In this document: piece after piece, positions 1-64,000 of the stretch
How the letters are laid out: the number at the start of each line of letters is the position of its first letter
How positions within the stretch are numbered: position 1 is the first letter of the stretch
Assembly (NCBI RefSeq): GCF_003149745.1
Contig: NZ_QGEG01000002.1
Span: 124,001-188,000, forward strand
Source: Flagellimonas aquimarina
GTDB taxonomy: Bacteria > Bacteroidota > Bacteroidia > Flavobacteriales > Flavobacteriaceae
DNA: 64,000 bases
Reading direction: 5' to 3'
Made by a program: the position numbers and the translations under genes
The notes under the pieces: model-generated
What the model was told of the DNA's origin: nothing
The model's input: only the letters and a program-made list of their open reading frames with translations
Databases searched by the model: none

Positions 1-756
1 TTCTTCTGGGTTTTAGAAGGAATAGTGCCACTTTTTAGTGTTAAGTATAAAAAATGGCGTCATTCCATTCCTAATTTTTTCTTTACGCTCACAACCATAA
101 TTATCAACTTTCCACTAGCATTTTTATTATTGAAAACATCGGATTGGACGGTAGAAAACCAATTTGGGATTATTAATTGGTTGCCAGAAATGCCTCTGTG
201 GCTGTATGTTGTTCTAGGCGTTATGCTTCTTGATCTAATTGGAGCATATACTGCGCATTTGGTTGAACATAAGGTAAAACCCCTTTGGATGGTTCATTTG
301 GTGCATCATTCCGATCATAATGTGGACACTACCACTGCGAACAGACATCATCCATTGGAGAGTTTAATTAGGTATACTTTTACTTTAATAGGTGTTTTCA
401 TTGTTGGTGCCCCTATTGGTGTCATTATGCTATATCAAAGTTTATCGGTTGTTCTTTCTCAATTTAATCATGCGAACATACGTTTGCCCAAGAAAGTTGA
501 CAATGCAATAAGTTGGTTTATTGTGAGTCCAGATATGCATAAAGTGCATCACCATTACAAATTGCCTTATACAGACTCAAATTATGGCAATATTTTTTCT
601 ATTTGGGACAGGCTATTTGGAACCTTTATGAGGATGGATGTAAATTCAATTGTTTACGGAGTGGATACCTTTCCTGATGAAAAAGAGAATAGTAGTATAA
701 TGGGGTTGCTTAAACAACCTTTTCATAAATACAAAAGACCTACCACAGAAAACTAA
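1..756 (+). CDS. Sterol desaturase / fatty acid hydroxylase family membrane protein (5' end outside window)
   Basis: The reading frame is open from the first base of the window, so the true start lies upstream; the GTG at 25 is probably internal. The visible part has hydrophobic segments near its start, around residues 50-70, and around 110-130. It carries the histidine clusters of the non-haem di-iron fatty acid hydroxylase superfamily: HLVEH, HLVHHSDH, NRHH and HKVHHH. Family members hydroxylate or desaturate lipids or carotenoid-like substrates at the membrane; the substrate here cannot be read from sequence. The stop codon overlaps the stop of the convergent NamZ-type gene by four bases. 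Confidence 0.9.
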   Translation, partial: FFWVLEGIVPLFSVKYKKWRHSIPNFFFTLTTIIINFPLAFLLLKTSDWTVENQFGIINWLPEMPLWLYVVLGVMLLDLIGAYTAHLVEHKVKPLWMVHLVHHSDHNVDTTTANRHHPLESLIRYTFTLIGVFIVGAPIGVIMLYQSLSVVLSQFNHANIRLPKKVDNAISWFIVSPDMHKVHHHYKLPYTDSNYGNIFSIWDRLFGTFMRMDVNSIVYGVDTFPDEKENSSIMGLLKQPFHKYKRPTTEN

Positions 757-1979
757 TCGTAGATCAAATACTTTTGCCTTATTTTTTTAAAAGCATCCAA
801 ATCTTGTTTCCAACTTGCTTTTATTTCTGATTCTGATTGTCCCTCTTCAATTTGTTTTTGCAATTCTGGCGTTCCCGCATGTTTGGTAAAAGATGCGGTA
901 ATAAAGAACTTCGACCTGTCCAAGGTGTTTTGGTAGGCATCGAGCAACCATTGTAAAGAAACCGATTCCATTCGTTCAGATTGGGATAAATCTCTTCCAA
1001 AGGAAGTTTTACCTTGTTCTTTTGGGTGTTTGGACCCAAAATTAGGTTTAGGCACATAGCTAAAATCATATTGCACACTATCTAAAAAAGATGCTCCATA
1101 CCGCTGAAACTGAAACTCAGTTCCACGCCCAGCATTAACATTGGTGCCTTCAAAAAGGCCCAAGCTGGGATAAAGATTGATAGATACATCATTTGGGAGG
1201 TTAGGGGAAGGTCTGATGGGAACATGATACTCAGAATGATGCTTGTAATTTTTAAGTGGAACAACGGTCAAAGCAACAGTTGTATCTCCTTTTAGCCATC
1301 CTTCAGCATTGATCATTCGTGCATATTCACCAATTGTCATACCGTATACCAACGGAATTGTTGTCATGCCCAAAAAACCAGTATGTTCCTTTTTCATTGT
1401 TGGGCCATCAATGTAGTGACCATTAGGATTTGGTCTGTCCAAAACAACAATGGGAATGTTACTTTCAGCACAGGCTTCCATCACTAATTGTAATGTGGCT
1501 ATATAGGTGTAAAATCGCACTCCAACATCCTGAATATCAAAAATCACAAGATCAAGCCCTTCCAATTGCTCTTTTGAAGGTTTCTTGTTTTTGCCATATA
1601 AAGATATAATGGGTAAGCCTGTTTTGGTATCCAAACCGTCCTTGACCAATTCTCCTGCATCTGCCTTCCCCCTGAACCCATGCTCTGGAGCAAAGACTTT
1701 CTTGACACCAACTTTTAACGAGATCAAGGAATCTACCAAGTGTGTGTGTCCATTTTCTTTAAAAACAACACTGGTTTGGTTAGCGACCACCCCAATGACT
1801 TTGTTTTTGAGTAATGGGAGGTATTCTTCTGTTCTATTGGCAGCAACACTAATTTTTGATATAGAATCTGTTTCTACGCTAACAGTGGTGAGCTTACTTT
1901 CTTTTTCCTGTCCCTTACATGAAGAAAACAGCAAAACCAACAATAAAACTGTACTTTTGAAAATAGATAAAATGGGCAT
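753..1979 (-). CDS. namZ: DUF1343 / NamZ-type exo-beta-N-acetylmuramidase lipoprotein
   Basis: 408 residues. The N-terminus is a lipoprotein signal with LLFSSC and predicted lipid Cys21, so it should sit in the periplasm or outer membrane. The body matches the DUF1343 family: KVIGVVANQTS near residues 60-70, APEHGFRG, DIQDVGVRFYTY and VLDRPNPNG. Characterised NamZ enzymes of this family release terminal N-acetylmuramic acid from peptidoglycan fragments during cell-wall recycling; that role is inferred from family. The start lies only four bases from the start of the divergent permease gene, so its promoter must lie inside that neighbour. Confidence 0.9.
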   Translation of the reverse strand: MPILSIFKSTVLLLVLLFSSCKGQEKESKLTTVSVETDSISKISVAANRTEEYLPLLKNKVIGVVANQTSVVFKENGHTHLVDSLISLKVGVKKVFAPEHGFRGKADAGELVKDGLDTKTGLPIISLYGKNKKPSKEQLEGLDLVIFDIQDVGVRFYTYIATLQLVMEACAESNIPIVVLDRPNPNGHYIDGPTMKKEHTGFLGMTTIPLVYGMTIGEYARMINAEGWLKGDTTVALTVVPLKNYKHHSEYHVPIRPSPNLPNDVSINLYPSLGLFEGTNVNAGRGTEFQFQRYGASFLDSVQYDFSYVPKPNFGSKHPKEQGKTSFGRDLSQSERMESVSLQWLLDAYQNTLDRSKFFITASFTKHAGTPELQKQIEEGQSESEIKASWKQDLDAFKKIRQKYLIYD

Positions 1980-1982
1980 TCG

Positions 1983-3224
1983 TTGAATTTAGAATTGTTT
2001 ATAGCCAAGCGCCTGATTACAGGGAAGGAGCATAAAATTAGCATTTCCGCCCCTATAATAAAAATTGCCATAGCAGCCATTGCCATTGGCGTAGTAATGA
2101 TGCTTATTGCAATTGCTACCGGGGTTGGGCTAAAACATAAAATTAGAGAAAAGGTGGCTGCCTTTAATGGCCATATTCAAATTTCAAATTACGACAATAA
2201 TACCTCCGAAGTTTCTGTAGATCCAGTTCCATTGGAGCAGGATTTTTATCCAGAATTTAAAGATGTTGAAGGGGTTTCTCATGTGCAAGCGGTAGCTACA
2301 AAAGGTGGGATTATACGCACCGAGGACACTTTTGAAGGGATGTTGGCCAAAGGAGTGGGCCAAGATTACAATTGGGCCGTTTTTGAAGAATACATAGTTG
2401 ATGGGAAATTGCCGGATTACTCGGGAAAACTCAATGATGAGGTGTTGATTTCAAGGATGATGGCAAATCGATTACAGTTAAAAGTTGATGATTCTTTTTT
2501 CTCATTTTTTCTAAAAGACGGAGATGCCTCCAAAGTCCCCAATAATAGAAAGTTTAAAATCACCGGAATTTATGATAGTGGTTTTGAGGAGTTTGATGCT
2601 ACCTATGTTTTTGTAGATATTCGTCATATACAGCGAATGAATAAATGGGCATCCAATGAAGTTGGAAACTTTGAAGTGTTTATAGAAGATTTTGACCAAC
2701 TTGAGGAGAAGAGCAATGAAATTTATAGCAAAACATTGTCCAGCCTAGATACCCAAAATATTAAAACCAAATACTTTAGGATATTTGAATGGATCAGTCT
2801 GTTCGATTTTAATATTGCACTTATCATAGGAATAATGATTATTGTTGGGGGGATAAACATGATTACAGCTTTATTGGTGCTTATTTTGGAACGGACTCAA
2901 ATGATAGGGGTCTTAAAAGCTTTAGGTTCTGAGAATTGGAGCATCCGAAAGGTATTTTTGTACAATGCCACTTATTTAATAGCAATAGGGCTGTTATGGG
3001 GCAATGGCATTGGTTTAACACTGCTTTACCTTCAAGATAAATTCCGATTGTTTAAATTTCCCAATCCTGAGGAATATTATATCGAATATATTCCAGTGCA
3101 TATTGATATTTCTACGGTTCTGCTGTTAAACCTTGGGGTAATGCTACTTTGCTTGGTTATGCTTTTGGTGCCATCCTACATTATCACAAAAATAACCCCT
3201 GTCAAAGCAATTAAATTTGAATAA
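1983..3224 (+). CDS. ABC transporter permease, LolC/LolE-FtsX type
   Basis: 413 residues from a TTG start, the only reasonable choice because an in-frame stop lies at 1968-1970. Transmembrane segments are seen at about residues 23-47, 276-305, 322-345 and 374-402, with a roughly 220-residue periplasmic domain after the first. This is the MacB-periplasmic plus FtsX arrangement. The N-terminal FIAKRL and the ALGSENWSIRKVF segment after the second membrane helix fit permeases that release lipoproteins from the inner membrane (LolC/E family). The ATPase partner is not adjacent, as is common in Bacteroidota. The substrate assignment is by family only. Confidence 0.85.
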   Translation: MNLELFIAKRLITGKEHKISISAPIIKIAIAAIAIGVVMMLIAIATGVGLKHKIREKVAAFNGHIQISNYDNNTSEVSVDPVPLEQDFYPEFKDVEGVSHVQAVATKGGIIRTEDTFEGMLAKGVGQDYNWAVFEEYIVDGKLPDYSGKLNDEVLISRMMANRLQLKVDDSFFSFFLKDGDASKVPNNRKFKITGIYDSGFEEFDATYVFVDIRHIQRMNKWASNEVGNFEVFIEDFDQLEEKSNEIYSKTLSSLDTQNIKTKYFRIFEWISLFDFNIALIIGIMIIVGGINMITALLVLILERTQMIGVLKALGSENWSIRKVFLYNATYLIAIGLLWGNGIGLTLLYLQDKFRLFKFPNPEEYYIEYIPVHIDISTVLLLNLGVMLLCLVMLLVPSYIITKITPVKAIKFE

Positions 3225-3260
3225 CAGACCTTGGTTTTGGTGTTCTTTTTTTGGATTTTA

Positions 3261-3294
3261 TTGACATTGTCACCAACTCAAAAAACTATCTTTG
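3261..3294 (+). promoter_or_regulatory. Bacteroidota-type promoter of the cysteine/cystathionine synthase gene
   Basis: TATCTTTG at 3287-3294 is an exact TAnnTTTG element. TTG triplets at 3261 (spacer 23) and 3267 (spacer 17) can serve as the -33 element. The predicted transcript start is about 3300, a few bases before the ATG at 3303, so the mRNA may be nearly leaderless. The promoter overlaps the start of an alternative longer reading frame (3231), which supports the shorter protein. Confidence 0.6.
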
Positions 3295-3302
3295 CGAGCA
3301 CT

Positions 3303-4283
3303 ATGGAATATGCAAATAACATTCTTGAAACCATTGGAAATACGCCATTGGTAAAACTAAATAAATTAACGGCCGATCTTCCTTGTATGGTCTTGGCCAA
3401 GTATGAAACTTTTAATCCAGGGAATTCCGTCAAGGACAGAATGGCACTTCAAATGATTGAAGATGCGGAGGCTTCTGGAATTTTAAAACCAGGTGGTACC
3501 ATAATAGAGGGTACTTCAGGAAATACAGGAATGGGATTGGCGCTGGCAGCAGTTGTCAAAGGATATAAAATGATATGCGTTATCAGCGATAAGCAATCAA
3601 AGGAGAAGGTAGACATTCTTAAGGCCGTAGGTAGTGAAGTACATGTTTGCCCAACGGATGTAGCACCAGATGATCCAAGAAGCTATTATTCAACAGCTAG
3701 ACGTTTATCCACAGAAATTCCAAATTCATGGTACGTAAACCAATATGATAATCCAAGTAATGCCAAAGCGCATTACTTGAGTACAGGACCGGAAATTTGG
3801 AAACAAACTGGGGGTAAAGTGACCCATTTTGTGGTTGGGGTAGGCACTGGAGGAACGGTTTCGGGTGTAGGCAAATATCTTAAAGAACAAAATCCCAATA
3901 TCAAAGTATGGGGTATAGACACTTATGGCTCTGTATTCAAAAAATATCACGAGACAGGTATTTTTGACGAAAAGGAAATCTATCCATATGTAACGGAGGG
4001 GATAGGAGAAGACATTTTACCAAAAAACGTAGATTTTGATATTATTGATGGATTTACCAAGGTAACAGATAAAGATGCTGCCGTTTATACGCAACGCTTG
4101 GCAAAGGAAGAAGGGATGTTTTTGGGGAATTCGGCAGGAGCCGCCATTAAAGGATTGTTACAGCTAAAAGATCATTTTTCCAAAGATGATGTGGTTGTAG
4201 TATTGTTCCATGATCATGGTAGTCGTTATGTGGGTAAGATGTTCAATGATGATTGGATGCGCGAGAAAGGATATATAGACTAA
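3303..4283 (+). CDS. PLP-dependent cysteine synthase / cystathionine beta-synthase core enzyme
   Basis: 326 residues of the fold-type II PLP family. IGNTPLVKLN is near residue 11, NPGNSVKDRMA has the PLP lysine at Lys44, and EGTSGNTGMGLA is the substrate loop. GVGTGGTVSGVG is the phosphate-binding loop and GNSAGAA lies near the C-terminus. No C-terminal CBS domains are present. The sequence looks closer to cystathionine beta-synthase cores than to CysK, but the reaction (O-acetylserine or serine as acceptor) cannot be settled here. A longer frame from 3231 exists, but ATG 3303 is preferred because a promoter lies at 3261-3294 and homology begins there. Confidence 0.9.
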   Translation: MEYANNILETIGNTPLVKLNKLTADLPCMVLAKYETFNPGNSVKDRMALQMIEDAEASGILKPGGTIIEGTSGNTGMGLALAAVVKGYKMICVISDKQSKEKVDILKAVGSEVHVCPTDVAPDDPRSYYSTARRLSTEIPNSWYVNQYDNPSNAKAHYLSTGPEIWKQTGGKVTHFVVGVGTGGTVSGVGKYLKEQNPNIKVWGIDTYGSVFKKYHETGIFDEKEIYPYVTEGIGEDILPKNVDFDIIDGFTKVTDKDAAVYTQRLAKEEGMFLGNSAGAAIKGLLQLKDHFSKDDVVVVLFHDHGSRYVGKMFNDDWMREKGYID

Positions 4284-4316
4284 ATTTTCTTTAAATTAGA
4301 ATCAAAATCAGCCAAT

Positions 4317-5615
4317 ATGCAAAGTAAAAACTTTTTTATTGCCTTAAGTTTTTTAGTTTCAATTTCACTAACTGCCCAAAGACTTTCCAGAACGGAAAAG
4401 AAGATTATTGCTTCAGTAGAAAAGAGTAATCCAGACGCTATTTCTTTTTTAGAAAAAGTGGTCAACATAAATAGTGGCACCTTAAATTCCAAAGGAGTAA
4501 AAGAAGTGGGTATGGTTTTTAAAGATGCCTTTGAAGGAATCAATTTTCAAACAAATTGGATTGAAATGCCAGATGGAATGAACCGTGCTGGTCATTTGTT
4601 TGCTGAGACTTCTGGCAACAAAGGAAAAAAACTGTTGCTCATTGGACATTTAGATACTGTTTTTGAAGAAGACAGTCCTTTCCAAGAATTTAAATTGGTC
4701 AATGACAGTATTGCCCATGCGCCGGGAGGAAATGACATGAAGGGCGGGGATGTTATTGTACTTTATGCCCTAAAGGCATTACATGATAATGGGTTACTGA
4801 AAAATGCACAAATTATAGTTGCATTTACTGGAGATGAGGAAAGTACAGGTAAACCTTTGACCGTTAGCAGAAAAGATTTGGTCGAGGCTGCAAAGAAGAG
4901 CGATATTGCCTTAGGTTTTGAAACTTCTACAGGATTCAACTATGCAACTGTGGCTAGGAGAGGGTCTTCTGGTTGGGCAGTGGAAGTTGAGGGAAAAAGA
5001 GCCCACTCCTCTGGTATTTTTAGCGAACGTACCGGAGCAGGTGCCATATTCGAGATGTCACGTATTCTTCATCAATTTTATACAGATGTAAAAGGGGAAG
5101 ATCTATTGACTTTCAATCCAGGTACATTGTTGGGCGGTACATTTGTAAATTTTGACAAGACTACCAGTAAGGGAGACGTTTTTGGAAAAAGCAATGTTGT
5201 TGCGCAAACAGCAATGGTTAGGGGAGGATTACGTTTTATTTCCGAAGAGCAAAAAGAAAGAGCTAGGACAAAAATGAGGGAGATTGTGTCCAATAACCTC
5301 CCGAAGACCTCCGCAAAAGTTACGTTTACGGATAGTTATCCTGCAATGAAACCAACGGAAGGAAACAAGGCGCTCTTAAATCTTTTAAATGATGTGAGTT
5401 TAGATTTAGATCAGGGTGAAGTTTTGGCGTATGACCCTGGCAGAAGGGGAGCTGCCGATGTATCTTTTGTTGCTGAATATGTAGATTGTTTAGATGGACT
5501 TGGTACAATGGGTTCCGGGGCACATACCCCAGAAGAAACCGTTAATCTTAATACCATTGAGGCGTTAACCAAACGTACCGCAATATTGATTTATAGATTG
5601 ATTAATACCAAATAA
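4317..5615 (+). CDS. Secreted M20 family metallopeptidase (carboxypeptidase G2-like)
   Basis: 432 residues with a type I signal peptide ending near SLTAQ (residue 21). The zinc-site motifs of M20 peptidases are visible: GHLDT (His111, Asp113), GGNDMKGG (Asp140), GDEEST (Glu174/Glu175) and GFETSTG (Glu202). The dimerisation insert lies in the middle, and a final metal histidine sits in GSGAHTPEE. It should act in the periplasm as an exopeptidase or deacylase on amino acid conjugates. The next gene starts on the last base of its stop codon (TAATG), so the two are probably translationally coupled. Confidence 0.88.
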   Translation: MQSKNFFIALSFLVSISLTAQRLSRTEKKIIASVEKSNPDAISFLEKVVNINSGTLNSKGVKEVGMVFKDAFEGINFQTNWIEMPDGMNRAGHLFAETSGNKGKKLLLIGHLDTVFEEDSPFQEFKLVNDSIAHAPGGNDMKGGDVIVLYALKALHDNGLLKNAQIIVAFTGDEESTGKPLTVSRKDLVEAAKKSDIALGFETSTGFNYATVARRGSSGWAVEVEGKRAHSSGIFSERTGAGAIFEMSRILHQFYTDVKGEDLLTFNPGTLLGGTFVNFDKTTSKGDVFGKSNVVAQTAMVRGGLRFISEEQKERARTKMREIVSNNLPKTSAKVTFTDSYPAMKPTEGNKALLNLLNDVSLDLDQGEVLAYDPGRRGAADVSFVAEYVDCLDGLGTMGSGAHTPEETVNLNTIEALTKRTAILIYRLINTK

Positions 5616-6391
5616 TGGTGCAGCTCAAAAAAAGAAATTGCACCGTTGGGATTGATAAAGGAGAGCTGGTAAGCTTTATATCAGAAAACCATGAGTTCGT
5701 CCACCAAAAAGGTAGCCCTGGTTGGAGAAGTTCTGATACTGAAATGTTCCCCATTATTGGACCATTGAACGAAGCCGACTTTAGAGTACAGGTGCCAAGA
5801 GGTAGCGGAGCAATTCAAGACCAGCACGGATTGTTGAGAGAATTGAAATATGAGTTAATCTCTCAAACCGAAACAGCAGCCATCTTCAAAAAGGAATATA
5901 TAGCAGGAACAAGGGTGAAAAACTCCAAATTCCCTGAAAAATCCAATAAAGAATGGCTGTTTTGGCCATATACATTTACTTTTAAAAAGTCTTTTGAGCT
6001 AAAAGAGGGCAATTTGGAAATTAGTTTTACCATCTCTGGCGAGCGGGATATGCCTTTCATGCTAGGTTACCACCCGGCCTTCAAACTTTATACGGACAGT
6101 CCGGTCATAATCACTGATGAAGAAAAAATAAATTTGGATGAGGTTTTGGCAGTGGGCAGCAGAGCCTTACAAGTTGAAAATTGCAAATTTATTACACTAA
6201 AGGATAAAAAGGATATTACCATTAAAACTGAAGGTTTTGGACATTTTATGTGCTGGACAGAAGTAAGAAATATGGTTTGTATAGAGCCAATAACTTTTTA
6301 TCCCTATGCTGTTGCGCAAAGAGAATTACATACCGGTTTTGAGTATACAAAAGATATTGAAAGTATATTTAAGGTAAGTTTATTTGTGTGA
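5615..6391 (+). CDS. Aldose 1-epimerase (GalM/YihR-like) family protein
   Basis: 258 residues without a signal peptide. Family features are a galactose mutarotase-type beta fold with MLGYHPAFKLY (catalytic-type histidine in the middle), the early FPIIGPLN segment and a late CIEPITFYPYA segment carrying the acidic residue. It most resembles the uncharacterised LacX/YihR branch rather than classical GalM, so the sugar substrate is unknown. Its start codon overlaps the stop of the M20 peptidase gene by one base. Confidence 0.8.
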   Translation: MVQLKKRNCTVGIDKGELVSFISENHEFVHQKGSPGWRSSDTEMFPIIGPLNEADFRVQVPRGSGAIQDQHGLLRELKYELISQTETAAIFKKEYIAGTRVKNSKFPEKSNKEWLFWPYTFTFKKSFELKEGNLEISFTISGERDMPFMLGYHPAFKLYTDSPVIITDEEKINLDEVLAVGSRALQVENCKFITLKDKKDITIKTEGFGHFMCWTEVRNMVCIEPITFYPYAVAQRELHTGFEYTKDIESIFKVSLFV

Positions 6392-6494
6392 GGTTTCTCT
6401 TCCAAAAATAAATGTTAAGGAAATCACAATTTTTTTATATTCTTCATCGTTATATTAAGTATATTAGTGGAAGCAATTTTACGAAATACACTTA

Positions 6495-6677
6495 ATGTTC
6501 AGAAATTTTATTGAAAGGGTGGGAGTTATGAACTGCATCATGCTCCTGGTTGTGGTATCAATTATCATTGTTGCAGAAGTACTTTTCCTTCAAGGAAAAA
6601 AAATGGATGCTATTTTTATAGCATTTTGGGCACCGACCATTTTAGGTTTTATGAATTATTTGAAATACAAAAAATAA
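6495..6677 (+). CDS. Small two-helix membrane protein
   Basis: 60 residues with two hydrophobic stretches (about residues 14-33 and 38-55) and a basic C-terminus ending YLKYKK. No family recognised. It is followed, with a one-base TAATG overlap, by a second tiny membrane ORF, and the coupling makes it likelier that both are translated. The roughly 100 bases before it are very AT-rich and hold no other gene. Confidence 0.6.
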   Translation: MFRNFIERVGVMNCIMLLVVVSIIIVAEVLFLQGKKMDAIFIAFWAPTILGFMNYLKYKK

Positions 6678-6772
6678 TGGATTTTGTCTTAGGTTACTCC
6701 ATTGTAGTTGCAGTAATATTTCTTGCATGGGTGCTGTTTATAGTTCGTATGTACAAGAAGATTAAGGACTAA
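6677..6772 (+). CDS. 31-residue single-helix membrane peptide
   Basis: The ATG shares its first base with the TAA of the preceding 60-residue gene. It encodes 31 residues: a single transmembrane helix (about residues 7-24) and a positively charged tail (RMYKKIKD). The size and topology fit a small accessory subunit of an unknown complex. Support comes from the coupling, the clean helix plus cationic tail, and its ending just before the convergent nuclease gene. Function unknown. Confidence 0.5.
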   Translation: MDFVLGYSIVVAVIFLAWVLFIVRMYKKIKD

Positions 6773-6787
6773 CCTTATTTGCCCTCC

Positions 6788-8170
6788 CTACGTTTCAAAA
6801 ACGGTTTCCACTTTACCTACCTTTTCATTTTTCAATATGTAAGAATTGAGTATGCGCTCGGTTTCTATTGTGTTTTTCTGTGGAACGATAAAGGCTTCAA
6901 TATCTTCTATTGTGGAAATTTCCAATTCTTGATCAATAAACCCATATCCCCTATACATACCTTCGGTAATTAGAATAACCGCATGTTCATCTTCGTTTCT
7001 GCCTTTTTCCTTAATAATCGTTACCTCAGATTGCATTGCTTTTATTTTAGCCATGGCGGCTTCAACTTTTTTATTGTATTCAAGCACAGGTTCATTATCA
7101 CGACACACACCTTCACAAGAAGTTATCTCATGGTGGGAACAAGCCTCGTTAGTTTGTTGTAAATGACAATATTTTGGACAAAGTGCAAATGCTTTGCATA
7201 TTTCCTTTAAATATATTCTGCAATCTGTTTGGTTGTAAAATATTTTAAGTGGATTTGGAACTCCTTTTATGGCATTAAAGGCAAGGTGTAGTATTCCCTT
7301 TCTGTCTTCATATGCAAATATGGCGTACTGTTTTACGATTCGTTTTTGCGCTCTGTTATAAGGGGGGAAACGTTTTTTGATTTCGGCTGATTCCATGAGA
7401 AGCGCAACAAGTTCATTTCCTGAAAGTTCAAAATCGATATCTGCAGTTTCACTGCACATTTGGATCTCTTTGGTGCTCTTGTCATAAAAGTGGCTCAAAA
7501 CCCTTTTTTTAAGGTTGATCGCCTTGCCAACATATATAATATCACCTTTCTGATTTTTAAAATAATAAACACCGGGCTTTTGAGGAATCCCGTCAAAAAC
7601 AGATTTGGATAGATGTGGGGGCAAAGTGGCCTCTTGATTTCTTGAATTAAGAAATTTTTGAAATACAACCTCTGAATCTGGAGTATTGATTAGTTTTTGA
7701 AACAAAAGCACTGTAGCATGGGCATCTCCTCTGGCACGATGCCTATCTGTAAGCGGTATACTAATGGCAGAACAAAGTTTGCCCAGACTATAGGATTGCA
7801 GCCCAGGAATGAGTTTACGGGACAAACGGACTGTACAGAGTTTTTTCTTGGAAAAATCAACACCTATTTGCCTAAATTCTTCCTTGATCACACCATAGTC
7901 AAAGTTTACTGCGTGGGCAACAAAAATACTGCTCTTGGTAATCTCAAGAATTTTATCAGAAATGTCAGAAAAGGTTGGAGCATGTTGAACGAGCTGATCA
8001 TCTATGCCGGTTAAACCTGTAATAAATTGAGGTATAGGGCACAATGGATTTACAAGAGAAGTGAATTCATCAATAATCTGCTCCCCATCAAACTTAAAAA
8101 TGGCGATTTCTGTAATCTTGTTCCCTTTTATACCATTGCCAGTGGTTTCTATGTCTATGATGGTATACAA
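6788..8170 (-). CDS. DnaQ-type 3'-5' exonuclease fused to GIY-YIG (UvrC/Cho-like) nuclease
   Basis: 460 residues. Residues 1-165 form a DEDDh exonuclease domain: DIETTG (Asp6, Glu8), HAVNFDYG (His86, Asp91) and HRARGDAH (His144, Asp149). Residues about 195-280 form a GIY-YIG endonuclease domain, with GVYYF at 200-204, YVG at 213-215, a catalytic-type Arg near 223 and a Glu near 266. The C-terminal part has a cysteine cluster and lacks the UvrC RNase H-like half. Epsilon-GIY-YIG fusions of this kind are known in bacteria and are thought to act in DNA repair (Cho-like incision). All visible active-site residues are intact. Confidence 0.88.
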   Translation of the reverse strand: MYTIIDIETTGNGIKGNKITEIAIFKFDGEQIIDEFTSLVNPLCPIPQFITGLTGIDDQLVQHAPTFSDISDKILEITKSSIFVAHAVNFDYGVIKEEFRQIGVDFSKKKLCTVRLSRKLIPGLQSYSLGKLCSAISIPLTDRHRARGDAHATVLLFQKLINTPDSEVVFQKFLNSRNQEATLPPHLSKSVFDGIPQKPGVYYFKNQKGDIIYVGKAINLKKRVLSHFYDKSTKEIQMCSETADIDFELSGNELVALLMESAEIKKRFPPYNRAQKRIVKQYAIFAYEDRKGILHLAFNAIKGVPNPLKIFYNQTDCRIYLKEICKAFALCPKYCHLQQTNEACSHHEITSCEGVCRDNEPVLEYNKKVEAAMAKIKAMQSEVTIIKEKGRNEDEHAVILITEGMYRGYGFIDQELEISTIEDIEAFIVPQKNTIETERILNSYILKNEKVGKVETVFET

Positions 8171-8286
8171 ATCCGTAAAAACAATTAATAATTGAATTTA
8201 TGCATAAAGTAAAAGCCCACCAAATAGCAGAGTGGTTTTGGTATATATTAATACGGAACCTTAAGCCTTAAAATACTATGAAAGAA

Positions 8287-8421
8287 TTATAATAGTGTTT
8301 CTCTACCAATAACAGCCATAATAAAGAAAACTGTTATGGAGATGATCAAACAACTAATGGCCGCAGTTAGATTATCTGGAATGGAGAATTCTTTTTTAAT
8401 GTTGTTAAGTATTGTTTTCAT
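8287..8421 (-). CDS. 44-residue small membrane protein
   Basis: Start ATG at 8421, stop at 8287. The peptide has a charged N-terminal third (MKTILNNIKKEF), then one hydrophobic helix of about 20 residues (about 20-38), and a short polar tail. It lies alone in a gap on the same strand as the flanking genes. Its only support is a clean ORF with a plausible membrane helix; no homologue is recognised. Confidence 0.45.
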   Translation of the reverse strand: MKTILNNIKKEFSIPDNLTAAISCLIISITVFFIMAVIGRETLL

Positions 8422-8830
8422 TGGGATTTATTTTTAACAAAGTTGGGAAAGACCCAAGATTTTGTCATAAAGGAATCGACCAAGGAATGGAAGAGCGGAT
8501 AAAGGGTAGAGGAAGCTGGTTTTACCGAATAATTGAACCTTTCAACCATTTTTCTGGTTTAAAAAGTGCAATCGTGAGTTAGTGAACCAAGGAGTATCCT
8601 AATTCTTATTGTTTTTTAATAGAAAAGATGTTGTTCCCCTGATTGGGTAAATCTTCGTTCAATCATTTAATGAACATGCCAGTGATAATACTTTTAAAAA
8701 GAATAATTTGATACTATTTCTATACATTGGCGTGCATTTTTCAATAAAGAGCCAGTAGCATACTTTACAAGTTGTACTGGCTCATACTGCCTAATAAACT
8801 AACTCAACACTTATTGTTATAAGTTTATTT
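8422..8830. other. Non-coding gap between small ORF and beta-barrel gene
   Basis: About 400 AT-rich bases. I find no convincing ORF or RNA gene. The only structured element is the hairpin at 8749-8783, listed separately as the terminator of the beta-barrel gene. Confidence 0.5.
8749..8783 (-). terminator. Rho-independent terminator of the beta-barrel gene
   Basis: A perfect 9-bp stem (GAGCCAGTA at 8749-8757 with TACTGGCTC at 8775-8783) and a 17-base loop, 48 bases past the minus-strand stop at 8831. Reading on the minus strand, the stem is followed by a T-rich stretch. Confidence 0.6.
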
Positions 8831-9349
8831 CTAAAGATTGAAGTAGTAATGTACTCCACCACCAAAAAAGATACCTGAGTAACTGAAACCATCGCCAAAA
8901 GAACCTCCACCGTAACCAGCTTCAACATTAAAACCTAATTGCTCCAATCCGCTGAAAGCATATTCAATTCCCGCGCCTGCTCCATATGAAATTGACGATT
9001 CGCTTTCATTTGCATTGGTTCCAAAGAAATTATCCTTGTATTTTACTGTCCAGACACCAACTTGTCCTACTGCGTATGGTCTTAGGTTGTTTGTGTTTGA
9101 GGTGAAACTATAAAGATACCTGCCAGTAAATGTGAAAGCACTTACACTGCCGCCAAAACCATAGTTGGCACCACCAATAACAGCTTGTATCCCATGAGTT
9201 TCTGTAAGATTGTAACGTGCACTTAACCCATAGTTTAAACTGGTAGCCTGTATACCCGCGCCCAACACACCGGATTCTGAAATTTCCTGGGCATTTATAC
9301 TTACCATTGTGAAAAGGGCTAAACTTAAAGTGATAAATAATTTTTTCAT
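8831..9349 (-). CDS. Small outer-membrane beta-barrel protein
   Basis: 172 residues with a signal peptide ending at INAQ (about residue 20). The mature part alternates polar and aromatic residues in strand-length blocks, is rich in glycine, and ends in HYYFNL, a typical outer-membrane C-terminal strand with a terminal aromatic signature. This is the 8-stranded porin-like or OmpA-N-type size class. It has its own promoter (9394-9438), which shares its architecture with three others in the locus, and its own terminator. It is therefore likely a monocistronic member of the same regulon as the CsgG-like operon. Confidence 0.8.
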   Translation of the reverse strand: MKKLFITLSLALFTMVSINAQEISESGVLGAGIQATSLNYGLSARYNLTETHGIQAVIGGANYGFGGSVSAFTFTGRYLYSFTSNTNNLRPYAVGQVGVWTVKYKDNFFGTNANESESSISYGAGAGIEYAFSGLEQLGFNVEAGYGGGSFGDGFSYSGIFFGGGVHYYFNL

Positions 9350-9393
9350 GATTAAATAGTTTTCGGTTTTAATAACTGATTCTCTGTTGCCGT

Positions 9394-9438
9394 CAAACCT
9401 AATGATGTTCTTATGTTATTTTTTACGGATTTCCCTAT
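9394..9438 (-). promoter_or_regulatory. Regulon promoter 1: dyad box plus TAGGTTTG, upstream of the beta-barrel gene
   Basis: On the minus strand, the -7 element TAGGTTTG occupies 9401-9394. The box occupies 9438-9423 and reads ATAGGG-AAAT-CCGTAA, with the invariant CCGTAA half nearest the promoter. Exactly 21 bases separate CCGTAA from TAGGTTTG. The predicted transcript start is near 9388, giving a leader of about 40 bases. Confidence 0.72.
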
Positions 9439-9515
9439 GTGTATGCCCGTTTTTATACCCAAAGACTCTATGGGACAATGGATGAAATCCACTTGGCTGG
9501 GTCATAGACAGCTCT

Positions 9516-10448
9516 TTAAAAGTCTGCAATTAGAATTGGGTAAAGATTTACATCAATTTCAAGCCTATTTGCCTCATCTACAACATCTTTCAAGCTGTAA
9601 ACAGTTCTGGACCCTTCTAAAGGAGGTGCATCTCCTATGACTATTGTAATTCTTTGTGATTCAGAAGCCCAGGACATTTGGTTTAGTGTTAGAAAAATAC
9701 CATCATAGACAGATTCGGGAGCATCTCCACCTCCAAAAACCCTTATATTGTTTAAAAAGGCAATTGCATGATCGTAGTTGGTATTCAAATCTATACTATT
9801 GTACCACTCGGTTGTAGAATTGGCATCATTGTAAACTGCCATGCCAAGCCTTACACCGGCAGGAAGTTGGTCAATGATGTTGTTGATTGAATTTTTTACT
9901 TGAGCAATGTCATCGCTCATGCTAGAAGTATTATCAATTAGGAAGACCAGGTCCGTATTGGTCACTGCATTATCATTTATGATATCTATGATTGCACCGG
10001 GCACTTCTTGAGCATTATTGGCATTATAAACGGTGCCTCCTGTGAACTCCGCCAAAACATCAAAAGCTTCTGAGGCAGAGATTACTCTGGTTTGACCAAT
10101 GACTTCTGTGGAAGTTTCGCTGATTACATCGCCATTAAAAGCCTCAATTTTATAATAATACTGAGAGTTGGAATTGACAGTTAGGTCGGTAAAAGCTTCT
10201 ATACTTTTAACTTTGTCGATCAAGCTGAAAACAACATCTTCTAAGGCAAAGTTAAAATCTGCGCGATAAATATTATAGCCTTCTGCTTTGGAGACCGCAT
10301 TCCAAGTTAGTTCTACTTTTAGCGCAAAATCTGTTGATGCGACCAGTGCATCTGGCTGTAAAAGTACCAAAGGCTCATCCTTGGTACAGCTGAGAGGTAA
10401 AGCAATACATAGCAGGAACATTGCTACTTTGATTATATTCTTATCCAT
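9516..10448 (-). CDS. Lipoprotein with fibronectin III and von Willebrand factor A domains
   Basis: 310 residues. The lipoprotein signal ends LPLSC (lipid Cys21). Residues about 35-120 look like a fibronectin type III module (LTWNAV, YNIYR, YYYKIEAFN). Residues about 160-310 form a vWA domain with the MIDAS start FLIDNTSSM (Asp172, Thr174, Ser176) and a later IVIGDAPP strand. vWA domains bind partner proteins through a metal ion, so a surface adhesion or assembly-scaffold role is likely. It has its own copy of the shared promoter (10475-10519). It lies directly downstream of the CsgG-like operon on the same strand. Confidence 0.82.
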   Translation of the reverse strand: MDKNIIKVAMFLLCIALPLSCTKDEPLVLLQPDALVASTDFALKVELTWNAVSKAEGYNIYRADFNFALEDVVFSLIDKVKSIEAFTDLTVNSNSQYYYKIEAFNGDVISETSTEVIGQTRVISASEAFDVLAEFTGGTVYNANNAQEVPGAIIDIINDNAVTNTDLVFLIDNTSSMSDDIAQVKNSINNIIDQLPAGVRLGMAVYNDANSTTEWYNSIDLNTNYDHAIAFLNNIRVFGGGDAPESVYDGIFLTLNQMSWASESQRITIVIGDAPPLEGSRTVYSLKDVVDEANRLEIDVNLYPILIADF

Positions 10449-10474
10449 TTTCTTTGTGTTTAGTGATTACACAC

Positions 10475-10519
10475 CAAACCTAATCTTGAACGGGTGATTA
10501 TCCTTACGGTAATCCATAT
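10475..10519 (-). promoter_or_regulatory. Regulon promoter 2: dyad box plus TAGGTTTG, upstream of the vWA lipoprotein gene
   Basis: On the minus strand, TAGGTTTG occupies 10482-10475. The box at 10519-10504 reads ATATGG-ATTA-CCGTAA. The spacer between CCGTAA and TAGGTTTG is exactly 21 bases. The predicted start of transcription is near 10469, about 20 bases before the ATG. Confidence 0.75.
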
Positions 10520-10755
10520 CCAGAGTTTTCCATAGCTAACTTTGGATGAAACACGGATAAATTCGATAAATTACGCTCAGGCAATTGGAATGATTTGAGC
10601 AAAGCAGCTCTCTTGAAGAAATGACGAATAAAAAGTTTCCCATGGTGTTAAATATGACCTCACTTACATGGCTTTTTCCCTGTAACAATGAAGAGTTTCA
10701 AATTGAGAATGGGGTTATGGTTTTTCGTTTAACATGTTAAAGCTTATATGATTTA
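10520..10755. other. Non-coding gap downstream of the CsgG-like operon
   Basis: No supportable ORF. A 14-bp perfect palindrome, TTTAACATGTTAAA, lies at 10728-10741, just past the minus-strand stop at 10756. It could help end the transcript or be an operator, but nothing decides between these. Confidence 0.4.
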
Positions 10756-11583
10756 TCACTTTGAAAGTGTAACACATTCAAGCTTTGCATTAGGGTTTTT
10801 AAATTTTTCCAATAGTAAATCAAACTTTTTTCCCTTGATTTTGCCAACTGAAAAATCCCCCTCGACACGGTTTATATTAAACTCAAGAATTTCTGCTTTT
10901 CTAGTTCGGTTTCCACTTTTGATGATTTCGTAAACCTTGAATTTGTCTTTTGCTGTTATCCCTTCTTTTTCTCCAGCTATGATAATGATTTCGCCTCCAC
11001 CTTTTGATTCGTATACATCTTCTATGTCAACGGTTATAGGGAACGTTTCAATAATGAATGAACGTATTTTCTTTTGTAATATCCGTAAGACCGAAGACAA
11101 TGTTTCGGTCTTGGTGCCGCCGGCACAGGTTAAACAAAAGGCCGGAGTATTAAAGTTTTTTGAACCTATTACATGTCCATTTTCAATATCATTTATGGTT
11201 ATGCTAAAAGTCATGGAGCATTCGTAGAGCCCGTTTTTGTCCTTTCCATAGGTTAATGAGGTAAGGTTGCCCCCAACAATGGCCTCCGCCCCATTTTGCT
11301 TGCCTTGTTCAATTACGTAACCTTCAATATATTCTATGTTTTTTTGAACTTCAATCTCCTTATATATAATGGTTTGTGAATATTTGGTTCTGTCCAGCAC
11401 CGTGAATCTATTCCGCTCAGAAAAAAGTTCTTTTACTTTTTCAGTTATTGCTTCCGCTTCTGCGTAGTTATTGATATCAGTTGTTTTAAATGGTGCCAGT
11501 CCAATATATTCAACTTGGCCTGAAACCAATAAAGGTGCCGTTAGTAAAATGAGAAGCGCAATGATTTTGGTTTCTTTTATCAT
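10756..11583 (-). CDS. Periplasmic CsgG-like domain protein (paralogue A)
   Basis: 275 residues with a type I signal peptide ending at LLVSGQ and no lipobox cysteine. The first 140 mature residues follow the CsgG pattern: AEAITEKVKELF, then FTVLDRTK, then an EIEVQKN helix, then GAEAIVGGNLTSL. CsgG itself is an outer-membrane lipoprotein pore for curli export; lacking the lipidated cysteine, this protein is more likely soluble in the periplasm. The C-terminal 90 residues are an added small beta domain (GGGEIIIIAGEKEGI). A clear paralogue lies five genes upstream in the same operon (14087-14953). It is the last gene of the operon starting at 19490. Confidence 0.7.
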   Translation of the reverse strand: MIKETKIIALLILLTAPLLVSGQVEYIGLAPFKTTDINNYAEAEAITEKVKELFSERNRFTVLDRTKYSQTIIYKEIEVQKNIEYIEGYVIEQGKQNGAEAIVGGNLTSLTYGKDKNGLYECSMTFSITINDIENGHVIGSKNFNTPAFCLTCAGGTKTETLSSVLRILQKKIRSFIIETFPITVDIEDVYESKGGGEIIIIAGEKEGITAKDKFKVYEIIKSGNRTRKAEILEFNINRVEGDFSVGKIKGKKFDLLLEKFKNPNAKLECVTLSK

Positions 11584-11635
11584 GGTTTTGTTTTAAGAGT
11601 CATGGTTGGATGGTTATATTTTCAATGTGTGGATA

Positions 11636-12703
11636 TTAACCCTCTTGCATTGCACGATCCATTTCTCCTTGGTGTCTTGTACGTTTGAATTCGGTTCTGG
11701 CAATTTCTCCCATTTTTTTTCTCTTTTTAGCTCTACGTGTTTCTCTCTCATTACCAGAAACAGGGCTGGATGTATTTACGGTTTTTGTTGGTTTTTTATC
11801 ATCAACCAAATTGGTGTTTGGTGTTTTTACTGAATCATTGGTTTTTTTGCTTTCAACTGGTTCGGTACTTGAATCGGAAGTTCCAGAATTTTGTCCATTG
11901 TTTTTGGTCCTTGTCTGTATTTTTACTTTTAACTGTTGAGCAGAAGAGTGGCAATTGGATTCGGTCTCAATAGCGCCCAATATTTCTAGAGCTGTTTCAT
12001 TATTGTTTTTTGAAATTTCGGCTTTTGCCCGTACCAAGTTCTTTTCACAAGTTTTGTTCAAATACCCATTATAAGCTTCATCTAGCTTTCTTTGTATTTT
12101 TTTGTAGCAATCGCCACCTACTTCCTTTGGTACTGGATACAACAAAGCAATTGCCTCATTATACCTTTTCTGCTCGACCATGGTATCTGCCTCGTTATAA
12201 AGTCTATTGCAGTTAGAGCGGTAATATTCTAAAATTTTGGTCTTGGCATCTTGTAAAAAGTTTTTGATTTTTTCTCCTTTTGTCTTTATCTGAGAGATGC
12301 TTTGGTTTATCGCTTCTTTTTTGGAATAGCCATCACCGGTAATTTCTTGATTAAACACACTGTAAACCTTTCCTGTTTTTACTTCTTTGATAATAAAATT
12401 TAGTTCTACATCAATTACATGAACATTTTGTAGACCTTCCACAATTTTGTGGTCATATATTTCATATTTGGGATACATGATGAACTTATCGGTATAACCT
12501 TCCCCAGCTATGCCATAATTGCTCACCATTCTTAGCATTTTTGATTCAATCTTTGAAAGCTGTCCACTGGTCAGGCCTTCCATTTGAAGAGGAACAACAA
12601 CCGATATGTTCAAATTGTCTTCGGATTCATTATTGTTCAAAGCCTGAATCGAATTAAAACTCGCCAGGAAAAGAAGTGCTATTAGATATATTTTAGTTTT
12701 CAT
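11636..12703 (-). CDS. Secreted protein of unknown function with helical repeats and basic tail
   Basis: 355 residues with a signal peptide ending near SIQA. Residues about 30-150 form an alpha/beta region (NISVVVPLQMEGL through EITGDGYSKKEAINQSI) that looks like the CsgG/TolB-N class of small periplasmic folds. Residues about 155-265 are two or three TPR-like helical pairs holding five cysteines (SNCNRLYNEAD, GGDCYKKIQ, KTCEKNL, ESNCHS). The last 90 residues are low-complexity, Ser/Thr/Lys-rich, then strongly basic (RRAKKRKKM). No named family recognised. It lies nine bases downstream of the next gene in the operon. Confidence 0.6.
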   Translation of the reverse strand: MKTKIYLIALLFLASFNSIQALNNNESEDNLNISVVVPLQMEGLTSGQLSKIESKMLRMVSNYGIAGEGYTDKFIMYPKYEIYDHKIVEGLQNVHVIDVELNFIIKEVKTGKVYSVFNQEITGDGYSKKEAINQSISQIKTKGEKIKNFLQDAKTKILEYYRSNCNRLYNEADTMVEQKRYNEAIALLYPVPKEVGGDCYKKIQRKLDEAYNGYLNKTCEKNLVRAKAEISKNNNETALEILGAIETESNCHSSAQQLKVKIQTRTKNNGQNSGTSDSSTEPVESKKTNDSVKTPNTNLVDDKKPTKTVNTSSPVSGNERETRRAKKRKKMGEIARTEFKRTRHQGEMDRAMQEG

Positions 12704-12712
12704 GATTGTTAG

Positions 12713-13636
12713 TTATAATATGTTGATATAAATGGTACCTCTGCTATTGTCAAACTTCACGGGCAAGTCTATTTTGTCAAAAAAACGGTCTAGTTTGCGT
12801 TCAATTTTGCGTGCCGTCATATTAGTGCAATTCTTTGGGTCACGGACGGGGTATCTATATTCCTCGACCATTAGTTTGGTCTCGGTCACAAAAGTCACTA
12901 CATAATAATTTTTGTAGGCAGTTTTTTCCAACCAATCTTCAATTAAATATTTTAGTTTTGTGTTTTCTGAAGGAACATCATCATCCATGGTAATGTTGGC
13001 ATCTTCGGAAAGACTGAATTCCATTTTAACGGTCTTTCCTTTTTCCCTAATCTCCGCCCATTTTTCATTCATTTTTCTTAAAAATTCGTCGAGAAGTAGT
13101 TCATTGTTGTCATTCTTCTTTTTCAATGCCGCTCCTATCAATAAAATCTTATCTGGCGTATAGTACATATTTCCCTCAATAGGTACACTTGCCATAGAAT
13201 TACCGTTGTCGGTTACGTTCGCTTCCAAGATGATCGTTGCCCTATTTCCTTGATCTAGATTACTTATTATTACATCTATTTCCACAATAATATCAGAAGG
13301 AATATTTCTGAAAATTCTATTCTTGAATTCTGTTTGTGTTTCTTTTGTGACTACTTCATCTCGCATTCTGGCTTTTAGAGTTGTTTCAAAATCCAAGGTA
13401 GTGTACTCTCTATCATCAAAAGCTTGTTTTACTTTTGAGATGGCCACTCTAACTTCTGGTTGTTCATCCATAATAGTCCTTAGATCCTCTCCTTTTACAG
13501 TTCTGGGCAATACCATTATACTAGGTTGTATCGTATTTACCTCTTCACAACCTCTTTGCGCCTGAAGATCAAAGGTATTTACAACATATAGTATGGAAAC
13601 CAAAAAGATGTTGCGTATCAATGTCATATTTTTCAT
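12713..13636 (-). CDS. Secreted protein of unknown function (DUF6175-like)
   Basis: 307 residues with a signal peptide ending around DLQAQ. The mature part opens with a PSIMVLPRT strand and later repeats alpha/beta elements (DIIVEIDVIISNL, RATIILEANVTDN). The overall look recalls Bacteroidota DUF6175 proteins, which I can only suggest. Two halves of similar design may be present (residues 30-200 and 200-307). It overlaps the upstream lipoprotein gene by four bases, so it is part of the CsgG-like operon. Confidence 0.6.
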   Translation of the reverse strand: MKNMTLIRNIFLVSILYVVNTFDLQAQRGCEEVNTIQPSIMVLPRTVKGEDLRTIMDEQPEVRVAISKVKQAFDDREYTTLDFETTLKARMRDEVVTKETQTEFKNRIFRNIPSDIIVEIDVIISNLDQGNRATIILEANVTDNGNSMASVPIEGNMYYTPDKILLIGAALKKKNDNNELLLDEFLRKMNEKWAEIREKGKTVKMEFSLSEDANITMDDDVPSENTKLKYLIEDWLEKTAYKNYYVVTFVTETKLMVEEYRYPVRDPKNCTNMTARKIERKLDRFFDKIDLPVKFDNSRGTIYINIL

Positions 13637-14085
13637 AGTCCAAATTTTTTAATTATTCCATTTTCTTCTAAATCCTTTCTTAAGGCCAACATATTTATGG
13701 TCATATCAATTCTGGCCGATCTTTTACCCCTCTTAACCTTTGAAACTGATTGGGTGTAATTTGTAATAAAGGTTCCCATGCGGGAGTTGTAGAAAGAATT
13801 TAGGTAGTCCTTGTGCTTTTTATATTCAACATGTTCGTTGATTCCTATCAAGGGTTTGTTGAAAGGGGAATTTGATATGCCTCTAAAGAATAGATTTTGA
13901 AATGCTAGTCTCTTTGCGTTAAAAATGGCTTCTTCTTGATTTTCACCAATATCGAAGCTACTTACGGTTAAGGATTCCAGCCTGTCATTGGAAATGTAAT
14001 TCACCTCGGCTGAATCAAAATCACCATGTTTATTGCTTCCACAAGCCATTAAAAGAAGAACCATTATTGTAATTGTTTTTTTCAT
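13633..14085 (-). CDS. Lipoprotein, LPP20/FlgT-N-like
   Basis: 150 residues. The lipoprotein signal ends LLLMAC (lipid cysteine at residue 15). The EEAIFNAKRLAFQNLFFRGI helix resembles the helix of LPP20/FlgT-N and related envelope lipoproteins, which often accompany CsgG-like proteins. The resemblance is by pattern only. It is one base from the end of the upstream CsgG-like paralogue and overlaps the next gene by four bases, so these three are surely cotranscribed and probably function together. Confidence 0.65.
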   Translation of the reverse strand: MKKTITIMVLLLMACGSNKHGDFDSAEVNYISNDRLESLTVSSFDIGENQEEAIFNAKRLAFQNLFFRGISNSPFNKPLIGINEHVEYKKHKDYLNSFYNSRMGTFITNYTQSVSKVKRGKRSARIDMTINMLALRKDLEENGIIKKFGL

Positions 14086-14086
14086 G

Positions 14087-14953
14087 CTATTTAGATTTAC
14101 AGATTAATTTGGCCTGGGAATTAAACTTATCCAAAAGCTCTCTTCCTCCCTTTATTACTACCGCGGTGGATAATTCTTCTCCTTCAGTGGCATCGATTTT
14201 TATATCAGCAACCCATTTTTCACGTTGGGTCTGCGTATTTCCAACCGTAACCATGGACAATTCATAGATGCTGATTTTATCGTTCTTTTTAGCGCCATTG
14301 GCTTCTCCTGTGTTGATTAGGATTTTTTTAGCAGCCCCGCCCTTTTCTTCTTCAATGGAAAGAATCGCAATTGATTTGGAAACAAACTTGTTCAGGAATT
14401 TTTTAAGATTTTTTGTCAAGGAGTTTAACCCGCTTACAAATGCTTCTGGCTTTGTAAGTCCTCCTAAAGATTTTGTGTTGGTCAATCCTATTTTGAAGGT
14501 TTTGGTCTCTAGAGTTTGTGAGGTTTCAGTATCAATTATATCAATTGAAAAACTAAATATGGCCCTTTGTAACGATTGTCCTTCAAGCTTTGATTTACCT
14601 AGTATATTCAGAGCTTTTTTATACTCAACACTTATTAACTTACCTCCAACTATATTTTTTGCACCGGCAATTCTGCCCTGATCTACAACTTTTGCATTTA
14701 TGGATGTGATTTGTTTTTGTATTTCTTGCTCCGTTAAAACTATGCCCAAACTTTCCCTGTCCAAAACTTTGAAACTTCTGGAGTTGACCAAAATTTCCTT
14801 TACTTTTTGAAAAATCAATTCCGCCTCAACATAATCGCTTGAAGGATTAGAGGATTTTATGGACTGTAGACCAATGGTCGACTCTTGGCCAAACGTAAAT
14901 AGACTAAGAAATAACAAGGGGATTAAACATTTTTTCATTCTCATGATTTTCAT
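14087..14953 (-). CDS. Periplasmic CsgG-like domain protein (paralogue B)
   Basis: 288 residues from 14953; a second Met at residue 6 (14938) gives a tidier signal peptide (MKKCLIPLLFLSLFTFGQ). There is no lipobox. It aligns by eye along its length with the protein at 10756-11583: the AELIFQKVKEIL helix, FKVLDRESL, EQEIQKQ, GAKNIVGGKLISVEY, FSIDIIDTET, and a C-terminal domain starting GGAAKKILINTGEANG. Two diverged copies in one operon suggest a hetero-oligomer rather than recent duplication. The lipidation site of true CsgG is absent. Confidence 0.72.
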   Translation of the reverse strand: MKIMRMKKCLIPLLFLSLFTFGQESTIGLQSIKSSNPSSDYVEAELIFQKVKEILVNSRSFKVLDRESLGIVLTEQEIQKQITSINAKVVDQGRIAGAKNIVGGKLISVEYKKALNILGKSKLEGQSLQRAIFSFSIDIIDTETSQTLETKTFKIGLTNTKSLGGLTKPEAFVSGLNSLTKNLKKFLNKFVSKSIAILSIEEEKGGAAKKILINTGEANGAKKNDKISIYELSMVTVGNTQTQREKWVADIKIDATEGEELSTAVVIKGGRELLDKFNSQAKLICKSK

Positions 14954-14991
14954 TTTTGTGTTTTGCTATTTTAATTTCAATTTTTGTGCAC

Positions 14992-15951
14992 CTAGTCGAT
15001 ATCGTAAAAAGCGTCGACGTAATCGTACTTGAACTTTATAATGATTTCTTGCTCTTTATTGATAAACCCTTGCTGCCCATCAACTTTTACCGGAGCAAGA
15101 CCGTTTAGAAAAACAAAAGCGTCTTCATATTTTGGTGCAATTACTTCCTCTCCTTTTCTGTTGATAAAACCCCATTTTCCATCTACTTTAACAGGAGCTA
15201 AATCTTCGGAAAAGCCCCAAGTTTGTTCGTACTTTGGTTCAACAATAGTTTTACCGTTCTTTGCGATGAACCCCCATTTTCCACCTTTGCTCACAGGTGC
15301 AAGACCTTCTGAAAATGGTAGTGCAAAATCAAAATTTGGAGGAATTACCATAATATTTTCTTTATTGATAAACCCTTCAAATCCATTAACTCCTACTGGG
15401 GCCAATTTTTCAGAGAATAGATAGGCACTGGTGTATTTATATGGTATGATGACCTCTCCAGATCTGTTTATAAAGCCCCATTTATTTGCTTTTTTTACAG
15501 GAGCCAAATCTTCAGAAAACGATATGGCTTCTTCAAATTCTGCTTCAATCACCATATTGGCTTCATGGTCTATAAATCCCCATTTCCCGTTTAGTTTTGT
15601 TGCCGCTAAGCTGTCAGAAAACGGCTGTGCACTTTCGTATATCATCGGAATCTTAATTTTATTGTTCTTATCTACAAAACCCCATTTCCCATTTTTTTTG
15701 ACCAAGGCCAAACCCTCAGACATTTTCCACGCCATTTCATATTTAAAGGGTATAACCTCTTTCCCACCTTTGTCAATGAATCCCCAGTTTTTTCCTTCAC
15801 GGGCAAGGGCAAGCGCTTCTACATTGCTGGTGGCAGAAAAATAGAAGTACCCCCCAATCAGTATCATAATGACTGCTGACAATATGAGAATGGGCAGTCT
15901 CTTTTTTTTTCTTCTTTTTGATTGTGATTTTTTTCTATCTAGAGGTTCCAT
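14992..15951 (-). CDS. Membrane-anchored WG-repeat (KWG) protein
   Basis: 319 residues. A very basic N-terminus (KKSQSKRRKKKR, residues 8-19) precedes a single transmembrane helix at about 20-41; the rest should be periplasmic. It holds eight WG repeats of about 33 residues, each built as KWGFI-x-K-x-G-x-x-VIPxKYE followed by xxFSEGLAPVKxxG. WG repeats are beta-rich modules of unknown biochemical function, probably binding surfaces. It lies 11 bases downstream of the LEA-like lipoprotein gene and 38 bases upstream of the CsgG-like paralogue B gene. Confidence 0.85.
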   Translation of the reverse strand: MEPLDRKKSQSKRRKKKRLPILILSAVIMILIGGYFYFSATSNVEALALAREGKNWGFIDKGGKEVIPFKYEMAWKMSEGLALVKKNGKWGFVDKNNKIKIPMIYESAQPFSDSLAATKLNGKWGFIDHEANMVIEAEFEEAISFSEDLAPVKKANKWGFINRSGEVIIPYKYTSAYLFSEKLAPVGVNGFEGFINKENIMVIPPNFDFALPFSEGLAPVSKGGKWGFIAKNGKTIVEPKYEQTWGFSEDLAPVKVDGKWGFINRKGEEVIAPKYEDAFVFLNGLAPVKVDGQQGFINKEQEIIIKFKYDYVDAFYDID

Positions 15952-15962
15952 ATTGTAATTGT

Positions 15963-16907
15963 CTACAAGTGTGAATGTATCTTTTGATAAGCGGAGCAGT
16001 AATCAGGGCCATCAATATTTGGGTTAACCCTTATGCTGCCAAAGGGATTCGTCTCTATATCAAACTCTTGAAGAAAGGGGATTTGAAAATCATAGCCCTC
16101 TATGCTTATGGTTACCGATCCGGCACCTATGTATTTTGAACTGTCACTGCTTAGAAAAAAGGTGCCCAAATTTTGTAATATGTTTAGATTGTTCGACTCA
16201 ATGTCTAGTGGAATCTTAATGGTTTGTAAACTAGGGGCATCAACTATGGTATCTAAAACTCCCTCTAGAACAACTCTATTGGTGCTTTTTGATTTAAGTG
16301 AAATTTCAATTTTCCGAATTTTGTAATCAAAAGATTGACTGTTGTGGATTCCAATTTTGATGCGAAAATTTGATTTGGTGGGATTACTGTTTGAGAACGG
16401 GTTGATTTTTTCAATTTCAATATGCTTAAAGACCAAATCGCTGCTCAACATATTGTTAGAAATAAAGCTTTTTGCCTGGTAGGGAATTTTTAGTTCAAAG
16501 CCTTTCCTTATACTTTTTATTGGATGCACGGCAAAAGCCTCACCAACAAAATAAAAGTCAACTCTATCCTTAGATAAGATCTGTTTGTGTTTTTTTTGCA
16601 GTTGAGCAAGGCTAAGATTACAACTAAAGGGAAGTGCGATAGTATCCTTTGGTTTAATCTGTATTGGAGCGATCAATTTTCCATTACCAATCTTTCCTCC
16701 ATCATAGTTAATATCAAAAAACAACTCCTTTAATTGGTATTTAAGCTTCGTTGGATTGTATATGTAAGAATCAATTGAAAACTGCAAAATAGAGTCGTTT
16801 ACACTTTTAAATTTTAAGTTATCATTAGAGATGAATATGGGCTCTGCTACATTACAAGAGCAAAAAGAGAGCACGCAGATGAGAAGGTATAACATTGACT
16901 TTTTCAT
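15963..16907 (-). CDS. LEA14/WHy-like lipoprotein with two domains
   Basis: 314 residues. The lipoprotein signal ends LSFCSC (cysteine 19). Two beta domains of about 120 residues each (about 25-150 and 165-285) look like water-stress/LEA type 2 domains: an FSIDSYIYNPT strand motif in the first, FRIKIGIHNSQ in the second, each followed by a PIQIKPKDTI or IKIPLDIES segment. LEA-like lipoproteins are common in Bacteroidota envelopes, with no defined biochemistry. It overlaps the ABC transporter gene upstream by four bases. Confidence 0.68.
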   Translation of the reverse strand: MKKSMLYLLICVLSFCSCNVAEPIFISNDNLKFKSVNDSILQFSIDSYIYNPTKLKYQLKELFFDINYDGGKIGNGKLIAPIQIKPKDTIALPFSCNLSLAQLQKKHKQILSKDRVDFYFVGEAFAVHPIKSIRKGFELKIPYQAKSFISNNMLSSDLVFKHIEIEKINPFSNSNPTKSNFRIKIGIHNSQSFDYKIRKIEISLKSKSTNRVVLEGVLDTIVDAPSLQTIKIPLDIESNNLNILQNLGTFFLSSDSSKYIGAGSVTISIEGYDFQIPFLQEFDIETNPFGSIRVNPNIDGPDYCSAYQKIHSHL

Positions 16908-18682
16908 ATGCTGTCCTTTTTGCTGAGTGAAATAAATATCAAGAGATACATGATAAAGCTCAGTATCAGAACTGCCAATACATTTGTGGCCAGATTATTG
17001 AAGGCGCCACCTATTAGAACACCTTTGTCAATTAAACTCTCATCATAGAGTCCTAGTTGGTTCAAAGCGCCTGAAGCTTCACATTTACAATCATTTTTAT
17101 GGTAACCGTCCGGGTTGAATTCAGGAATTAAAACGCTTTCGGTTTCAATTGCACTGTTTTCAAAATAAGTATCCTGTAATCTTGCGAATCCTTCGGTGCC
17201 CCATCTGCCTAAAGTGAAAAAGCTTAAGATTTCAATAAAACGGGTGTCTAGTTTTGTCATTACACCTGCCAACATTATTTGGGGCATGAGCGTAATGGGG
17301 ACTACGGTCATAACTTTTTCTGTGTTGCTAAAGTAAGATGACAGAAAAAGACCTATTAAAGTAGCAGAACAAGAAATCATAAATAGAAAACCAACACTTT
17401 CCCAAAATGGTCTTAGGTAGGTTTCTGGAAATTCGGTTATTGCATTGATCTTAAAATTGAAATAGATGATGGCTACAAATACTACAACCTGTATTAAGGC
17501 AATTAGTGAAAGAATAAGCAGTTTTGAGACAATGTATGTGTTTATGTTTAGGTTATACATGCGTTCTCTTTTGTAAATGGGCAATTCGCTTACGATTTCT
17601 TTTGCTGAGTTACTAACTCCAAACCAAATAGCAGAAATGGCGGTTAAAAAGATCACACCTATTCTAAATTCGCTAAAAACCAGACTGACAAGTCCTCCAA
17701 TGATTATTGGTTGCAGCAATAACAATAATAGATTACTGTGGTCATTGAGCTTAATGTTCAAGTACCTCTTTGCAAGCCAATAAAGTTGTTGAAAGCTAGA
17801 ATCTGGCCTGCGTTTATTCAGTTTTGGGTTTAAGTTCAAAGAATGAGAATCCTCTTTTGGTGGATGGTAGTTTTTTTTAACCTTCTCCAGATCGCTCATT
17901 TTACTGTAAACTTCAATGATGCTGTCAACATTAAAATGTTCCGTTATTTTATTGGGAAGTCCCTTATAAACCAAATGACCCTTTACTCCAAGAAATACAA
18001 CTTCATCCACATAGTTAAGATCTTCAGGTTTATGGGTAACCATTATAATGGTGGTGCCTTCTTGAGCTAAATCCCTTAAACTTTTTAGAAAACTGTCAAT
18101 TGTTTCAGGATCTAAAGGCGAAGTTGGTTCATCTAAAAATAGAATAGAAGGTTCGGTTAGCAGTTCAACTGCAATTGAAATTCTTTTTCTTTGACCACCG
18201 GACAACTCTTTTACTTTTTTGTCCTTGATGTCTTTTTGTCCTTGTTGATTGCCTTGGTCATGTTGATTTAGTTTTAAGCTTTTTAAAACTTTGTTGATGC
18301 GTATATCGATTTCTTCTTTTGGTGTACCATCCGGCAATCGCAGTTTTGCTGCATAAAAAAGTGTTTTGTAAACACTCAGTTCTCTATGAATGATATCATC
18401 TTGTGGAACGTAGCCAATACTTTTTTTGACCAGATCATAATTATCGATCAGTGAAAGCCCGTTTATATAAACTTCACCCGAGGTGGCAGGGTTATCGCCA
18501 TTTAAACATTTGAGCAATGTAGATTTTCCGCAGCCGGAAGGTCCCATGAGGGCAACAAAACTTTTATTCTTTATTTCTAGGGACAGCGGTTGAAGCCCAA
18601 TTTTGTTTTTAGGATACTTCTTTGTTATACCAATTGCCTGAATGGATAAATCTTTTTCTTTCATATTGGTATTAATTGGCAA
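16904..18682 (-). CDS. ABC transporter half-molecule, ABCG type (ATPase then permease)
   Basis: 592 residues. Residues about 12-245 are the ATPase: GPSGCGKST Walker A, LSGGQRKRISIAVELL signature and LFLDEPTSPLD Walker B with the following VTHK switch. Residues about 320-590 are an ABC2-type membrane domain with six hydrophobic segments and a loop before the last helix holding Cys-x-Cys (NDCKCEAS). ATPase-first fusion is the ABCG/White arrangement, so it should work as a homodimer exporting a lipid or hydrophobic molecule. The first ATG overlaps the M48 gene by 11 bases; a Met at codon 7 (18664) is an alternative start. Confidence 0.88.
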   Translation of the reverse strand: MPINTNMKEKDLSIQAIGITKKYPKNKIGLQPLSLEIKNKSFVALMGPSGCGKSTLLKCLNGDNPATSGEVYINGLSLIDNYDLVKKSIGYVPQDDIIHRELSVYKTLFYAAKLRLPDGTPKEEIDIRINKVLKSLKLNQHDQGNQQGQKDIKDKKVKELSGGQRKRISIAVELLTEPSILFLDEPTSPLDPETIDSFLKSLRDLAQEGTTIIMVTHKPEDLNYVDEVVFLGVKGHLVYKGLPNKITEHFNVDSIIEVYSKMSDLEKVKKNYHPPKEDSHSLNLNPKLNKRRPDSSFQQLYWLAKRYLNIKLNDHSNLLLLLLQPIIIGGLVSLVFSEFRIGVIFLTAISAIWFGVSNSAKEIVSELPIYKRERMYNLNINTYIVSKLLILSLIALIQVVVFVAIIYFNFKINAITEFPETYLRPFWESVGFLFMISCSATLIGLFLSSYFSNTEKVMTVVPITLMPQIMLAGVMTKLDTRFIEILSFFTLGRWGTEGFARLQDTYFENSAIETESVLIPEFNPDGYHKNDCKCEASGALNQLGLYDESLIDKGVLIGGAFNNLATNVLAVLILSFIMYLLIFISLSKKDSI

Positions 18683-19490
18683 TGTACTTTTCCAAACATT
18701 TCCTTCTATCGCTTGAAAAGGGATGGGTAGAATTAAGCTTTATAAGGATTGACCTTTTTTCATTTTTTTCCAGTTTTTTAAAAAAATCTGCAAAATTGTT
18801 TACATCGTATCCACTTTTTTTTGCAAGTTCAAAGCCATACTCGTCTGCCTCGTACTCATTTATTTGATCAAAAGGCGCAGAAAATTTACTGTTTAGGTCA
18901 ATGGCAATCTTGGCAAACTCTTCCGCACCTGTGGCGCCAAAAAAAGTGGATGTCGCCATTATTTTTTTTACTTTTCTTTCTAAGTGAAGCTTTTCATGAT
19001 GACCAACTTCGTGACCTAAAATAAAAGCAAGCTCATCCATGGAATCTATGTAAGACAATAAACCAGTTGTGAGGTATATATGACCTCCTATCATGGTAAA
19101 GGCATTGATGTCTTTAGATGCTATAATATGCAACTTGAATTGTGTGGAGCTTTTGGCGTTTTTTTTAATGTTTTCAAAAGTCTGAAGAACATTTGTTTTG
19201 TTTTGGAACTCGTTGAGCAACTTATTTTTTTTAATAACCTGTTTGTAATTCGCTTTACCAATCTGCTGCTTCTGCAGTTTGGTAAGCGTGAACATGTTAT
19301 CCAGAGATTTGTTCTCCAATTGTTTTATGTAAAAGGAAGGACCATCAAGTAAATGCCCGCAGTTTACAATGTTATTGTCTGAATTTGATTGAGCCTGGCC
19401 ATGAGAAGCTTTTTCCGTCTGGGAATTTGATTTGGTCATGCCAAGTGTTGCAATGACAAGGCCCCAGAATATATTTTTAAGAATTTTCAC
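18672..19490 (-). CDS. Secreted M48-family metalloprotease
   Basis: The HEVGHHEKLH motif (HExxH zinc site) is followed by a distal QINEYEADEYG segment that supplies the third ligand, as in BepA/LoiP-type periplasmic M48 proteases. I chose the GTG at 19490, giving 272 residues and a clean signal peptide, MKILKNIFWGLVIATLGM. A longer frame begins at ATG 19556, but the promoter element TAGGTTTG lies at 19552-19545, inside that extension, so it cannot be used from this promoter. BepA-type enzymes degrade or help assemble outer-membrane proteins. It is the first gene of the ten-gene operon. It overlaps the ABC transporter start. Confidence 0.83.
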   Translation of the reverse strand: MKILKNIFWGLVIATLGMTKSNSQTEKASHGQAQSNSDNNIVNCGHLLDGPSFYIKQLENKSLDNMFTLTKLQKQQIGKANYKQVIKKNKLLNEFQNKTNVLQTFENIKKNAKSSTQFKLHIIASKDINAFTMIGGHIYLTTGLLSYIDSMDELAFILGHEVGHHEKLHLERKVKKIMATSTFFGATGAEEFAKIAIDLNSKFSAPFDQINEYEADEYGFELAKKSGYDVNNFADFFKKLEKNEKRSILIKLNSTHPFSSDRRKCLEKYIAN

Positions 19491-19544
19491 AGGTAGTGTT
19501 GGTTTGGTTTGACAAGATTTTTTAGGTTGAATGATCTTGCTAAA

Positions 19545-19589
19545 CAAACCTAGCACCCATAGTTAAGTTACCCTTACGGGAACCCGTAA
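19545..19589 (-). promoter_or_regulatory. Regulon promoter 3: perfect dyad box plus TAGGTTTG, upstream of the M48/ABC/CsgG-like operon
   Basis: On the minus strand, TAGGTTTG occupies 19552-19545. The box at 19589-19574 reads TTACGG-GTTC-CCGTAA and is a perfect 16-bp palindrome (TTACGGG-AA-CCCGTAA on the plus strand). The spacer is exactly 21 bases. The predicted transcript start is near 19539. Confidence 0.78.
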
Positions 19590-19654
19590 TCAAGAAAGGA
19601 AAAATTTTAAATTCGACCAAGGGTCAAAAAAGCCGTTTATTGGGGTTCAAGGTG

Positions 19655-20323
19655 TCAGATTAATCCTAGGTCTTTGGCATTGGCTACCAATTGGATAGTA
19701 TTCTTGGCTCGGAGTTCGTCCTTTAATCTGTTTAATCTTTTCTCAATTGAACTTAGACTACTGGGAGAAATACCGTTTTGATCAAAATACCTCGCTATTT
19801 CATCCTGTGTGAGACCGTTGGACAAGTGAGATAGTAGTCTTACATCATAATCCTCTACCTCAAAGATTCCTCTTTGCCTTATTGCTCCGGATAGTTGTGG
19901 TGAAAGATATGTACCTCCTGTTTGCACAGATTCAACAGCTTTTAACAGGTTTTTTAATCCACTTCTTCCTTTAACCACATAACCTGAAATGTCTTGGCTT
20001 TGAAACAGTTTTTTTACCGCTGCCGGCTTTTCTTCAACAGAACAAACAATGATAGGGGTTTTATGGCCTAATGCCCGGATTTTTTTTATCAATTGCTTTC
20101 CATTTGCAATCTTGTCCTCTCTATGATCCTCATTAAATGACAAGTCTGTAATGAGAAGGTCAAACGCCTCTTGTTCTTTTACCGATCGCATAAATTTAAG
20201 ATAGGCATCACCACAATATTGTGATAGCACAACTTCGCCCACACCCAGTTCTTGCTTTAGCATAACAGCTATGCCATAGCCTATGCTATCCAAGTCTTCT
20301 ACAACTAAAACTTTTTTGAACAT
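19655..20323 (-). CDS. Response regulator with atypical LuxR/NarL-type DNA-binding domain
   Basis: 222 residues. The receiver domain (1-130) has the acidic pair near Asp10, phospho-acceptor Asp60 in LLITDLSF, VCSVEE and VVKGRSG. The C-terminal domain (about 155-222) is LuxR-like (LSNGLTQDEIARYF, then KRLNRLKDELRAKNTIQLV) but has about four extra residues (DQNG) between the two helices of the HTH. The start codon overlaps the kinase stop by one base, so the pair is cotranscribed. It lies immediately upstream of the promoter 3 operon, and four dyads in the region make it the likely controller of this regulon. Confidence 0.87.
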   Translation of the reverse strand: MFKKVLVVEDLDSIGYGIAVMLKQELGVGEVVLSQYCGDAYLKFMRSVKEQEAFDLLITDLSFNEDHREDKIANGKQLIKKIRALGHKTPIIVCSVEEKPAAVKKLFQSQDISGYVVKGRSGLKNLLKAVESVQTGGTYLSPQLSGAIRQRGIFEVEDYDVRLLSHLSNGLTQDEIARYFDQNGISPSSLSSIEKRLNRLKDELRAKNTIQLVANAKDLGLI

Positions 20324-22191
20324 TAAACTCCAGATTGGTTAGGAATGGAAATCTCGATTGAGGCGCCTATTCCCTGTTTTGGAGTAAAAGTAAAAGTACC
20401 ACCACAACTTCGAATACGGGAAACCGCATTTTGTAATCCAAGACCGTACTTTATATCTGTAGGAAAACCAATACCATTGTCCTTATAGTCCAATCGTATG
20501 TTTTTTTTGAAGTATGAAAATTGCAATCCTACCAAATTGGCTTGACTGTGTTTTTTCATATTGACCAAAAGCTCCTTTAATGCCCTGTGCAAGGCCACAC
20601 ATTTTTGTTCGCTAAGAGTTGCCCATTGGATATCTTCCAGGCCTTTGGTTACTATTGTTATGCTATCGCTTTGAAAAGTCAATATAAGACTCTTTAGTTC
20701 GTCTAGAAAATGCTCATGAATGTTTACAGGACTGTTTTCATGAGATATTTCACGTGTTCTTGCATAAATATTTTCCAAATGATCAAGAAACTCGGTGTTT
20801 TTTATTCGCTCTTTGTTTTCAACCCTTGCCATTAAACTAAAAATATCGTTCGCCAAACCGTCATGGAGCCTTTGACTGATATGCTTTTCAGTGTTATAGA
20901 TTTCCTTTAGTTTCTCCTTTTTATGACGCTGTTTCAGTAGAAAAAATAAGAAGGTTCCTCCCATAAGTAAAACGGCACTAAACGAAAGAAAAAGTATTTT
21001 TTGGGTTTCTTGTTGGGCCAACTGGGCTTCTTGTTTGGCACTTTCAGCTTCTAGGGCCAATAACCGGGCCTTTTCTTCTTTATCCTGATATTTAAGGTGT
21101 GCAAATTGGTTTTTAACCTTCAATTCTTCTTTATATAGGCTGTCCTGTAGAAAGATATACCTGTTTTTATATGCTATGTTATCTGGCTTTAGCCGGAATA
21201 AAATCTGCAACGCTTCAATTTCGGCTCTGGGGACTTTTAATTCTTTTGATAGACCTATTAATGTATCTGCATACTTTTTTGAGATGTCTGGATTGGAGTG
21301 CTCATAGAACTCTGAAAAACCAATAAAACTTGAAAGTAACCCTCTTTTATCGCCAATATTTTTCCTTATTTTCAAAGCAATAAAATAGTCATGTAAAATA
21401 TTATCATTGGTAAGTTTCCATTTTGCCTCGGCCTTGTTATGAATCAGCCTTGCGTATTCTTCTTCACTAAAGTCTTCTGGAATCGTTTCAATTGCATTGC
21501 CCAAGAGCTCTATGGCTTTTGTATAGTTGGCGTTTTTTGAATGGAGTATGGCCAAATTATTTATATATATGATTTTGTCAACAAGATTTTTTTCAGCATT
21601 TATTGCCTTTTCATAATTGTTCTTTGCGTTTTCAAAATCATTTAAACTAGTATAGTTGTTGCCCAATTCGTTCCAGCACCAGGTTATGAACTTTTTATCC
21701 TTTTGCTTATTAAAAAACTGTAGCGCTTCAGTTATGGACTCCTTAGATCCATAAAAATCATTTTGGCGATATTGTAATTGGCCCATATTTAATAGTTTCC
21801 TCCCGACCTGAGTGCTATCAGACAATTCGAGAAAGCTGTTTTTTGCTCTTTGATAGTAATAAAATGCGCTATCAAATTGCTGAGCTTCTCTAAAATCGTA
21901 GCCTACATATGATTCTCCTTTGGCACGATACTCCAGGGCATTGGTTTCTGTTGCCAATGTCATCAATAGTTTGTCATATTTAAGGACAGAATCATGATTG
22001 CCTTTTTCTTCAAAGAATTTTGACTTAAGAAGGATTTCCTCAAAAACAATGGTATCTGCCGGTTTTAATTGGAAGCTATCTAAAGGATAACTCTGTGAAA
22101 GAGGGGTGGAGACGGTATGTGATTTTTCTTGCTGACATGAGAACAAAAAGCTGCCAAATGATATTATCAGTAAAAATTTGTACGTGCTCAT
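20323..22191 (-). CDS. TPR sensor histidine kinase (HisKA_3/NarX-like)
   Basis: 622 residues. The N-terminal signal has FLFSC (Cys19), then a periplasmic region of TPR-type helical repeats (about 50-350), a coiled coil (about 360-398) and one transmembrane helix (about 399-418). The kinase core has the phospho-acceptor His443 in RLHDGLANDIF, an N box with Asn544 (ELLVNMKKH), DNGIGF at 571-576 and GLGLQNAVSRI. This is the common Bacteroidota layout for kinases paired with LuxR-type regulators; the TPR part should sense an envelope signal or partner protein. The promoter region (22192-22340) carries no copy of the TTACGG box. Confidence 0.9.
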   Translation of the reverse strand: MSTYKFLLIISFGSFLFSCQQEKSHTVSTPLSQSYPLDSFQLKPADTIVFEEILLKSKFFEEKGNHDSVLKYDKLLMTLATETNALEYRAKGESYVGYDFREAQQFDSAFYYYQRAKNSFLELSDSTQVGRKLLNMGQLQYRQNDFYGSKESITEALQFFNKQKDKKFITWCWNELGNNYTSLNDFENAKNNYEKAINAEKNLVDKIIYINNLAILHSKNANYTKAIELLGNAIETIPEDFSEEEYARLIHNKAEAKWKLTNDNILHDYFIALKIRKNIGDKRGLLSSFIGFSEFYEHSNPDISKKYADTLIGLSKELKVPRAEIEALQILFRLKPDNIAYKNRYIFLQDSLYKEELKVKNQFAHLKYQDKEEKARLLALEAESAKQEAQLAQQETQKILFLSFSAVLLMGGTFLFFLLKQRHKKEKLKEIYNTEKHISQRLHDGLANDIFSLMARVENKERIKNTEFLDHLENIYARTREISHENSPVNIHEHFLDELKSLILTFQSDSITIVTKGLEDIQWATLSEQKCVALHRALKELLVNMKKHSQANLVGLQFSYFKKNIRLDYKDNGIGFPTDIKYGLGLQNAVSRIRSCGGTFTFTPKQGIGASIEISIPNQSGV

Positions 22192-22340
22192 GAATTTTAT
22201 AATTGAAAAAACTAAAAATTACCTAGAGGGGTTCCTTTTAACCAACCTAATTTAACCCAGATTTTCTAGGCAAAGTAAGCTAATGATTTTGTTGCCAACT
22301 GGTAATAGTTTTTAATTATAGTATCAATTAACCCTTTTTT

Positions 22341-22377
22341 TGTTAAAAAACAATGGGTGTCTTTTACAAAACACCCA
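22341..22377 (-). terminator. Terminator of the 48-residue lipoprotein gene
   Basis: A 7-bp stem, TGGGTGT (22354-22360) with ACACCCA (22371-22377), and a 10-base loop. On the minus strand it is followed by TTGTTTTTT. It lies just after the small lipoprotein stop at 22386 and supports that gene being a separate transcription unit. Confidence 0.65.
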
Positions 22378-22385
22378 GAGTTGAT

Positions 22386-22532
22386 TTAATCCTTTCCATC
22401 TTTAGGACTGGATGTAGAGCCTTCGCCAGATGCAATTGTAGCTAGTGCTTCTTGATCTGCAACATCTTCTTTAGTGCAAGAAATGGAACAAAGTGACATA
22501 GCGAAAATAAGTGTTAAAATAAAAGTTCTCAT
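22386..22532 (-). CDS. 48-residue small lipoprotein
   Basis: Start ATG at 22532, stop at 22386. The first 18 residues are a hydrophobic signal ending SLCSISC, with Cys19 as the lipid site. The mature part is only about 30 residues, acidic then Gly/Ser/Lys-rich (ASGEGSTSSPKDGKD), with no domain. A terminator follows directly and a 21-bp palindrome lies 56 bases upstream, so it looks like a real, independently controlled gene. Similar lipoprotein stubs next to sensor kinases may act as signals or inhibitors; that is speculation here. Confidence 0.6.
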   Translation of the reverse strand: MRTFILTLIFAMSLCSISCTKEDVADQEALATIASGEGSTSSPKDGKD

Positions 22533-22587
22533 AATAAATTGTTTTAGAATTATAAGAGCTAATTACACTGTATTTCAGTGACTTACA

Positions 22588-22608
22588 TTGACATGTCGGA
22601 CATGTCAA
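22588..22608. promoter_or_regulatory. 21-bp perfect palindromic operator
   Basis: Arms TTGACATGTC (22588-22597) and GACATGTCAA (22599-22608) around a single G. Each arm holds the 6-mer ACATGT, itself palindromic, giving two stacked half-operators. It lies between the divergent small lipoprotein (start 22532) and the 22666 gene, so it may control either. Its sequence is unrelated to the TTACGG box. Confidence 0.65.
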
Positions 22609-22665
22609 GACACATAAACGTCAACAGAAAGAAAATGGGCAACCATTTTTTTTTACATTTAGGGC

Positions 22666-23436
22666 ATGGGGTTCAATAGACTAACAGAGGCACACCTGCC
22701 TAGTTTTATTTATTTGATAGATGCTATCAAGGAAGAGGAATACGACGTTGACTTTAAGGAAATTGCAGATAGAGAGAGCAAAACTCATGAAATGGTAGTG
22801 CCCAGATCTATAGATAGAGCTTTTGAACTCAGGGAAAAGTTGATTAGCGGATGGGGTGGAAAAAAACCAGGTCGTCCACAAAAAAAAACCTTGGATGTGC
22901 TCACCGCCTTTATAGAAGGTAATTCAAGGCTTTCTTTTTTAGAGTATACCATTGAATACAAAAATGAAATAGAAGCATATTACGCACATAACAAGCCTGA
23001 GCAAAAATGGATTGATTTAATTTTTGGCAAAAAAATGAATAGTGCGCTACAAAGAATTTCTGAAATGGAGGAGAAAAGTGATGATATTTCCGATATTTTG
23101 GAGAGCTATAGTTTGGAAGAGCTTAAGAAAAGTTTGGGGCCAAAGGCCAAAGAGCAACTAATGCTACTTTTAGAAGAGTGGAAAAGTGATGAACTGGAAC
23201 CTTTTTTTAAGAGCTTGCTAGAAAGGCGTTTGGAAAAACTAGAAGATAAAATCGTAACATCAAAAAAAAAGTACCGCCGTTTTGGACTGCTAAGCCTTTT
23301 ATTCTTGCCACAAGATGATAAACTGCTTTTTGAAGAAAACATGTTTTCGGCAATCAAAGATTATCAAGATGATATTATAGATGACACGGGCGTTGATGAA
23401 TCATTGCTTGAAATTCTCTCTGAATTCAGTAATTAA
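22666..23436 (+). CDS. Protein of unknown function, helical, with possible DNA-binding-like N-terminus
   Basis: 256 residues, no signal peptide, almost entirely alpha-helical and charged. The N-terminal 90 residues (DRAFELREKLISGWGG, KKPGRPQKKTLDVLTAFI, RLSFLEYTIEY) recall a module seen at the N-terminus of many Bacteroidota regulators and NTPase-associated proteins, in which a WGGKxPxxxTLxxLxxFxG pattern precedes an effector. The remainder has a coiled-coil-like Glu/Lys-rich segment (about 130-200) and an acidic C-terminus. It ends 26 bases from the convergent NACHT-GDPD gene. Function unknown; a partner or regulator of that NTPase is one possibility. Confidence 0.6.
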   Translation: MGFNRLTEAHLPSFIYLIDAIKEEEYDVDFKEIADRESKTHEMVVPRSIDRAFELREKLISGWGGKKPGRPQKKTLDVLTAFIEGNSRLSFLEYTIEYKNEIEAYYAHNKPEQKWIDLIFGKKMNSALQRISEMEEKSDDISDILESYSLEELKKSLGPKAKEQLMLLLEEWKSDELEPFFKSLLERRLEKLEDKIVTSKKKYRRFGLLSLLFLPQDDKLLFEENMFSAIKDYQDDIIDDTGVDESLLEILSEFSN

Positions 23437-23462
23437 GGGGTTTACTTGATTTTTCTTTTTAT

Positions 23463-26400
23463 TTATTGATTTAATAATTCCTGAAGTTCTTTTGGATTGT
23501 CCGTGATAATGCCATTGATATTTTTGGCTGTTAGTCTTTGCATTGAACTTCTTGAGTTTACATTCCAAGCATATATTGAGCTATATTTTTTCTGTAATTT
23601 CTTGTACCAAGAATCAAAAATCAATATGCTGTGGTATTCCACCCCCACAATATCTACGTTTGGTAGTTTTTTAATGGAAGAAGGTCCTAAAACGAAGACA
23701 CCTACCGTAAGTTCTGGAAAACGTTCCTTAAGTTCTTCACAAAAGGACCTGTTGAAGGAAAAAATGTACACTTGTTCTCCCATTTTTTTTTCAGTAATGT
23801 CACTGACCAATTTTTCTAGTAATTGGTTGTAGTTTTTACCTGTTTTAACCTCAATCAGTAGCTTTGTTTCATACTTTGAAATTAAGGTTAAGGCCTCATT
23901 AAGAGTGGGAACACCGGTATTTGCAGAAGTATCGTTCAAATTTAATTTTTGAATCTCTTCTAAAGTTAGATTGCTGACAGAACCTTTTCCATTTGTGGTC
24001 CTATTTACACTTTTGTCGTGCATGAGCACTAAATGCCCATCTTTGGACATCCTTATGTCGATTTCAACGATATCAACGCCTAATTGAAGCGAATTCTTTA
24101 TTGCTTCCATAGAATTTTCGGTAAATAGAGCTGCCCCTCCCCGATGTGCCACAATTTTGGGTGTTTTCAACATCTTAGTGGTATTTTCAAAAGTAATATT
24201 AAACTTCCCTGAATTGTTTTGCCATTCTTTATCATTTATAACGGCCTCCAAAACATCGCCATTTTTTACAGTAAATTTTAAGTGCGATTCATTTCTACCG
24301 TATTGAATTAAATCATTTTCTGGAAAGCTAACCCAATTTCCATTGTTTTTTCTAAACACAAGTGCTCCATGATTAAGTTTTTCCAAACTAGGTCTATTCC
24401 ATGTGTTGCCCAAACTCATTCCTAAAAAACCGGATTTTGTGCCGGCAGGGGAAACAAAGCCCACAAAAGATCCCAATTTCACCTTTCCATTGGCATTTAT
24501 CTGAATTGCCTTTTCAGTGTCATCTTTAATGCCGTTTACGACAAACACGTTTTTTAAGCCCTTGTCATGATGGATTAAATTACTGTTGATGTTTATATTG
24601 TATCCATGTTCATTTTGCCAATGCGATTCGTTTTGGAACCTACTAACTAATTTAAAACATATTGGTGCAGACAACACGATTACTATACCAATTGGAATTA
24701 GGTACATGGATTTCTTTGTTTTTTTTGGTACAGGAGAGTTTCTGTAGTAATCCCGAAGTGATGGGTGTATAAATTCATACCCAGAACCTACAGGCCTAAC
24801 AAAACCAATTTCAGACAGGTGGAGCAAAAATGAGCGAATGAATAATGGGAAACCTTTTTCAAGCGATAGTATAATCCTTAATAACCAATGATAGATGGCA
24901 TCCAAACCGCCAAACCAGGCAAATGCCAGAACCCCAAAGCCAAAGGCAGTTTTTAAAGCTTTGAACACTGCCGTGACCTCCATTTCTGTTAGGCCAACAT
25001 AACTTCCTAATAGAGCACCAGTGACCAAAGTGGAAATAAGAGCTGACTTAAGAGCATTGGTAAAAGATTTGGTTATTGGAGTTCGCTTTGTAATCTCAAG
25101 TTTTTCTGTTTGTTCAAGAATGACCCTATTGCCCTGTAAAAAACCAAAAAGCCCAAAAAAAAGATAGCCTAGAAAGAAACCCGCAAACCCTGCAAACAAG
25201 TATTTGTCCTGTAAATACAATTCTTGGTTAAGCCAAGCATTGATGGATGATACATCATTAGTGAAAAAATTAAAAATGTAAAAAATAGGGACAACGATAA
25301 TTCCCAATAAAAGACCACCTGCAAATCCCGAGATGAAGTAATTTTTAAGACTGCCAATTATTCGTTCAACAGGTCTTATGTCAAAATCTCTCCGTTCCCA
25401 ATTGCTTCGGATACCAAAAAATATGGAGAGCAATATCCCTACAATAATACCAACTAGAGCCTCAGTAGAGGAAAACATGCCGTTCATTAACATTTCGCCT
25501 CCGTATTTGGCGGACCTAGGTGTTGTAAAACCGTAATAAATCCCCAGCACAGATATTAAGGGGACAGTCCTTTTTACAATATTGGCTACCGGCGGAATGA
25601 GTTTGTGGTCTTTGATTTTAAAAATTGATTCTTCAATTTTATATGATGCATTAAAAAATAACTTAATAAGGTCAATGGATGTGGTGGTTATGCCCCCTAT
25701 AATGGCCGCGTCCCAAAAGTCAAAAGGTCCCGCTAGAAATAAACCCGCCGCTATGGACACCAATGTAGCTCCTAATAATCTAGAGACAAGATAATATGTA
25801 ATGACAGACCATCTAAAATCAAGATAAGAGGGCTGCAGCTCTTCAGGGAAGAACAGCCCAGAATTCAGCGCTATCTTCCTTAACCAAATTTTTAGCTTCT
25901 TTTTTTTGTGGTTAGATAGAAAACTAGAACCGTTTAGCATTTTTAACTCGTACCACCCCCATATCTGGTTAAAAAAATCCTCATGTGAGAGCTGCTCGGC
26001 TCCTAAATTATCTTTAATAAATTTAGACTCGATCCCTATGAGTAAATTTAGGAAAAGGGGATACCTACAAAGAAATTTAAACTTGGGATTGGAGCGAAAG
26101 ATTTCTAATTTTTGACTGTCTCCATTTTCTTTTAAAACATTTTCAACCTGTTTGGGTTTTAAAGTTTTTAGCTCGATCAAGTTATAAGGCAACTTCCAAA
26201 ACTTGTCTTTTGTGGTGTATTCACGGTTTAATTTTCCATATGTTTCCGTTTTCATTACTACTGCTAACGAAGTTTTGGCGGATAAGGCCATCAGTTTTTC
26301 AAACAACGGAATGATGTTTTCTTCTTTGACCCGGTCCAACCCATCATATATTGGAAAAATAAGACCTCTTTTCAGTCCCGCTTCAAGCCTTTCTCCATCT

Positions 26401-26972
26401 AGATGGTATATTTTGGATGCTTTATTTCTGGTCCATTGAAGAAGTGATTTTTGGCCGTTCCAGTCAGATAATGAAATAAGTATAGGTGTAAAATCTGAAT
26501 CTACTTCAATACCCCTTTTTATATAGTCAAAAACTGCAAACGTTTTGCCTACCCCAGACTCACCAAAAATGATAAAACTGTTTTTTTGTTTGTGCTTTAC
26601 TGTGGATAATAATCTGTATAAAGACCCATCATGTGTTTCGAACAGATCGTTATCTGTATGTAAGCGCCAATTTAGGGTTTCAATATATTCCAGATTGTTG
26701 TTGCCAGAAACTCTAAGGGTGCTTTTGCTTCTGGTAATTGCTTGACTTCGTAATGAATCGCGAAGGAATTCCTTTTTTGTATCCGATAAGATCAGGTCAT
26801 CCAAATTAGTACTCCTCTTTTGATTGAAGTATTTTTTTTTGAGGAACCCTATCAAAAGAATACTAAGTATCCATAGCAGAATGGAAAGAACACCTTCTTT
26901 TAGTAGCTGGTATTTAATAAAGAACAATACCAAAGCTACTGTTACTAAAATCAGTATTCTCTTCAGTTTCAT
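23463..26972 (-). CDS. Membrane NACHT-family NTPase fused to glycerophosphodiester phosphodiesterase (GDPD)
   Basis: 1169 residues. Order: two N-terminal transmembrane helices (about 5-23, 27-47); a NACHT-type NTPase (about 125-345) with Walker A GESGVGKT at 137-144 and Walker B FPIYDGLD around Asp210; a polytopic segment of about seven to eight helices (390-700); a short soluble part ending FIHPSLRDYY (734-743); one more helix (755-775); a beta-rich linker (785-930); and a GDPD domain (936-1169). The GDPD active site is intact: HRG 943-945, Glu970 and Asp972 in VEIDIR, His985, Glu1041, and a closing ITDNP. GDPD enzymes hydrolyse glycerophosphodiesters released from phospholipids. With NACHT in the cytosol, the GDPD part is probably periplasmic. 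Confidence 0.82.
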   Translation of the reverse strand: MKLKRILILVTVALVLFFIKYQLLKEGVLSILLWILSILLIGFLKKKYFNQKRSTNLDDLILSDTKKEFLRDSLRSQAITRSKSTLRVSGNNNLEYIETLNWRLHTDNDLFETHDGSLYRLLSTVKHKQKNSFIIFGESGVGKTFAVFDYIKRGIEVDSDFTPILISLSDWNGQKSLLQWTRNKASKIYHLDGERLEAGLKRGLIFPIYDGLDRVKEENIIPLFEKLMALSAKTSLAVVMKTETYGKLNREYTTKDKFWKLPYNLIELKTLKPKQVENVLKENGDSQKLEIFRSNPKFKFLCRYPLFLNLLIGIESKFIKDNLGAEQLSHEDFFNQIWGWYELKMLNGSSFLSNHKKKKLKIWLRKIALNSGLFFPEELQPSYLDFRWSVITYYLVSRLLGATLVSIAAGLFLAGPFDFWDAAIIGGITTTSIDLIKLFFNASYKIEESIFKIKDHKLIPPVANIVKRTVPLISVLGIYYGFTTPRSAKYGGEMLMNGMFSSTEALVGIIVGILLSIFFGIRSNWERRDFDIRPVERIIGSLKNYFISGFAGGLLLGIIVVPIFYIFNFFTNDVSSINAWLNQELYLQDKYLFAGFAGFFLGYLFFGLFGFLQGNRVILEQTEKLEITKRTPITKSFTNALKSALISTLVTGALLGSYVGLTEMEVTAVFKALKTAFGFGVLAFAWFGGLDAIYHWLLRIILSLEKGFPLFIRSFLLHLSEIGFVRPVGSGYEFIHPSLRDYYRNSPVPKKTKKSMYLIPIGIVIVLSAPICFKLVSRFQNESHWQNEHGYNININSNLIHHDKGLKNVFVVNGIKDDTEKAIQINANGKVKLGSFVGFVSPAGTKSGFLGMSLGNTWNRPSLEKLNHGALVFRKNNGNWVSFPENDLIQYGRNESHLKFTVKNGDVLEAVINDKEWQNNSGKFNITFENTTKMLKTPKIVAHRGGAALFTENSMEAIKNSLQLGVDIVEIDIRMSKDGHLVLMHDKSVNRTTNGKGSVSNLTLEEIQKLNLNDTSANTGVPTLNEALTLISKYETKLLIEVKTGKNYNQLLEKLVSDITEKKMGEQVYIFSFNRSFCEELKERFPELTVGVFVLGPSSIKKLPNVDIVGVEYHSILIFDSWYKKLQKKYSSIYAWNVNSRSSMQRLTAKNINGIITDNPKELQELLNQ

Positions 26973-27155
26973 TCTTTGGACTCTAATTTAATGCACACTT
27001 AGATAATGGTTTATTTCCAATCAAAGCACTATTTGGTGGTGAAGTCCGTAAAGATTATTTGAAAAGGTACATTCTTTCTTTAAGAATGATAAAAGAACCA
27101 TTTCATATACTGGGGAAAGCGCAATTTCAATCATTTTAAAATGATAAGCAAGTAA

Positions 27156-27200
27156 TTACGGAAAGCCGTAATAAAAATAGGAATGATGAGATTAGGTTTG
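27156..27200 (+). promoter_or_regulatory. Regulon promoter 4: perfect dyad box plus TAGGTTTG, upstream of the three-gene lipoprotein operon
   Basis: The box TTACGG-AAAG-CCGTAA at 27156-27171 (arms extend to 7 bp, ATTACGG/CCGTAAT) is followed after exactly 21 bases by TAGGTTTG at 27193-27200. The predicted transcript start is near 27206, so the first usable ATG is 27219. A second palindrome, ATCATTTTAAAATGAT, lies upstream at 27130-27145. Confidence 0.78.
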
Positions 27201-27218
27201 TTACCAAATCAAACTAAT

Positions 27219-27518
27219 ATGAATTATACCAACAAAATAAAGCTGCTAATTGTATTTATTACAATGGTGTCCTGCTCTAGTATGGAGGGTGATGCAGAAA
27301 AAATGGCTGATTTACAGTGCGAGTCGATAAAAATGGCAATGGGTGGAGCAATGAATGCAATGGGCAGTGGAAAAGCGGATGTTGAATCAATGAAAAAGCA
27401 TGGTGAAAAGGTTCAAAAATTTGCTGAAAAAATGAAGAAGAAGTACGAAAGTTATGAGGAAAGACAACAATTTCAAGCTCTGGTCATGGAAAAATCTTTA
27501 AACAACTGCTCAAATTAA
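27219..27518 (+). CDS. Small lipoprotein, Met/Lys-rich
   Basis: 99 residues from ATG 27219. A longer frame starting at 27183 was rejected because the promoter -7 element (27193-27200) lies within it and because 27219 begins a proper lipoprotein signal ending FITMVSC. The mature part is a single charged amphipathic helical region rich in Met, Glu and Lys. No family recognised. The stop shares a base with the start of the next gene (TAATG). Confidence 0.68.
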   Translation: MNYTNKIKLLIVFITMVSCSSMEGDAEKMADLQCESIKMAMGGAMNAMGSGKADVESMKKHGEKVQKFAEKMKKKYESYEERQQFQALVMEKSLNNCSN

Positions 27519-27931
27519 TGGAAACTGTCACCAAAGAATTTAAAAAGCTAGATTGGGGCAAGGCACTTTTGCGTGTACTTGAATTACTAATCATAAAACC
27601 GTTCACGTTACCGATCAAAATTTATATCAATGCATTAAAAAACCTCTCGAACGCAAAGTCTGAAAATGGAGAAGTACATCAATTATCAGATGAATTTCCT
27701 TTGTACGTTTGGTTGATAAGCATTTTTGATGCATTAATTTTTCTGGCGTATCCTATTGGAATTGTAATGGCCATTAGAGGGGCAAACAGCTATTTTGGAG
27801 GTTTTGGCCTTTTTATGGGAATTTTGGGCATAACTTATTTCCTGCCTTTATACCTCAGTCTTATAAGGGAACTAGCGCAAATCTCTCTCAAAATTTTATT
27901 GTATTTAAAACTAATAGCTTCAAAAAAATGA
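27518..27931 (+). CDS. Inner-membrane protein of unknown function
   Basis: 137 residues with two strong transmembrane helices (about 64-84 and 90-115) and an amphipathic N-terminal part (residues 1-50). The C-terminus is hydrophobic (LAQISLKILLYLKL). No family recognised. It overlaps both neighbours (1 and 4 bases), so it belongs to one translationally coupled operon of lipoprotein, membrane protein and lipoprotein under regulon promoter 4. Confidence 0.65.
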   Translation: METVTKEFKKLDWGKALLRVLELLIIKPFTLPIKIYINALKNLSNAKSENGEVHQLSDEFPLYVWLISIFDALIFLAYPIGIVMAIRGANSYFGGFGLFMGILGITYFLPLYLSLIRELAQISLKILLYLKLIASKK

Positions 27932-28542
27932 AAAGAACTATAATGATATTGTGTTTTTCACTGCTTGTCTTTTCATGCGATTCGGGTAAGTTGACCAATT
28001 CAAAAGCAGAGGATATCATATCTGATTGTCTGGAGAGTGAACCAGAAGATAGAAGCGTTTCAATTAAAATCAATAAGGTGCAATTTTCTAAAAATCAAAA
28101 AGAGGAAGTGCTCAAGTATGAAGAATTAAGGGATGATGGATATCTAGAACTGACCTTGATTGAAAAGCCAAAGTTAAAACCACTTTCAAATTCTAACGAC
28201 CCTCTTGCCAGTTGGAGGAGAGAAGCGGAAATCAGAAGACAAGAAAGATATTACAAAGAGTACGATATATCGCTTACCAAAAAAGCAGAGGATTTTATTG
28301 TCAAAGCAAGGGAGAATTCAAACTTTGTAACCCTTAAAACTTTTAATTATGAAGTGGATGAAGTTTTAGAAGTTCAAGAGATTCCGACCATGAACACTGC
28401 TAAAGTAAAGGTGAAATTTAAGGCAGTGGATTTAACCCCGTTTGCTATTTTATATAAAAAAGACCCATCCAAACTATGGATTGATGATGTATCCATGTCC
28501 AAAACCTCAAACGGTTGGAAATATTGTGATGATTATGATTGA
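27928..28542 (+). CDS. Lipoprotein of unknown function
   Basis: 204 residues. The lipoprotein signal ends LLVFSC (Cys17). The mature protein is mixed alpha/beta: a DIISDCLESEPE segment, a charged Arg/Glu helix (SWRREAEIRRQERYYKEY) and later beta strands (TAKVKVKFKAVDLTPFAILY) that look like a small beta-barrel or NTF2-like end. No family recognised. It is the last gene of the promoter 4 operon; a tRNA-end-like fragment begins seven bases after its stop. Confidence 0.65.
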   Translation: MKRTIMILCFSLLVFSCDSGKLTNSKAEDIISDCLESEPEDRSVSIKINKVQFSKNQKEEVLKYEELRDDGYLELTLIEKPKLKPLSNSNDPLASWRREAEIRRQERYYKEYDISLTKKAEDFIVKARENSNFVTLKTFNYEVDEVLEVQEIPTMNTAKVKVKFKAVDLTPFAILYKKDPSKLWIDDVSMSKTSNGWKYCDDYD

Positions 28543-28548
28543 TAAGTT

Positions 28549-28577
28549 GGTGGGTGCAGGTGGGACTAGAACCTACC
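28549..28577 (-). other. tRNA 3'-end-like remnant (T-arm plus acceptor strand)
   Basis: Read on the minus strand this is a T-arm-like hairpin (GTAGG, loop TTCTAGT, CCCAC) followed by a 7-base acceptor-like strand CTGCACC. The loop fits the TTCRANN T-loop pattern except at one position, and the stem has one mismatch. No anticodon or D arm precedes it. About 17 of 24 bases match the corresponding 3' end of the ssrA gene at 36147. It may be a remnant att site; no tRNA function is claimed. Confidence 0.35.
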
Positions 28578-28894
28578 TTAAAAAATCTTAATATGTAAGG
28601 GCTTTTCGACTTATCAAGAATTTATGTTCACCTAATTGGTGATTTTTAACAGTATTTATAAAGAATTAGGATAAAAATTGTTAAAAAACTGCACAATACC
28701 CATATAATTTATAAGATTTTTGTGTAATGATATTTTGAAGGAATGTGCTAATTTGCGAAGACAACCTCAACACTTATTTCATAGATTTTTCCTCCAGATT
28801 GTTTTAGGCATCCCCCAAACAGTTCTTAAAACTTTTGAGACTCAAAGAAATTTCGGTCTTGATTCATTTATTGTGTTATACCAAACTTAAACGG
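28578..28894. other. Non-coding gap upstream of the coiled-coil/barrel gene
   Basis: About 315 very AT-rich bases with no ORF I can support and no copy of the TTACGG/TAGGTTTG promoter. A longer reading frame into the next gene starts at 28835, but the signal peptide begins at 28895. Confidence 0.5.
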
Positions 28895-30790
28895 ATGAAA
28901 AAAGTAACATTGTTATTATTGATTTTAAGCATTGTACCATGCTTTGGACAGGAAACTCAAAACCCGTCTGTTCAAGAATTAAGCCAACTTCATAATGAAA
29001 TCATGACATCTTTGGAAAGATACGCCTCCATGTCCGACGAGGAAAAGGACAAACTAAATACCTCATGTTTATTGGCGACAAGCCTGTACAGCTATTTAGT
29101 GGCTAAAGAAGATATTGTTGTTTCAGATAGTATCAATCCTAAGGAGCTTTGTGGAAAAATAGAAGGAAAACAAATATTGGAAAAGTTACAGATTATAGGA
29201 GGGCTTATTAAAAAAAAGGAGGAAGAATTTGAAAACAACCTTAAAAAATTAAAACCCTCGGAAAAGGATGGTGAATTTGACAAGGCCACTCAAAGAATCA
29301 CCGAGCTGAAAGCAGAAATCGTTGCGGAGTGTGCGGTGGTTGAAGAATTGCTGGAGACCATAAAGAAAAACGGCAGTGTGGCAAAGTCAGAAATAAATGA
29401 ACTTGACCTTAGTTCTTGTACAGAATTCAAAAAACTTGAAAAAGAAGAAAAAAGTGATTCTCAAAAAACCACTGAAGCAATAGATAGCTTTGGGGACCAA
29501 GATATTGCAAGGATAATTTTGAACAAAAAGACAACTTTACCCATAAGGGAAAAACCTGAGAAAAAGGAAGGTGATGCCAAAGAGATTCGTAAGTATAGGA
29601 AGGAGATTCGTAAATATAAGTATGATGGTAAAGAAATACAGTTTAAAAATGCTGTGTTGATTTTTTTTAATAACAAAGCTACCACCATACATGTAGAGGC
29701 CAGTATAGGAGATAAGACTATTGATTTAGTCAATGGAGATTATAGCATTCCCATACGGGCATTTTTATTTTATAGGAATGTAAGTCAATTGATAAAGTAT
29801 AAGTATCATCTAGTTGGAGAAATTGAAGAGGGTATAAAAATAAAAGTCCCTGTTACGGAGATTTTTGACTACAAATCAATAATAAAAGGTAAATCAGGAA
29901 ACTTTGGATATTCGGTTGCAAATCAAAAAGTTATATTGTCCCATGATGATGAGAATGATGGTGTTGGTTCTTTTGTGGTTAAGCAACGACGCTTTTTGGA
30001 TTTTTTCAATGCAGTAGTCTATTCAGATTTAATGGGTTTTAATACGGAGAACAGTAATTCTGCACTTAATGCCCAGGCTAGTTTGTTGAAACCGCTAAAT
30101 TTAGGGAGCTGGGAACGTGTTTCGGCATTTAGACAGTTTCGTATTATATCAAATATAGCTCTTAGCAATAGCTTTGAGGATGAAAACAGGTTTATCGGTT
30201 TTACTGATGACGAACAAGTCCCACATTTCGATTTGTTGAGGAAAAATAATCTAAATGCTGTTATGAGCACCGACCTGATTAGCATCGAAGCAAAAGGTTG
30301 GTTTTCGGTAATTTCTTTTGGTTATAATCTTGGATTTTATAGAACAGGATTTAGGTATACGAATACTGAGTCAAGTGATGAGGATGAAATCACAAATGGT
30401 CAACTCTTGTCAATTTCCCATGGGCCTTATGTAGGGTTTGAGTTTCGACCTCAAGATAATTTTGGTGCGGATTTAATGCTCAGTTTAGAAAAATTTAGTC
30501 TCAATGACAGATTAACGTTGAATAGCAGGGATTTTAGAGATGATATAGTTACTGATATTAAGGATAACGATTTTTTATTAAATCATAATATCATCAACTT
30601 TTCCTCTAGTTTTTACTGGTTAACTAGTCCTGGTAAAAGTAATGGGGGAGTCTATGCAAGACTAGGGGTTGCTTATCACACTCCAACGGACGCTATATTT
30701 CCTCAATTCTTCGTGGGTTATGCGACAAACTTGACCTCTTTCGTTAATCGTTTTAAACAAAAAGAAGTACCTGAACAAGTAAAAGAATAG
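28895..30790 (+). CDS. Secreted coiled-coil protein with C-terminal outer-membrane beta-barrel-like domain
   Basis: 631 residues from ATG 28895, where a signal peptide begins (MKKVTLLLLILSIVPCFGQ). Residues about 100-200 are a charged coiled coil rich in Lys and Glu. A short basic stretch (EIRKYRKEIRKYKYDG, about 225-240) follows, and the last 250 residues alternate hydrophobic and polar residues in strand-length blocks (WFSVISFGYNLGF, GPYVGFEFRP, GGVYARLGVAYHTP), ending near a Phe-rich strand as in outer-membrane barrels. No known family recognised. It precedes the patatin gene by 49 bases on the same strand, so the two are probably cotranscribed. Confidence 0.68.
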   Translation: MKKVTLLLLILSIVPCFGQETQNPSVQELSQLHNEIMTSLERYASMSDEEKDKLNTSCLLATSLYSYLVAKEDIVVSDSINPKELCGKIEGKQILEKLQIIGGLIKKKEEEFENNLKKLKPSEKDGEFDKATQRITELKAEIVAECAVVEELLETIKKNGSVAKSEINELDLSSCTEFKKLEKEEKSDSQKTTEAIDSFGDQDIARIILNKKTTLPIREKPEKKEGDAKEIRKYRKEIRKYKYDGKEIQFKNAVLIFFNNKATTIHVEASIGDKTIDLVNGDYSIPIRAFLFYRNVSQLIKYKYHLVGEIEEGIKIKVPVTEIFDYKSIIKGKSGNFGYSVANQKVILSHDDENDGVGSFVVKQRRFLDFFNAVVYSDLMGFNTENSNSALNAQASLLKPLNLGSWERVSAFRQFRIISNIALSNSFEDENRFIGFTDDEQVPHFDLLRKNNLNAVMSTDLISIEAKGWFSVISFGYNLGFYRTGFRYTNTESSDEDEITNGQLLSISHGPYVGFEFRPQDNFGADLMLSLEKFSLNDRLTLNSRDFRDDIVTDIKDNDFLLNHNIINFSSSFYWLTSPGKSNGGVYARLGVAYHTPTDAIFPQFFVGYATNLTSFVNRFKQKEVPEQVKE

Positions 30791-30839
30791 TTCGTTGAAC
30801 TACTGATTTCAGACCAACGTTTATTATAAAGTTTTAATT

Positions 30840-33800
30840 ATGCTTTTTATTTGGCTTTCAAAAAAAGAAAATTGGCCCCTTATTTTTTGGGTCTTATTGT
30901 CATTGGCTATGTTGATTTGCCCAAGTTTTTTTTGGATCAATGATTACATTACGACACCCCAACATGGTCATTTCGATTGTTTTGAAACGGTATCGGAGAT
31001 AATTCAAAAACCTGAGAACTCCAAAAATAGGTGGTGGTACGAGGCCTTTTTCGTACTTGATTTCGTATGGGCCTTTTTTACCCTTACGCTTATTGGGATG
31101 GCAATAAGCAAAACTACTTTTAGAGACTTTTTTAGGTTCAATGGGCTGCACTGGTCCATTAAGATATATGTAATCCTAGCCAGTATCGCATATTTGGCCG
31201 ATGTGACAGAGGGTATTCTATATTTGACGTACACCTTTGTTGGTCTACAGGCCATGGTATATCTAAAAATAGGAGCTTATGTCATTTGTCTTTTATTTTT
31301 TCTGTATTGGTTGTTGCAAACCTTTATTGTCAAAAATTTCAAATCGTTCTTAAGATTCGTGAATACCTCATTGGTAAGTTTGTTCTTTATAGCGACAATC
31401 TACCTTTTGATTACTCTGATGCCACAGGGCGGCACCTTAGTGGTGCAACTGTTCTACAATCCTCCCAACATTGTGATTTTCTTCTTTTTGCTAATGTTTC
31501 TGTCCCTGATACTTTCCCATTACCCAATCTATACCGATATATGGTCCAGTGACATCAATAAAGAGGTGAGGTTACGAATGGACTCAAGGCTAAATTTACT
31601 TGGATTTGGAATTATATATTATGATACCAGCGGGCTATCTGCCAATAGCCCTTTCAGGAACCCGGTAGTACTAAGTTTTAGAAGAAGCTTGGGATTGCTG
31701 CTGTACGTTGCAGTTTTCAATATCATGTTCGGTGTCATATCCAGATATTTTGAGGTGCACTTCAATGTGTTGAAAATCAGCCTATTTGTTTTTGCCGTTA
31801 CGGTATTTATCTATTATCTAGAGGGCATGACCCATAAGCACTGGACGAATGTCCTGTATGGCAAGGGAGTGCCCCCAGCCACGTTGAATAAGAACATTGG
31901 GTACATTTTGTCCTATGTGAGATGGTTTCCACATTATTTTCTCTTATGTGTTCTTGGAGCTGTCCTAGTCGCCATCTTGGCGTCGGAACTGAAGTGGCAT
32001 AGACATGCAGTTCTTCTCTTCATGATTGTACTGGGGCTGCAGATGTTTCTTTATATCATGTTCAAAATATCCCGTGCTTTTTTGAAATATGTCTTCATAA
32101 CGAAAAGGCTGTATTTTAAAAATCGAACGATGTATGACGATCGGATTGCACGTTATTTTATAGCATATTATAGGAAAAATCCGAACAAGAGGCCAAGAAG
32201 ACTGTTTATGGCATTTGGAAACCTCAGTGACAATATCACCTATTTGAGGTTAATGCGATTTAGTGGTATTTTATCCTTGGCAGTCATTTTTTGGGCCAAT
32301 TACAGTGTGCCAATGGCTACATTTTTGAATCCTATTGTTGTCATTTTGTTCTACATCATATTAATATACAGCCTCTTTATGATAATCTTTAAACACTTGT
32401 TATACTATGGTAGAAATACAGGTGTCAGGTTTAGAAGATTTTTTAGGTTCGGAATTCCATTGATGCTGATTCTAATTATTGCTGCGGCAAATTATGGGTC
32501 TCGTCAGTCCAATGACTTGCATGAGTTGAATAGGGTTGTTCGTAAAACAGACATGGATTTCAAAACCTATTTAAAGAGTAGGATGGAGAACCATCCTGGT
32601 AATGGTAAGGAAAATTATTTCTTCATAGGCTCCTATGGAGGAGGGTTAAAGGCAAATCTCTGGAATTTGTTGCTTCTGAACGAATTGGATAGTATTTACC
32701 GAGAGGATTTTTTTTCAAAAACCTTGGTCGTTTCTGGAGTTTCTGGTGGTGCCGTTGGAATAGGGAACTATACCTCTTTGGTGGCCCATTTGGGGGAGGC
32801 CCCAACTTTTTACGAGGAAATATTTAAAATAGGTAGGTCCAATGTGCTGTCTAATGAGTTAGTTTACTTGCTGGGCAGGGATTGGTTGAGGGAATATAAT
32901 CCGTATTATAGCCACCATGGAACAGATCGATCCTACAGAAGTATGGAAGTACATGCAAAATTAACTCAGCTAGATAGTTTCAATACCAAGGGGCTTGAGG
33001 ATGTTTGGAGAGAAGCTTATGAAAATAGGGACGGACAGTACCCGTTATTGATATTGAACTCAACAGGGGTTGGGGGGCAGCAAGGTGTTGCAACCTCCGT
33101 ACCTTTTCCGGATGATGCGTTTCCGGGAGCTTTAATTACCAATAAGTTCAAGAAAGCTGATTCCTTGACTTTGACTTATTATGGTGCAGTTTCTACAACA
33201 AACAGATTCCCGATTTTCAGTCCCACTGCAAAAATCAAAGAAAAGGGTGCCTTTATTGACGGGGGCTACTTTGAGAATTCCGGGTTATTGAGCGCGATGG
33301 AAGTTTACGATGCCATGGCTAAAGATGGTACATTAGAGTACACTGATAATGTTCAGCCCATCTTTATCAATATAATTAATTCAAAAGATTTTTATGTCAA
33401 GCAAAAACTGAAAGAGTATAAATTGGAGCCAAATGCAAAGACTGACCCAAGTGAATACCAATCAATTATCGAAACAATTACTTCAACTAACATTTTGCCC
33501 TACTACATTCTGGAAAAGTTGAAGGCCAGGGGTTTTGCTGTCGAACTTATAATGATGCCCCATAAAATAAGTCTGGAAGATGTTGAATCTAGCATGAGGG
33601 GCGAGGTGGAAGATCCGATAGCAATTATGGACAAACTCAAGTTGCACAATGATTCTATTGATGATGCCCTGAATAAATATCAACTATATGATCTGAAAAA
33701 TTGGGGGGTTGTCGAACCGCCGCTGGCTAGACTACTGAGCGTACCTGCTGCAAGATACCAACAGGCCATGGTCAAAGAACATCCATTGATTCGCGAGAAA

Positions 33801-33971
33801 ATAGATTTTAGGATAAAGGAATATATCAAATCTAAAATACCGGTAGACACCACTTTTCAGTATTTGATAAGGCAAGTGGAATACTCTCCTAACATTTATA
33901 AATTGAAAAACGGTTACGATGAAGCGTGGCAGATCAAAAAAGAGGATTCTGTAAGGAACGATTCCCTTTAA
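30840..33971 (+). CDS. Large membrane protein with C-terminal patatin-like phospholipase domain
   Basis: 1043 residues. The first 570 residues hold about eleven to twelve hydrophobic helices. The C-terminal half is a patatin-type lipase: a glycine-rich oxyanion loop GSYGGGLKA near residue 600, the nucleophile elbow GVSGG with Ser635, and the catalytic DGG (Asp807) in IDGGYFENSG. Patatins cleave acyl esters of phospholipids. The catalytic dyad is intact. The large polytopic N-terminus is unlike the small patatins of plants or the ExoU/PlpD types; it probably holds the enzyme at the inner membrane. The soluble half is likely cytosolic or periplasmic depending on the exact helix count. Confidence 0.86.
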   Translation: MLFIWLSKKENWPLIFWVLLSLAMLICPSFFWINDYITTPQHGHFDCFETVSEIIQKPENSKNRWWYEAFFVLDFVWAFFTLTLIGMAISKTTFRDFFRFNGLHWSIKIYVILASIAYLADVTEGILYLTYTFVGLQAMVYLKIGAYVICLLFFLYWLLQTFIVKNFKSFLRFVNTSLVSLFFIATIYLLITLMPQGGTLVVQLFYNPPNIVIFFFLLMFLSLILSHYPIYTDIWSSDINKEVRLRMDSRLNLLGFGIIYYDTSGLSANSPFRNPVVLSFRRSLGLLLYVAVFNIMFGVISRYFEVHFNVLKISLFVFAVTVFIYYLEGMTHKHWTNVLYGKGVPPATLNKNIGYILSYVRWFPHYFLLCVLGAVLVAILASELKWHRHAVLLFMIVLGLQMFLYIMFKISRAFLKYVFITKRLYFKNRTMYDDRIARYFIAYYRKNPNKRPRRLFMAFGNLSDNITYLRLMRFSGILSLAVIFWANYSVPMATFLNPIVVILFYIILIYSLFMIIFKHLLYYGRNTGVRFRRFFRFGIPLMLILIIAAANYGSRQSNDLHELNRVVRKTDMDFKTYLKSRMENHPGNGKENYFFIGSYGGGLKANLWNLLLLNELDSIYREDFFSKTLVVSGVSGGAVGIGNYTSLVAHLGEAPTFYEEIFKIGRSNVLSNELVYLLGRDWLREYNPYYSHHGTDRSYRSMEVHAKLTQLDSFNTKGLEDVWREAYENRDGQYPLLILNSTGVGGQQGVATSVPFPDDAFPGALITNKFKKADSLTLTYYGAVSTTNRFPIFSPTAKIKEKGAFIDGGYFENSGLLSAMEVYDAMAKDGTLEYTDNVQPIFINIINSKDFYVKQKLKEYKLEPNAKTDPSEYQSIIETITSTNILPYYILEKLKARGFAVELIMMPHKISLEDVESSMRGEVEDPIAIMDKLKLHNDSIDDALNKYQLYDLKNWGVVEPPLARLLSVPAARYQQAMVKEHPLIREKIDFRIKEYIKSKIPVDTTFQYLIRQVEYSPNIYKLKNGYDEAWQIKKEDSVRNDSL

Positions 33972-33996
33972 ATACTATTTATCTTTTTTATTTTAT

Positions 33997-34034
33997 ATAT
34001 AGTTTTTGAATGATTTATCATTCAAAAACTATAT
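33997..34034. terminator. 38-bp perfect palindrome: patatin-gene terminator and/or HipB operator
   Basis: Arms of 18 bp (33997-34014 and 34017-34034) around TT. They start 25 bases after the patatin stop, and the stem is followed by TTTTTT, as in an intrinsic terminator. Its core at 34007-34024, TGAATGA-TTTA-TCATTCA, has the same 7-4-7 geometry as the element at 34048-34065 before hipB, so it may double as an operator. Confidence 0.6.
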
Positions 34035-34047
34035 TTTTTATGTATAA

Positions 34048-34102
34048 TGAACGACTTATCATTCAAAATGATTTTTTATTAAATTTGTTTTTTGTAAATT
34101 TG
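34048..34102 (+). promoter_or_regulatory. hipBA promoter and operator region
   Basis: TGAACGA-CTTA-TCATTCA at 34048-34065 repeats the dyad at 34007-34024 with one mismatched pair. A further half-site, TGAATGA, begins at 34142 inside the hipB start. Two exact TAnnTTTG elements follow (TAAATTTG at 34080-34087 and 34095-34102). This layout fits autorepression by HipB binding several dyads across its own promoter. Confidence 0.55.
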
Positions 34103-34140
34103 TATGATATTTCATGCGATAAGTGATAAAAATAAATATA

Positions 34141-34488
34141 ATGAATGATAAATTGTACAATAATTGGCACTCAATGAGTGATAAATCCTTGATGGAAACC
34201 ATAGGTTTTTTTGTGAGGCACCATCGACTAAAAAAGAACCTATCCCAAGGCACAGTGGCTAACGAGGCCAATATCAGCAGGTCCACCCTTAGTTTACTGG
34301 AGCGAGGGGAAACGGTAACCGTTGCCACCTTGATACAGGTGTTGCGCATGTTGGACCTGTTATTTGTCATGGATGCATTCCAGGTTCAAAAACAAGTGAG
34401 TCCCATTGCCTTGGCAAAGCAAAGAAAAGAAGAAAGGGAAAGGGCGCGTGGTAACAAAAAAGACGGAACGGAAAAAAGTGAATGGTAA
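34141..34488 (+). CDS. hipB: HipB-like antitoxin, XRE-family DNA-binding protein
   Basis: 115 residues from ATG 34141; a GTG at 34123 in the same frame is less likely. The HTH_3 domain (about 20-70) has RLKKNLSQGTVANEANISRSTLSLLERGE, a full XRE helix-turn-helix. The C-terminal tail is basic and disordered-looking (KQRKEERERARGNKKD). HipB proteins bind and neutralise HipA and repress their own operon. The repeated TGAATGA/TCATTCA dyads upstream fit that. The stop lies within the start of hipA. Confidence 0.87.
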   Translation: MNDKLYNNWHSMSDKSLMETIGFFVRHHRLKKNLSQGTVANEANISRSTLSLLERGETVTVATLIQVLRMLDLLFVMDAFQVQKQVSPIALAKQRKEERERARGNKKDGTEKSEW

Positions 34489-35801
34489 TGGACAGTGTTG
34501 CATTTATTAAGATATGGGGTAAGCTAGTTGGTGCCGTTGCTTGGGATCCAGATCAACACCTAGGTGTTTTTGAATATGATAAAAAGTTTGTCAACGAAGG
34601 CTGGGAGCTCTCTCCGCTCAAAATGCCCCTGAACAGTGGGCAGACCATTTTTACCTTTCCTGAGCTGAGACCCGAAAGAAACAGTGAATACGATACGTTT
34701 AAGGGATTGCCTGGGCTATTGGCGGATGTGTTGCCGGATAAATACGGAAACCAACTGATCAATGTCTGGCTGGCCCAACAGGGACGTCCGGAAAATAGTA
34801 TGAATCCCGTAGAGCAATTGAGTTTCATAGGCGTCAGGGGAATGGGGGCACTGGAGTTTGAGCCGGAAAAACCAAAAAGAAGACGGAATACATTTAAGGT
34901 AGAAGTAGATAGTCTTGTGGATATTGCAAGACAAATGCTAAAACAAAGGGAAGACTTCACGGTTAACGTAAAAAGTGAGCAGGAAGACGCAATACGTCAA
35001 ATGATCACGATAGGGACATCAGCAGGGGGGGCACGGCCAAAAGCTGTGATTGCACTCAATAGAAAAACAGGTGAGGTCAGGTCCGGACAGTCCAATGTGC
35101 CCAAAGGATTTGAGCATTGGCTCATTAAACTTGATGGTGTAAGTGATGTGCAACTTGGGGATACGCAAGGATATGGACGTGTGGAAATGGCCTATTACCT
35201 AATGGCCAAGGATTGTGGTGTTGACATGATGCCCTGTGAGCTATTGGAGGAAAATGGACGGGCTCACTTTATGACGAAAAGATTTGATAGGGAAGAGGGA
35301 AACATAAAACACCACATACAAACCTTCTGCGGTCTCAAACATTTCGATTATAACGAAGTCACCAGCTTTAGTTATGAGCAGTTGTTTCAGACCATGCGAG
35401 AACTTAAGTTGAGTTACCCGGAGGCAGAAGAGATGTTTCGGAGAATGGTATTTAATGTGCTGAGTAGAAATTGTGACGACCATACGAAAAATTTTTCATT
35501 CCGGCTAAAGCATGACGGAAAATGGGAATTGGCACCGGCCTATGATTTATGTCATGCCTATAGGCCTGATAGTGTGTGGGTAAGCCAACATGCATTGAGC
35601 ATCAATGGCAAGCGCAACAACATTTCATTGGCAGATTTTCTCAATATGGCAAAATCCATGAATATTAAGAATGCACGGGAAATCATTGGTCATGTCAATG
35701 AAGTGGTCTCCCAATGGTCTAAATACGCTGATATGGTAGCTGTGGACCAAAAGAAAAAAAATGCAATCCGGGAAACATTAATCCAGATGGATATAAAATA
35801 G
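34482..35801 (+). CDS. hipA: HipA-family serine/threonine kinase toxin
   Basis: 439 residues from ATG 34482; an ATG at 34488 (TAATG overlap) is an equal alternative. The N-terminal HipA_N/couple-hipA domain (about 5-110) is followed by the kinase core. GTSAGGARPKAVIAL is the nucleotide loop, then NCDDHTKNFSF is the catalytic-loop segment (Asp and Asn conserved) and LAPAYDL the metal-binding segment. HipA kinases phosphorylate aminoacyl-tRNA synthetases or other translation factors to halt growth. All visible active-site residues are intact, so the toxin is probably active. By eye this pair is less AT-rich than its neighbours, which suggests transfer. Confidence 0.88.
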   Translation: MVMDSVAFIKIWGKLVGAVAWDPDQHLGVFEYDKKFVNEGWELSPLKMPLNSGQTIFTFPELRPERNSEYDTFKGLPGLLADVLPDKYGNQLINVWLAQQGRPENSMNPVEQLSFIGVRGMGALEFEPEKPKRRRNTFKVEVDSLVDIARQMLKQREDFTVNVKSEQEDAIRQMITIGTSAGGARPKAVIALNRKTGEVRSGQSNVPKGFEHWLIKLDGVSDVQLGDTQGYGRVEMAYYLMAKDCGVDMMPCELLEENGRAHFMTKRFDREEGNIKHHIQTFCGLKHFDYNEVTSFSYEQLFQTMRELKLSYPEAEEMFRRMVFNVLSRNCDDHTKNFSFRLKHDGKWELAPAYDLCHAYRPDSVWVSQHALSINGKRNNISLADFLNMAKSMNIKNAREIIGHVNEVVSQWSKYADMVAVDQKKKNAIRETLIQMDIK

Positions 35802-36119
35802 ACGTATAAAGACCAGAATCTAACTCCAAGATTTTAGATGTAATAGGCTTTCCAATACCTCCTATTATTAATACTCACCGTATAACCCCCTTTTTTAATA
35901 AGATTTGATATCAATTATTGCCATTTGTTGGGTCGAAAAAGAGAAAATGCTCTGAATGTAAAAAACAAAAGACTTTTAATTTCTTTTCCTTGGATTTGAT
36001 ATTGTTTGAAGAGCTGATAGTTTACAGTTTGAAGCGAGTTTTTACGAGTAAAAAATGCAAAGCAAGAGGGTGGCATGCTAAAAACGATGCTCTGATGCAG
36101 CATCGCAATAAAACAAACA
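35802..36119. other. Non-coding gap between hipA and ssrA terminator
   Basis: No supportable gene. Two hairpins are visible: TAATAGG/CCTATTA at 35841-35867, without a clear T tract, and CGATGCT/AGCATCG at 36085-36105. A reading frame from 35918 to 36208 runs into the tmRNA gene on the opposite strand and is not counted as coding. Confidence 0.5.
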
Positions 36120-36139
36120 AAGCCCCCAGAAGGAGGCTT
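36120..36139 (-). terminator. ssrA terminator
   Basis: On the minus strand, the stem AAGCCTCC and GGGGGCTT (8 bp, one G-U) has a TTCT loop, followed by the T-rich TGTTTGTTTTATTG. It starts a few bases past the tmRNA 3' end. Confidence 0.7.
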
Positions 36140-36145
36140 AAAAAG

Positions 36146-36542
36146 TGGAGCCGGAGGGAGTCGAACCCTCGTCCAAACAAGCAAAGTCAATGCTTTCTAC
36201 ATGCTTAGTCCTTGTTCAATTTTCGATGCACGACCGACCAAAGACCGCCTATCGTACACTTAGCTTCTTAAGGTTTTAGTGACATTGCCAAAGCGAACAA
36301 CACCCTTATGTTGACTTTTATGGTGCTCCAAAACGAATCGCCGTCAACAAGGGCTATCCAGGAACATCTCGCTTCCCTACCTAGTAGGGACGAGGCTAAA
36401 TCCTACTATAATTCGGATTAAGCGGCAAGAGCGTAATTATTATCGCCAATTAAAAGTGTGGAAAATGAGATTAACGAGCTGTATCCCAGCGCTCGACATG
36501 CTTACATTGCCATTGGTCTCGCTGTCAAAACCGGTCGGCCCC
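36146..36542 (-). ncRNA. ssrA: tmRNA (ssrA)
   Basis: The 5' end is GGGGCCGACCGG at 36542 reading left; the 3' acceptor strand CGGCTCC plus discriminator A ends at 36146. The pair GGGGCCG/CGGCTCC closes a 7-bp acceptor stem with one G-U. A tRNA-like T-arm (GGGTTCGACTCCC region) precedes the 3' end. CCA is not encoded. The tag reading frame is at 36447-36418 and encodes GDNNYALAA followed by TAA, with Gly as the resume residue. tmRNA rescues stalled ribosomes with SmpB. Its 3' end faces HipBA and the accessory region, the usual integration side for islands. Confidence 0.95.
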
Positions 36543-36727
36543 ATAATTCAAAGAACAAATATGGCGTTTCCCTTTCTCTAAAAGGGTCGGGCTATCGGCT
36601 GTACAATGTACTTGCCTCTATCCCTAACGCGGGCGGCAAAGTTAACTTTTATCTATCAAAGGAGAAAAAAGTTTGTACCACCTCTTCAATACCCTTATTT
36701 TAGGTCAATAATTATACCAGATCATTT

Positions 36728-37933
36728 ATGAAGTTCGGAATTATAAGAGAACGAAAAAACCCTCCAGATCGCAGGGTGGTGCTGTCCCCGATCGAGTGTC
36801 AAAATGTCCTTTCCACCTTTCCAGAAGCGCAATTAACTGTAGAATCTTCCCCTATTAGGGTGTTTAAGGACAATGAATATCAAGAAAAAGGCATTCCAAT
36901 ATCCCGCAATATGGAAAATTGCGATGTTTTACTTGGTGTAAAAGAAGTCCCAATAGAAGCTTTAATTCCGAGCAAAAAGTATTTTTTCTTCTCACATACC
37001 ATCAAAAAACAACCTTATAACCGTCCCCTACTTAAAGCCATTTTAGAAAAAAATATAGAACTCTACGATCATGAGGTAATTACCAATAGCAATGGGCAAC
37101 GTCTAGTGGCATTTGGCCGTTATGCGGGCATAGTGGGCGCTTATAATGGCATTCGGGCCTATGGTCTAAAGTTTGACATTTTTAATCTTCCAAAAGCGGA
37201 AACTTTAAAGGACCAGCAGGCTTTGATCTCTGAGCTTCAAAAAATAAAACTGCCAAACATAAAGATTATGCTTACAGGCAGGGGTAGAGTGGGCAACGGA
37301 TCTAGAGAAATGTTGGATGCCATGGGTCTAAAAAAAGTAAACGTGGCCGAATACCTTAAAGATACTTTCAATGAACCTGTATATTGCCAAATAGATGCTT
37401 CGGAGTATAACAAGCGCAAGGACGGTGTGCGTGGCAACAAAGCAGACTTTTTTAAGAACCCCTATGAGTACAGGTCCAATTTTTTTCGTTTTGCAGAAGT
37501 AACGGATTTCTACATAGCAGGCCATTTTTATGGTGACGGGGCTCCATATTTGTACACGCGTGAAGATGCAAAGCACCCCAATTTTAAAATAAAGGTAGTA
37601 GCAGATGTTAGCTGTGATATTGACGGTCCCGTTGCCTCAACAATAAAACCGTCTACCATTGCTGAGCCCATTTATGGCTATGATCCACAAACAGAAAAGG
37701 AAACAGACTTTAAAAGACCAGAAGCTATTGCCGTAATGGCCGTGGACAACCTTCCCTGTGAATTGCCCAGAGATGCCAGTAATGGTTTTGGAGAAGCATT
37801 TTCAAAACATGTGATACCGGCTTTCTTTAATAACGATGAAAATGGAATTCTAGAAAGAGCGAGAATGACGCAGAATGGAAGCCTTACCAAACGGTACGCT
37901 TACCTTCAAGATTACGTGGATGGTCTGGAATAA
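36728..37933 (+). CDS. NAD(P)-dependent dehydrogenase of the alanine/saccharopine dehydrogenase family
   Basis: 401 residues. The N-terminal domain (1-140) follows the AlaDh/PNT N-terminal pattern: MKFGIIRERKNPPDRRVVLSP, GVKEVP, FSHTIKKQ. The nucleotide-binding domain has LTGRGRVGNGSREML near residue 180 (GxGxxG-type loop). VVADVSCDIDGPVAST follows near residue 300. Lysine-forming saccharopine dehydrogenase homologues share this layout; the substrate is not certain. Cytoplasmic, no signal peptide. It is followed three bases later by a gene of unknown function in the same frame. Confidence 0.85.
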   Translation: MKFGIIRERKNPPDRRVVLSPIECQNVLSTFPEAQLTVESSPIRVFKDNEYQEKGIPISRNMENCDVLLGVKEVPIEALIPSKKYFFFSHTIKKQPYNRPLLKAILEKNIELYDHEVITNSNGQRLVAFGRYAGIVGAYNGIRAYGLKFDIFNLPKAETLKDQQALISELQKIKLPNIKIMLTGRGRVGNGSREMLDAMGLKKVNVAEYLKDTFNEPVYCQIDASEYNKRKDGVRGNKADFFKNPYEYRSNFFRFAEVTDFYIAGHFYGDGAPYLYTREDAKHPNFKIKVVADVSCDIDGPVASTIKPSTIAEPIYGYDPQTEKETDFKRPEAIAVMAVDNLPCELPRDASNGFGEAFSKHVIPAFFNNDENGILERARMTQNGSLTKRYAYLQDYVDGLE

Positions 37934-37936
37934 AAT

Positions 37937-38293
37937 GTGGTTAGTCGAACAGCAAAAGAACACTGTTCATTAAAAGACATTTTTTGTTATCTTGAGCTTT
38001 CCTTTTATAACCAAACTGTGAAATTCAACTGGGTAATTTCTGGAGATACCAATCCAACCATTAAAAAGGTCTGTATAGATTTAGAATATCGATTACGACC
38101 TAGAATAACCAAATTTCTATTATCCCACATGGATAATGAGTGCCATGGAGATTTTTCTTCTTTCCATTTTGATGTGGATATAAAAAACCAATGGGTTTGG
38201 ATATCAGAAAAAACGCCACAGGACTTCATAGAAAAGATAAAAACGGACTTTGATGATGAAATCAACGGTTCTGCGCTTTTCTCCTTGGTTTAG
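37937..38293 (+). CDS. Conserved-looking protein of unknown function
   Basis: 118 residues from GTG 37937; no ATG lies nearby in frame, so the start is uncertain. No signal peptide. It has mixed alpha/beta character with FNWVISGDTNP, FHFDVDIKNQWVWIS and a terminal KIKTDFDDEI helix. It starts three bases after the dehydrogenase stop in the same frame, so it is probably cotranscribed with it. Its stop overlaps the stop of the convergent PHP gene by four bases. Confidence 0.58.
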   Translation: MVSRTAKEHCSLKDIFCYLELSFYNQTVKFNWVISGDTNPTIKKVCIDLEYRLRPRITKFLLSHMDNECHGDFSSFHFDVDIKNQWVWISEKTPQDFIEKIKTDFDDEINGSALFSLV

Positions 38294-39408
38294 TTATTAC
38301 CAACGTCAATCTGCCATTTTACTACGGGATGTTTTTTAGGAGCAACATAAGCTCCCAAAGCTTTCATTTTTAGTTCAATGGAACTCAATCTTTTCAGAGT
38401 TTTTATTTGTATGGTTTTTGTTCCTTTCGCAGGAACCGTAAAAACGGGAGAACTTGAATAGAATGTATGTTCCATTTGGTTTTCAAACAAGAGGTCACTG
38501 CTCGAAACGTTTTTCATGGTAACCTTCAAAATAGAGGTTTTATTGATATACTCAACATCCTCTAGAACAATGGATGCTTTTAATAATGGAATTAAGTTCT
38601 CTTCCTTTCCAACCAATAGCGAATTAAAGACAGCAACCGTTCTACCTGCAAAAAGAGCTTCTTTTAAGGCAGTTTCTGACCTTTCTTTGGCAAAAACCAG
38701 CGTAATTGGCCTATTGTGCCCTTTTTCAATATAGTCCCAATCAATTAGATCATGCACGTCACTCGTTCCCATAATCGTTAAATTGTTTTCTAGGGCTAGA
38801 GCTAAAGATTCTTCGGCGTAGTCGGTTGTATTGATCACTTCAATACCATGTAACTCCCCATTTTTGATTCGATTTTTTTGAAAATCACTCAAATTGGGAT
38901 TTCCATCGGGATTTTGGGGATACCAGGCCGGATGATTCCAAAACACAAAAGCACCTTGTTTTTTTGCTGTGGCAAAAGCGTCTTCAGCGTCTTCTTGCAG
39001 CAGCTTATTGGCATCAGAAATAAAGATGGCATTGCTATGTCCTACTGGTGCATTTCTTGTAATTTCAGAACCATGCACAATTAATAGATCATGATTCTTG
39101 GCCTCTTGCAGCGCCAATTCAAAGGAACGATTTCTATCAGGATGTGGAATGTCCTCGGAATGGGGTTGGTACTCTATATGTTCGGTCAATGAGATTACGT
39201 CCAAGTTGTCCCGTAAGGCTTCCATCACACGAATGGTAGGCCAAACGTTTCCATCAGAAAATACAGTATGTTGGTGCAAATCTGTTTTCAAAGTTTTGTA
39301 ACCGGGAACATTTGGGTACACAATAGCGCCCAAACTTTTGTGCGAATGTTCTTGGGCATTTAGCACAAAGGAAAAAAGAAGAACAACTAAAAGTGGTTGG
39401 AGTTTCAT
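38290..39408 (-). CDS. Secreted PHP-domain phosphoesterase
   Basis: 372 residues with a signal peptide ending at VLNAQ. The PHP metal site motifs are present: DLHQHTVFSDG (near residue 43), LTEHIEYQP, HGSEI, FWNHPAW and GTSDVHD, together giving the histidines and acids of a trinuclear site. The last 100 residues form a beta domain. Annotated relatives in Bacteroidota are often called Sb-PDE-type phosphodiesterases and act outside the cytoplasm on phosphate esters; the substrate here is unknown. Confidence 0.85.
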   Translation of the reverse strand: MKLQPLLVVLLFSFVLNAQEHSHKSLGAIVYPNVPGYKTLKTDLHQHTVFSDGNVWPTIRVMEALRDNLDVISLTEHIEYQPHSEDIPHPDRNRSFELALQEAKNHDLLIVHGSEITRNAPVGHSNAIFISDANKLLQEDAEDAFATAKKQGAFVFWNHPAWYPQNPDGNPNLSDFQKNRIKNGELHGIEVINTTDYAEESLALALENNLTIMGTSDVHDLIDWDYIEKGHNRPITLVFAKERSETALKEALFAGRTVAVFNSLLVGKEENLIPLLKASIVLEDVEYINKTSILKVTMKNVSSSDLLFENQMEHTFYSSSPVFTVPAKGTKTIQIKTLKRLSSIELKMKALGAYVAPKKHPVVKWQIDVGNN

Positions 39409-39517
39409 AAGTGTGGTTTTCTCAAAGTTATAAAAACTAGCATTTAGCTAAGGAGGCGTAAAGATTTTTTCTTGGTTAAGAAATGATTAATCAATAGGTA
39501 TTGTCGATTTTTGAAGT

Positions 39518-39883
39518 ATGAATCCGGCAGAAGACTATATTTTAAATCAAGAAGAACCCTTTAAAAGTATTTTACTACAGTTGCAAGTACTGATTGAAAC
39601 TACTTTTCCAGAGTTGGAATTAAAATTCAAATATAGAATTCCATTTTATTATTTGGAGGGCAAGCCTTTTTGCTATTTGAACGTATCTTCCAAAAAGAGG
39701 TACGTAGATGTGGGTTTCTGGAGTGCGACCCATCTGACCAAGCATCTAAATAAAATGACCACGGATGGAAGAAAAGTAATGAAATCCTTACGCTACACTA
39801 CTTTGGAAGAAATAGATGGCCAAATTTTGGTTGAGGTCCTGCAAGATGCCCTTAGCGTAAACCACAAAGGGTTTTGGAAATAG
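39518..39883 (+). CDS. DUF1801 family protein
   Basis: 121 residues, cytoplasmic. It matches the DUF1801 (YdhG-like) family: AEDYILNQEEPFKSIL, then KFKYRIPFYYLEGKPFCYLN, then VDVGFW and KSLRYTTLEEI. The family has no defined biochemical role. It stands alone on the plus strand between two minus-strand genes. Confidence 0.75.
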   Translation: MNPAEDYILNQEEPFKSILLQLQVLIETTFPELELKFKYRIPFYYLEGKPFCYLNVSSKKRYVDVGFWSATHLTKHLNKMTTDGRKVMKSLRYTTLEEIDGQILVEVLQDALSVNHKGFWK

Positions 39884-39886
39884 CAT

Positions 39887-41854
39887 CTATATTTTTTCCA
39901 ATACAATCAGTGAATTTTTTTGGACATTTACGGCGTTTTTGAAGATTTCTTGAAGAGGACTGTAGTAATCTGGAGGGTAATGAGACTTCTTAATGGAAAA
40001 ATCAAAAAGTATTGTAATTAAGCCATGCTTTTCTTCATACAACAATCTTAAATGACCTGAATCATCGCCCAGAACAATATTGCTGTTTTGTGGTAAATTC
40101 TTTAGACTGTATCCTTCGGGGACTTTAATGTGCATCTGATACTTAAAGTTCCTGTTATATCCAAAATCTATTGGATAGTTGTGTTTCTCAAGGATAAAGG
40201 GATTCTTTGTAAAGAATTTAATGAAAAAGGGGTTTAGATATAGTTTGTCCTCAACTTTTTCAATTTGCCATTTGAACTTATACCGTTCTGAAACCGTTTT
40301 CTCATCTGAGATTTTTTCCTGTAACTGATAATCCGAAATGGTTACCTCGTTTGCAAAGGAATCTTCAATTCCTAAAAGATATTCCTCGTTGGAGAATGCC
40401 TCAAGGTCTTTTCTTTTTTTGACTGCGTAATACCCTGTTTGAATAGTATTAAAACTTCCTTCAATTATTTGGTTTTCCAAGTCCAAAGAAACCATGCCCC
40501 TAACTAGGCTTCTATTTTTCTCTTCCGGTTGAATATCGTGCCAATAGCTTCCGTTTTTAAAATCCATTACCCTGCCATAAAGGTTTAGGCATCTATAAGG
40601 GAGCATTCCAAAAGGGATTTCCTTATCAGTGGCATCCAAAAGATAGCTTACCCCATTAATCTCTGTTTTTGCCACTAGATAATTAAAATCCGACATTACG
40701 GGGTGTGTTTTTTTTGGCACCCCCTTTTCTCTAGTTGACATGAGCATTATTTCTGCTTTAATATTAGAAGCATTAAGCAAGTTAATTAGGGACAAATTAA
40801 TTTCTCCCACACTCCCCGTTCTTTTCTCAAAAGCATCTTTTACTCTGCTATTTTGATGAATGCTGTATTTTTTATTCCAAGTGAAATAGCTTTTTGTAAA
40901 CTCATATATTTTTTTTGCTCTTTTAAGGTCATCAGGTTCATTAAAAAGTTCGAGCGGCACATTTTTTTCGAAATAAGAATTTTTTGAAAGCTGTCTTCCA
41001 ATATTTTTATCAGCTCTAAACTCTTTATCCACATCTTTCCAAGTTTTGGTATACTTTTCCCGAACTCCATCGAATCCTTTAAACTCAGATAGCTCAAACT
41101 CAATTTTTGAAATGTAATTTGAAGGAGCCAACATATAATTTTCCGCTTCCTTAAAAGCCGGGATATTTTTCATTCCATATTTGACCACCTCACAATCACC
41201 AGTTTTAGCATAACCCTCTATGTGAAAACAATTTTTTTTAAGAATGGATTCGTTAATATCCAGTTTTAAGGAACCAATGAGGGTTCTATTGTAAACATAA
41301 TTTCCTGGTATCTCAGCGGTGAATTCACTACTTATTTTTGGAATATCACTTTGGAATACCCATCCTGTTAAATTGAACATGTAAGGTGTGATCAATTTGT
41401 ATTCATACTCCAGAATACTGCCTTCCTGTACATTTGGAAAAGTGAATTTTTTTTCTGACCGATTTTCACTTATATCAGAGGTATAAATCTTATTTTCCAA
41501 AACATGACTTTTTGAATCTCCGTTATGGGTTATGGCATTAATCTTTTCAACTATTTCGGTTAGTCTATCTTTATGATAGTATGGAATGGAAATATTGGCT
41601 TCATCAAAACCTTCCTTTTTTAAAATTTTTATCTTGACATGGTATTCTTTGATCAGCCTTATTTTTCTACCTAATACTTCAAAATGAGCTTTACCTTTTT
41701 CAAAAAGTACGATTGCATTTGCAGTTGAATCCTTCTCGTACGTTTCAAAATTTTTCTCAAAAGAAGTAAGGCTTCCAAATTCATCATCTTTTTGACCATT
41801 TACCACTAAAAAACAACAATAAAATAGTAGTTGAACAATTTTCTTAAAATCCAT
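39887..41854 (-). CDS. Secreted DUF3857 / transglutaminase-like protein
   Basis: 655 residues with a signal peptide ending near LVVNGQ. Residues about 50-240 match DUF3857 (KIRLIKEYHVKIKIL, FPNVQEGSILEYEY). Residues about 300-380 look like a transglutaminase core, but the usual catalytic cysteine appears replaced around RTGSVGEINLSLINLL, where serine is seen. His and Asp-like positions follow (HPVMSDFNYLVA, YLLDATD). The C-terminal part matches DUF3858. It is likely a periplasmic non-catalytic or altered member. Confidence 0.85.
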   Translation of the reverse strand: MDFKKIVQLLFYCCFLVVNGQKDDEFGSLTSFEKNFETYEKDSTANAIVLFEKGKAHFEVLGRKIRLIKEYHVKIKILKKEGFDEANISIPYYHKDRLTEIVEKINAITHNGDSKSHVLENKIYTSDISENRSEKKFTFPNVQEGSILEYEYKLITPYMFNLTGWVFQSDIPKISSEFTAEIPGNYVYNRTLIGSLKLDINESILKKNCFHIEGYAKTGDCEVVKYGMKNIPAFKEAENYMLAPSNYISKIEFELSEFKGFDGVREKYTKTWKDVDKEFRADKNIGRQLSKNSYFEKNVPLELFNEPDDLKRAKKIYEFTKSYFTWNKKYSIHQNSRVKDAFEKRTGSVGEINLSLINLLNASNIKAEIMLMSTREKGVPKKTHPVMSDFNYLVAKTEINGVSYLLDATDKEIPFGMLPYRCLNLYGRVMDFKNGSYWHDIQPEEKNRSLVRGMVSLDLENQIIEGSFNTIQTGYYAVKKRKDLEAFSNEEYLLGIEDSFANEVTISDYQLQEKISDEKTVSERYKFKWQIEKVEDKLYLNPFFIKFFTKNPFILEKHNYPIDFGYNRNFKYQMHIKVPEGYSLKNLPQNSNIVLGDDSGHLRLLYEEKHGLITILFDFSIKKSHYPPDYYSPLQEIFKNAVNVQKNSLIVLEKI

Positions 41855-41870
41855 TCAAATGAGAAGTTGG

Positions 41871-42689
41871 TTAGAGGCTATTAATGGTTTTCCTGATGGC
41901 GACCAAATCGGTCAATAGTTTTTCAAGTAAGCTTAGGTCCAGCATGTTTGCCCCATCGCTCTTGGCATTGGCTGGGTCAAAATGAGTTTCCATGAAAAGT
42001 CCGTCAACTCCTGCCGCAATTCCAGCACGAGCCATTGTTCCAATAAGTGCGGGTCTACCTCCTGTAACGCCAGAAGATTGATTTGGTTGTTGTAAAGAAT
42101 GCGTTACATCTAGTACAACGGGCGCATACTGTTTCATGGTTGGGATGCCTCTAAAATCCACGATCATATCTTGGTAACCGAACATGGTGCCTCGGTCGGT
42201 TATGATCGCTTGTTCATTGCCTGTCTCCGTTACTTTGGTAACAGCATGCTTCATGCTTTCGGGAGACATAAATTGCCCTTTTTTTAGGTTAACTGTTTTA
42301 CCAGTTTTTGCAGCGGCTACGACCAAATCTGTTTGTCTAACCAAAAAAGCAGGAATTTGAAGGATATCCACATATTCCGCTGCCATAGCTGCATCTTGTT
42401 CTGTATGTATGTCCGTAACCGTAGGAACATTAAAGGTTTCTGATACTTTTCTAAGTATTTTCAAAGCTTTTTCATCACCAATACCGGTAAAAGAGTCTAT
42501 TCTGCTCCTGTTGGCTTTTTTAAAACTTCCTTTAAAAACATATGGAATTTTGAGCTTGTCAGCAATCTCAACAACACGTTCCCCTATATGGAGTGCCATA
42601 TCCTCGCCTTCTATAGCACAAGGGCCCGCAAGCAAGAAAAAATTACCACTGTTTGTATGTTTTAACTGGGGGATTACGTCTAATTGCAT
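41871..42689 (-). CDS. kdsA: 3-deoxy-8-phosphooctulonate synthase (KDO-8-phosphate synthase)
   Basis: 272 residues from ATG 42689, the family's usual length. It condenses phosphoenolpyruvate with arabinose 5-phosphate in the lipopolysaccharide KDO pathway. Motifs: LLAGPCAIEG, YVFKGSFKKANRSR, DIHTEQDA, IPAFLVRQTDL, KKGQFMSPE, and GVDGLFMETHFDP near the C-terminus. A longer frame extends to 43013 but overlaps the divergent gene at 42759 and shows no homology, so it was discarded. Confidence 0.95.
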   Translation of the reverse strand: MQLDVIPQLKHTNSGNFFLLAGPCAIEGEDMALHIGERVVEIADKLKIPYVFKGSFKKANRSRIDSFTGIGDEKALKILRKVSETFNVPTVTDIHTEQDAAMAAEYVDILQIPAFLVRQTDLVVAAAKTGKTVNLKKGQFMSPESMKHAVTKVTETGNEQAIITDRGTMFGYQDMIVDFRGIPTMKQYAPVVLDVTHSLQQPNQSSGVTGGRPALIGTMARAGIAAGVDGLFMETHFDPANAKSDGANMLDLSLLEKLLTDLVAIRKTINSL

Positions 42690-42758
42690 CAATACATGTT
42701 TTGGCAAAAATACTATTTTGAAAAAGTATATGTTATAATAGTACCAAATTAACCTACA

Positions 42759-43316
42759 ATGCATAGAATTATCTTTTTGGCAGCATTCTTTTGTTGCACT
42801 TTGATAAATGCCCAATTTGGCAAAAACTGCGAGGTAAGACAGATCAAAATAAATCTCTTTAACCCAGGTCTGGAATATGAGATGGCGTTGGGGGTCAATA
42901 GTACCTTGGATTTTAGGGTAGCATGGCAAGCAGCAATAGAGCCGGCAAGCTCCAAACCAATTGAGGACTATGATTTCTTTCCCGCAATTACAGTTCAGAA
43001 TAGATACTATCATAATTTAAATAGCAGAGATAGGAGGGGTAGACAGATTTATGGAAACTCAGGAAATTATATTGCTCCCACTGTGGCATTTTTTTCTCCT
43101 GACGATCGTATTGTGGAAAACAGATTGGTAAAAGGAGTTCATGGTTATGGTGGACTGGTGTATGGCCTTCAACGAAGTTACAATTCTGGATTGAGTTTTT
43201 CTATTGATGCCGGAGCGGGCTATTATGTAGGACCTTTTAGAGGCGGTGTTCATCCGGTTGTTAACCTTAGTATAGGATGGATAATAAGTGAAAAAAGATG
43301 GTGTGTTGGTCGATGA
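42759..43316 (+). CDS. Secreted outer-membrane barrel-like protein
   Basis: 185 residues with a signal peptide ending at LINAQ (residue 19). The mature part alternates in strand blocks and is rich in Gly and Tyr (GLVYGLQRSYNSGLSFSIDAGAGYYVG), consistent with a small beta-barrel or a barrel-like lectin. No family assigned. It is divergent from kdsA with a 69-base shared upstream region, and it converges on the LytTR regulator gene with two bases between stops. Confidence 0.65.
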   Translation: MHRIIFLAAFFCCTLINAQFGKNCEVRQIKINLFNPGLEYEMALGVNSTLDFRVAWQAAIEPASSKPIEDYDFFPAITVQNRYYHNLNSRDRRGRQIYGNSGNYIAPTVAFFSPDDRIVENRLVKGVHGYGGLVYGLQRSYNSGLSFSIDAGAGYYVGPFRGGVHPVVNLSIGWIISEKRWCVGR

Positions 43317-43318
43317 TC

Positions 43319-44041
43319 TTATAGCATAATCTTCTTTATAGTATCCATATAACCACGGCTTACCCTAATGACATCTCCATTTTCCATGGTTACATCATAA
43401 CTTTTACCATATTTATTAAGTTCTTTGACCCGATCTAGATTAATCATTGAAGAACGATGTACTCTCAAGAACAATTGAGGGTTAAGCTTCTGTTCCAGGT
43501 CAGAGATACCAAAATTACTGAGATGAATTTGGTTGATGGTATGAATTTTAGAATAGTCGCCATAAGCCTCAATCCATATAATTTCTTCGCATTTGATGGT
43601 TATCAGTTTTTTATTGTGATGCACCAAAACCCGGTTGGGATAAGAAGTCTCTTCCATAAAAATGCTCTGGGCCAAACCTTCTATTTTTTGGTTGTCCGAG
43701 TTTAAACGTTCTACGGCTATCTTAAAACGTTCTTTGGTATACGGTTTTAATAAATAGTCCACCGCATGAACCTCAAAGGCTTTAAGCGCATATTCGTCGT
43801 ACGCTGTTGAAAAGATGATTTTTGGAATTTCTTCTAAATGATTCAATACTTCAAAACCTGTTTTACCGGGCATTTGAATGTCCAAAAAAACCAAATCTGG
43901 CTTAAACCTGTTTATTTCCGTAATAGCATCTACCCCGTTATTTACCTCCGCAATGAGCACTAGATCTGGATAATCTTCTAAATATTCTTTAATAAGAATT
44001 CTACCTGCCTTTTCGTCATCTGCAATTAAGACTTTCTTCAT
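43319..44041 (-). CDS. LytTR-family response regulator
   Basis: 240 residues. The receiver has ADDE near residue 8 and phospho-acceptor Asp54 in VFLDIQMPG, then a FSTAYDEYALKAF switch and LLKPYTKERF lysine. The LytTR DNA-binding domain (about 140-240) has IIWIEAYGDYSKI, LRVHRSSMINLDRV and GDVIRVSRGY. It overlaps the kinase gene by four bases (ATGA), forming a LytS/LytTR pair that is unrelated to the LuxR-type system at 19655. Confidence 0.93.
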   Translation of the reverse strand: MKKVLIADDEKAGRILIKEYLEDYPDLVLIAEVNNGVDAITEINRFKPDLVFLDIQMPGKTGFEVLNHLEEIPKIIFSTAYDEYALKAFEVHAVDYLLKPYTKERFKIAVERLNSDNQKIEGLAQSIFMEETSYPNRVLVHHNKKLITIKCEEIIWIEAYGDYSKIHTINQIHLSNFGISDLEQKLNPQLFLRVHRSSMINLDRVKELNKYGKSYDVTMENGDVIRVSRGYMDTIKKIML

Positions 44042-45096
44042 AACACAAAGGATATTTTAAGACCTTGTGGATAATTATCCAAAACTTCCAATTTGGATTG
44101 ATACATTTTTAATAGGCGCAATCGCGTATTTGTGAGCCCAACACCTTTGTTGAATAAGCTCTCTTTGTCTTTTGCCCCAATTCCAGTATCTGCAATTTCA
44201 AACTTTAATTTTTCGGCTTCCTTAAAAATGGTTATGGAAATAGTTCCGCCCTTTAAATTGTTGGAAATACCATGCTTGACCGAATTTTCTACCAAAGGCT
44301 GCAAAAGCATTGGAGGGATTTGTTCTTTGTATAAGAATTCCGGAACATTAATCTCGATGTTAAGTCGTTCTTCAAAACGTGCTTTTTCCAATTTCAGATA
44401 CTTTTTTACAAAATCCAGTTCCTCTTCAAGAGTTACAAATTCCTTTTTAGAAGCTTTGAGCTGATACCGAAACAGATCGGAAAGTGTGGCAATAAGTTGC
44501 CTGGTTTTTTCTTGTTTGGGAGGAACAGAAGCATTGATGGTATTAAATACATTATACAAGAAATGTGGATTTAATTGTGCTTTTATGGCGGCCAACTCAC
44601 TTTTTAGGGCGGCTTGCTTAAGTTCTCCTTCCAATTTCAACTTCTCTTGATTATCCTTGTAATGCTCATATGCATGAAATATCCCAAACTGAATAAGATA
44701 AAAGAGAGCGGGAATGTACAGATCCCATACTTGTCCGGTACCTTCAAGATGAAACCATCCCAATGCTTCACAAACATAATAATACAGTATTTGGGCGGTA
44801 TAAATAAAAATAGGTAAAAAGAGCATGTGCAATAGCAAACGCTTCCAAAGCTTAATGTGCTTCAACTTTATAAAAATTAACCACCAAATAGGAATAGTGA
44901 ACAATAAAAATATTCCATATTGAAGCCCTCCGCCGTCAGCAAATGCTTTAAGTCCAAGAAGTGCTGAATTGGTAGTGGTATACTGCGCTGAGCTGGACCA
45001 GACGGTAAGATGATAAAAAAACGCAGATACAATGTAGAATGATAAAACGATTAAAAGCTCTTTTACCGTAATGCCCCAAATAACCTTATTGCCCAT
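44038..45096 (-). CDS. LytS/YehU-type sensor histidine kinase
   Basis: 352 residues from ATG 45096, which begins a standard N-terminus (MGNKVIWGI); the frame reaches further upstream to 45189 without support. Four transmembrane segments lie in the first 150 residues, then a coiled coil, then the His_kinase motif LNPHFLYNVFNTINA and an ATPase with PMLLQPLVENSVKHG and DTGIGAK. Family members work with LytTR regulators. Confidence 0.9.
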   Translation of the reverse strand: MGNKVIWGITVKELLIVLSFYIVSAFFYHLTVWSSSAQYTTTNSALLGLKAFADGGGLQYGIFLLFTIPIWWLIFIKLKHIKLWKRLLLHMLFLPIFIYTAQILYYYVCEALGWFHLEGTGQVWDLYIPALFYLIQFGIFHAYEHYKDNQEKLKLEGELKQAALKSELAAIKAQLNPHFLYNVFNTINASVPPKQEKTRQLIATLSDLFRYQLKASKKEFVTLEEELDFVKKYLKLEKARFEERLNIEINVPEFLYKEQIPPMLLQPLVENSVKHGISNNLKGGTISITIFKEAEKLKFEIADTGIGAKDKESLFNKGVGLTNTRLRLLKMYQSKLEVLDNYPQGLKISFVL

Positions 45097-45277
45097 TATT
45101 TTTCTTTCACGAAAGGTAATGACAAAGCATATTTTATAAAAACCAATACAGGTGAATGGTCCTATACGTCGATGGATGGTCCGGTCCATTCATCACCAAA
45201 TAAGGCCATTGGGCAGATTCTCCTTTTAAATATGTAACCAAATTGGAAATTTTGGGTATCTATTTAAAATAAATATC

Positions 45278-47677
45278 ATGAAAATCAGTATTTCGGCTTT
45301 CTTTTTATTCCTATCAAGTCTATCGTTTGCGCAAAGTATAAATGGGGTCCTGCAATCAGAACTAGGGAATTCGGTTCCATATGCAGCTATTACCCTTAAT
45401 AGGGCCATTGATTCTACTTTGGTCAAGGCTACTATAAGTGAAGAAAATGGGGGCTTTGTATTACAAGGAATTTTGCCAGGAGAATATAATCTAAACATTT
45501 CTAGCATTGGGTATGAGGATTACGATAGAAACCTAAACTATAATGGCGGCAATCTTAATTTAGGAGTAATTCTGTTATATGAAACTACCGAAAGTTTGGA
45601 AGAAGTAACAGTTGTTGCTGAAAAACCTATGGTACAGGTTTTTGCAGATAAAACCGTGTTCAATGTGGAGAATACCATCAATGCAACGGGGACAAGTGCT
45701 TTTGAGTTGTTAAGGAAAGCACCAGGGGTAATAGTGGACAACAATGGAGGGATTGTTTTAGAAGGTAAAACCGGTGTTCAAATTTTTATTGATGGAAAAT
45801 TATCCGTTTTACAAGGAGAGGATTTGTTCAATTATTTGGAGAGCATTCAGGCAACGGATATTGAGGCAGTGGAGATTATTACCCAACCTTCATCCAAATA
45901 TGATGCTGCAGGTAATGCAGGAATCATCAATATAAAGCTGAAGAAGGATAAAAGTTTAGGTACCAATGGAACATACACCTCTGGACTGACCAATGGGGAT
46001 TTTGCAAGGTATAACTCTAGCTTAAACTTTAACAATAGAGGTAGAATAGGAAATCTATACGGTACCTACAGCAATCGATTTGGGAAAAGTACCAGCTTCA
46101 TAGACCTTTTAAGAACACAGTCCGAGACACAATTTGATTCAAGAAGCAATAGAATAAGTGATAGGAATAGCAACAATCTGAAGCTGGGCTATGATCATTA
46201 TTTAAATTCCAAAAACACCATTGGTGCTATTTTTAATGCCAATTTAAACAATGGTTTCAGTACAAATAACGCCCGAACACCAATTAGGCTGGCAAATAGC
46301 GCTCAAATAGACAGTGTATTGGTTGCGTTGAACCAGACAGACAATACTTCTTACAACATCAATGCAAACTTTAACTACAAATACTCAGATACGTTAGGCT
46401 ACAGTGTAAATGTTGATTTGGATTATGGTAAATATAACAGTGATAGGAACGCGTTTCAGCCCAATGTATATTTTAATGGGGATGAGACTCAGATACTGAA
46501 TGAACGCATCACTTTTCAGCAAACACCAATAGATATAGATATTGTTACCATTAAAACGGATTTTGAGCAAAACTTTTTAAAAGGAAAGTTGGGTATTGGA
46601 TTTAAGTTTTCCCAAGTCAATACGGATAATACTTTTGATTTTTTCAACCAAATCAACGGTCAGAATGTTCTAGATGCTTTACAGAGCAATCAATTCTCTT
46701 ATGCTGAAAATATAAACGCCGGTTATGTAAATTTCAATCGTAAATGGGGCAAATGGAACATTCAGGCAGGTCTTAGAGTGGAAAATACAGTATCTGATGG
46801 TGAATTGGAAAGTACTCAGGATAGTAGTGATGAAAGAGTACAAAGAGATTACACTGATTTTTTTCCTTCTGGGGGCTTGACTTTTCAACTGAATCGGAAA
46901 AACCAATTTGCACTTACCTATAGCAAGCGCATACAGAGACCCAACTATCAATCCTTAAATCCCTTTGAGTATAAATTGGACGAGCTGTCATTTAGCAAAG
47001 GAAACCCCTTTCTCCAACCGCAGTACACAGATAACATAAAACTATCCCACACCTTTAATTATCGTTTAACCACCTCTTTGAGTTATTCGTACATTTCAGA
47101 TTTTTTTGCCCGTGTTACCGTAGCAGATGGAGAGAGTGCCAATTTTTTAACCACATTAAACGTAGCAGATCAGGAAGTCATCAATTTTGGGGTTTCATAT
47201 CCCAAGAAAATGTATGAATGGTGGAATATCTATTTTAGCCTTAACGCTTACATCAGTGATTACAAAGCCACAAGCCTTGAGTTTTTACCTGTAAGGCAAG
47301 AAACCTTAAGTTTCTATGCCCAGAACACTTTTACATTGTCCAAAGGTTTTAAAATGGAAGTTTCTGGTTGGTATAGTTCACCGTCAATTTGGGGAGGTAC
47401 CTATCAGACTGAAGCCTTAGGCTCTCTGAATTTGGCATTTCAAAAGAAGTTCTTTAATAATAGGGTGACTGGAAGATTGGCCTTTAACGATATTTTATAT
47501 ACCGTTCCTTGGACGGGGACAACCCAGTTTGGAACGCTCTTTATAGATGGGAGAGGAGGAAGTGATTCTAGGCAAGTGGCATTCAGCTTTACCTATGATT
47601 TTGGTCGAAACGAAATAAAAAAGGCCAGAAAACGTAAGACAGGGCTTGAAGATGAAAATAAACGGATAGGTAGTTAA
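45278..47677 (+). CDS. TonB-dependent receptor-like outer-membrane protein (OMP_b-brl_3 type)
   Basis: 799 residues with a signal peptide ending at LSFAQ. Residues about 20-100 are a CarboxypepD-regulatory-like beta domain (NGVLQSELGNSVPYAAITLN). A plug-like domain (about 110-220) has LEEVTVVAE and SSKYDAAGNAGIINIKLKK, and the remainder is a 22-strand-type barrel with many Asn/Tyr strands and a final RQVAFSFTYDFG strand followed by a basic tail. This family imports unknown substrates or serves as an outer-membrane enzyme scaffold. Divergent from the LytS gene. Confidence 0.9.
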   Translation: MKISISAFFLFLSSLSFAQSINGVLQSELGNSVPYAAITLNRAIDSTLVKATISEENGGFVLQGILPGEYNLNISSIGYEDYDRNLNYNGGNLNLGVILLYETTESLEEVTVVAEKPMVQVFADKTVFNVENTINATGTSAFELLRKAPGVIVDNNGGIVLEGKTGVQIFIDGKLSVLQGEDLFNYLESIQATDIEAVEIITQPSSKYDAAGNAGIINIKLKKDKSLGTNGTYTSGLTNGDFARYNSSLNFNNRGRIGNLYGTYSNRFGKSTSFIDLLRTQSETQFDSRSNRISDRNSNNLKLGYDHYLNSKNTIGAIFNANLNNGFSTNNARTPIRLANSAQIDSVLVALNQTDNTSYNINANFNYKYSDTLGYSVNVDLDYGKYNSDRNAFQPNVYFNGDETQILNERITFQQTPIDIDIVTIKTDFEQNFLKGKLGIGFKFSQVNTDNTFDFFNQINGQNVLDALQSNQFSYAENINAGYVNFNRKWGKWNIQAGLRVENTVSDGELESTQDSSDERVQRDYTDFFPSGGLTFQLNRKNQFALTYSKRIQRPNYQSLNPFEYKLDELSFSKGNPFLQPQYTDNIKLSHTFNYRLTTSLSYSYISDFFARVTVADGESANFLTTLNVADQEVINFGVSYPKKMYEWWNIYFSLNAYISDYKATSLEFLPVRQETLSFYAQNTFTLSKGFKMEVSGWYSSPSIWGGTYQTEALGSLNLAFQKKFFNNRVTGRLAFNDILYTVPWTGTTQFGTLFIDGRGGSDSRQVAFSFTYDFGRNEIKKARKRKTGLEDENKRIGS

Positions 47678-47745
47678 TGCAAACTCCCTAAAAATCAATA
47701 AGATAAAAATAACATTTGATAGTGCCAACAAGCAGAAAATAGCAG

Positions 47746-47753
47746 TATCTTTG
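47746..47753 (+). promoter_or_regulatory. -7 promoter element of typA
   Basis: TATCTTTG, an exact TAnnTTTG element, 19 bases before the typA ATG (47773). The predicted transcript start is near 47759. A TTG lies farther upstream than usual (27 bases), so the -33 element is unclear. Confidence 0.5.
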
Positions 47754-47772
47754 CAGGCTTAAAAATCAGGTT

Positions 47773-49572
47773 ATGTCCAAAATTAAGAATATTGCTATCA
47801 TAGCACACGTTGACCACGGTAAAACAACTTTGGTTGACAAAATCATGTTTCATTGCCAGTTGTTCCGGGACAATGAGAACAAAGGTGATTTGATTTTGGA
47901 TAATAATGACCTTGAAAGGGAACGAGGAATTACTATTGTTTCCAAAAACGTTTCTGTTGTTTATAAAGACACTAAAATAAACATTATAGATACTCCCGGT
48001 CACGCCGATTTTGGAGGGGAAGTGGAGCGTGTGCTTAATATGGCAGACGGTGTACTGTTATTGGTAGACGCCTTCGAAGGGCCTATGCCGCAAACCCGAT
48101 TCGTTTTACAGAAAGCTATTGACCTTGGATTAAAACCTTGTGTTGTTATCAATAAAGTGGATAAAGAAAATTGTACTCCGGAAGAAGTGCATGAAAAGGT
48201 GTTCGATTTAATGTTTGAATTGGGGGCTGAAGAATGGCAATTGGATTTCCCAACAGTTTACGGTTCAGCCAAACAGAACTGGATGAGCGAAGATTGGGAA
48301 AAACCTACTGAAAATATTGAACCTCTATTGGATATGGTCATCGATCATGTTCCTGAATTTAAGCCAGAGCAAGGGTCTACTCAAATGTTGATCACTTCTT
48401 TGGATTTTTCATCTTTTACAGGACGTATTGCTATCGGTAGATTACAACGTGGTACTTTAAAGGAAGGTCAACAGATCTCCTTGGTTAAAAGGGATGGTAG
48501 TATCGTAAAGACCAAAGTGAAGGAACTTTTTACTTTTGAAGGATTGGGTCGCAAAAAAGTACAAGAAGTTGTAGCGGGGGATATTTGCGCAATAGTCGGT
48601 ATGGAAGGCTTTGAAATTGGTGACACCGTTGCTGATCTAGAAAATCCTGAAAAGCTAAAGACCATTGCCATTGATGAACCTACCATGAGCATGTTGTTCA
48701 CGATTAATGATAGCCCATTCTTTGGCAAGGATGGTAAGTTTGTTACATCCAGACACATTAAAGAACGTTTGGAAAAAGAATTGGAAAAGAATTTGGCACT
48801 TCGCGTTGAAGAAACAGATAGCGCCGATAAATTCATGGTTTTCGGTCGAGGAGTTTTGCATCTTTCCGTATTGATTGAAACCATGCGCAGAGAAGGTTAC
48901 GAACTTCAGATAGGACAACCTCAGGTTATTATCAAAGAAATTGATGGGGTAAAATGTGAACCTGTTGAACATTTAACCATTGATTTACCAGAAGAAGTGT
49001 CTGGAAAAGCAGTGGAAATGGTCTCTATTAGAAAGGGTGAAATGACCAGCATGGAAGCCAAGGGCTCTCGAATGCTATGCGAATTTTTGATTCCATCCAG
49101 AGGAATAATTGGTCTTAGAAACCAATTGCTAACTGCTACCGCAGGTGAAGCCATAATGGCACACCGTTTTTTAGAGTACCAACCTTTAAAGGGAGAAATT
49201 GCTCAAAGACAAAATGGATCGTTGGTTTCCATGGAAAATGGCACAGCCATTCCTTATTCTATTGATAAACTTCAAGACAGGGGCAAGTTTTTTATTGATC
49301 CGGGAGAAGATATTTATGAAGGGCAGGTCATTGGGGAAAATTCACGTGGCGATGATATGACAGTGAATGTGACCAAAACAAAGAAGTTGTCCAATGTGCG
49401 TTCCGCAGGGGCAGATGACAAAGCCAAAATAGTTCCTGCTATCAAATTTTCGTTGGAAGAAGCGTTGGAATACATACAAAAAGATGAGTATGTTGAGGTA
49501 ACTCCAAGTCACCTTAGACTTAGAAAGATTTATCTAAAAGAAGTAGATAGAAAACGGAATAAGATAGACTAG
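47773..49572 (+). CDS. typA: Ribosome-associated GTPase TypA/BipA
   Basis: 599 residues, the family's usual length. The GTPase domain has AHVDHGKTTLVDKI at residues 11-24, ERGITIVSKN, DTPGHADFGGEVERV and NKVDKE. The EF-Tu/EF-G-like domain 2, EF-G-like C domain and TypA-specific C-terminus (SRGIIGLRNQLLTATAGEAIMAHRF) follow. TypA binds the ribosome during assembly or stress. Its stop overlaps the stop of the convergent ROK kinase gene by four bases. Confidence 0.97.
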   Translation: MSKIKNIAIIAHVDHGKTTLVDKIMFHCQLFRDNENKGDLILDNNDLERERGITIVSKNVSVVYKDTKINIIDTPGHADFGGEVERVLNMADGVLLLVDAFEGPMPQTRFVLQKAIDLGLKPCVVINKVDKENCTPEEVHEKVFDLMFELGAEEWQLDFPTVYGSAKQNWMSEDWEKPTENIEPLLDMVIDHVPEFKPEQGSTQMLITSLDFSSFTGRIAIGRLQRGTLKEGQQISLVKRDGSIVKTKVKELFTFEGLGRKKVQEVVAGDICAIVGMEGFEIGDTVADLENPEKLKTIAIDEPTMSMLFTINDSPFFGKDGKFVTSRHIKERLEKELEKNLALRVEETDSADKFMVFGRGVLHLSVLIETMRREGYELQIGQPQVIIKEIDGVKCEPVEHLTIDLPEEVSGKAVEMVSIRKGEMTSMEAKGSRMLCEFLIPSRGIIGLRNQLLTATAGEAIMAHRFLEYQPLKGEIAQRQNGSLVSMENGTAIPYSIDKLQDRGKFFIDPGEDIYEGQVIGENSRGDDMTVNVTKTKKLSNVRSAGADDKAKIVPAIKFSLEEALEYIQKDEYVEVTPSHLRLRKIYLKEVDRKRNKID

Positions 49573-50336
49573 GCTTTCTCACTTAAATGACCATGATGCT
49601 GTTCCCTCAGGCAGGCAACAGCAGCCCCAATAATACCAGCATGGTTCATGAGTTCTGCTTTTACAACATCGGTCTCAATGGTTATCAAATGGTTGAATTC
49701 CCCCCATTTTTTTGATGTGCCCCCACCAACAATAATCAAGTCTGGTGAGATGATCAATTCTACCAATTTTAGGAATTTGTTGAAGCGTTTGCCCCATCTT
49801 TCTAAAGTTAGGCCTTCTCTTTCTTTTGCTGATGCAGCTGCCCACTCTTCAATTTTCTTGTATTTTTTATATGGAATTTGACCCAATTCAAAATTTGGCA
49901 GCAATACACCATTGTAAAAAGCACCACTGCCCAATCCCGTACCAATGGTAATCATAAGTACTAGACCATCTTTTCCTTTTCCAACCCCGTAGTTCATTGA
50001 AGCATAGCCCGCAGCATCAGCATCGTTTAAAACGGTGAACTCATGGCCGGTGACCTTGGTGAACAATTCATCAATATTTACACCTACCCAACTTGAATGA
50101 AGGTTTCCTGCCGACATACAAACCCCGTTTTTAACAATTGTAGGAAAACCACAGCCCACAGGGCCTTTGTAATCAAAATGATCAACAATTTGAGATATGA
50201 CTTCCGCCATATCTTCTGGTTTTCTTGAACTAGGAGTGGGTATGCGATATCTTTCTGTCAACATTTCTCCGGTTTCGGCATTCACCAATGCACCTTTAAT
50301 GCCCGATCCGCCTATATCAATACCAAGAATTTCCAT
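49569..50336 (-). CDS. ROK-family sugar kinase, polyphosphate glucokinase-like
   Basis: 255 residues. DIGGSGIKGALV (6-17) is the phosphate loop, GFPTIVKNG and NDADAAGYAS carry the substrate Asp, and MITIGTGLGSGAFYNG is the second phosphate loop. The short length and lack of the ROK zinc motif match polyphosphate glucokinases (PpgK-like). It would phosphorylate glucose using polyphosphate or ATP; which donor is not visible in the sequence. Confidence 0.85.
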   Translation of the reverse strand: MEILGIDIGGSGIKGALVNAETGEMLTERYRIPTPSSRKPEDMAEVISQIVDHFDYKGPVGCGFPTIVKNGVCMSAGNLHSSWVGVNIDELFTKVTGHEFTVLNDADAAGYASMNYGVGKGKDGLVLMITIGTGLGSGAFYNGVLLPNFELGQIPYKKYKKIEEWAAASAKEREGLTLERWGKRFNKFLKLVELIISPDLIIVGGGTSKKWGEFNHLITIETDVVKAELMNHAGIIGAAVACLREQHHGHLSEKA

Positions 50337-50423
50337 AAAAGGGAAGAAAATTTAGTTTTAACAAATAAACAAAAAACTTTTGGCGGTCAAAGGATTAACT
50401 GGTCAACAATATTCATTTATTTG

Positions 50424-50855
50424 TCAACGGTCCTTTTCGTTAGGCTGAATATAGTAGTCTATAGAGTTTAGAGAGTGATTTGCATCTATACTGTCCAAAA
50501 TTTTGTCTATCGCCTTTCCAAAACCAGATAATGTGCCTAGTTGCTTGTTTTTACCAAGAGCACTAGAAATGGTTTCATCGCTGTTCCCAAATTCATACCC
50601 TCCATTTTTTATCCATAATAAGTTAAAAAGATGTTGCATAATAACATTCCCAAGCTGATCTATGGAGACAGCAATTTTTAGAGCAAACTCACCTATTCCT
50701 CCCAAGCCTTTGGTAAACAATTGCTGAAAAAAACCGTAAATGAGTCCTACAGGCCCCGTTACGGCCATCAAAACTATTGATATTAAAAATAGAAGTATAC
50801 CAATAAAGGGTCTAGACTTTTTGTCCCTTTTACAATCTTGTTTTTTAAGAATCAT
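50424..50855 (-). CDS. Membrane protein of unknown function linked to ftsE
   Basis: 143 residues. A basic N-terminus (KKQDCKRDKKSR) precedes one or two hydrophobic helices (about 18-45), with a further amphipathic region (about 60-85) and an acidic, polar C-terminus. No family recognised. It begins two bases after the end of the FtsE-type ATPase gene on the same strand, suggesting they are cotranscribed, though it does not resemble FtsX. Confidence 0.6.
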   Translation of the reverse strand: MILKKQDCKRDKKSRPFIGILLFLISIVLMAVTGPVGLIYGFFQQLFTKGLGGIGEFALKIAVSIDQLGNVIMQHLFNLLWIKNGGYEFGNSDETISSALGKNKQLGTLSGFGKAIDKILDSIDANHSLNSIDYYIQPNEKDR

Positions 50856-50857
50856 GA

Positions 50858-51541
50858 TTATATCGCTTTTTGAATAACTTCAAAAACCTTGCTTCCATCA
50901 CATTTTAATGTTTTGTGGGGATATTTTAAGATGAGTGCATAATCGTGGGTGGCCATGATTATTGTACGTCCACTTTGGTTGATATCCTGCAACACCTTCA
51001 TAACCTCTACGCTTGTTTGGGGGTCTAGGTTTCCTGTAGGCTCATCTGCTAGGATAAGTTCTGGGTCATTAAGTAGCGCTCGGGCAATAGCTATGCGCTG
51101 CTGTTCCCCCCCAGAAAGCTCATGTGGAAATTTAAAACCTTTGGTTTTCATTCCTACCTTGTCCAAAACCTCTTCGATCTTGTTATCCATTTTCGCAGCA
51201 TCTGTCCATCCAGTGGCTTTTAAAACAAAACGAAGGTTGTTGTTTATGTTACGATCTGGAAGTAATTTAAAATCTTGAAAAACAATACCTAATTTCCTCC
51301 GCAAGAAGGGAATGTCTTTTTCTTGAAGTTTTTTTAAATTAAAATCTACCACACTTCCGGTTCCCCGTTTTAAAGGAATATCTGCATACAGGGTCTTCAT
51401 AAAACTACTTTTACCACTTCCTGTTTTTCCAATGACGTAGACAAACTCCCCCTTCTTGACTTCCAGGGTAATATTGTTCAGAATTAAATTTTCATTTTGA
51501 AAAACAGCGACGTCCTGTAATTTTACGATAGTTTCGGGCAT
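50858..51541 (-). CDS. ftsE: FtsE-type ABC transporter ATP-binding protein
   Basis: 227 residues, a single ABC domain: GKTGSGKSS Walker A, LSGGEQQRIAIARALL signature, LILADEPTGNLDP Walker B and ATHDYAL switch. The KLLPDRNINNNL segment after the Q-loop is typical of FtsE. FtsE works with FtsX to regulate cell-wall hydrolases at division. No ftsX is adjacent; in Bacteroidota the pair is often split. Confidence 0.87.
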   Translation of the reverse strand: MPETIVKLQDVAVFQNENLILNNITLEVKKGEFVYVIGKTGSGKSSFMKTLYADIPLKRGTGSVVDFNLKKLQEKDIPFLRRKLGIVFQDFKLLPDRNINNNLRFVLKATGWTDAAKMDNKIEEVLDKVGMKTKGFKFPHELSGGEQQRIAIARALLNDPELILADEPTGNLDPQTSVEVMKVLQDINQSGRTIIMATHDYALILKYPHKTLKCDGSKVFEVIQKAI

Positions 51542-51687
51542 AGTTTCACATTAAAAAAATAAAGGTACTAAGTTCTAAAATTATAAAGCGTTAAGCCTGT
51601 CCAAATTTCGCTTCTTCACTTTCAAATATACTTTGGCCCAAATTTTGACGTTATGTAAACAATCAATCGAGAACAGCGTAGAACACT

Positions 51688-54600
51688 ATGAATCGAAAAA
51701 ATCTCTTTCTTTTCCCCATTTTGTTGGGTGCTCTTTTTATTGTTAGAGCTCAAGAAACCAAAATTTATTCACACAAGGACAAGGCTTTTCAAGATGCATT
51801 GGCCCTTTATAATAATCAACAGTATCAAGCCTCTCAGGCTGTTTTTGAAAAAGTAAAAGTCACAACCAAGGATGTTGAGACCGAAGCTAACAGCGCTTAT
51901 TATTCAGCTAATGCCGCAATTAGATTGGGTCAGCGTGGAGCGGATAAAAAAATGGAGGACTTTGTAGAGCGCTATCCCACCTCCACAAAGCGAAACTCTG
52001 CTTTTTTAGATGTGGCCGATTACTATTTTGAGACAGGAAAATACCCCTACGCCTTAAAATGGTACAAAAAGGTGGATCAGTCTGCAATGTCCAATACAGA
52101 CAAGGAACGTTTTAACTTCAATAACGGCTATGCGCTATATGCTTCCAAAAAGCCCAAGGCTGCGGAACGCTATTTGAGCAAGGTGAGCAATTCACCTAAA
52201 TATGGTTCGCAGGCAAAATATTATTTGGGATACATTGCATATGAACAGGACGATTATGATGAAGCAAGTGCACGCTTTGACCAGATTACAGATCCTGAGT
52301 TGCTCAATGAAAAGCTTTCCTATTACCAAGCTGACCTAAATTTTAAGCTTGGGAATTTTGAAGAAGCCATTGCCATGGCAAAAAATCACTTGCCAAAGTC
52401 CGACCGAAAAGAAATATCAGAGCTAAACAAAATCATAGGTGAGAGTTACTTTAACCTTGAAAAATACGATGAAGCGATACCCTATTTAAAAAAATACAGG
52501 GGAAGAAGAGGCAAACTGAGTAATACGGATTACTACCTAACGGGCTATAGCCACTATAAAAAAGGGGATTATGAAGGAGCCATTCAACAGTTTAATAAAA
52601 TCATAGGAGGCACAAACAGTGTTTCACAAAACGCCTATTATCATTTGGCAGAATGTTATTTGAAGTTGGATAAAAAGCCAGAAGCGCTTAATGCTTTTAG
52701 AAATGCATCTGAAATGGATTTTAGTGCAGAGATCCAAAAAGACGCGCTTTTAAACTACGCAAGATTGAGCTATGAAATAGGAAATGCTTATGAACCAGTT
52801 CCGCAGGTAATGACCACTTATTTGGAAAAGTATCCTAAAGATGAGCACCAACAGGAAATACAAGAATTGCTTGTGGATTCTTATATCACCTCCAAGAATT
52901 TTGAGGGGGCTATGGTGTTATTGGAAAAGAATAAGGGCTATGCAAGCAAGGAAACCTATCAAAAAGTAGCTTTTTACAGAGGGATAGAATTGTTTATGGA
53001 TGGGGATTATGAGCCTGCATTTGAAAGGTTTTCAAAATCCTTAAGAAGTGTAGAAAATCCAGATTTTGAAGCACGGACCTTATATTGGAAAGCTGAATCG
53101 GCGTACAGACTAAATCGCTTTGATGAAGCACTTACAGATTTTAGTCAATTTGAGAAACTTCCAGCTTCAAAGAAATTGGAGGAATACCAAGACTTGGACT
53201 ATAATTTGGGATATTGCCACTTTAAATTAAAAGATTATGGCAGGGCAGTTGCATATTTTAAGAATGTAACGAATTCTGATACAGATGATAACGAACGATT
53301 GAACGATAGTTATTTACGCTTGGGGGACAGTTACTTCGTTACCAGTAAATACCGCTCCGCTCAATCCGCTTATCATGAATCTTCAAAACTAAATGGCCCA
53401 GAAAGAGATTATGCAGCATTCCAAAAAGCCATGTGCAGTGGATTTCTAGGAAATAATTCCGTTAAGATTGATGAGTTAAATCAATTTTTAACCAGGTATT
53501 CCAAATCTTCCTTACGAGATGACGCGCTATTTGAACTTGGTAATTCTTATATCAAAAGCAACAAAGAATCCATTGGTTTGCAAACGTATGATAGATTGGT
53601 AGATGAATTTAGCAGGAGCAAATTCGCACCGCGCGCCATGTTGCGGCAAGGACTAGTGCACTATAATGCCAATAGAAATGACCAGGCTTTAACAAAATTA
53701 AAGGCAGTTGTGCAGAAGTACCCAAAAACGCAAGAAGCAAAACAAGCTGTGGCTACAGCTAAATTGGTGTATGTAGATGAAGGCAGGGTTAGTGAATATG
53801 CAGCTTGGGCAAGAAATTTGGATTTTGTTGAAGTTACGGATACTGAACTGGACAATGCAAGTTTTGAATCCGCAGAGAGAAAATATGTAGAAGGAAAAAC
53901 TGACATGGCCATTCGAGGGTACGAAGATTACCTAAAAGAATTTCCAAACGGACTTCATGCGTTAAAGGTGAATTTTAATTTGGCCCAGATTTATTTTTCA
54001 AAAGGGAACAAGGACCTGGCGTTACCCAAATATCAGATTATTGCAGATAGGGGCAATGGAGAATTTACTGAGCAAGCACTTACCAGAGTTTGCGAGATTT
54101 ACGTTGGAAAACAAGATTACCAGAGTGCCATACCGTATTTGGAAAAATTAGAGAACACTGCAGAGATTGTACAGAACAGAACCTTTGCACAGTCCAATTT
54201 AATGAAAGGTTATTATGGACAAAAAGATTATCGCCAGACCATAACATATGCAGAAAAGGTGTTGAAAGCCCCAAAAATTGATAATCGCATTAAGAGTGAT
54301 GCGCAAATTATGATTGCCCGTTCGGCCATTGCAACCAATAATGAAGTATTGGCGGAGACGGCATATAAAGAAGTTAGGAAAATAGCAATTGGAGAAATGG
54401 CAGCAGAAGCTTGGTTTTATGATGCCTATTTCAAAAATAAGAACCAGGACTTTGAAGCTTCCAATGTATCTGTTCAAAAACTGGCAAAGGACTATTCTGG
54501 GCATAAGAAATGGGGCGGAAAAGGTCTTATTATTATGGCTAAGAACTTTTATGGTTTGGAGGATGCTTTTCAAGCAACGTATATCTTGGAAAGTGTAATC

Positions 54601-54711
54601 ACCAATTTTACCGAGTATGATGATATTGTGGCCCAAGCAAAAGGAGAGTTGTCCATTATTAAGGCCCGTGAAGCACAAAGTAATTCCTCAGTAGACCCAA
54701 ATGGGAACTAA
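51688..54711 (+). CDS. Secreted tetratricopeptide-repeat protein
   Basis: 1007 residues with a signal peptide ending at IVRAQ. Nearly the whole mature length consists of TPR-like helix pairs of about 34 residues (for example YPYALKWYKKV, YDEASARFDQI, YDEAIPYLKKY, YEGAIQQFNKI, YQSAIPYLEKL). Proteins of this size and pattern act as periplasmic scaffolds. The next gene (barrel protein) starts 13 bases after its stop, a pairing often seen in flavobacteria; the joint role is unknown. Confidence 0.85.
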   Translation: MNRKNLFLFPILLGALFIVRAQETKIYSHKDKAFQDALALYNNQQYQASQAVFEKVKVTTKDVETEANSAYYSANAAIRLGQRGADKKMEDFVERYPTSTKRNSAFLDVADYYFETGKYPYALKWYKKVDQSAMSNTDKERFNFNNGYALYASKKPKAAERYLSKVSNSPKYGSQAKYYLGYIAYEQDDYDEASARFDQITDPELLNEKLSYYQADLNFKLGNFEEAIAMAKNHLPKSDRKEISELNKIIGESYFNLEKYDEAIPYLKKYRGRRGKLSNTDYYLTGYSHYKKGDYEGAIQQFNKIIGGTNSVSQNAYYHLAECYLKLDKKPEALNAFRNASEMDFSAEIQKDALLNYARLSYEIGNAYEPVPQVMTTYLEKYPKDEHQQEIQELLVDSYITSKNFEGAMVLLEKNKGYASKETYQKVAFYRGIELFMDGDYEPAFERFSKSLRSVENPDFEARTLYWKAESAYRLNRFDEALTDFSQFEKLPASKKLEEYQDLDYNLGYCHFKLKDYGRAVAYFKNVTNSDTDDNERLNDSYLRLGDSYFVTSKYRSAQSAYHESSKLNGPERDYAAFQKAMCSGFLGNNSVKIDELNQFLTRYSKSSLRDDALFELGNSYIKSNKESIGLQTYDRLVDEFSRSKFAPRAMLRQGLVHYNANRNDQALTKLKAVVQKYPKTQEAKQAVATAKLVYVDEGRVSEYAAWARNLDFVEVTDTELDNASFESAERKYVEGKTDMAIRGYEDYLKEFPNGLHALKVNFNLAQIYFSKGNKDLALPKYQIIADRGNGEFTEQALTRVCEIYVGKQDYQSAIPYLEKLENTAEIVQNRTFAQSNLMKGYYGQKDYRQTITYAEKVLKAPKIDNRIKSDAQIMIARSAIATNNEVLAETAYKEVRKIAIGEMAAEAWFYDAYFKNKNQDFEASNVSVQKLAKDYSGHKKWGGKGLIIMAKNFYGLEDAFQATYILESVITNFTEYDDIVAQAKGELSIIKAREAQSNSSVDPNGN

Positions 54712-54724
54712 ATCACAGCAAGTC

Positions 54725-56476
54725 ATGTACAAGAACATCTATATATTATCCATTCTATTTTTGAGCCTTTGGGATACTGTTTTAGCGCAGGAAACCGATG
54801 ATATAGGCACTGAAACAGTTACTGTTGTAAAACCGTATTCCCCTACTGTTTCAGATGCCTTTAAATTAAAATCTACTCCTAACCTTAATGATTCCATCGT
54901 CCTTCAAAAAAAGAAAATTAATTATAGCATTTTCTCCGTTCCTGTGGCCTCTACATTTACACCTGCTAAAGGAAAAGCATCAAGAGTAAAGAAAACTCCG
55001 CCACCTACTTTGTATAATTCATACGCCTCGGTAGGGCTTGGGAATTTCAACAATGCTCTGGTAGATCTTTATACTAGCCGGGAATTTAATAGGGGAGAAG
55101 ACCTGTTGGATTTTGGGTTAAGCCATCATTCATCCCGTGGAGCAATAGAAACCACACCACTGGATGCAGATTTTTATAATACAAAATTTGATGTTTCTTA
55201 TGCTAAAAAAGATAGAGACATGGAATGGGGCGCGGACATTGGGCTCCAACATCAACTATACAATTGGTACGGAATAGAAAATGGTGCTTTTGATGATGCC
55301 ACTGTTGGCACAATTGATGAAAGACAAAATTATTTTAACGCTGAAGCGAAAGCACATCTGAATTTGGAAGATTCCTTTTTTAAAAAGGGAAATATCTTGT
55401 TGAGACGGTTTTGGGATGCTACAGAATCAGGAGAGAACCGGGCAGTTATTAGCCCGAGCATAGAACTGCCTATTACCGAGGAGTTGGTGACGATCAACAC
55501 AAAATTGGATTATGTAAACGGAAACTTTAAAAATGCATCTTTAAACAATACCGTAAACGATGGTGAAATAAATTATAGCCAATTTCAAGCAGGTGTAAAC
55601 CCTAGTCTTTTAATACTAAGAGATGATCTTACCCTTAATTTGGGTGCCAATCTTGTGTATGGATTGGATACGGAAAATAGCGACAGCAATTTTTATATTT
55701 ATCCGGCGGTGACCGCCTCTTATCGGTTGCTGGATGAAACCGTAATCGCATACGGTGGAATAGAAGGGGAACTAAAACAAAACTCTTATTATGATTTTGT
55801 ACAGGAGAACCCTTATGTATCTCCAACCTTATCCGTATTGCCAACAGATCAACAATACGAGGGATACTTAGGTTTAAAAGGTCAATTGCTATCTAACGTT
55901 AGTTATAACATTAAAGGCTCGTACACTGCAGAAAATAGAAAGCCATTGTTCCTTTTAAATCCGCAGAACTTAGTAAGAGATGATGAAAAAGGTTATTTCT
56001 ATGGGAATTCCTTTCAGGTCTTTTATGATGATGTAAAAACACTTGGAATTTTTGGAGAATTGAACATAGATCTAAACCGAAACTTTACTTTAGGAATCAA
56101 TGCTGAGTTCTATGATTACGATACAGAAACAGATAACCCAGCGTGGAACTTGCCAAGTATTAAAGGATCTTTGTTCATGGATTACCAAATAGACAAACAA
56201 TGGTACCTTGGCGCTAGTTTGTTTTATGTTGGAGAACGTGAGGATTTAATATCAACGGCATTGGCAAGTACTCCGCCCAATTTATTTCCTTCTACCATTG
56301 TAACGTTGGACAGTTTTTTCGATGCCAATGCTCATGTTGGGTACCGTTTCAATGAGCAACTTTCTGTTTTTGTAAAAGCCTCCAATATTGCCAATAATGA
56401 CTATCAGCGTTGGTCCAATTTTAGGGTTCAAGGTTTTCAGGCCCTTGCCGGGGTTTCATACAAGTTTGATTTTTAA
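54725..56476 (+). CDS. TonB-dependent receptor-like barrel protein (no plug domain)
   Basis: 583 residues from ATG 54725, which starts a clean signal peptide (MYKNIYILSILFLSLWDTVLAQ); an ATG at 54701 overlaps the TPR gene and is less likely. The mature part begins with a short TVVKPYSPTVSDAFKL segment, then a Pro/Lys-rich linker, then a barrel of repeated strand blocks ending FQALAGVSYKFDF, a terminal Phe as in outer-membrane barrels. No plug domain is seen, so it is not a full transporter. Confidence 0.85.
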   Translation: MYKNIYILSILFLSLWDTVLAQETDDIGTETVTVVKPYSPTVSDAFKLKSTPNLNDSIVLQKKKINYSIFSVPVASTFTPAKGKASRVKKTPPPTLYNSYASVGLGNFNNALVDLYTSREFNRGEDLLDFGLSHHSSRGAIETTPLDADFYNTKFDVSYAKKDRDMEWGADIGLQHQLYNWYGIENGAFDDATVGTIDERQNYFNAEAKAHLNLEDSFFKKGNILLRRFWDATESGENRAVISPSIELPITEELVTINTKLDYVNGNFKNASLNNTVNDGEINYSQFQAGVNPSLLILRDDLTLNLGANLVYGLDTENSDSNFYIYPAVTASYRLLDETVIAYGGIEGELKQNSYYDFVQENPYVSPTLSVLPTDQQYEGYLGLKGQLLSNVSYNIKGSYTAENRKPLFLLNPQNLVRDDEKGYFYGNSFQVFYDDVKTLGIFGELNIDLNRNFTLGINAEFYDYDTETDNPAWNLPSIKGSLFMDYQIDKQWYLGASLFYVGEREDLISTALASTPPNLFPSTIVTLDSFFDANAHVGYRFNEQLSVFVKASNIANNDYQRWSNFRVQGFQALAGVSYKFDF

Positions 56477-56566
56477 GTGTCATTGGACTAAAATGACAAG
56501 TCAATGAACTTTTAGACCTTATCATTTTCATTGTAAACCCCTAACTTTAATCATTATAGGAAACTT

Positions 56567-57427
56567 GTGATTAAAGAACACCGACAAATCGAACTTTTTG
56601 GAAAAAAAATATTCGAAAAGGCAGTGGTATCACCACCCTTTCGGTTTTTTTATGGAATGCCCAATGAGGCATGTTTTTTTTATTTGGTTCATGGAAATTC
56701 TAAATTGATGACGCCCAACAATACAATGCAGATAAATACTCATGAAGGTGTGGTACTGCAGTGCGGAAATTATCTTGCTGATATGGTAAAAGGATCAGGG
56801 AGCGAGTATTGTGAGGCGGTGGCGGTACACTTATATCCAGATGTGCTGAAAATGATTTACGACAAGGATTTTCCCAATTTTTTACTGGATTTAGACAAAG
56901 TAAGTCAAGCACCAATAGAGAAATATGAAGCTTCCGAACTTCTTGGAAATTATATTGAGAGTCTTCAGTTCTATTTTAAGAATCCCGCGTTGGTGAGTGA
57001 GGAGCTAATGCGTTTGAAACTTAAAGAACTTATGTTGTTATTGGCTAGGTCCAATAATGCCGAAGTTTTAAAACAATTGATTTCAAGACTTTTTTCTACA
57101 ATAGAGTTCGATTTTAAATCTGTGATCGAAACAAACATTTTCAACAACTTGAATATTGACGAACTGGCCAAGTTGACCAGCCTAAGCGTATCTTCTTTTA
57201 AAAGGGAGTTTGCCAAACATTATAAGGACTCTCCGGCAAAGTACATTCGAAAACAAAAGCTAAATAAGGCATCAAAACTTTTAAAGGGCACGGATTTAAG
57301 GATATCAGATATTGCATATGACTGCGGATTTCTGGACCTGTCCAGTTTTTCTAAATCCTTTGTCAAACAGTTTTCAGTTTCTCCCTCAGTGTTCCGTATG
57401 GACCATAAGTCCAATTCTTTGGCCTAA
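56567..57427 (+). CDS. AraC-family transcriptional regulator
   Basis: 286 residues from a GTG start. A cupin-like N-terminal region (about 1-120) has EACFFYLVHGNSKL. The AraC DNA-binding domain (about 185-280) has two HTH motifs: NIDELAKLTSLSVSSFKREF and RISDIAYDCGFLDLSSFSKSF. It lies just upstream of the START-like protein gene on the same strand and may control it. The inducer is unknown. Confidence 0.9.
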   Translation: MIKEHRQIELFGKKIFEKAVVSPPFRFFYGMPNEACFFYLVHGNSKLMTPNNTMQINTHEGVVLQCGNYLADMVKGSGSEYCEAVAVHLYPDVLKMIYDKDFPNFLLDLDKVSQAPIEKYEASELLGNYIESLQFYFKNPALVSEELMRLKLKELMLLLARSNNAEVLKQLISRLFSTIEFDFKSVIETNIFNNLNIDELAKLTSLSVSSFKREFAKHYKDSPAKYIRKQKLNKASKLLKGTDLRISDIAYDCGFLDLSSFSKSFVKQFSVSPSVFRMDHKSNSLA

Positions 57428-57503
57428 AAGAACAAAGAAAAGACTTCAAAGAACAGCAACTTTACTTCATCAAATATTGTTTCATTCTAAAATCAATTTA
57501 AAA

Positions 57504-58085
57504 ATGAAAAGTCCAGTTGTAGTAAGTGCGGTTTTACTTTTAACCGTGGTGTCCACTCAGGTAGTTAGGGCACAAAAAAAAGTGCAAAAATTTACTGAGT
57601 CCAAAGTAATTGATCTCCCTGCTGAAAAAGTTTGGGCCATTATAGGTGAAGATTATGGGGCAATAGCCTATTCGCACCCCAAGATTATTTCCTCCAATTA
57701 CATTAACGGGTCGTTGAAAGCCGGAGAAGGAGCAGAAAGAGTTTGCCACTTTAATGAAAAGGGAACCAAATTCCTGAAAGAAAAAATGGTAGACTATAAT
57801 CCAGAGAAAATGAGTTTTACCAATACGGTATATCAAGCTGGTCGTTTTCCTGTGGACTCAGAATATACAAAGGCATATTATAGTGTAAAGGCCTTGGCGA
57901 ATGGGAAAAGTAAAATCACATTTGAAATGCACTTTCGAACTAAACCGGCATTTATGGGGGCTATGGCAAAAGGTAGTTTTAAAAAATTAATTCGAGATTA
58001 TTTCATTGCTATTGAACATCACGCTAAGACAGGAGAGAAGGTGACGAAGGAAAATTTTAGGAAGGTCAAGAAATTGTATTCCTAA
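57504..58085 (+). CDS. Secreted START/SRPBCC-like (polyketide cyclase) family protein
   Basis: 193 residues from ATG 57504, which begins a signal peptide ending around VVRAQ; the open frame to 57312 overlaps the AraC gene and is not used. The mature part follows the SRPBCC ligand-binding fold: SKVIDLPAEKVWAIIGED at its start, FTNTVYQAG strands and a terminal helix (FKKLIRDYFIAIEHHAK). SRPBCC proteins bind hydrophobic ligands. A hairpin terminator follows. Confidence 0.8.
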   Translation: MKSPVVVSAVLLLTVVSTQVVRAQKKVQKFTESKVIDLPAEKVWAIIGEDYGAIAYSHPKIISSNYINGSLKAGEGAERVCHFNEKGTKFLKEKMVDYNPEKMSFTNTVYQAGRFPVDSEYTKAYYSVKALANGKSKITFEMHFRTKPAFMGAMAKGSFKKLIRDYFIAIEHHAKTGEKVTKENFRKVKKLYS

Positions 58086-58107
58086 AAACAAGATTCTTGT
58101 TGGTGTT

Positions 58108-58138
58108 AAAAAGGTCCTGAATTTGTCAGGATCTTTTT
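58108..58138 (+). terminator. Terminator after the START-like gene
   Basis: A 13-bp stem (AAAAAGGTCCTGA with TCAGGATCTTTTT, one G-U) and a 5-base loop, ending in TTTTT. The remaining 195 bases to the next gene hold no gene I can support. Confidence 0.75.
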
Positions 58139-58333
58139 GTTATGTAGAGAAAAGGTATTTGTTACACATCTTACAATTATTGGTTTTGACTAATGATGAT
58201 AATAGGAGCGAACCTATCAGACAGTGTCCGTTTGTAAGTAAAAACGCAATAAAACATTAGGAAAATCGTTATATTCTTCAATAATGACCTGCTTAATTAA
58301 TCAAGGTCGGTTGCTCCAATTTAATTGGAAGTC

Positions 58334-59422
58334 ATGCGATTACGATTTATTCACATATGGCCCCTTTCACTTTTTACCCTGATTTTCTCATCGGCGGTGT
58401 CACAAAACCTGGTGCACAATGGCGGTTTTGAAGATTTTGTAGAATGTCCTATTAAGATGAGCAATCTAAACAAGGATGCAGAATACTGGAGTGCTCCAAC
58501 GCTTGGCACCACAGACTACTTTAACGAATGTAGCAAGACCAAACTAGGAATTCCACTTAATTTTAAAGGAAAACAAGAAGCTTTTGAAGGAAACGGCTAT
58601 GCCGGTCTGTATTTATTTGCTCCAAAAGACTATAGAGAATATATCCAAGTACAGTTATCCCAAACCTTGAAAAAAGGGCATAGATATAAATTGAGTCTTT
58701 CTTTGAGTCTTTCTGAAAAATCCGATGGGGCGGTAATGGATATTGGAGCTGTGTTTTCCGAAAAACCGTTATCCATTCATACCAAGAGGCAGCTTTCCAA
58801 TGCTACCCTGTCCTCTGTGATTACCAAAACAACTCATGCCAAACAGTTTTCTTCCCATGGATTTTATGACGATAAAAAGAACTGGATGCAAGTTGAATTG
58901 GACATGGTCGCAAAAGGATTTGAAAACAACTTGGTTTTAGGAAATTTTAAAAGTAACGGAGGTACGCATTATTTGGATTTTGGAAAGAACACGGTCAATG
59001 ATGAAGGATATTCATATTACTATTTAGATGATGTAACCCTTATTTATTTGGGCCCCGAATACAAGCCAAATCAGAGCTACGTGCTGAATCATGTAAATTT
59101 TGATTTTGATCGCTTTGAGCTTGAGCCTAAAGCAAAAAAAAGTTTGAAGGATGTTTATGAGTATCTAATAAAGAACCCTAACCTAAAAGTATCCATTAGC
59201 GGACATACGGATGATTTGGGTTCTGAAGAATACAATGATGTACTGTCCAATGAAAGGGCCAATACCGTTGCACGCCATTTAATTAGATTGGGACTTGAAA
59301 AAAAGCGTATTACCTATACCGGTTATGGAAATAAAATCCCTCTGGATAGCACATTCACAGATAAGGCAAGAAGAAAAAATCGCAGAGTTGAATTTGTGAT
59401 GACCGAATTTGTAGATGAATGA
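58334..59422 (+). CDS. OmpA-family outer-membrane protein (paralogue 1)
   Basis: 362 residues from ATG 58334 (a TTG at 58325 is possible). A signal peptide ends at AVSQ. The N-terminal region (about 25-245) is a jelly-roll-type carbohydrate-binding-like domain (NLVHNGGFEDFVECP, GYAGLYLFAPKDYREYIQ). The C-terminal OmpA domain (about 250-360) has FDFDRFELEPKAKKSL, ISGHTDDLGSEEYN, LSNERANTVARHLI and NRRVEFVM, the peptidoglycan-binding pattern. A paralogue lies at 60049-61140. Confidence 0.88.
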   Translation: MRLRFIHIWPLSLFTLIFSSAVSQNLVHNGGFEDFVECPIKMSNLNKDAEYWSAPTLGTTDYFNECSKTKLGIPLNFKGKQEAFEGNGYAGLYLFAPKDYREYIQVQLSQTLKKGHRYKLSLSLSLSEKSDGAVMDIGAVFSEKPLSIHTKRQLSNATLSSVITKTTHAKQFSSHGFYDDKKNWMQVELDMVAKGFENNLVLGNFKSNGGTHYLDFGKNTVNDEGYSYYYLDDVTLIYLGPEYKPNQSYVLNHVNFDFDRFELEPKAKKSLKDVYEYLIKNPNLKVSISGHTDDLGSEEYNDVLSNERANTVARHLIRLGLEKKRITYTGYGNKIPLDSTFTDKARRKNRRVEFVMTEFVDE

Positions 59423-59471
59423 TGATCTATCATCAATAAGAAACCTTAAACCGGCAAGAAGAACGATTCAA

Positions 59472-59894
59472 TTAGTTTGATAGACTGAAAACACTTGCCA
59501 AAAGATTTTCCGATCTGGGGAACAAAATTGCTTCGTTCCATGAATCCCAATAAAACTTTTGATGTAAGCTAGAACTACCATCTAGGAGTTTCTTTATATC
59601 AGCATCATATTCCAAGACAATATTGCCGGCGTTACCACCACTTAAAACAAAGAAAGACTCTGGTTTATACCCTTTGGACTTGATGTTGATTTTCCAATGA
59701 AAGTCTTTTTCACTGTTTAGTAAAAAGGAGCCATCATAATCAGTGTAGGTAACAATGTCCGTTCCGTTTATTTCAACAGAAGCACGGTAAACAGGAAATC
59801 CAAGCTGGTCAACAACTTTACCGGTTATCTTATTTTGGCCAAGACCAAAATAGGGAACAATACACAATACTAGCATATAGGTCACTAAGCGCAT
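59472..59894 (-). CDS. Secreted carboxypeptidase-regulatory-like domain protein
   Basis: 140 residues with a signal peptide ending at YFGLGQ. The KITGKVVDQLGFPVYRASVEING beta domain is the CarboxypepD_reg-like pattern (beta-sandwich) found in many Bacteroidota surface proteins, here without an attached receptor. It is encoded on the opposite strand between two OmpA-family paralogues. Function unknown. Confidence 0.78.
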   Translation of the reverse strand: MRLVTYMLVLCIVPYFGLGQNKITGKVVDQLGFPVYRASVEINGTDIVTYTDYDGSFLLNSEKDFHWKINIKSKGYKPESFFVLSGGNAGNIVLEYDADIKKLLDGSSSLHQKFYWDSWNEAILFPRSENLLASVFSLSN

Positions 59895-60048
59895 CCTAGT
59901 AAGATTTGGACTATACTAACGAATTTTATTGGAAGTTAGTATCATAATAAAGATGAAATTGACAACACCAAAAAAACTGAAGTTAAACAATATGGGTTAA
60001 AAAATCACGTTTGTATAGGCGGTACGAGAACCTAAAATCAACATAACT

Positions 60049-61140
60049 ATGTTTTATAAGGTTACTCGTATTTTTTTGTTTACCATCTTTTGTTTTTTGA
60101 CAGGGGCTTCACTTTTTGGACAGAATTTAATTTTAAACCCAAGCTTTGAAAACTACAAATCTTGCCCGTTGAACATCACCAATTTTGGGACTTTGTTAGA
60201 GAATGTTTCTTTGCCAACGTCAAGTTCCGGTGACTATTTTAATGCATGTGGATCAAGTGATTTTGGAATACCATCTAACTTTAAAGGCTCTCAAAAAGCA
60301 GCTGAGGGCTCAGGCTATGTAGGGCTTTATTTCTATGCATTAAATGACTACCGTGAGTATGTTCAGTTGAATACAGGTAAAACGCTCAGAGAAAAACATC
60401 CTTATAGAATTACATTACAATTAAGTTTAGCCGAAACATCTAGCTTAGCGTTGAAAAATATGTCCATTGTATTGGTCAATAAAAAAGTAAAGTTCCCAAA
60501 CGGTTCAGCTTTAACCGGTTCACGCATGGATTTACAAGAGGATATAGCGTTTCATAAGGTAAGGCTAAAACCGAACAAATCATTGGCTAGCACCGATGGT
60601 TGGGTTACCCTAACAGCTGAATTTGAGGCTAAAGGCTATGAAAACCATATCATTGTGGGTAATTTTAGCAACAATGTAAATACAGAGTTGTTAGATCAAG
60701 AGGGGGCTGTATTATCAAGCGATTTCTCCTATTATTATGTTGATAATTTAGCTCTGGAAGAGTTGCCAAGGGTTAATTATGAAAAAGACAAGATATACGT
60801 TCTAGAGCGCAACCCATTTGAACCCAAAGGATACGAACTGGATGCGGAGGCGATAGCAAGCGTCAAAAAAATATTCAAGTACCTCAAAGAAAATGCAGAG
60901 GTGCAGATGAAGATTACTGGACACTCGGACAATGTTGGGCAGCCTGGATACAACAAATTCATATCATCTTTAAGAGCTAGAGCAGTCGCGCTTTATCTAA
61001 AAAACCTTGGCATTGACGACAATCGTATTGTTTGGGAAGGTGTTGGGGATACAAGACCGCTCGGAAATGGGAAAATTAAAGAGAGCCATCTTTCTAATCG
61101 CAGAGTAGAATTTGTGATGACCCAATTTGAAGATAAGTAA
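60049..61140 (+). CDS. OmpA-family outer-membrane protein (paralogue 2)
   Basis: 363 residues with a signal peptide ending at SLFGQ. It matches paralogue 1 along its whole length: NLILNPSFENYKSCP opening, GYVGLYFYALNDYREYVQ, and a C-terminal OmpA domain (EPKGYELDAEAIASVKKI, ITGHSDNVGQPGYN, SLRARAVALYLKN, NRRVEFVM). The OmpA part should bind peptidoglycan, with the N-terminal domain displayed at the surface or periplasm. Confidence 0.88.
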   Translation: MFYKVTRIFLFTIFCFLTGASLFGQNLILNPSFENYKSCPLNITNFGTLLENVSLPTSSSGDYFNACGSSDFGIPSNFKGSQKAAEGSGYVGLYFYALNDYREYVQLNTGKTLREKHPYRITLQLSLAETSSLALKNMSIVLVNKKVKFPNGSALTGSRMDLQEDIAFHKVRLKPNKSLASTDGWVTLTAEFEAKGYENHIIVGNFSNNVNTELLDQEGAVLSSDFSYYYVDNLALEELPRVNYEKDKIYVLERNPFEPKGYELDAEAIASVKKIFKYLKENAEVQMKITGHSDNVGQPGYNKFISSLRARAVALYLKNLGIDDNRIVWEGVGDTRPLGNGKIKESHLSNRRVEFVMTQFEDK

Positions 61141-61195
61141 GGGGATAACAAATACATACGATTACATTTTCTATTTTTGGAGGAAACCTTCAAAA

Positions 61196-62818
61196 ATGAA
61201 TAAGTTTCTTTTCTATTTTTCAATCACTCTTTTATTTGTCTCTTGTAACCCAAAAGAAGAGATAGATTTAATCGTTTTCAATGCCAATGTGTATACGGTA
61301 GATGCCAATTTTTCCAAGGCAACCAGTATTGCCGTAAATAATGGAATAATTGTGGCCGTTTCTAATACAGGCAACATCAATCAAAAATATAAAGCAAAGA
61401 AAGAGATAGATGCCAAAGGAAAAACCATTGTTCCTGGATTGATAGATGCACATTGTCACTTTTATGGATTGGGCCTTACCCAGCAGGTTGTTGATTTGGT
61501 AGGCACTTCTAGTTTTGATGAGATTATTGACAAAGTTGTGGCTTTTCAAAAAGAACACCCAGCCAATTTTATTCAAGGAAGAGGATGGGACCAAAACGAT
61601 TGGGACATTAAAGAGTTTCCTACAAAAGAAAAGTTGGATGAACTATTTCCTGATACTCCAATTGCTTTAGAGAGAGTAGATGGGCATGCATATTTGGTGA
61701 ACCAAAAAGCTTTGGATTTAGCAGGGATTACTGCCAGTACCCAAATTGAAGGAGGAGAAATCGTAAAAAAAGACGGAAAAATAACAGGTGTACTCGTGGA
61801 CAATCCACAGAGAATGATAGATGCTGTTATTCCGCAGCCTAATAGGGCCACCCAAATACAGGCTTTAAAAGATGCAGAGCGTTTATGTTTGGATTATGGT
61901 TTAACCACTGTTAACGATGCAGGCTTGTACAAATCCACAATTGAGCTGATTGATAGTCTTCAAAATGCAGGAGAATTGTCAATAAGAGTCTATGCTATGG
62001 TGAGTAATACCAATGATAATCTGGATTATTATTTGGATAAGGGAATTATTAAGACAGATAAGTTAAATGTGCGTTCTGTAAAGGTTTATGGCGATGGTGC
62101 TTTGGGTTCCCGAGGTGCGGCATTAAGAGAACCGTATTCAGATAAAGAAGGGCATTTTGGGGCAATGGTTACTCCAGTAGACCAAATTGAAGGTTTGGCA
62201 GAACGTATAGCAGCTTCCGAATATCAGATGAATACCCATGCCATTGGAGATTCTGCAAATATTGTTGTTTTAAGAGCTTATAAAAAAGCATTGGAAGGTA
62301 AACAAGATAGAAGATGGAAGGTGGAGCATGCACAGGTAATCTCAGAAGCGGATTTTGATTATTTTGAAAATGGAATAATTCCCTCCATACAACCTACACA
62401 TGCTACCAGTGATATGTACTGGGCGGAAGATCGTTTGGGAGCGGCACGTGTACAAGGTGCCTATGCCTTTAAAACATTGTTGGATAAAGCGGGTACGGTG
62501 GCTTTAGGTACCGATTTTCCAGTAGAGCATGTAAGTCCTTTTTTAACATTTTATGCAGCTGTTGCACGTCAAGATTTGGAAAAATACCCTGAAGGAGGTT
62601 TTCAAATGAAGGATGCACTCTCGAGAGAAGAAACCTTAAAGGGAATGACCATTTGGGCAGCACATTCAAATTTTGAAGAAAGTGAAAAAGGAAGTATAGA
62701 AGTTGGCAAATTTGCTGACTTTGTGATTTTAAGTGATGATATTATGACCATGCCAGTTGATGGTATTCCCAACTTAAAAGCAGAGCAGGTTTTTGTTGGA
62801 GGGAATCAAGTAAAATAA
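61196..62818 (+). CDS. Amidohydrolase_3 (YtcJ-like) lipoprotein
   Basis: 540 residues from ATG 61196; a longer frame to 61127 was dropped because the lipoprotein signal (FVSC, Cys17) starts here and a GGAGGA Shine-Dalgarno sequence lies 11 bases upstream, unusual for this phylum. Metal motifs: GLIDAHCHF, a later VEHAQ and THAIGDSA, and GTDFPVEH near the C-terminus. It should be a periplasmic, metal-dependent hydrolase of unknown substrate. Confidence 0.9.
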   Translation: MNKFLFYFSITLLFVSCNPKEEIDLIVFNANVYTVDANFSKATSIAVNNGIIVAVSNTGNINQKYKAKKEIDAKGKTIVPGLIDAHCHFYGLGLTQQVVDLVGTSSFDEIIDKVVAFQKEHPANFIQGRGWDQNDWDIKEFPTKEKLDELFPDTPIALERVDGHAYLVNQKALDLAGITASTQIEGGEIVKKDGKITGVLVDNPQRMIDAVIPQPNRATQIQALKDAERLCLDYGLTTVNDAGLYKSTIELIDSLQNAGELSIRVYAMVSNTNDNLDYYLDKGIIKTDKLNVRSVKVYGDGALGSRGAALREPYSDKEGHFGAMVTPVDQIEGLAERIAASEYQMNTHAIGDSANIVVLRAYKKALEGKQDRRWKVEHAQVISEADFDYFENGIIPSIQPTHATSDMYWAEDRLGAARVQGAYAFKTLLDKAGTVALGTDFPVEHVSPFLTFYAAVARQDLEKYPEGGFQMKDALSREETLKGMTIWAAHSNFEESEKGSIEVGKFADFVILSDDIMTMPVDGIPNLKAEQVFVGGNQVK

Positions 62819-62845
62819 AAAAGCGAGCCAAAGGGCTCGCTTTTT
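62818..62845. terminator. Bidirectional terminator between amidohydrolase and DUF2911 genes
   Basis: 12-bp arms (62818-62829 and 62834-62845) around AAAG, with an A tract on the left and a T tract on the right. It can end both convergent transcripts. Confidence 0.85.
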
Positions 62846-62865
62846 CAACATTAAAACTATTTTGA

Positions 62866-63399
62866 TTACAGGCTCATAGCTAAAGAAACACGAGTGGTTC
62901 CCCATCCCATGACCATATTGCTTCCAGCTTCATCAAAAGCAATAGAGAATGCTTCCAAAGACTCGCTATCAGTACTGGCCTTTGCAGTTACTCTAGCAAC
63001 ATCTGAAGCACTGTCGTATGAATATGCGCCCCATTGATTCAAATTGCTGTTAAGAATAACGGTCCACTCATCTTCTCCAGGAATTGTAAACAATGCATAC
63101 GTTCCAGCTTTTACAGCTTTTCCACCAACAGTGGCATCCTTGTAAAAGGTGATTTCCGCCGCTTCGTTAGCTCCAGTTCTCCAAACTTTACCAGCAGGGG
63201 CAAGTTCTGAAAGACTTCGACCTTTTAATTGAGGGCGACTATAAATTACACGAACGGCCTTATCCGAAACTCTATAACTGGAAGGATAAGCGGCAATGTC
63301 CGCAGGACTTTTATCTAAACCACCAAACTTTTGGGCTGTGGCTTCTGTAGAAAAAACCATTGCTAGGGTTAAGAAAGTAAGTAAGAATACATTTTTCAT
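62866..63399 (-). CDS. Secreted DUF2911 family protein
   Basis: 177 residues from ATG 63399, where the signal peptide starts (MKNVFLLTFLTLAMVFS to TATAQ); an upstream start at 63423 is possible but adds a non-signal stretch. The DUF2911 pattern is clear: VRVIYSRPQLKGRS, WRTGANEAAEITF, VKAGTYALFTIPGEDEWTVILN and WGAYSYD. No biochemical function is established for the family. Confidence 0.85.
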   Translation of the reverse strand: MKNVFLLTFLTLAMVFSTEATAQKFGGLDKSPADIAAYPSSYRVSDKAVRVIYSRPQLKGRSLSELAPAGKVWRTGANEAAEITFYKDATVGGKAVKAGTYALFTIPGEDEWTVILNSNLNQWGAYSYDSASDVARVTAKASTDSESLEAFSIAFDEAGSNMVMGWGTTRVSLAMSL

Positions 63400-63420
63400 G
63401 ATTAAAATTTTAGTTGTCCC

Positions 63421-63428
63421 CAAAACTA
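63421..63428 (-). promoter_or_regulatory. Possible -7 element of the DUF2911 gene
   Basis: On the minus strand TAGTTTTG, an exact TAnnTTTG match 21 bases before the ATG. No TTG lies at the -33 distance, so support is partial. Confidence 0.4.
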
Positions 63429-63535
63429 GCGCGTAATTAAATGAGGTTTTTATAAAGAGACGTTAAAATTTGCCAACCTTTCAAAATGTTCAATATTTAT
63501 GTGAAATAACTTTATATAGTGTTGATTCTCTTCTA

Positions 63536-63553
63536 ATATCAAATATTTGATAT
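63536..63553. promoter_or_regulatory. 18-bp palindrome upstream of asnB
   Basis: ATATCAAAT followed by ATTTGATAT, a perfect palindrome 86 bases before the asnB start, overlapping a second dyad (TTTGATATCAAA at 63546-63557). It is likely an operator in the region shared by asnB and the divergent DUF2911 gene. Confidence 0.5.
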
Positions 63554-63639
63554 CAAATTATAACTAAATAATGGCTTAATGTTTTATTAATGAAACCATG
63601 GGGCCATATTTGTATTAAAATTGTTATTAAATAAAAGTT

Positions 63640-64000
63640 ATGTGCGGAATAGTATGTGCGTTTGATGTTAAGGAAAGTACAGAAGCGTTAAGACCCCAAC
63701 TATTGGAAATGTCCAAAAAAGTTAGGCATAGAGGTCCAGATTGGAGTGGAATATATTCAGATGATAAAGCGATACTGGCTCATGAGAGATTGGCCATTGT
63801 AGATCCGGCATCTGGAAAGCAACCTCTTTTCAGCGCTGATGGAAAATTAATTTTGGCGGCTAACGGAGAAATTTATAATCATAGAGAGCTTAGACAGCAG
63901 TTTGAAGGAAACTATGAGTTTAGAACCAAATCTGATTGTGAGGTAATCTTGGCACTGTACCAAGAAAAGGGCGTTGATTTTGTTGATGAGCTAAACGGAA
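63640..64000 (+). CDS. asnB: Asparagine synthetase B, glutamine-hydrolysing (3' end outside window)
   Basis: The first 120 residues are visible and run off the window. Cys2 of MCGIVCAFD is the class II glutaminase nucleophile. KVRHRGPDWSG, AHERLAIVDPASGKQPL and AANGEIYNHRELR are the standard N-terminal motifs of AsnB. The C-terminal ATP-dependent synthetase domain is not in view. Confidence 0.93.
   Translation, partial: MCGIVCAFDVKESTEALRPQLLEMSKKVRHRGPDWSGIYSDDKAILAHERLAIVDPASGKQPLFSADGKLILAANGEIYNHRELRQQFEGNYEFRTKSDCEVILALYQEKGVDFVDELNG

Follow-up and report, generated by a model that had tools for sequence, protein, structure and literature searches.

A predicted two-component switch with dyad promoters around its own genes and a promoter-like copy in the kinase codons of Flagellimonas aquimarina and related Flavobacteriaceae

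The stretch analysed here (the window) comprises 64,000 nucleotides of the Flagellimonas aquimarina contig NZ_QGEG01000002.1 (positions 124,001 to 188,000), and it holds on the minus strand a response regulator gene (19655-20323, 222 aa) and a gene of a TPR histidine kinase (20323-22191, 622 aa), the proposed partner of the regulator. The regulator contains Response_reg (residues 5-130, E 7.6e-9) and DUF5932 (154-211, E 6e-6), a GerE domain is not reported by Pfam at E≤0.001, and the residue D60 is invariant in two alignments. The UhpA model spans residues 85-212, far under its cut-off, and a profile of the regulator built from 50 sequences matches RcsB, VraR and DesR chains in the PDB, of which the RcsB and DesR matches reach position 192. 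The kinase is composed of TPR_12, HATPase_c (E 2.6e-6) and a UhpB-like region (434-619); its homologue is present in all 81 loci examined, the window included. For the divergent genes lying 5′ of the kinase in clusters 2 and 18 a common identity was not established (hhalign probability 21).

Four intergenic copies of one layout are found around these genes. Site 1 (ATAGGG-AAAT-CCGTAA-N21-TAGGTTTG; 9394-9438, minus strand) lies upstream of a gene for an exported-looking 172-aa protein (8831-9349, minus strand), termed a beta-barrel in the original prediction, whose product has no family match. Site 2 (ATATGG-ATTA-CCGTAA-N21-TAGGTTTG; 10475-10519, minus strand) precedes the gene of a vWA-domain protein (9516-10448, minus strand; VWA_4, E 1.6e-12). 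Site 3 (TTACGG-GTTC-CCGTAA-N21-TAGGTTTG; 19545-19589, minus strand) is located between the M48 operon and the regulator gene, and the same-genus loci L046-L049 carry a site at the matching position. The nine genes that follow it (10756-19556, minus strand; M48 peptidase, ABC transporter, LEA_2-like, WG repeats, CsgG-like, an unnamed ORF, DUF6175 and two unnamed ORFs) would form a single operon judging from the short gaps between them, and operon membership in general is deduced here from gene spacing. The listed start of the first of these ORFs, 19556, overlaps site 3, and a GTG near 19491 appears to be the likelier start. Site 4 (TTACGG-AAAG-CCGTAA-N21-TAGGTTTG; 27156-27200, plus strand) precedes three small genes (27219-28542, plus strand) with no Pfam match; the listed start of the first one, 27183, is upstream of the -7 element, and the ATG at 27219 is the likelier start. 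About fourteen envelope genes were proposed to be controlled in this way; the number agrees with the ORF count (1+1+9+3), but an envelope role is not borne out for all of them, as seven have no Pfam match.

The coordinates of the four sites, their CCGTAA half-sites, the exact 21 bases, TAGGTTTG and the distal halves of the original prediction were all confirmed in the sequence, and so was the statement that the intergenic DNA of the window holds no other copy, since the exact pattern matches these four sites only. When up to three mismatches are allowed, 11 matches are obtained in the window versus 5.6 expected, and therefore only exact matches were counted. The 3.6 Mb genome holds CCGTAA-N21-TAGGTTTG exactly four times (none for the reversed control), and all four lie within 18 kb around the regulator. 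The 16-bp dyad, also put forward as a genomic signature, fared only partly so well: it is exact at two loci only, sites 3 and 4, but with one mismatch allowed its matches do not outnumber those of the control (10 versus 14 per strand, exact ones included). The dyad alone was therefore rejected as a genome-wide marker, and the diagnostic feature is the dyad together with the spacing and the -7 element. Relaxing the latter to TAnnTTTG adds one match in this genome, C6:94387, versus two in the control, and it was not accepted as a site. Against the site profile, site 1 scores E 1.2e-4 and site 2 E 1.9e-4, both being themselves among the profile-building sequences. In 397 family genomes the real pattern gives 67 matches and the reversed control 23 (about 0.06 per genome).

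The symmetry of the element was recovered in foreign genomes as well. Among 29 sites searched with CCGTAA-N21-TAGGTTTG only, the distal half is exactly TTACGG in 13 and differs by at most one mismatch in 17. A scan for dyads by symmetry only, downstream of 99 regulator homologues, placed 90 dyads exactly 21 bp away from TAnnTTTG, with no more than three at any other spacing except 15. The 16 dyads at spacing 15 were rejected as a separate class, since by eye 15 of them are the same 21-bp sites seen via the overlapping palindrome TTCC-GTAA-GGAA and one is unrelated. No exactly spaced dyad occurs within 1.5 kb downstream for 28 of the 99 regulators, nor for 35 of the 80 named loci in a second collection. 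On these sequence comparisons, the TTACGG-N4-CCGTAA dyad is real. As to the -7 element, TAnnTTTG at -12 to -5 is given as the sigma-A box of Flavobacterium in the accessible part of a published study (PMC9723704), and it is present as TAGGTTTG at all four intergenic sites. The dyad was initially assigned to -33; the start-site map of the related Flavobacterium, as far as that part of the study presents it, puts it instead at approximately -49 to -34 (PMC9723704). Because of the 21-bp spacing and the published position of the box, the dyad is predicted by this map to be centred near -41.5, that is the position of a class II activator.

The original prediction allowed for two kinds of reader, a dimeric activator, with the 19655-20323 regulator as the candidate, and an alternative sigma factor. 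Among the 397 family genomes sampled, the site is present in 96 of the 144 that encode a strong homologue of the regulator (E≤1e-40) versus 3 of the 253 without one (Fisher 4e-51), and in 77 of 125 versus 3 of 253 when 19 model-sequence genomes are excluded; 48 of the 144 regulator genomes give no profile match at E≤1e-3 under the stricter filters applied. Moreover, of the 150 sites listed, 109 have a listed regulator gene no more than 20 kb away. The dyad also varies with the regulator: a CAG/CTG half is found in 0/53 sites of regulators with the S-S-IEK recognition helix and in 31/32 of those with the E.T.DK helix. On the tree the helix changed once and the dyad twice, so that one evolutionary event stands behind this match, which cannot carry statistics alone and was rejected as independent statistical evidence. 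The view that CCGTAA is the upstream element of an alternative sigma factor, with no dimeric regulator involved, draws on the proximal half being at a fixed distance to the -7 element and more constant than the distal half. However, a -7 element foreign to sigma-A, expected of such a factor, is not what is seen, since TAnnTTTG at -12 to -5 matches the Flavobacterium sigma-A consensus in the accessible part of that work (PMC9723704); a two-fold dyad is not sigma-like, the unsearched distal half being exact in 13 of 29 foreign sites and one base off in 4 more, and the presence of sites follows that of the response regulator gene. As a reader of the dyad, an alternative sigma factor is thus unlikely, and in this form we give it hardly any credence. 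The dimeric activator is favoured over it by site-regulator co-occurrence, locality and the sigma-A type of the -7 element. It is also very improbable that the reader of the dyad is some other Flavobacteriaceae transcription factor, unlinked to the locus, with the regulator gene only a frequent target of it: this would accommodate the 41 of 150 listed sites that lie far from any listed regulator, but not the near absence of sites (3/253) where a strong regulator match is lacking, nor the agreement of the dyad variant with the regulator's own recognition helix. The one switch common to the four promoters is probably read by the neighbouring regulator.

The count of four copies stands for intergenic DNA, but a fifth copy, lying beyond the DNA originally searched, was missed. 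It is ATGCGG-TTTC-CCGTAT-N21-TACTTTTA (20385-20429, minus strand), located within the kinase ORF near its 3′ end and 61 bp before the regulator ATG; its -7 element, TACTTTTA, is one base off TAnnTTTG, the last base being A. The intragenic layout is found in many Flavobacteriaceae and a few genomes beyond, and two genomes of another order retain the site. TAnnTTTG lies at exactly 21 in 63 of 76 intragenic copies and is absent from all other spacings between 10 and 32; the other 13, the window's own included, have no full TAnnTTTG at 21. Of the 80 named loci that make up the second collection, 77 have the intragenic half-site and 66 have TAnnTTTG at 21. The E.T.DK clade carries an imperfect intragenic dyad, whose proximal half is GCGTAT. 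The codons of the site are constrained: Arg is CGT in 82 of 84 related kinases (background 0.15), the highest z among scored kinase columns, and in the subset that contains the searched motif (75 of 84 kinases) Asn is AAC in 54/54 (background 0.32) and Ile, at the -7 codons, is ATT in 54/54 (background 0.49), where the binomial values take no account of shared ancestry and serve for description only. Serine columns were excluded from the codon scan, though seven Ser codons are named at the site; such columns probably appear constrained through the rare interconversion of AGY and TCN serines. The dyad centres AAAA, TTTC and AATC come from different amino acids, so the DNA signal is kept despite residue changes, and CGT, the dyad or the spaced -7 element is found in none of 13 placed paralogous kinases (18 tried). 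A reading of the site as encoding Y-G-K-P-Y was rejected, as it uses the wrong frame and matched one of 84 kinases, at an unrelated place.

We infer that the intragenic copy would serve as an autoregulatory promoter from which only the regulator is expressed. One could argue that the dyads, chiefly the intragenic ones, are RNA hairpins acting in translation coupling or attenuation and not DNA operators, since most intragenic variants still pair when G-U is counted (ATGCGG or ATGTGG with CCGTAT). However, TAnnTTTG is fixed 21 bp from the dyad, intergenic and intragenic alike; in S-S-IEK systems the proximal arm is nearly invariant (CCG in 51 of 53) and departures fall mainly in the distal arm, unlike in an RNA stem; the CAG and GCG arms of 13 intragenic copies disrupt the two central pairs; and the start site predicted for each intergenic copy falls downstream of it. 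We regard the hairpin as improbable. Somewhat more weight, within what is still unlikely, is due to the proposal that the regulator does read the dyad, but that the intragenic copy is a repression or roadblock operator and not a promoter, given that its -7 element is often TACTTTTG or TATTTTTG, and TACTTTTA in the window, in place of TAGGTTTG. Against it, the 21-bp geometry to the sigma-A box is the same as at the intergenic sites, and the -7 codons are also selected (Ile ATT 54/54). The promoter reading is likely: codons of the kinase ATP-binding domain would carry, besides the catalytic loop, an entire predicted regulator-activated promoter (dyad, fixed spacer and -7 box) for the next gene, in Flavobacteriaceae and in a few genomes from two other families of the same class, with downstream targets varying by lineage and a positive feedback on the regulator only, which would shift the kinase to regulator ratio.

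The regulator resembles the NarL-type RcsB, VraR, DesR and UhpA in sequence over its receiver and into the first part of its DNA-binding domain, but the best PDB matches stop short of the recognition helix or within it, at position 180-192; to our knowledge, TTACGG-N4-CCGTAA is not a dyad of any of them. The regulon and dyad of DegS/DegU differ from those of the present system, and one study, judging by its title, reportedly describes degU autoregulation. In Bacillus subtilis degU is served by an internal promoter immediately 5′ of it as well as by the degSU operon promoter; this system is Gram-positive, however, and the accessible part of the report mentions no codon freezing around a dyad (PMC12826050). 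FimS/FimR of Porphyromonas gingivalis is likewise a Bacteroidetes two-component pair with a regulator that activates surface genes, mfa1 by direct binding of FimR to its promoter DNA, and also the first fimA-cluster gene, but no intragenic site is mentioned in what is accessible of that report (PMC1974823). The window kinase reaches 39.1 bits with the NCBIfam FimS model, in the TPR part only, versus a cut-off of 600, and so does not rank as a FimS equivalog. In the literature searched, which covered few subscription papers, no description of the dyad or of the intragenic promoter was found.

Very probably, then, the kinase and the 19655-20323 regulator constitute a two-component system whose targets are the genes around it, controlled via dyad promoters, the intragenic copy included. 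In the proposed mechanism the two proteins would pair, and a phosphorylated regulator dimer would bind TTACGG-N4-CCGTAA near -41.5, where it may substitute for the absent -33 contact and recruit sigma-A polymerase to TAnnTTTG exactly 21 bp downstream, that is by presumed class II activation and not repression. About fourteen genes would thereby be switched on from four promoters, and through the fifth copy the regulator would raise its own level and leave that of the kinase unraised. Thus, an operator, its reader and a regulon can be predicted for a family of two-component systems that is strongly matched in 144 of the 397 family genomes sampled. Transcription of a neighbouring gene seems to have fixed synonymous codons of a catalytic domain, and the locus may offer a clear natural example, in bacteria, of DNA that encodes a protein and a promoter at once.

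The original prediction had placed one promoter layout, a half-site CCGTAA followed after exactly 21 bases by the −7 element TAGGTTTG, at 9394-9438, 10475-10519 and 19545-19589 (minus strand) and at 27156-27200 (plus strand), and it was found at all four intergenic positions. The proposed genome-wide search for CCGTAA-N21-TAGGTTTG returned four exact matches in 3.6 Mb and none for the reversed control, so the pattern is not spread at random density; further exact copies elsewhere in the genome, which would have supported the prediction, did not appear, all four matches lying within 18 kb. The companion search for the 16-bp dyad TTACGG-N4-CCGTAA found the exact form at no more than two places in the genome, and with one mismatch allowed the dyad was no commoner than its control: it takes dyad, spacing and −7 box together to carry the signal.

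In 397 genomes of the Flavobacteriaceae the exact pattern gave 67 matches in 56 genomes vs 23 for the reversed control, which sets the chance rate at about 0.06 per genome. Only the −7 box and the proximal half were imposed in this search, the distal half being left free. Among the 31 sites listed from it (30 loci; two sites are the window's own), the distal half was exactly TTACGG in 13 of the 29 foreign sites and one base off in four more, while the remaining 12 comprise two with ATGCGG and about ten resembling chance matches. In the relatives the dyad is a real feature. The consensus of 38 sites, a set chosen for fit and therefore illustrative, reads TTACGG-N4-CCGTAAGG-N19-TAGGTTTG. At least 15 dyad sites overlap a second palindrome, around TTCC-GTAA-GGAA and shifted downstream by six bases, where a further dimer could bind.

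The spacing was also scanned with the dyad sequence left free, using 99 regulators in 96 loci, of which 80 are stretches and 16 come from the same genus or order as the window; the 1.5 kb downstream of each regulator were searched for 6-N4-6 inverted repeats in which five or more of the six pairs match, with TAnnTTTG following at 10 to 32 bp. The box stood at 21 in 90 cases, at 15 in 16 and at any other distance in at most three; 15 of the 16 cases at 15 are the same sites read via the second palindrome. At least one dyad at spacing 21 was present for 71 regulators, and within 1.5 kb downstream of the other 28 there was none. Start-site mapping in Flavobacterium psychrophilum puts TAnnTTTG at −12 to −5 (PMC9723704), so that in the present organism, with a 21-bp spacing, the dyad would fall at −49 to −34, centred at −41.5; at this position an activator dimer would replace the −33 element.

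Scanning of the loci brought out the same arrangement inside the histidine kinase ORF (20323-22191, minus strand), at 20385-20429 on the minus strand with TACTTTTA as −7 element. Across the kinases the arrangement follows the DNG motif in the ATP-binding domain, on codons AAT-xCG/xTG-GAA-AAC-CGT-ATN...NTT-ANN-TTT-GAN, with xCA and AAG variants in the clade named E.T.DK after its recognition helix. The Arg codon of 84 kinases is CGT in 82 and CGC in two (background 0.15), the highest z among the scored columns; in both CGC exceptions (loci L133 and L180), and likewise in locus L050 of another family, the matching G is present on the other arm. Counted in the 75 of 84 kinases holding the searched residue motif, the Asn codon is AAC in 54 of 54 (background 0.32) and the −7 Ile codon ATT in 54 of 54 (background 0.49); Ser TCC (background 0.13) replaces the Asn codon in seven kinases. 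For the spacing, 76 kinases could be paired and placed, excluding seven with a regulator ORF start beyond the gap limit and one (L153, CCGTAC) that failed the half-site filter: in 63 of them TAnnTTTG has a spacing of exactly 21, none of the other spacings between 10 and 32 occurs, and the −7 element ends 43 to 66 bp 5′ of the regulator ATG. The site is also kept in two loci from another order, where it reads ATACGG-AAAG-CCGTAT in one and ATACGG-TTTC-CCGTAT in the other and its centre encodes different residues. Near the kinase N-terminus, at alignment columns 66-68, the codons TCA TTC CTC are common to 28-31 of the 84 genes, which may reflect relatedness or another embedded signal.

In a second collection, the best 80 of 534 loci from named genomes (Allomuricauda, Maribacter, Aquimarina, Kordia, Flavobacterium, Winogradskyella and others; nine repeat regulator DNA of the first set), the intragenic half-site occurs in 77 and the −7 element at exactly 21 in 66; its Arg count is not independent, since CG at that codon is already a requirement of the half-site filter. 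An exact-spacing dyad lies within 1.5 kb downstream in 45 of these 80, and 35 have none there. The control set was 18 paralogous TPR kinases, and placement succeeded for 13 of them; their Arg codon is AGA in six, AGG in five and CGG in two, and these 13 contain neither dyad nor spaced −7 element. Among 12 family kinases run alongside, ten were placed, nine with CGT (L265 was seemingly matched at the wrong place, and the search expression missed L264 and the window's own).

Sites and regulator co-occur. With a profile built from 17 homologues and a cut at E<=1e-40, set after the two-humped distribution had been seen, 144 of the 397 genomes have a strong regulator match, and at least one site (site profile, E<=1e-3) occurs in 99 genomes, that is 96 of these 144 and three of the other 253. 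If the 19 genomes from which model sequences were taken are excluded, the figures are 77/125 vs 3/253. For the 150 sites listed, the distance to a listed regulator is at most 1.5 kb in 81 cases and up to 20 kb in 28 more, the other 41 being farther away, on a different contig or beside a regulator outside the listing; without the model genomes, 77 listed sites lie within 20 kb and 35 do not. Remote regulon members may therefore exist in some genomes, and the strong sites of G206, G212, G335, G357 and other genomes, distant from a listed regulator or on another contig, are possible examples. A class-wide sample of 295 genomes holds the regulator (E<=1e-35) in 12, of which two represent a different family in the order and two a different order.

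The dyad variant goes together with the recognition helix. Regulators with S-x-S-[STA]-I-E-K have sites mainly with CGG/CCG halves, and those with S-E-S-[ST]-I-D-K sites with at least one CAG/CTG half, found in 31/32 sites of the latter vs 0/53 of the former, two of the 53 having a different change (proximal half CAGTAA). The regulator of locus L061 (helix SLRSIQD) adjoins TTGCGG...ACGCAA, with both halves changed. On a tree computed from the sequence outside the recognition helix, the helix changes once and the dyad twice, so the match amounts to one consistent event, not many.

The window's predicted targets are a 172-aa exported-looking protein, a vWA protein, a set of nine genes that begins with an M48 peptidase and ends with two unnamed ORFs, and a group of three small genes. 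The first genes downstream of sites, 75 in all (71 from relatives, four in the window), include DUF1508 (6) and M48 peptidase (4), with DUF6804, HSDR_N, HNH, nuclease, TerB, LpoB/CsgG, PEGA, SH3_3, vWA and DUF4177 once or twice each. Across loci L103-L182 the first genes after dyads differ strongly; alongside envelope proteins, nuclease-like domains and small DUF1508, DUF4177 and DUF2188 proteins turn up repeatedly. Upstream of the kinase there is a divergent gene (22666-23436, plus strand, in the window), for which two families were seen, the first of about 241 aa (53/81 loci; representative without Pfam match), the second with the 256-aa window member (7/81 loci); by a weak hhalign match, the two families may have a short N-terminal motif in common. 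A gene at 23463-26972 (minus strand), which separates the regulator locus from the fourth site, has no site of its own; its 1169-aa product carries a glycerophosphodiester phosphodiesterase domain at the C-terminus.

Most likely, the kinase would phosphorylate the regulator (19655-20323, minus strand), whose dimer would bind the dyads and activate sigma-A promoters from a class II position, and the intragenic promoter would raise the level of the regulator alone. FimS/FimR is a known relative in manner of working (PMC1974823) and DegS/DegU a known parallel in having, next to the kinase gene, a promoter that serves the regulator only (PMC12826050); among the titles and abstract openings retrieved, no description of the dyad or of a codon-embedded promoter was recognised. 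Across the relatives, the control module is constant and its targets are variable.
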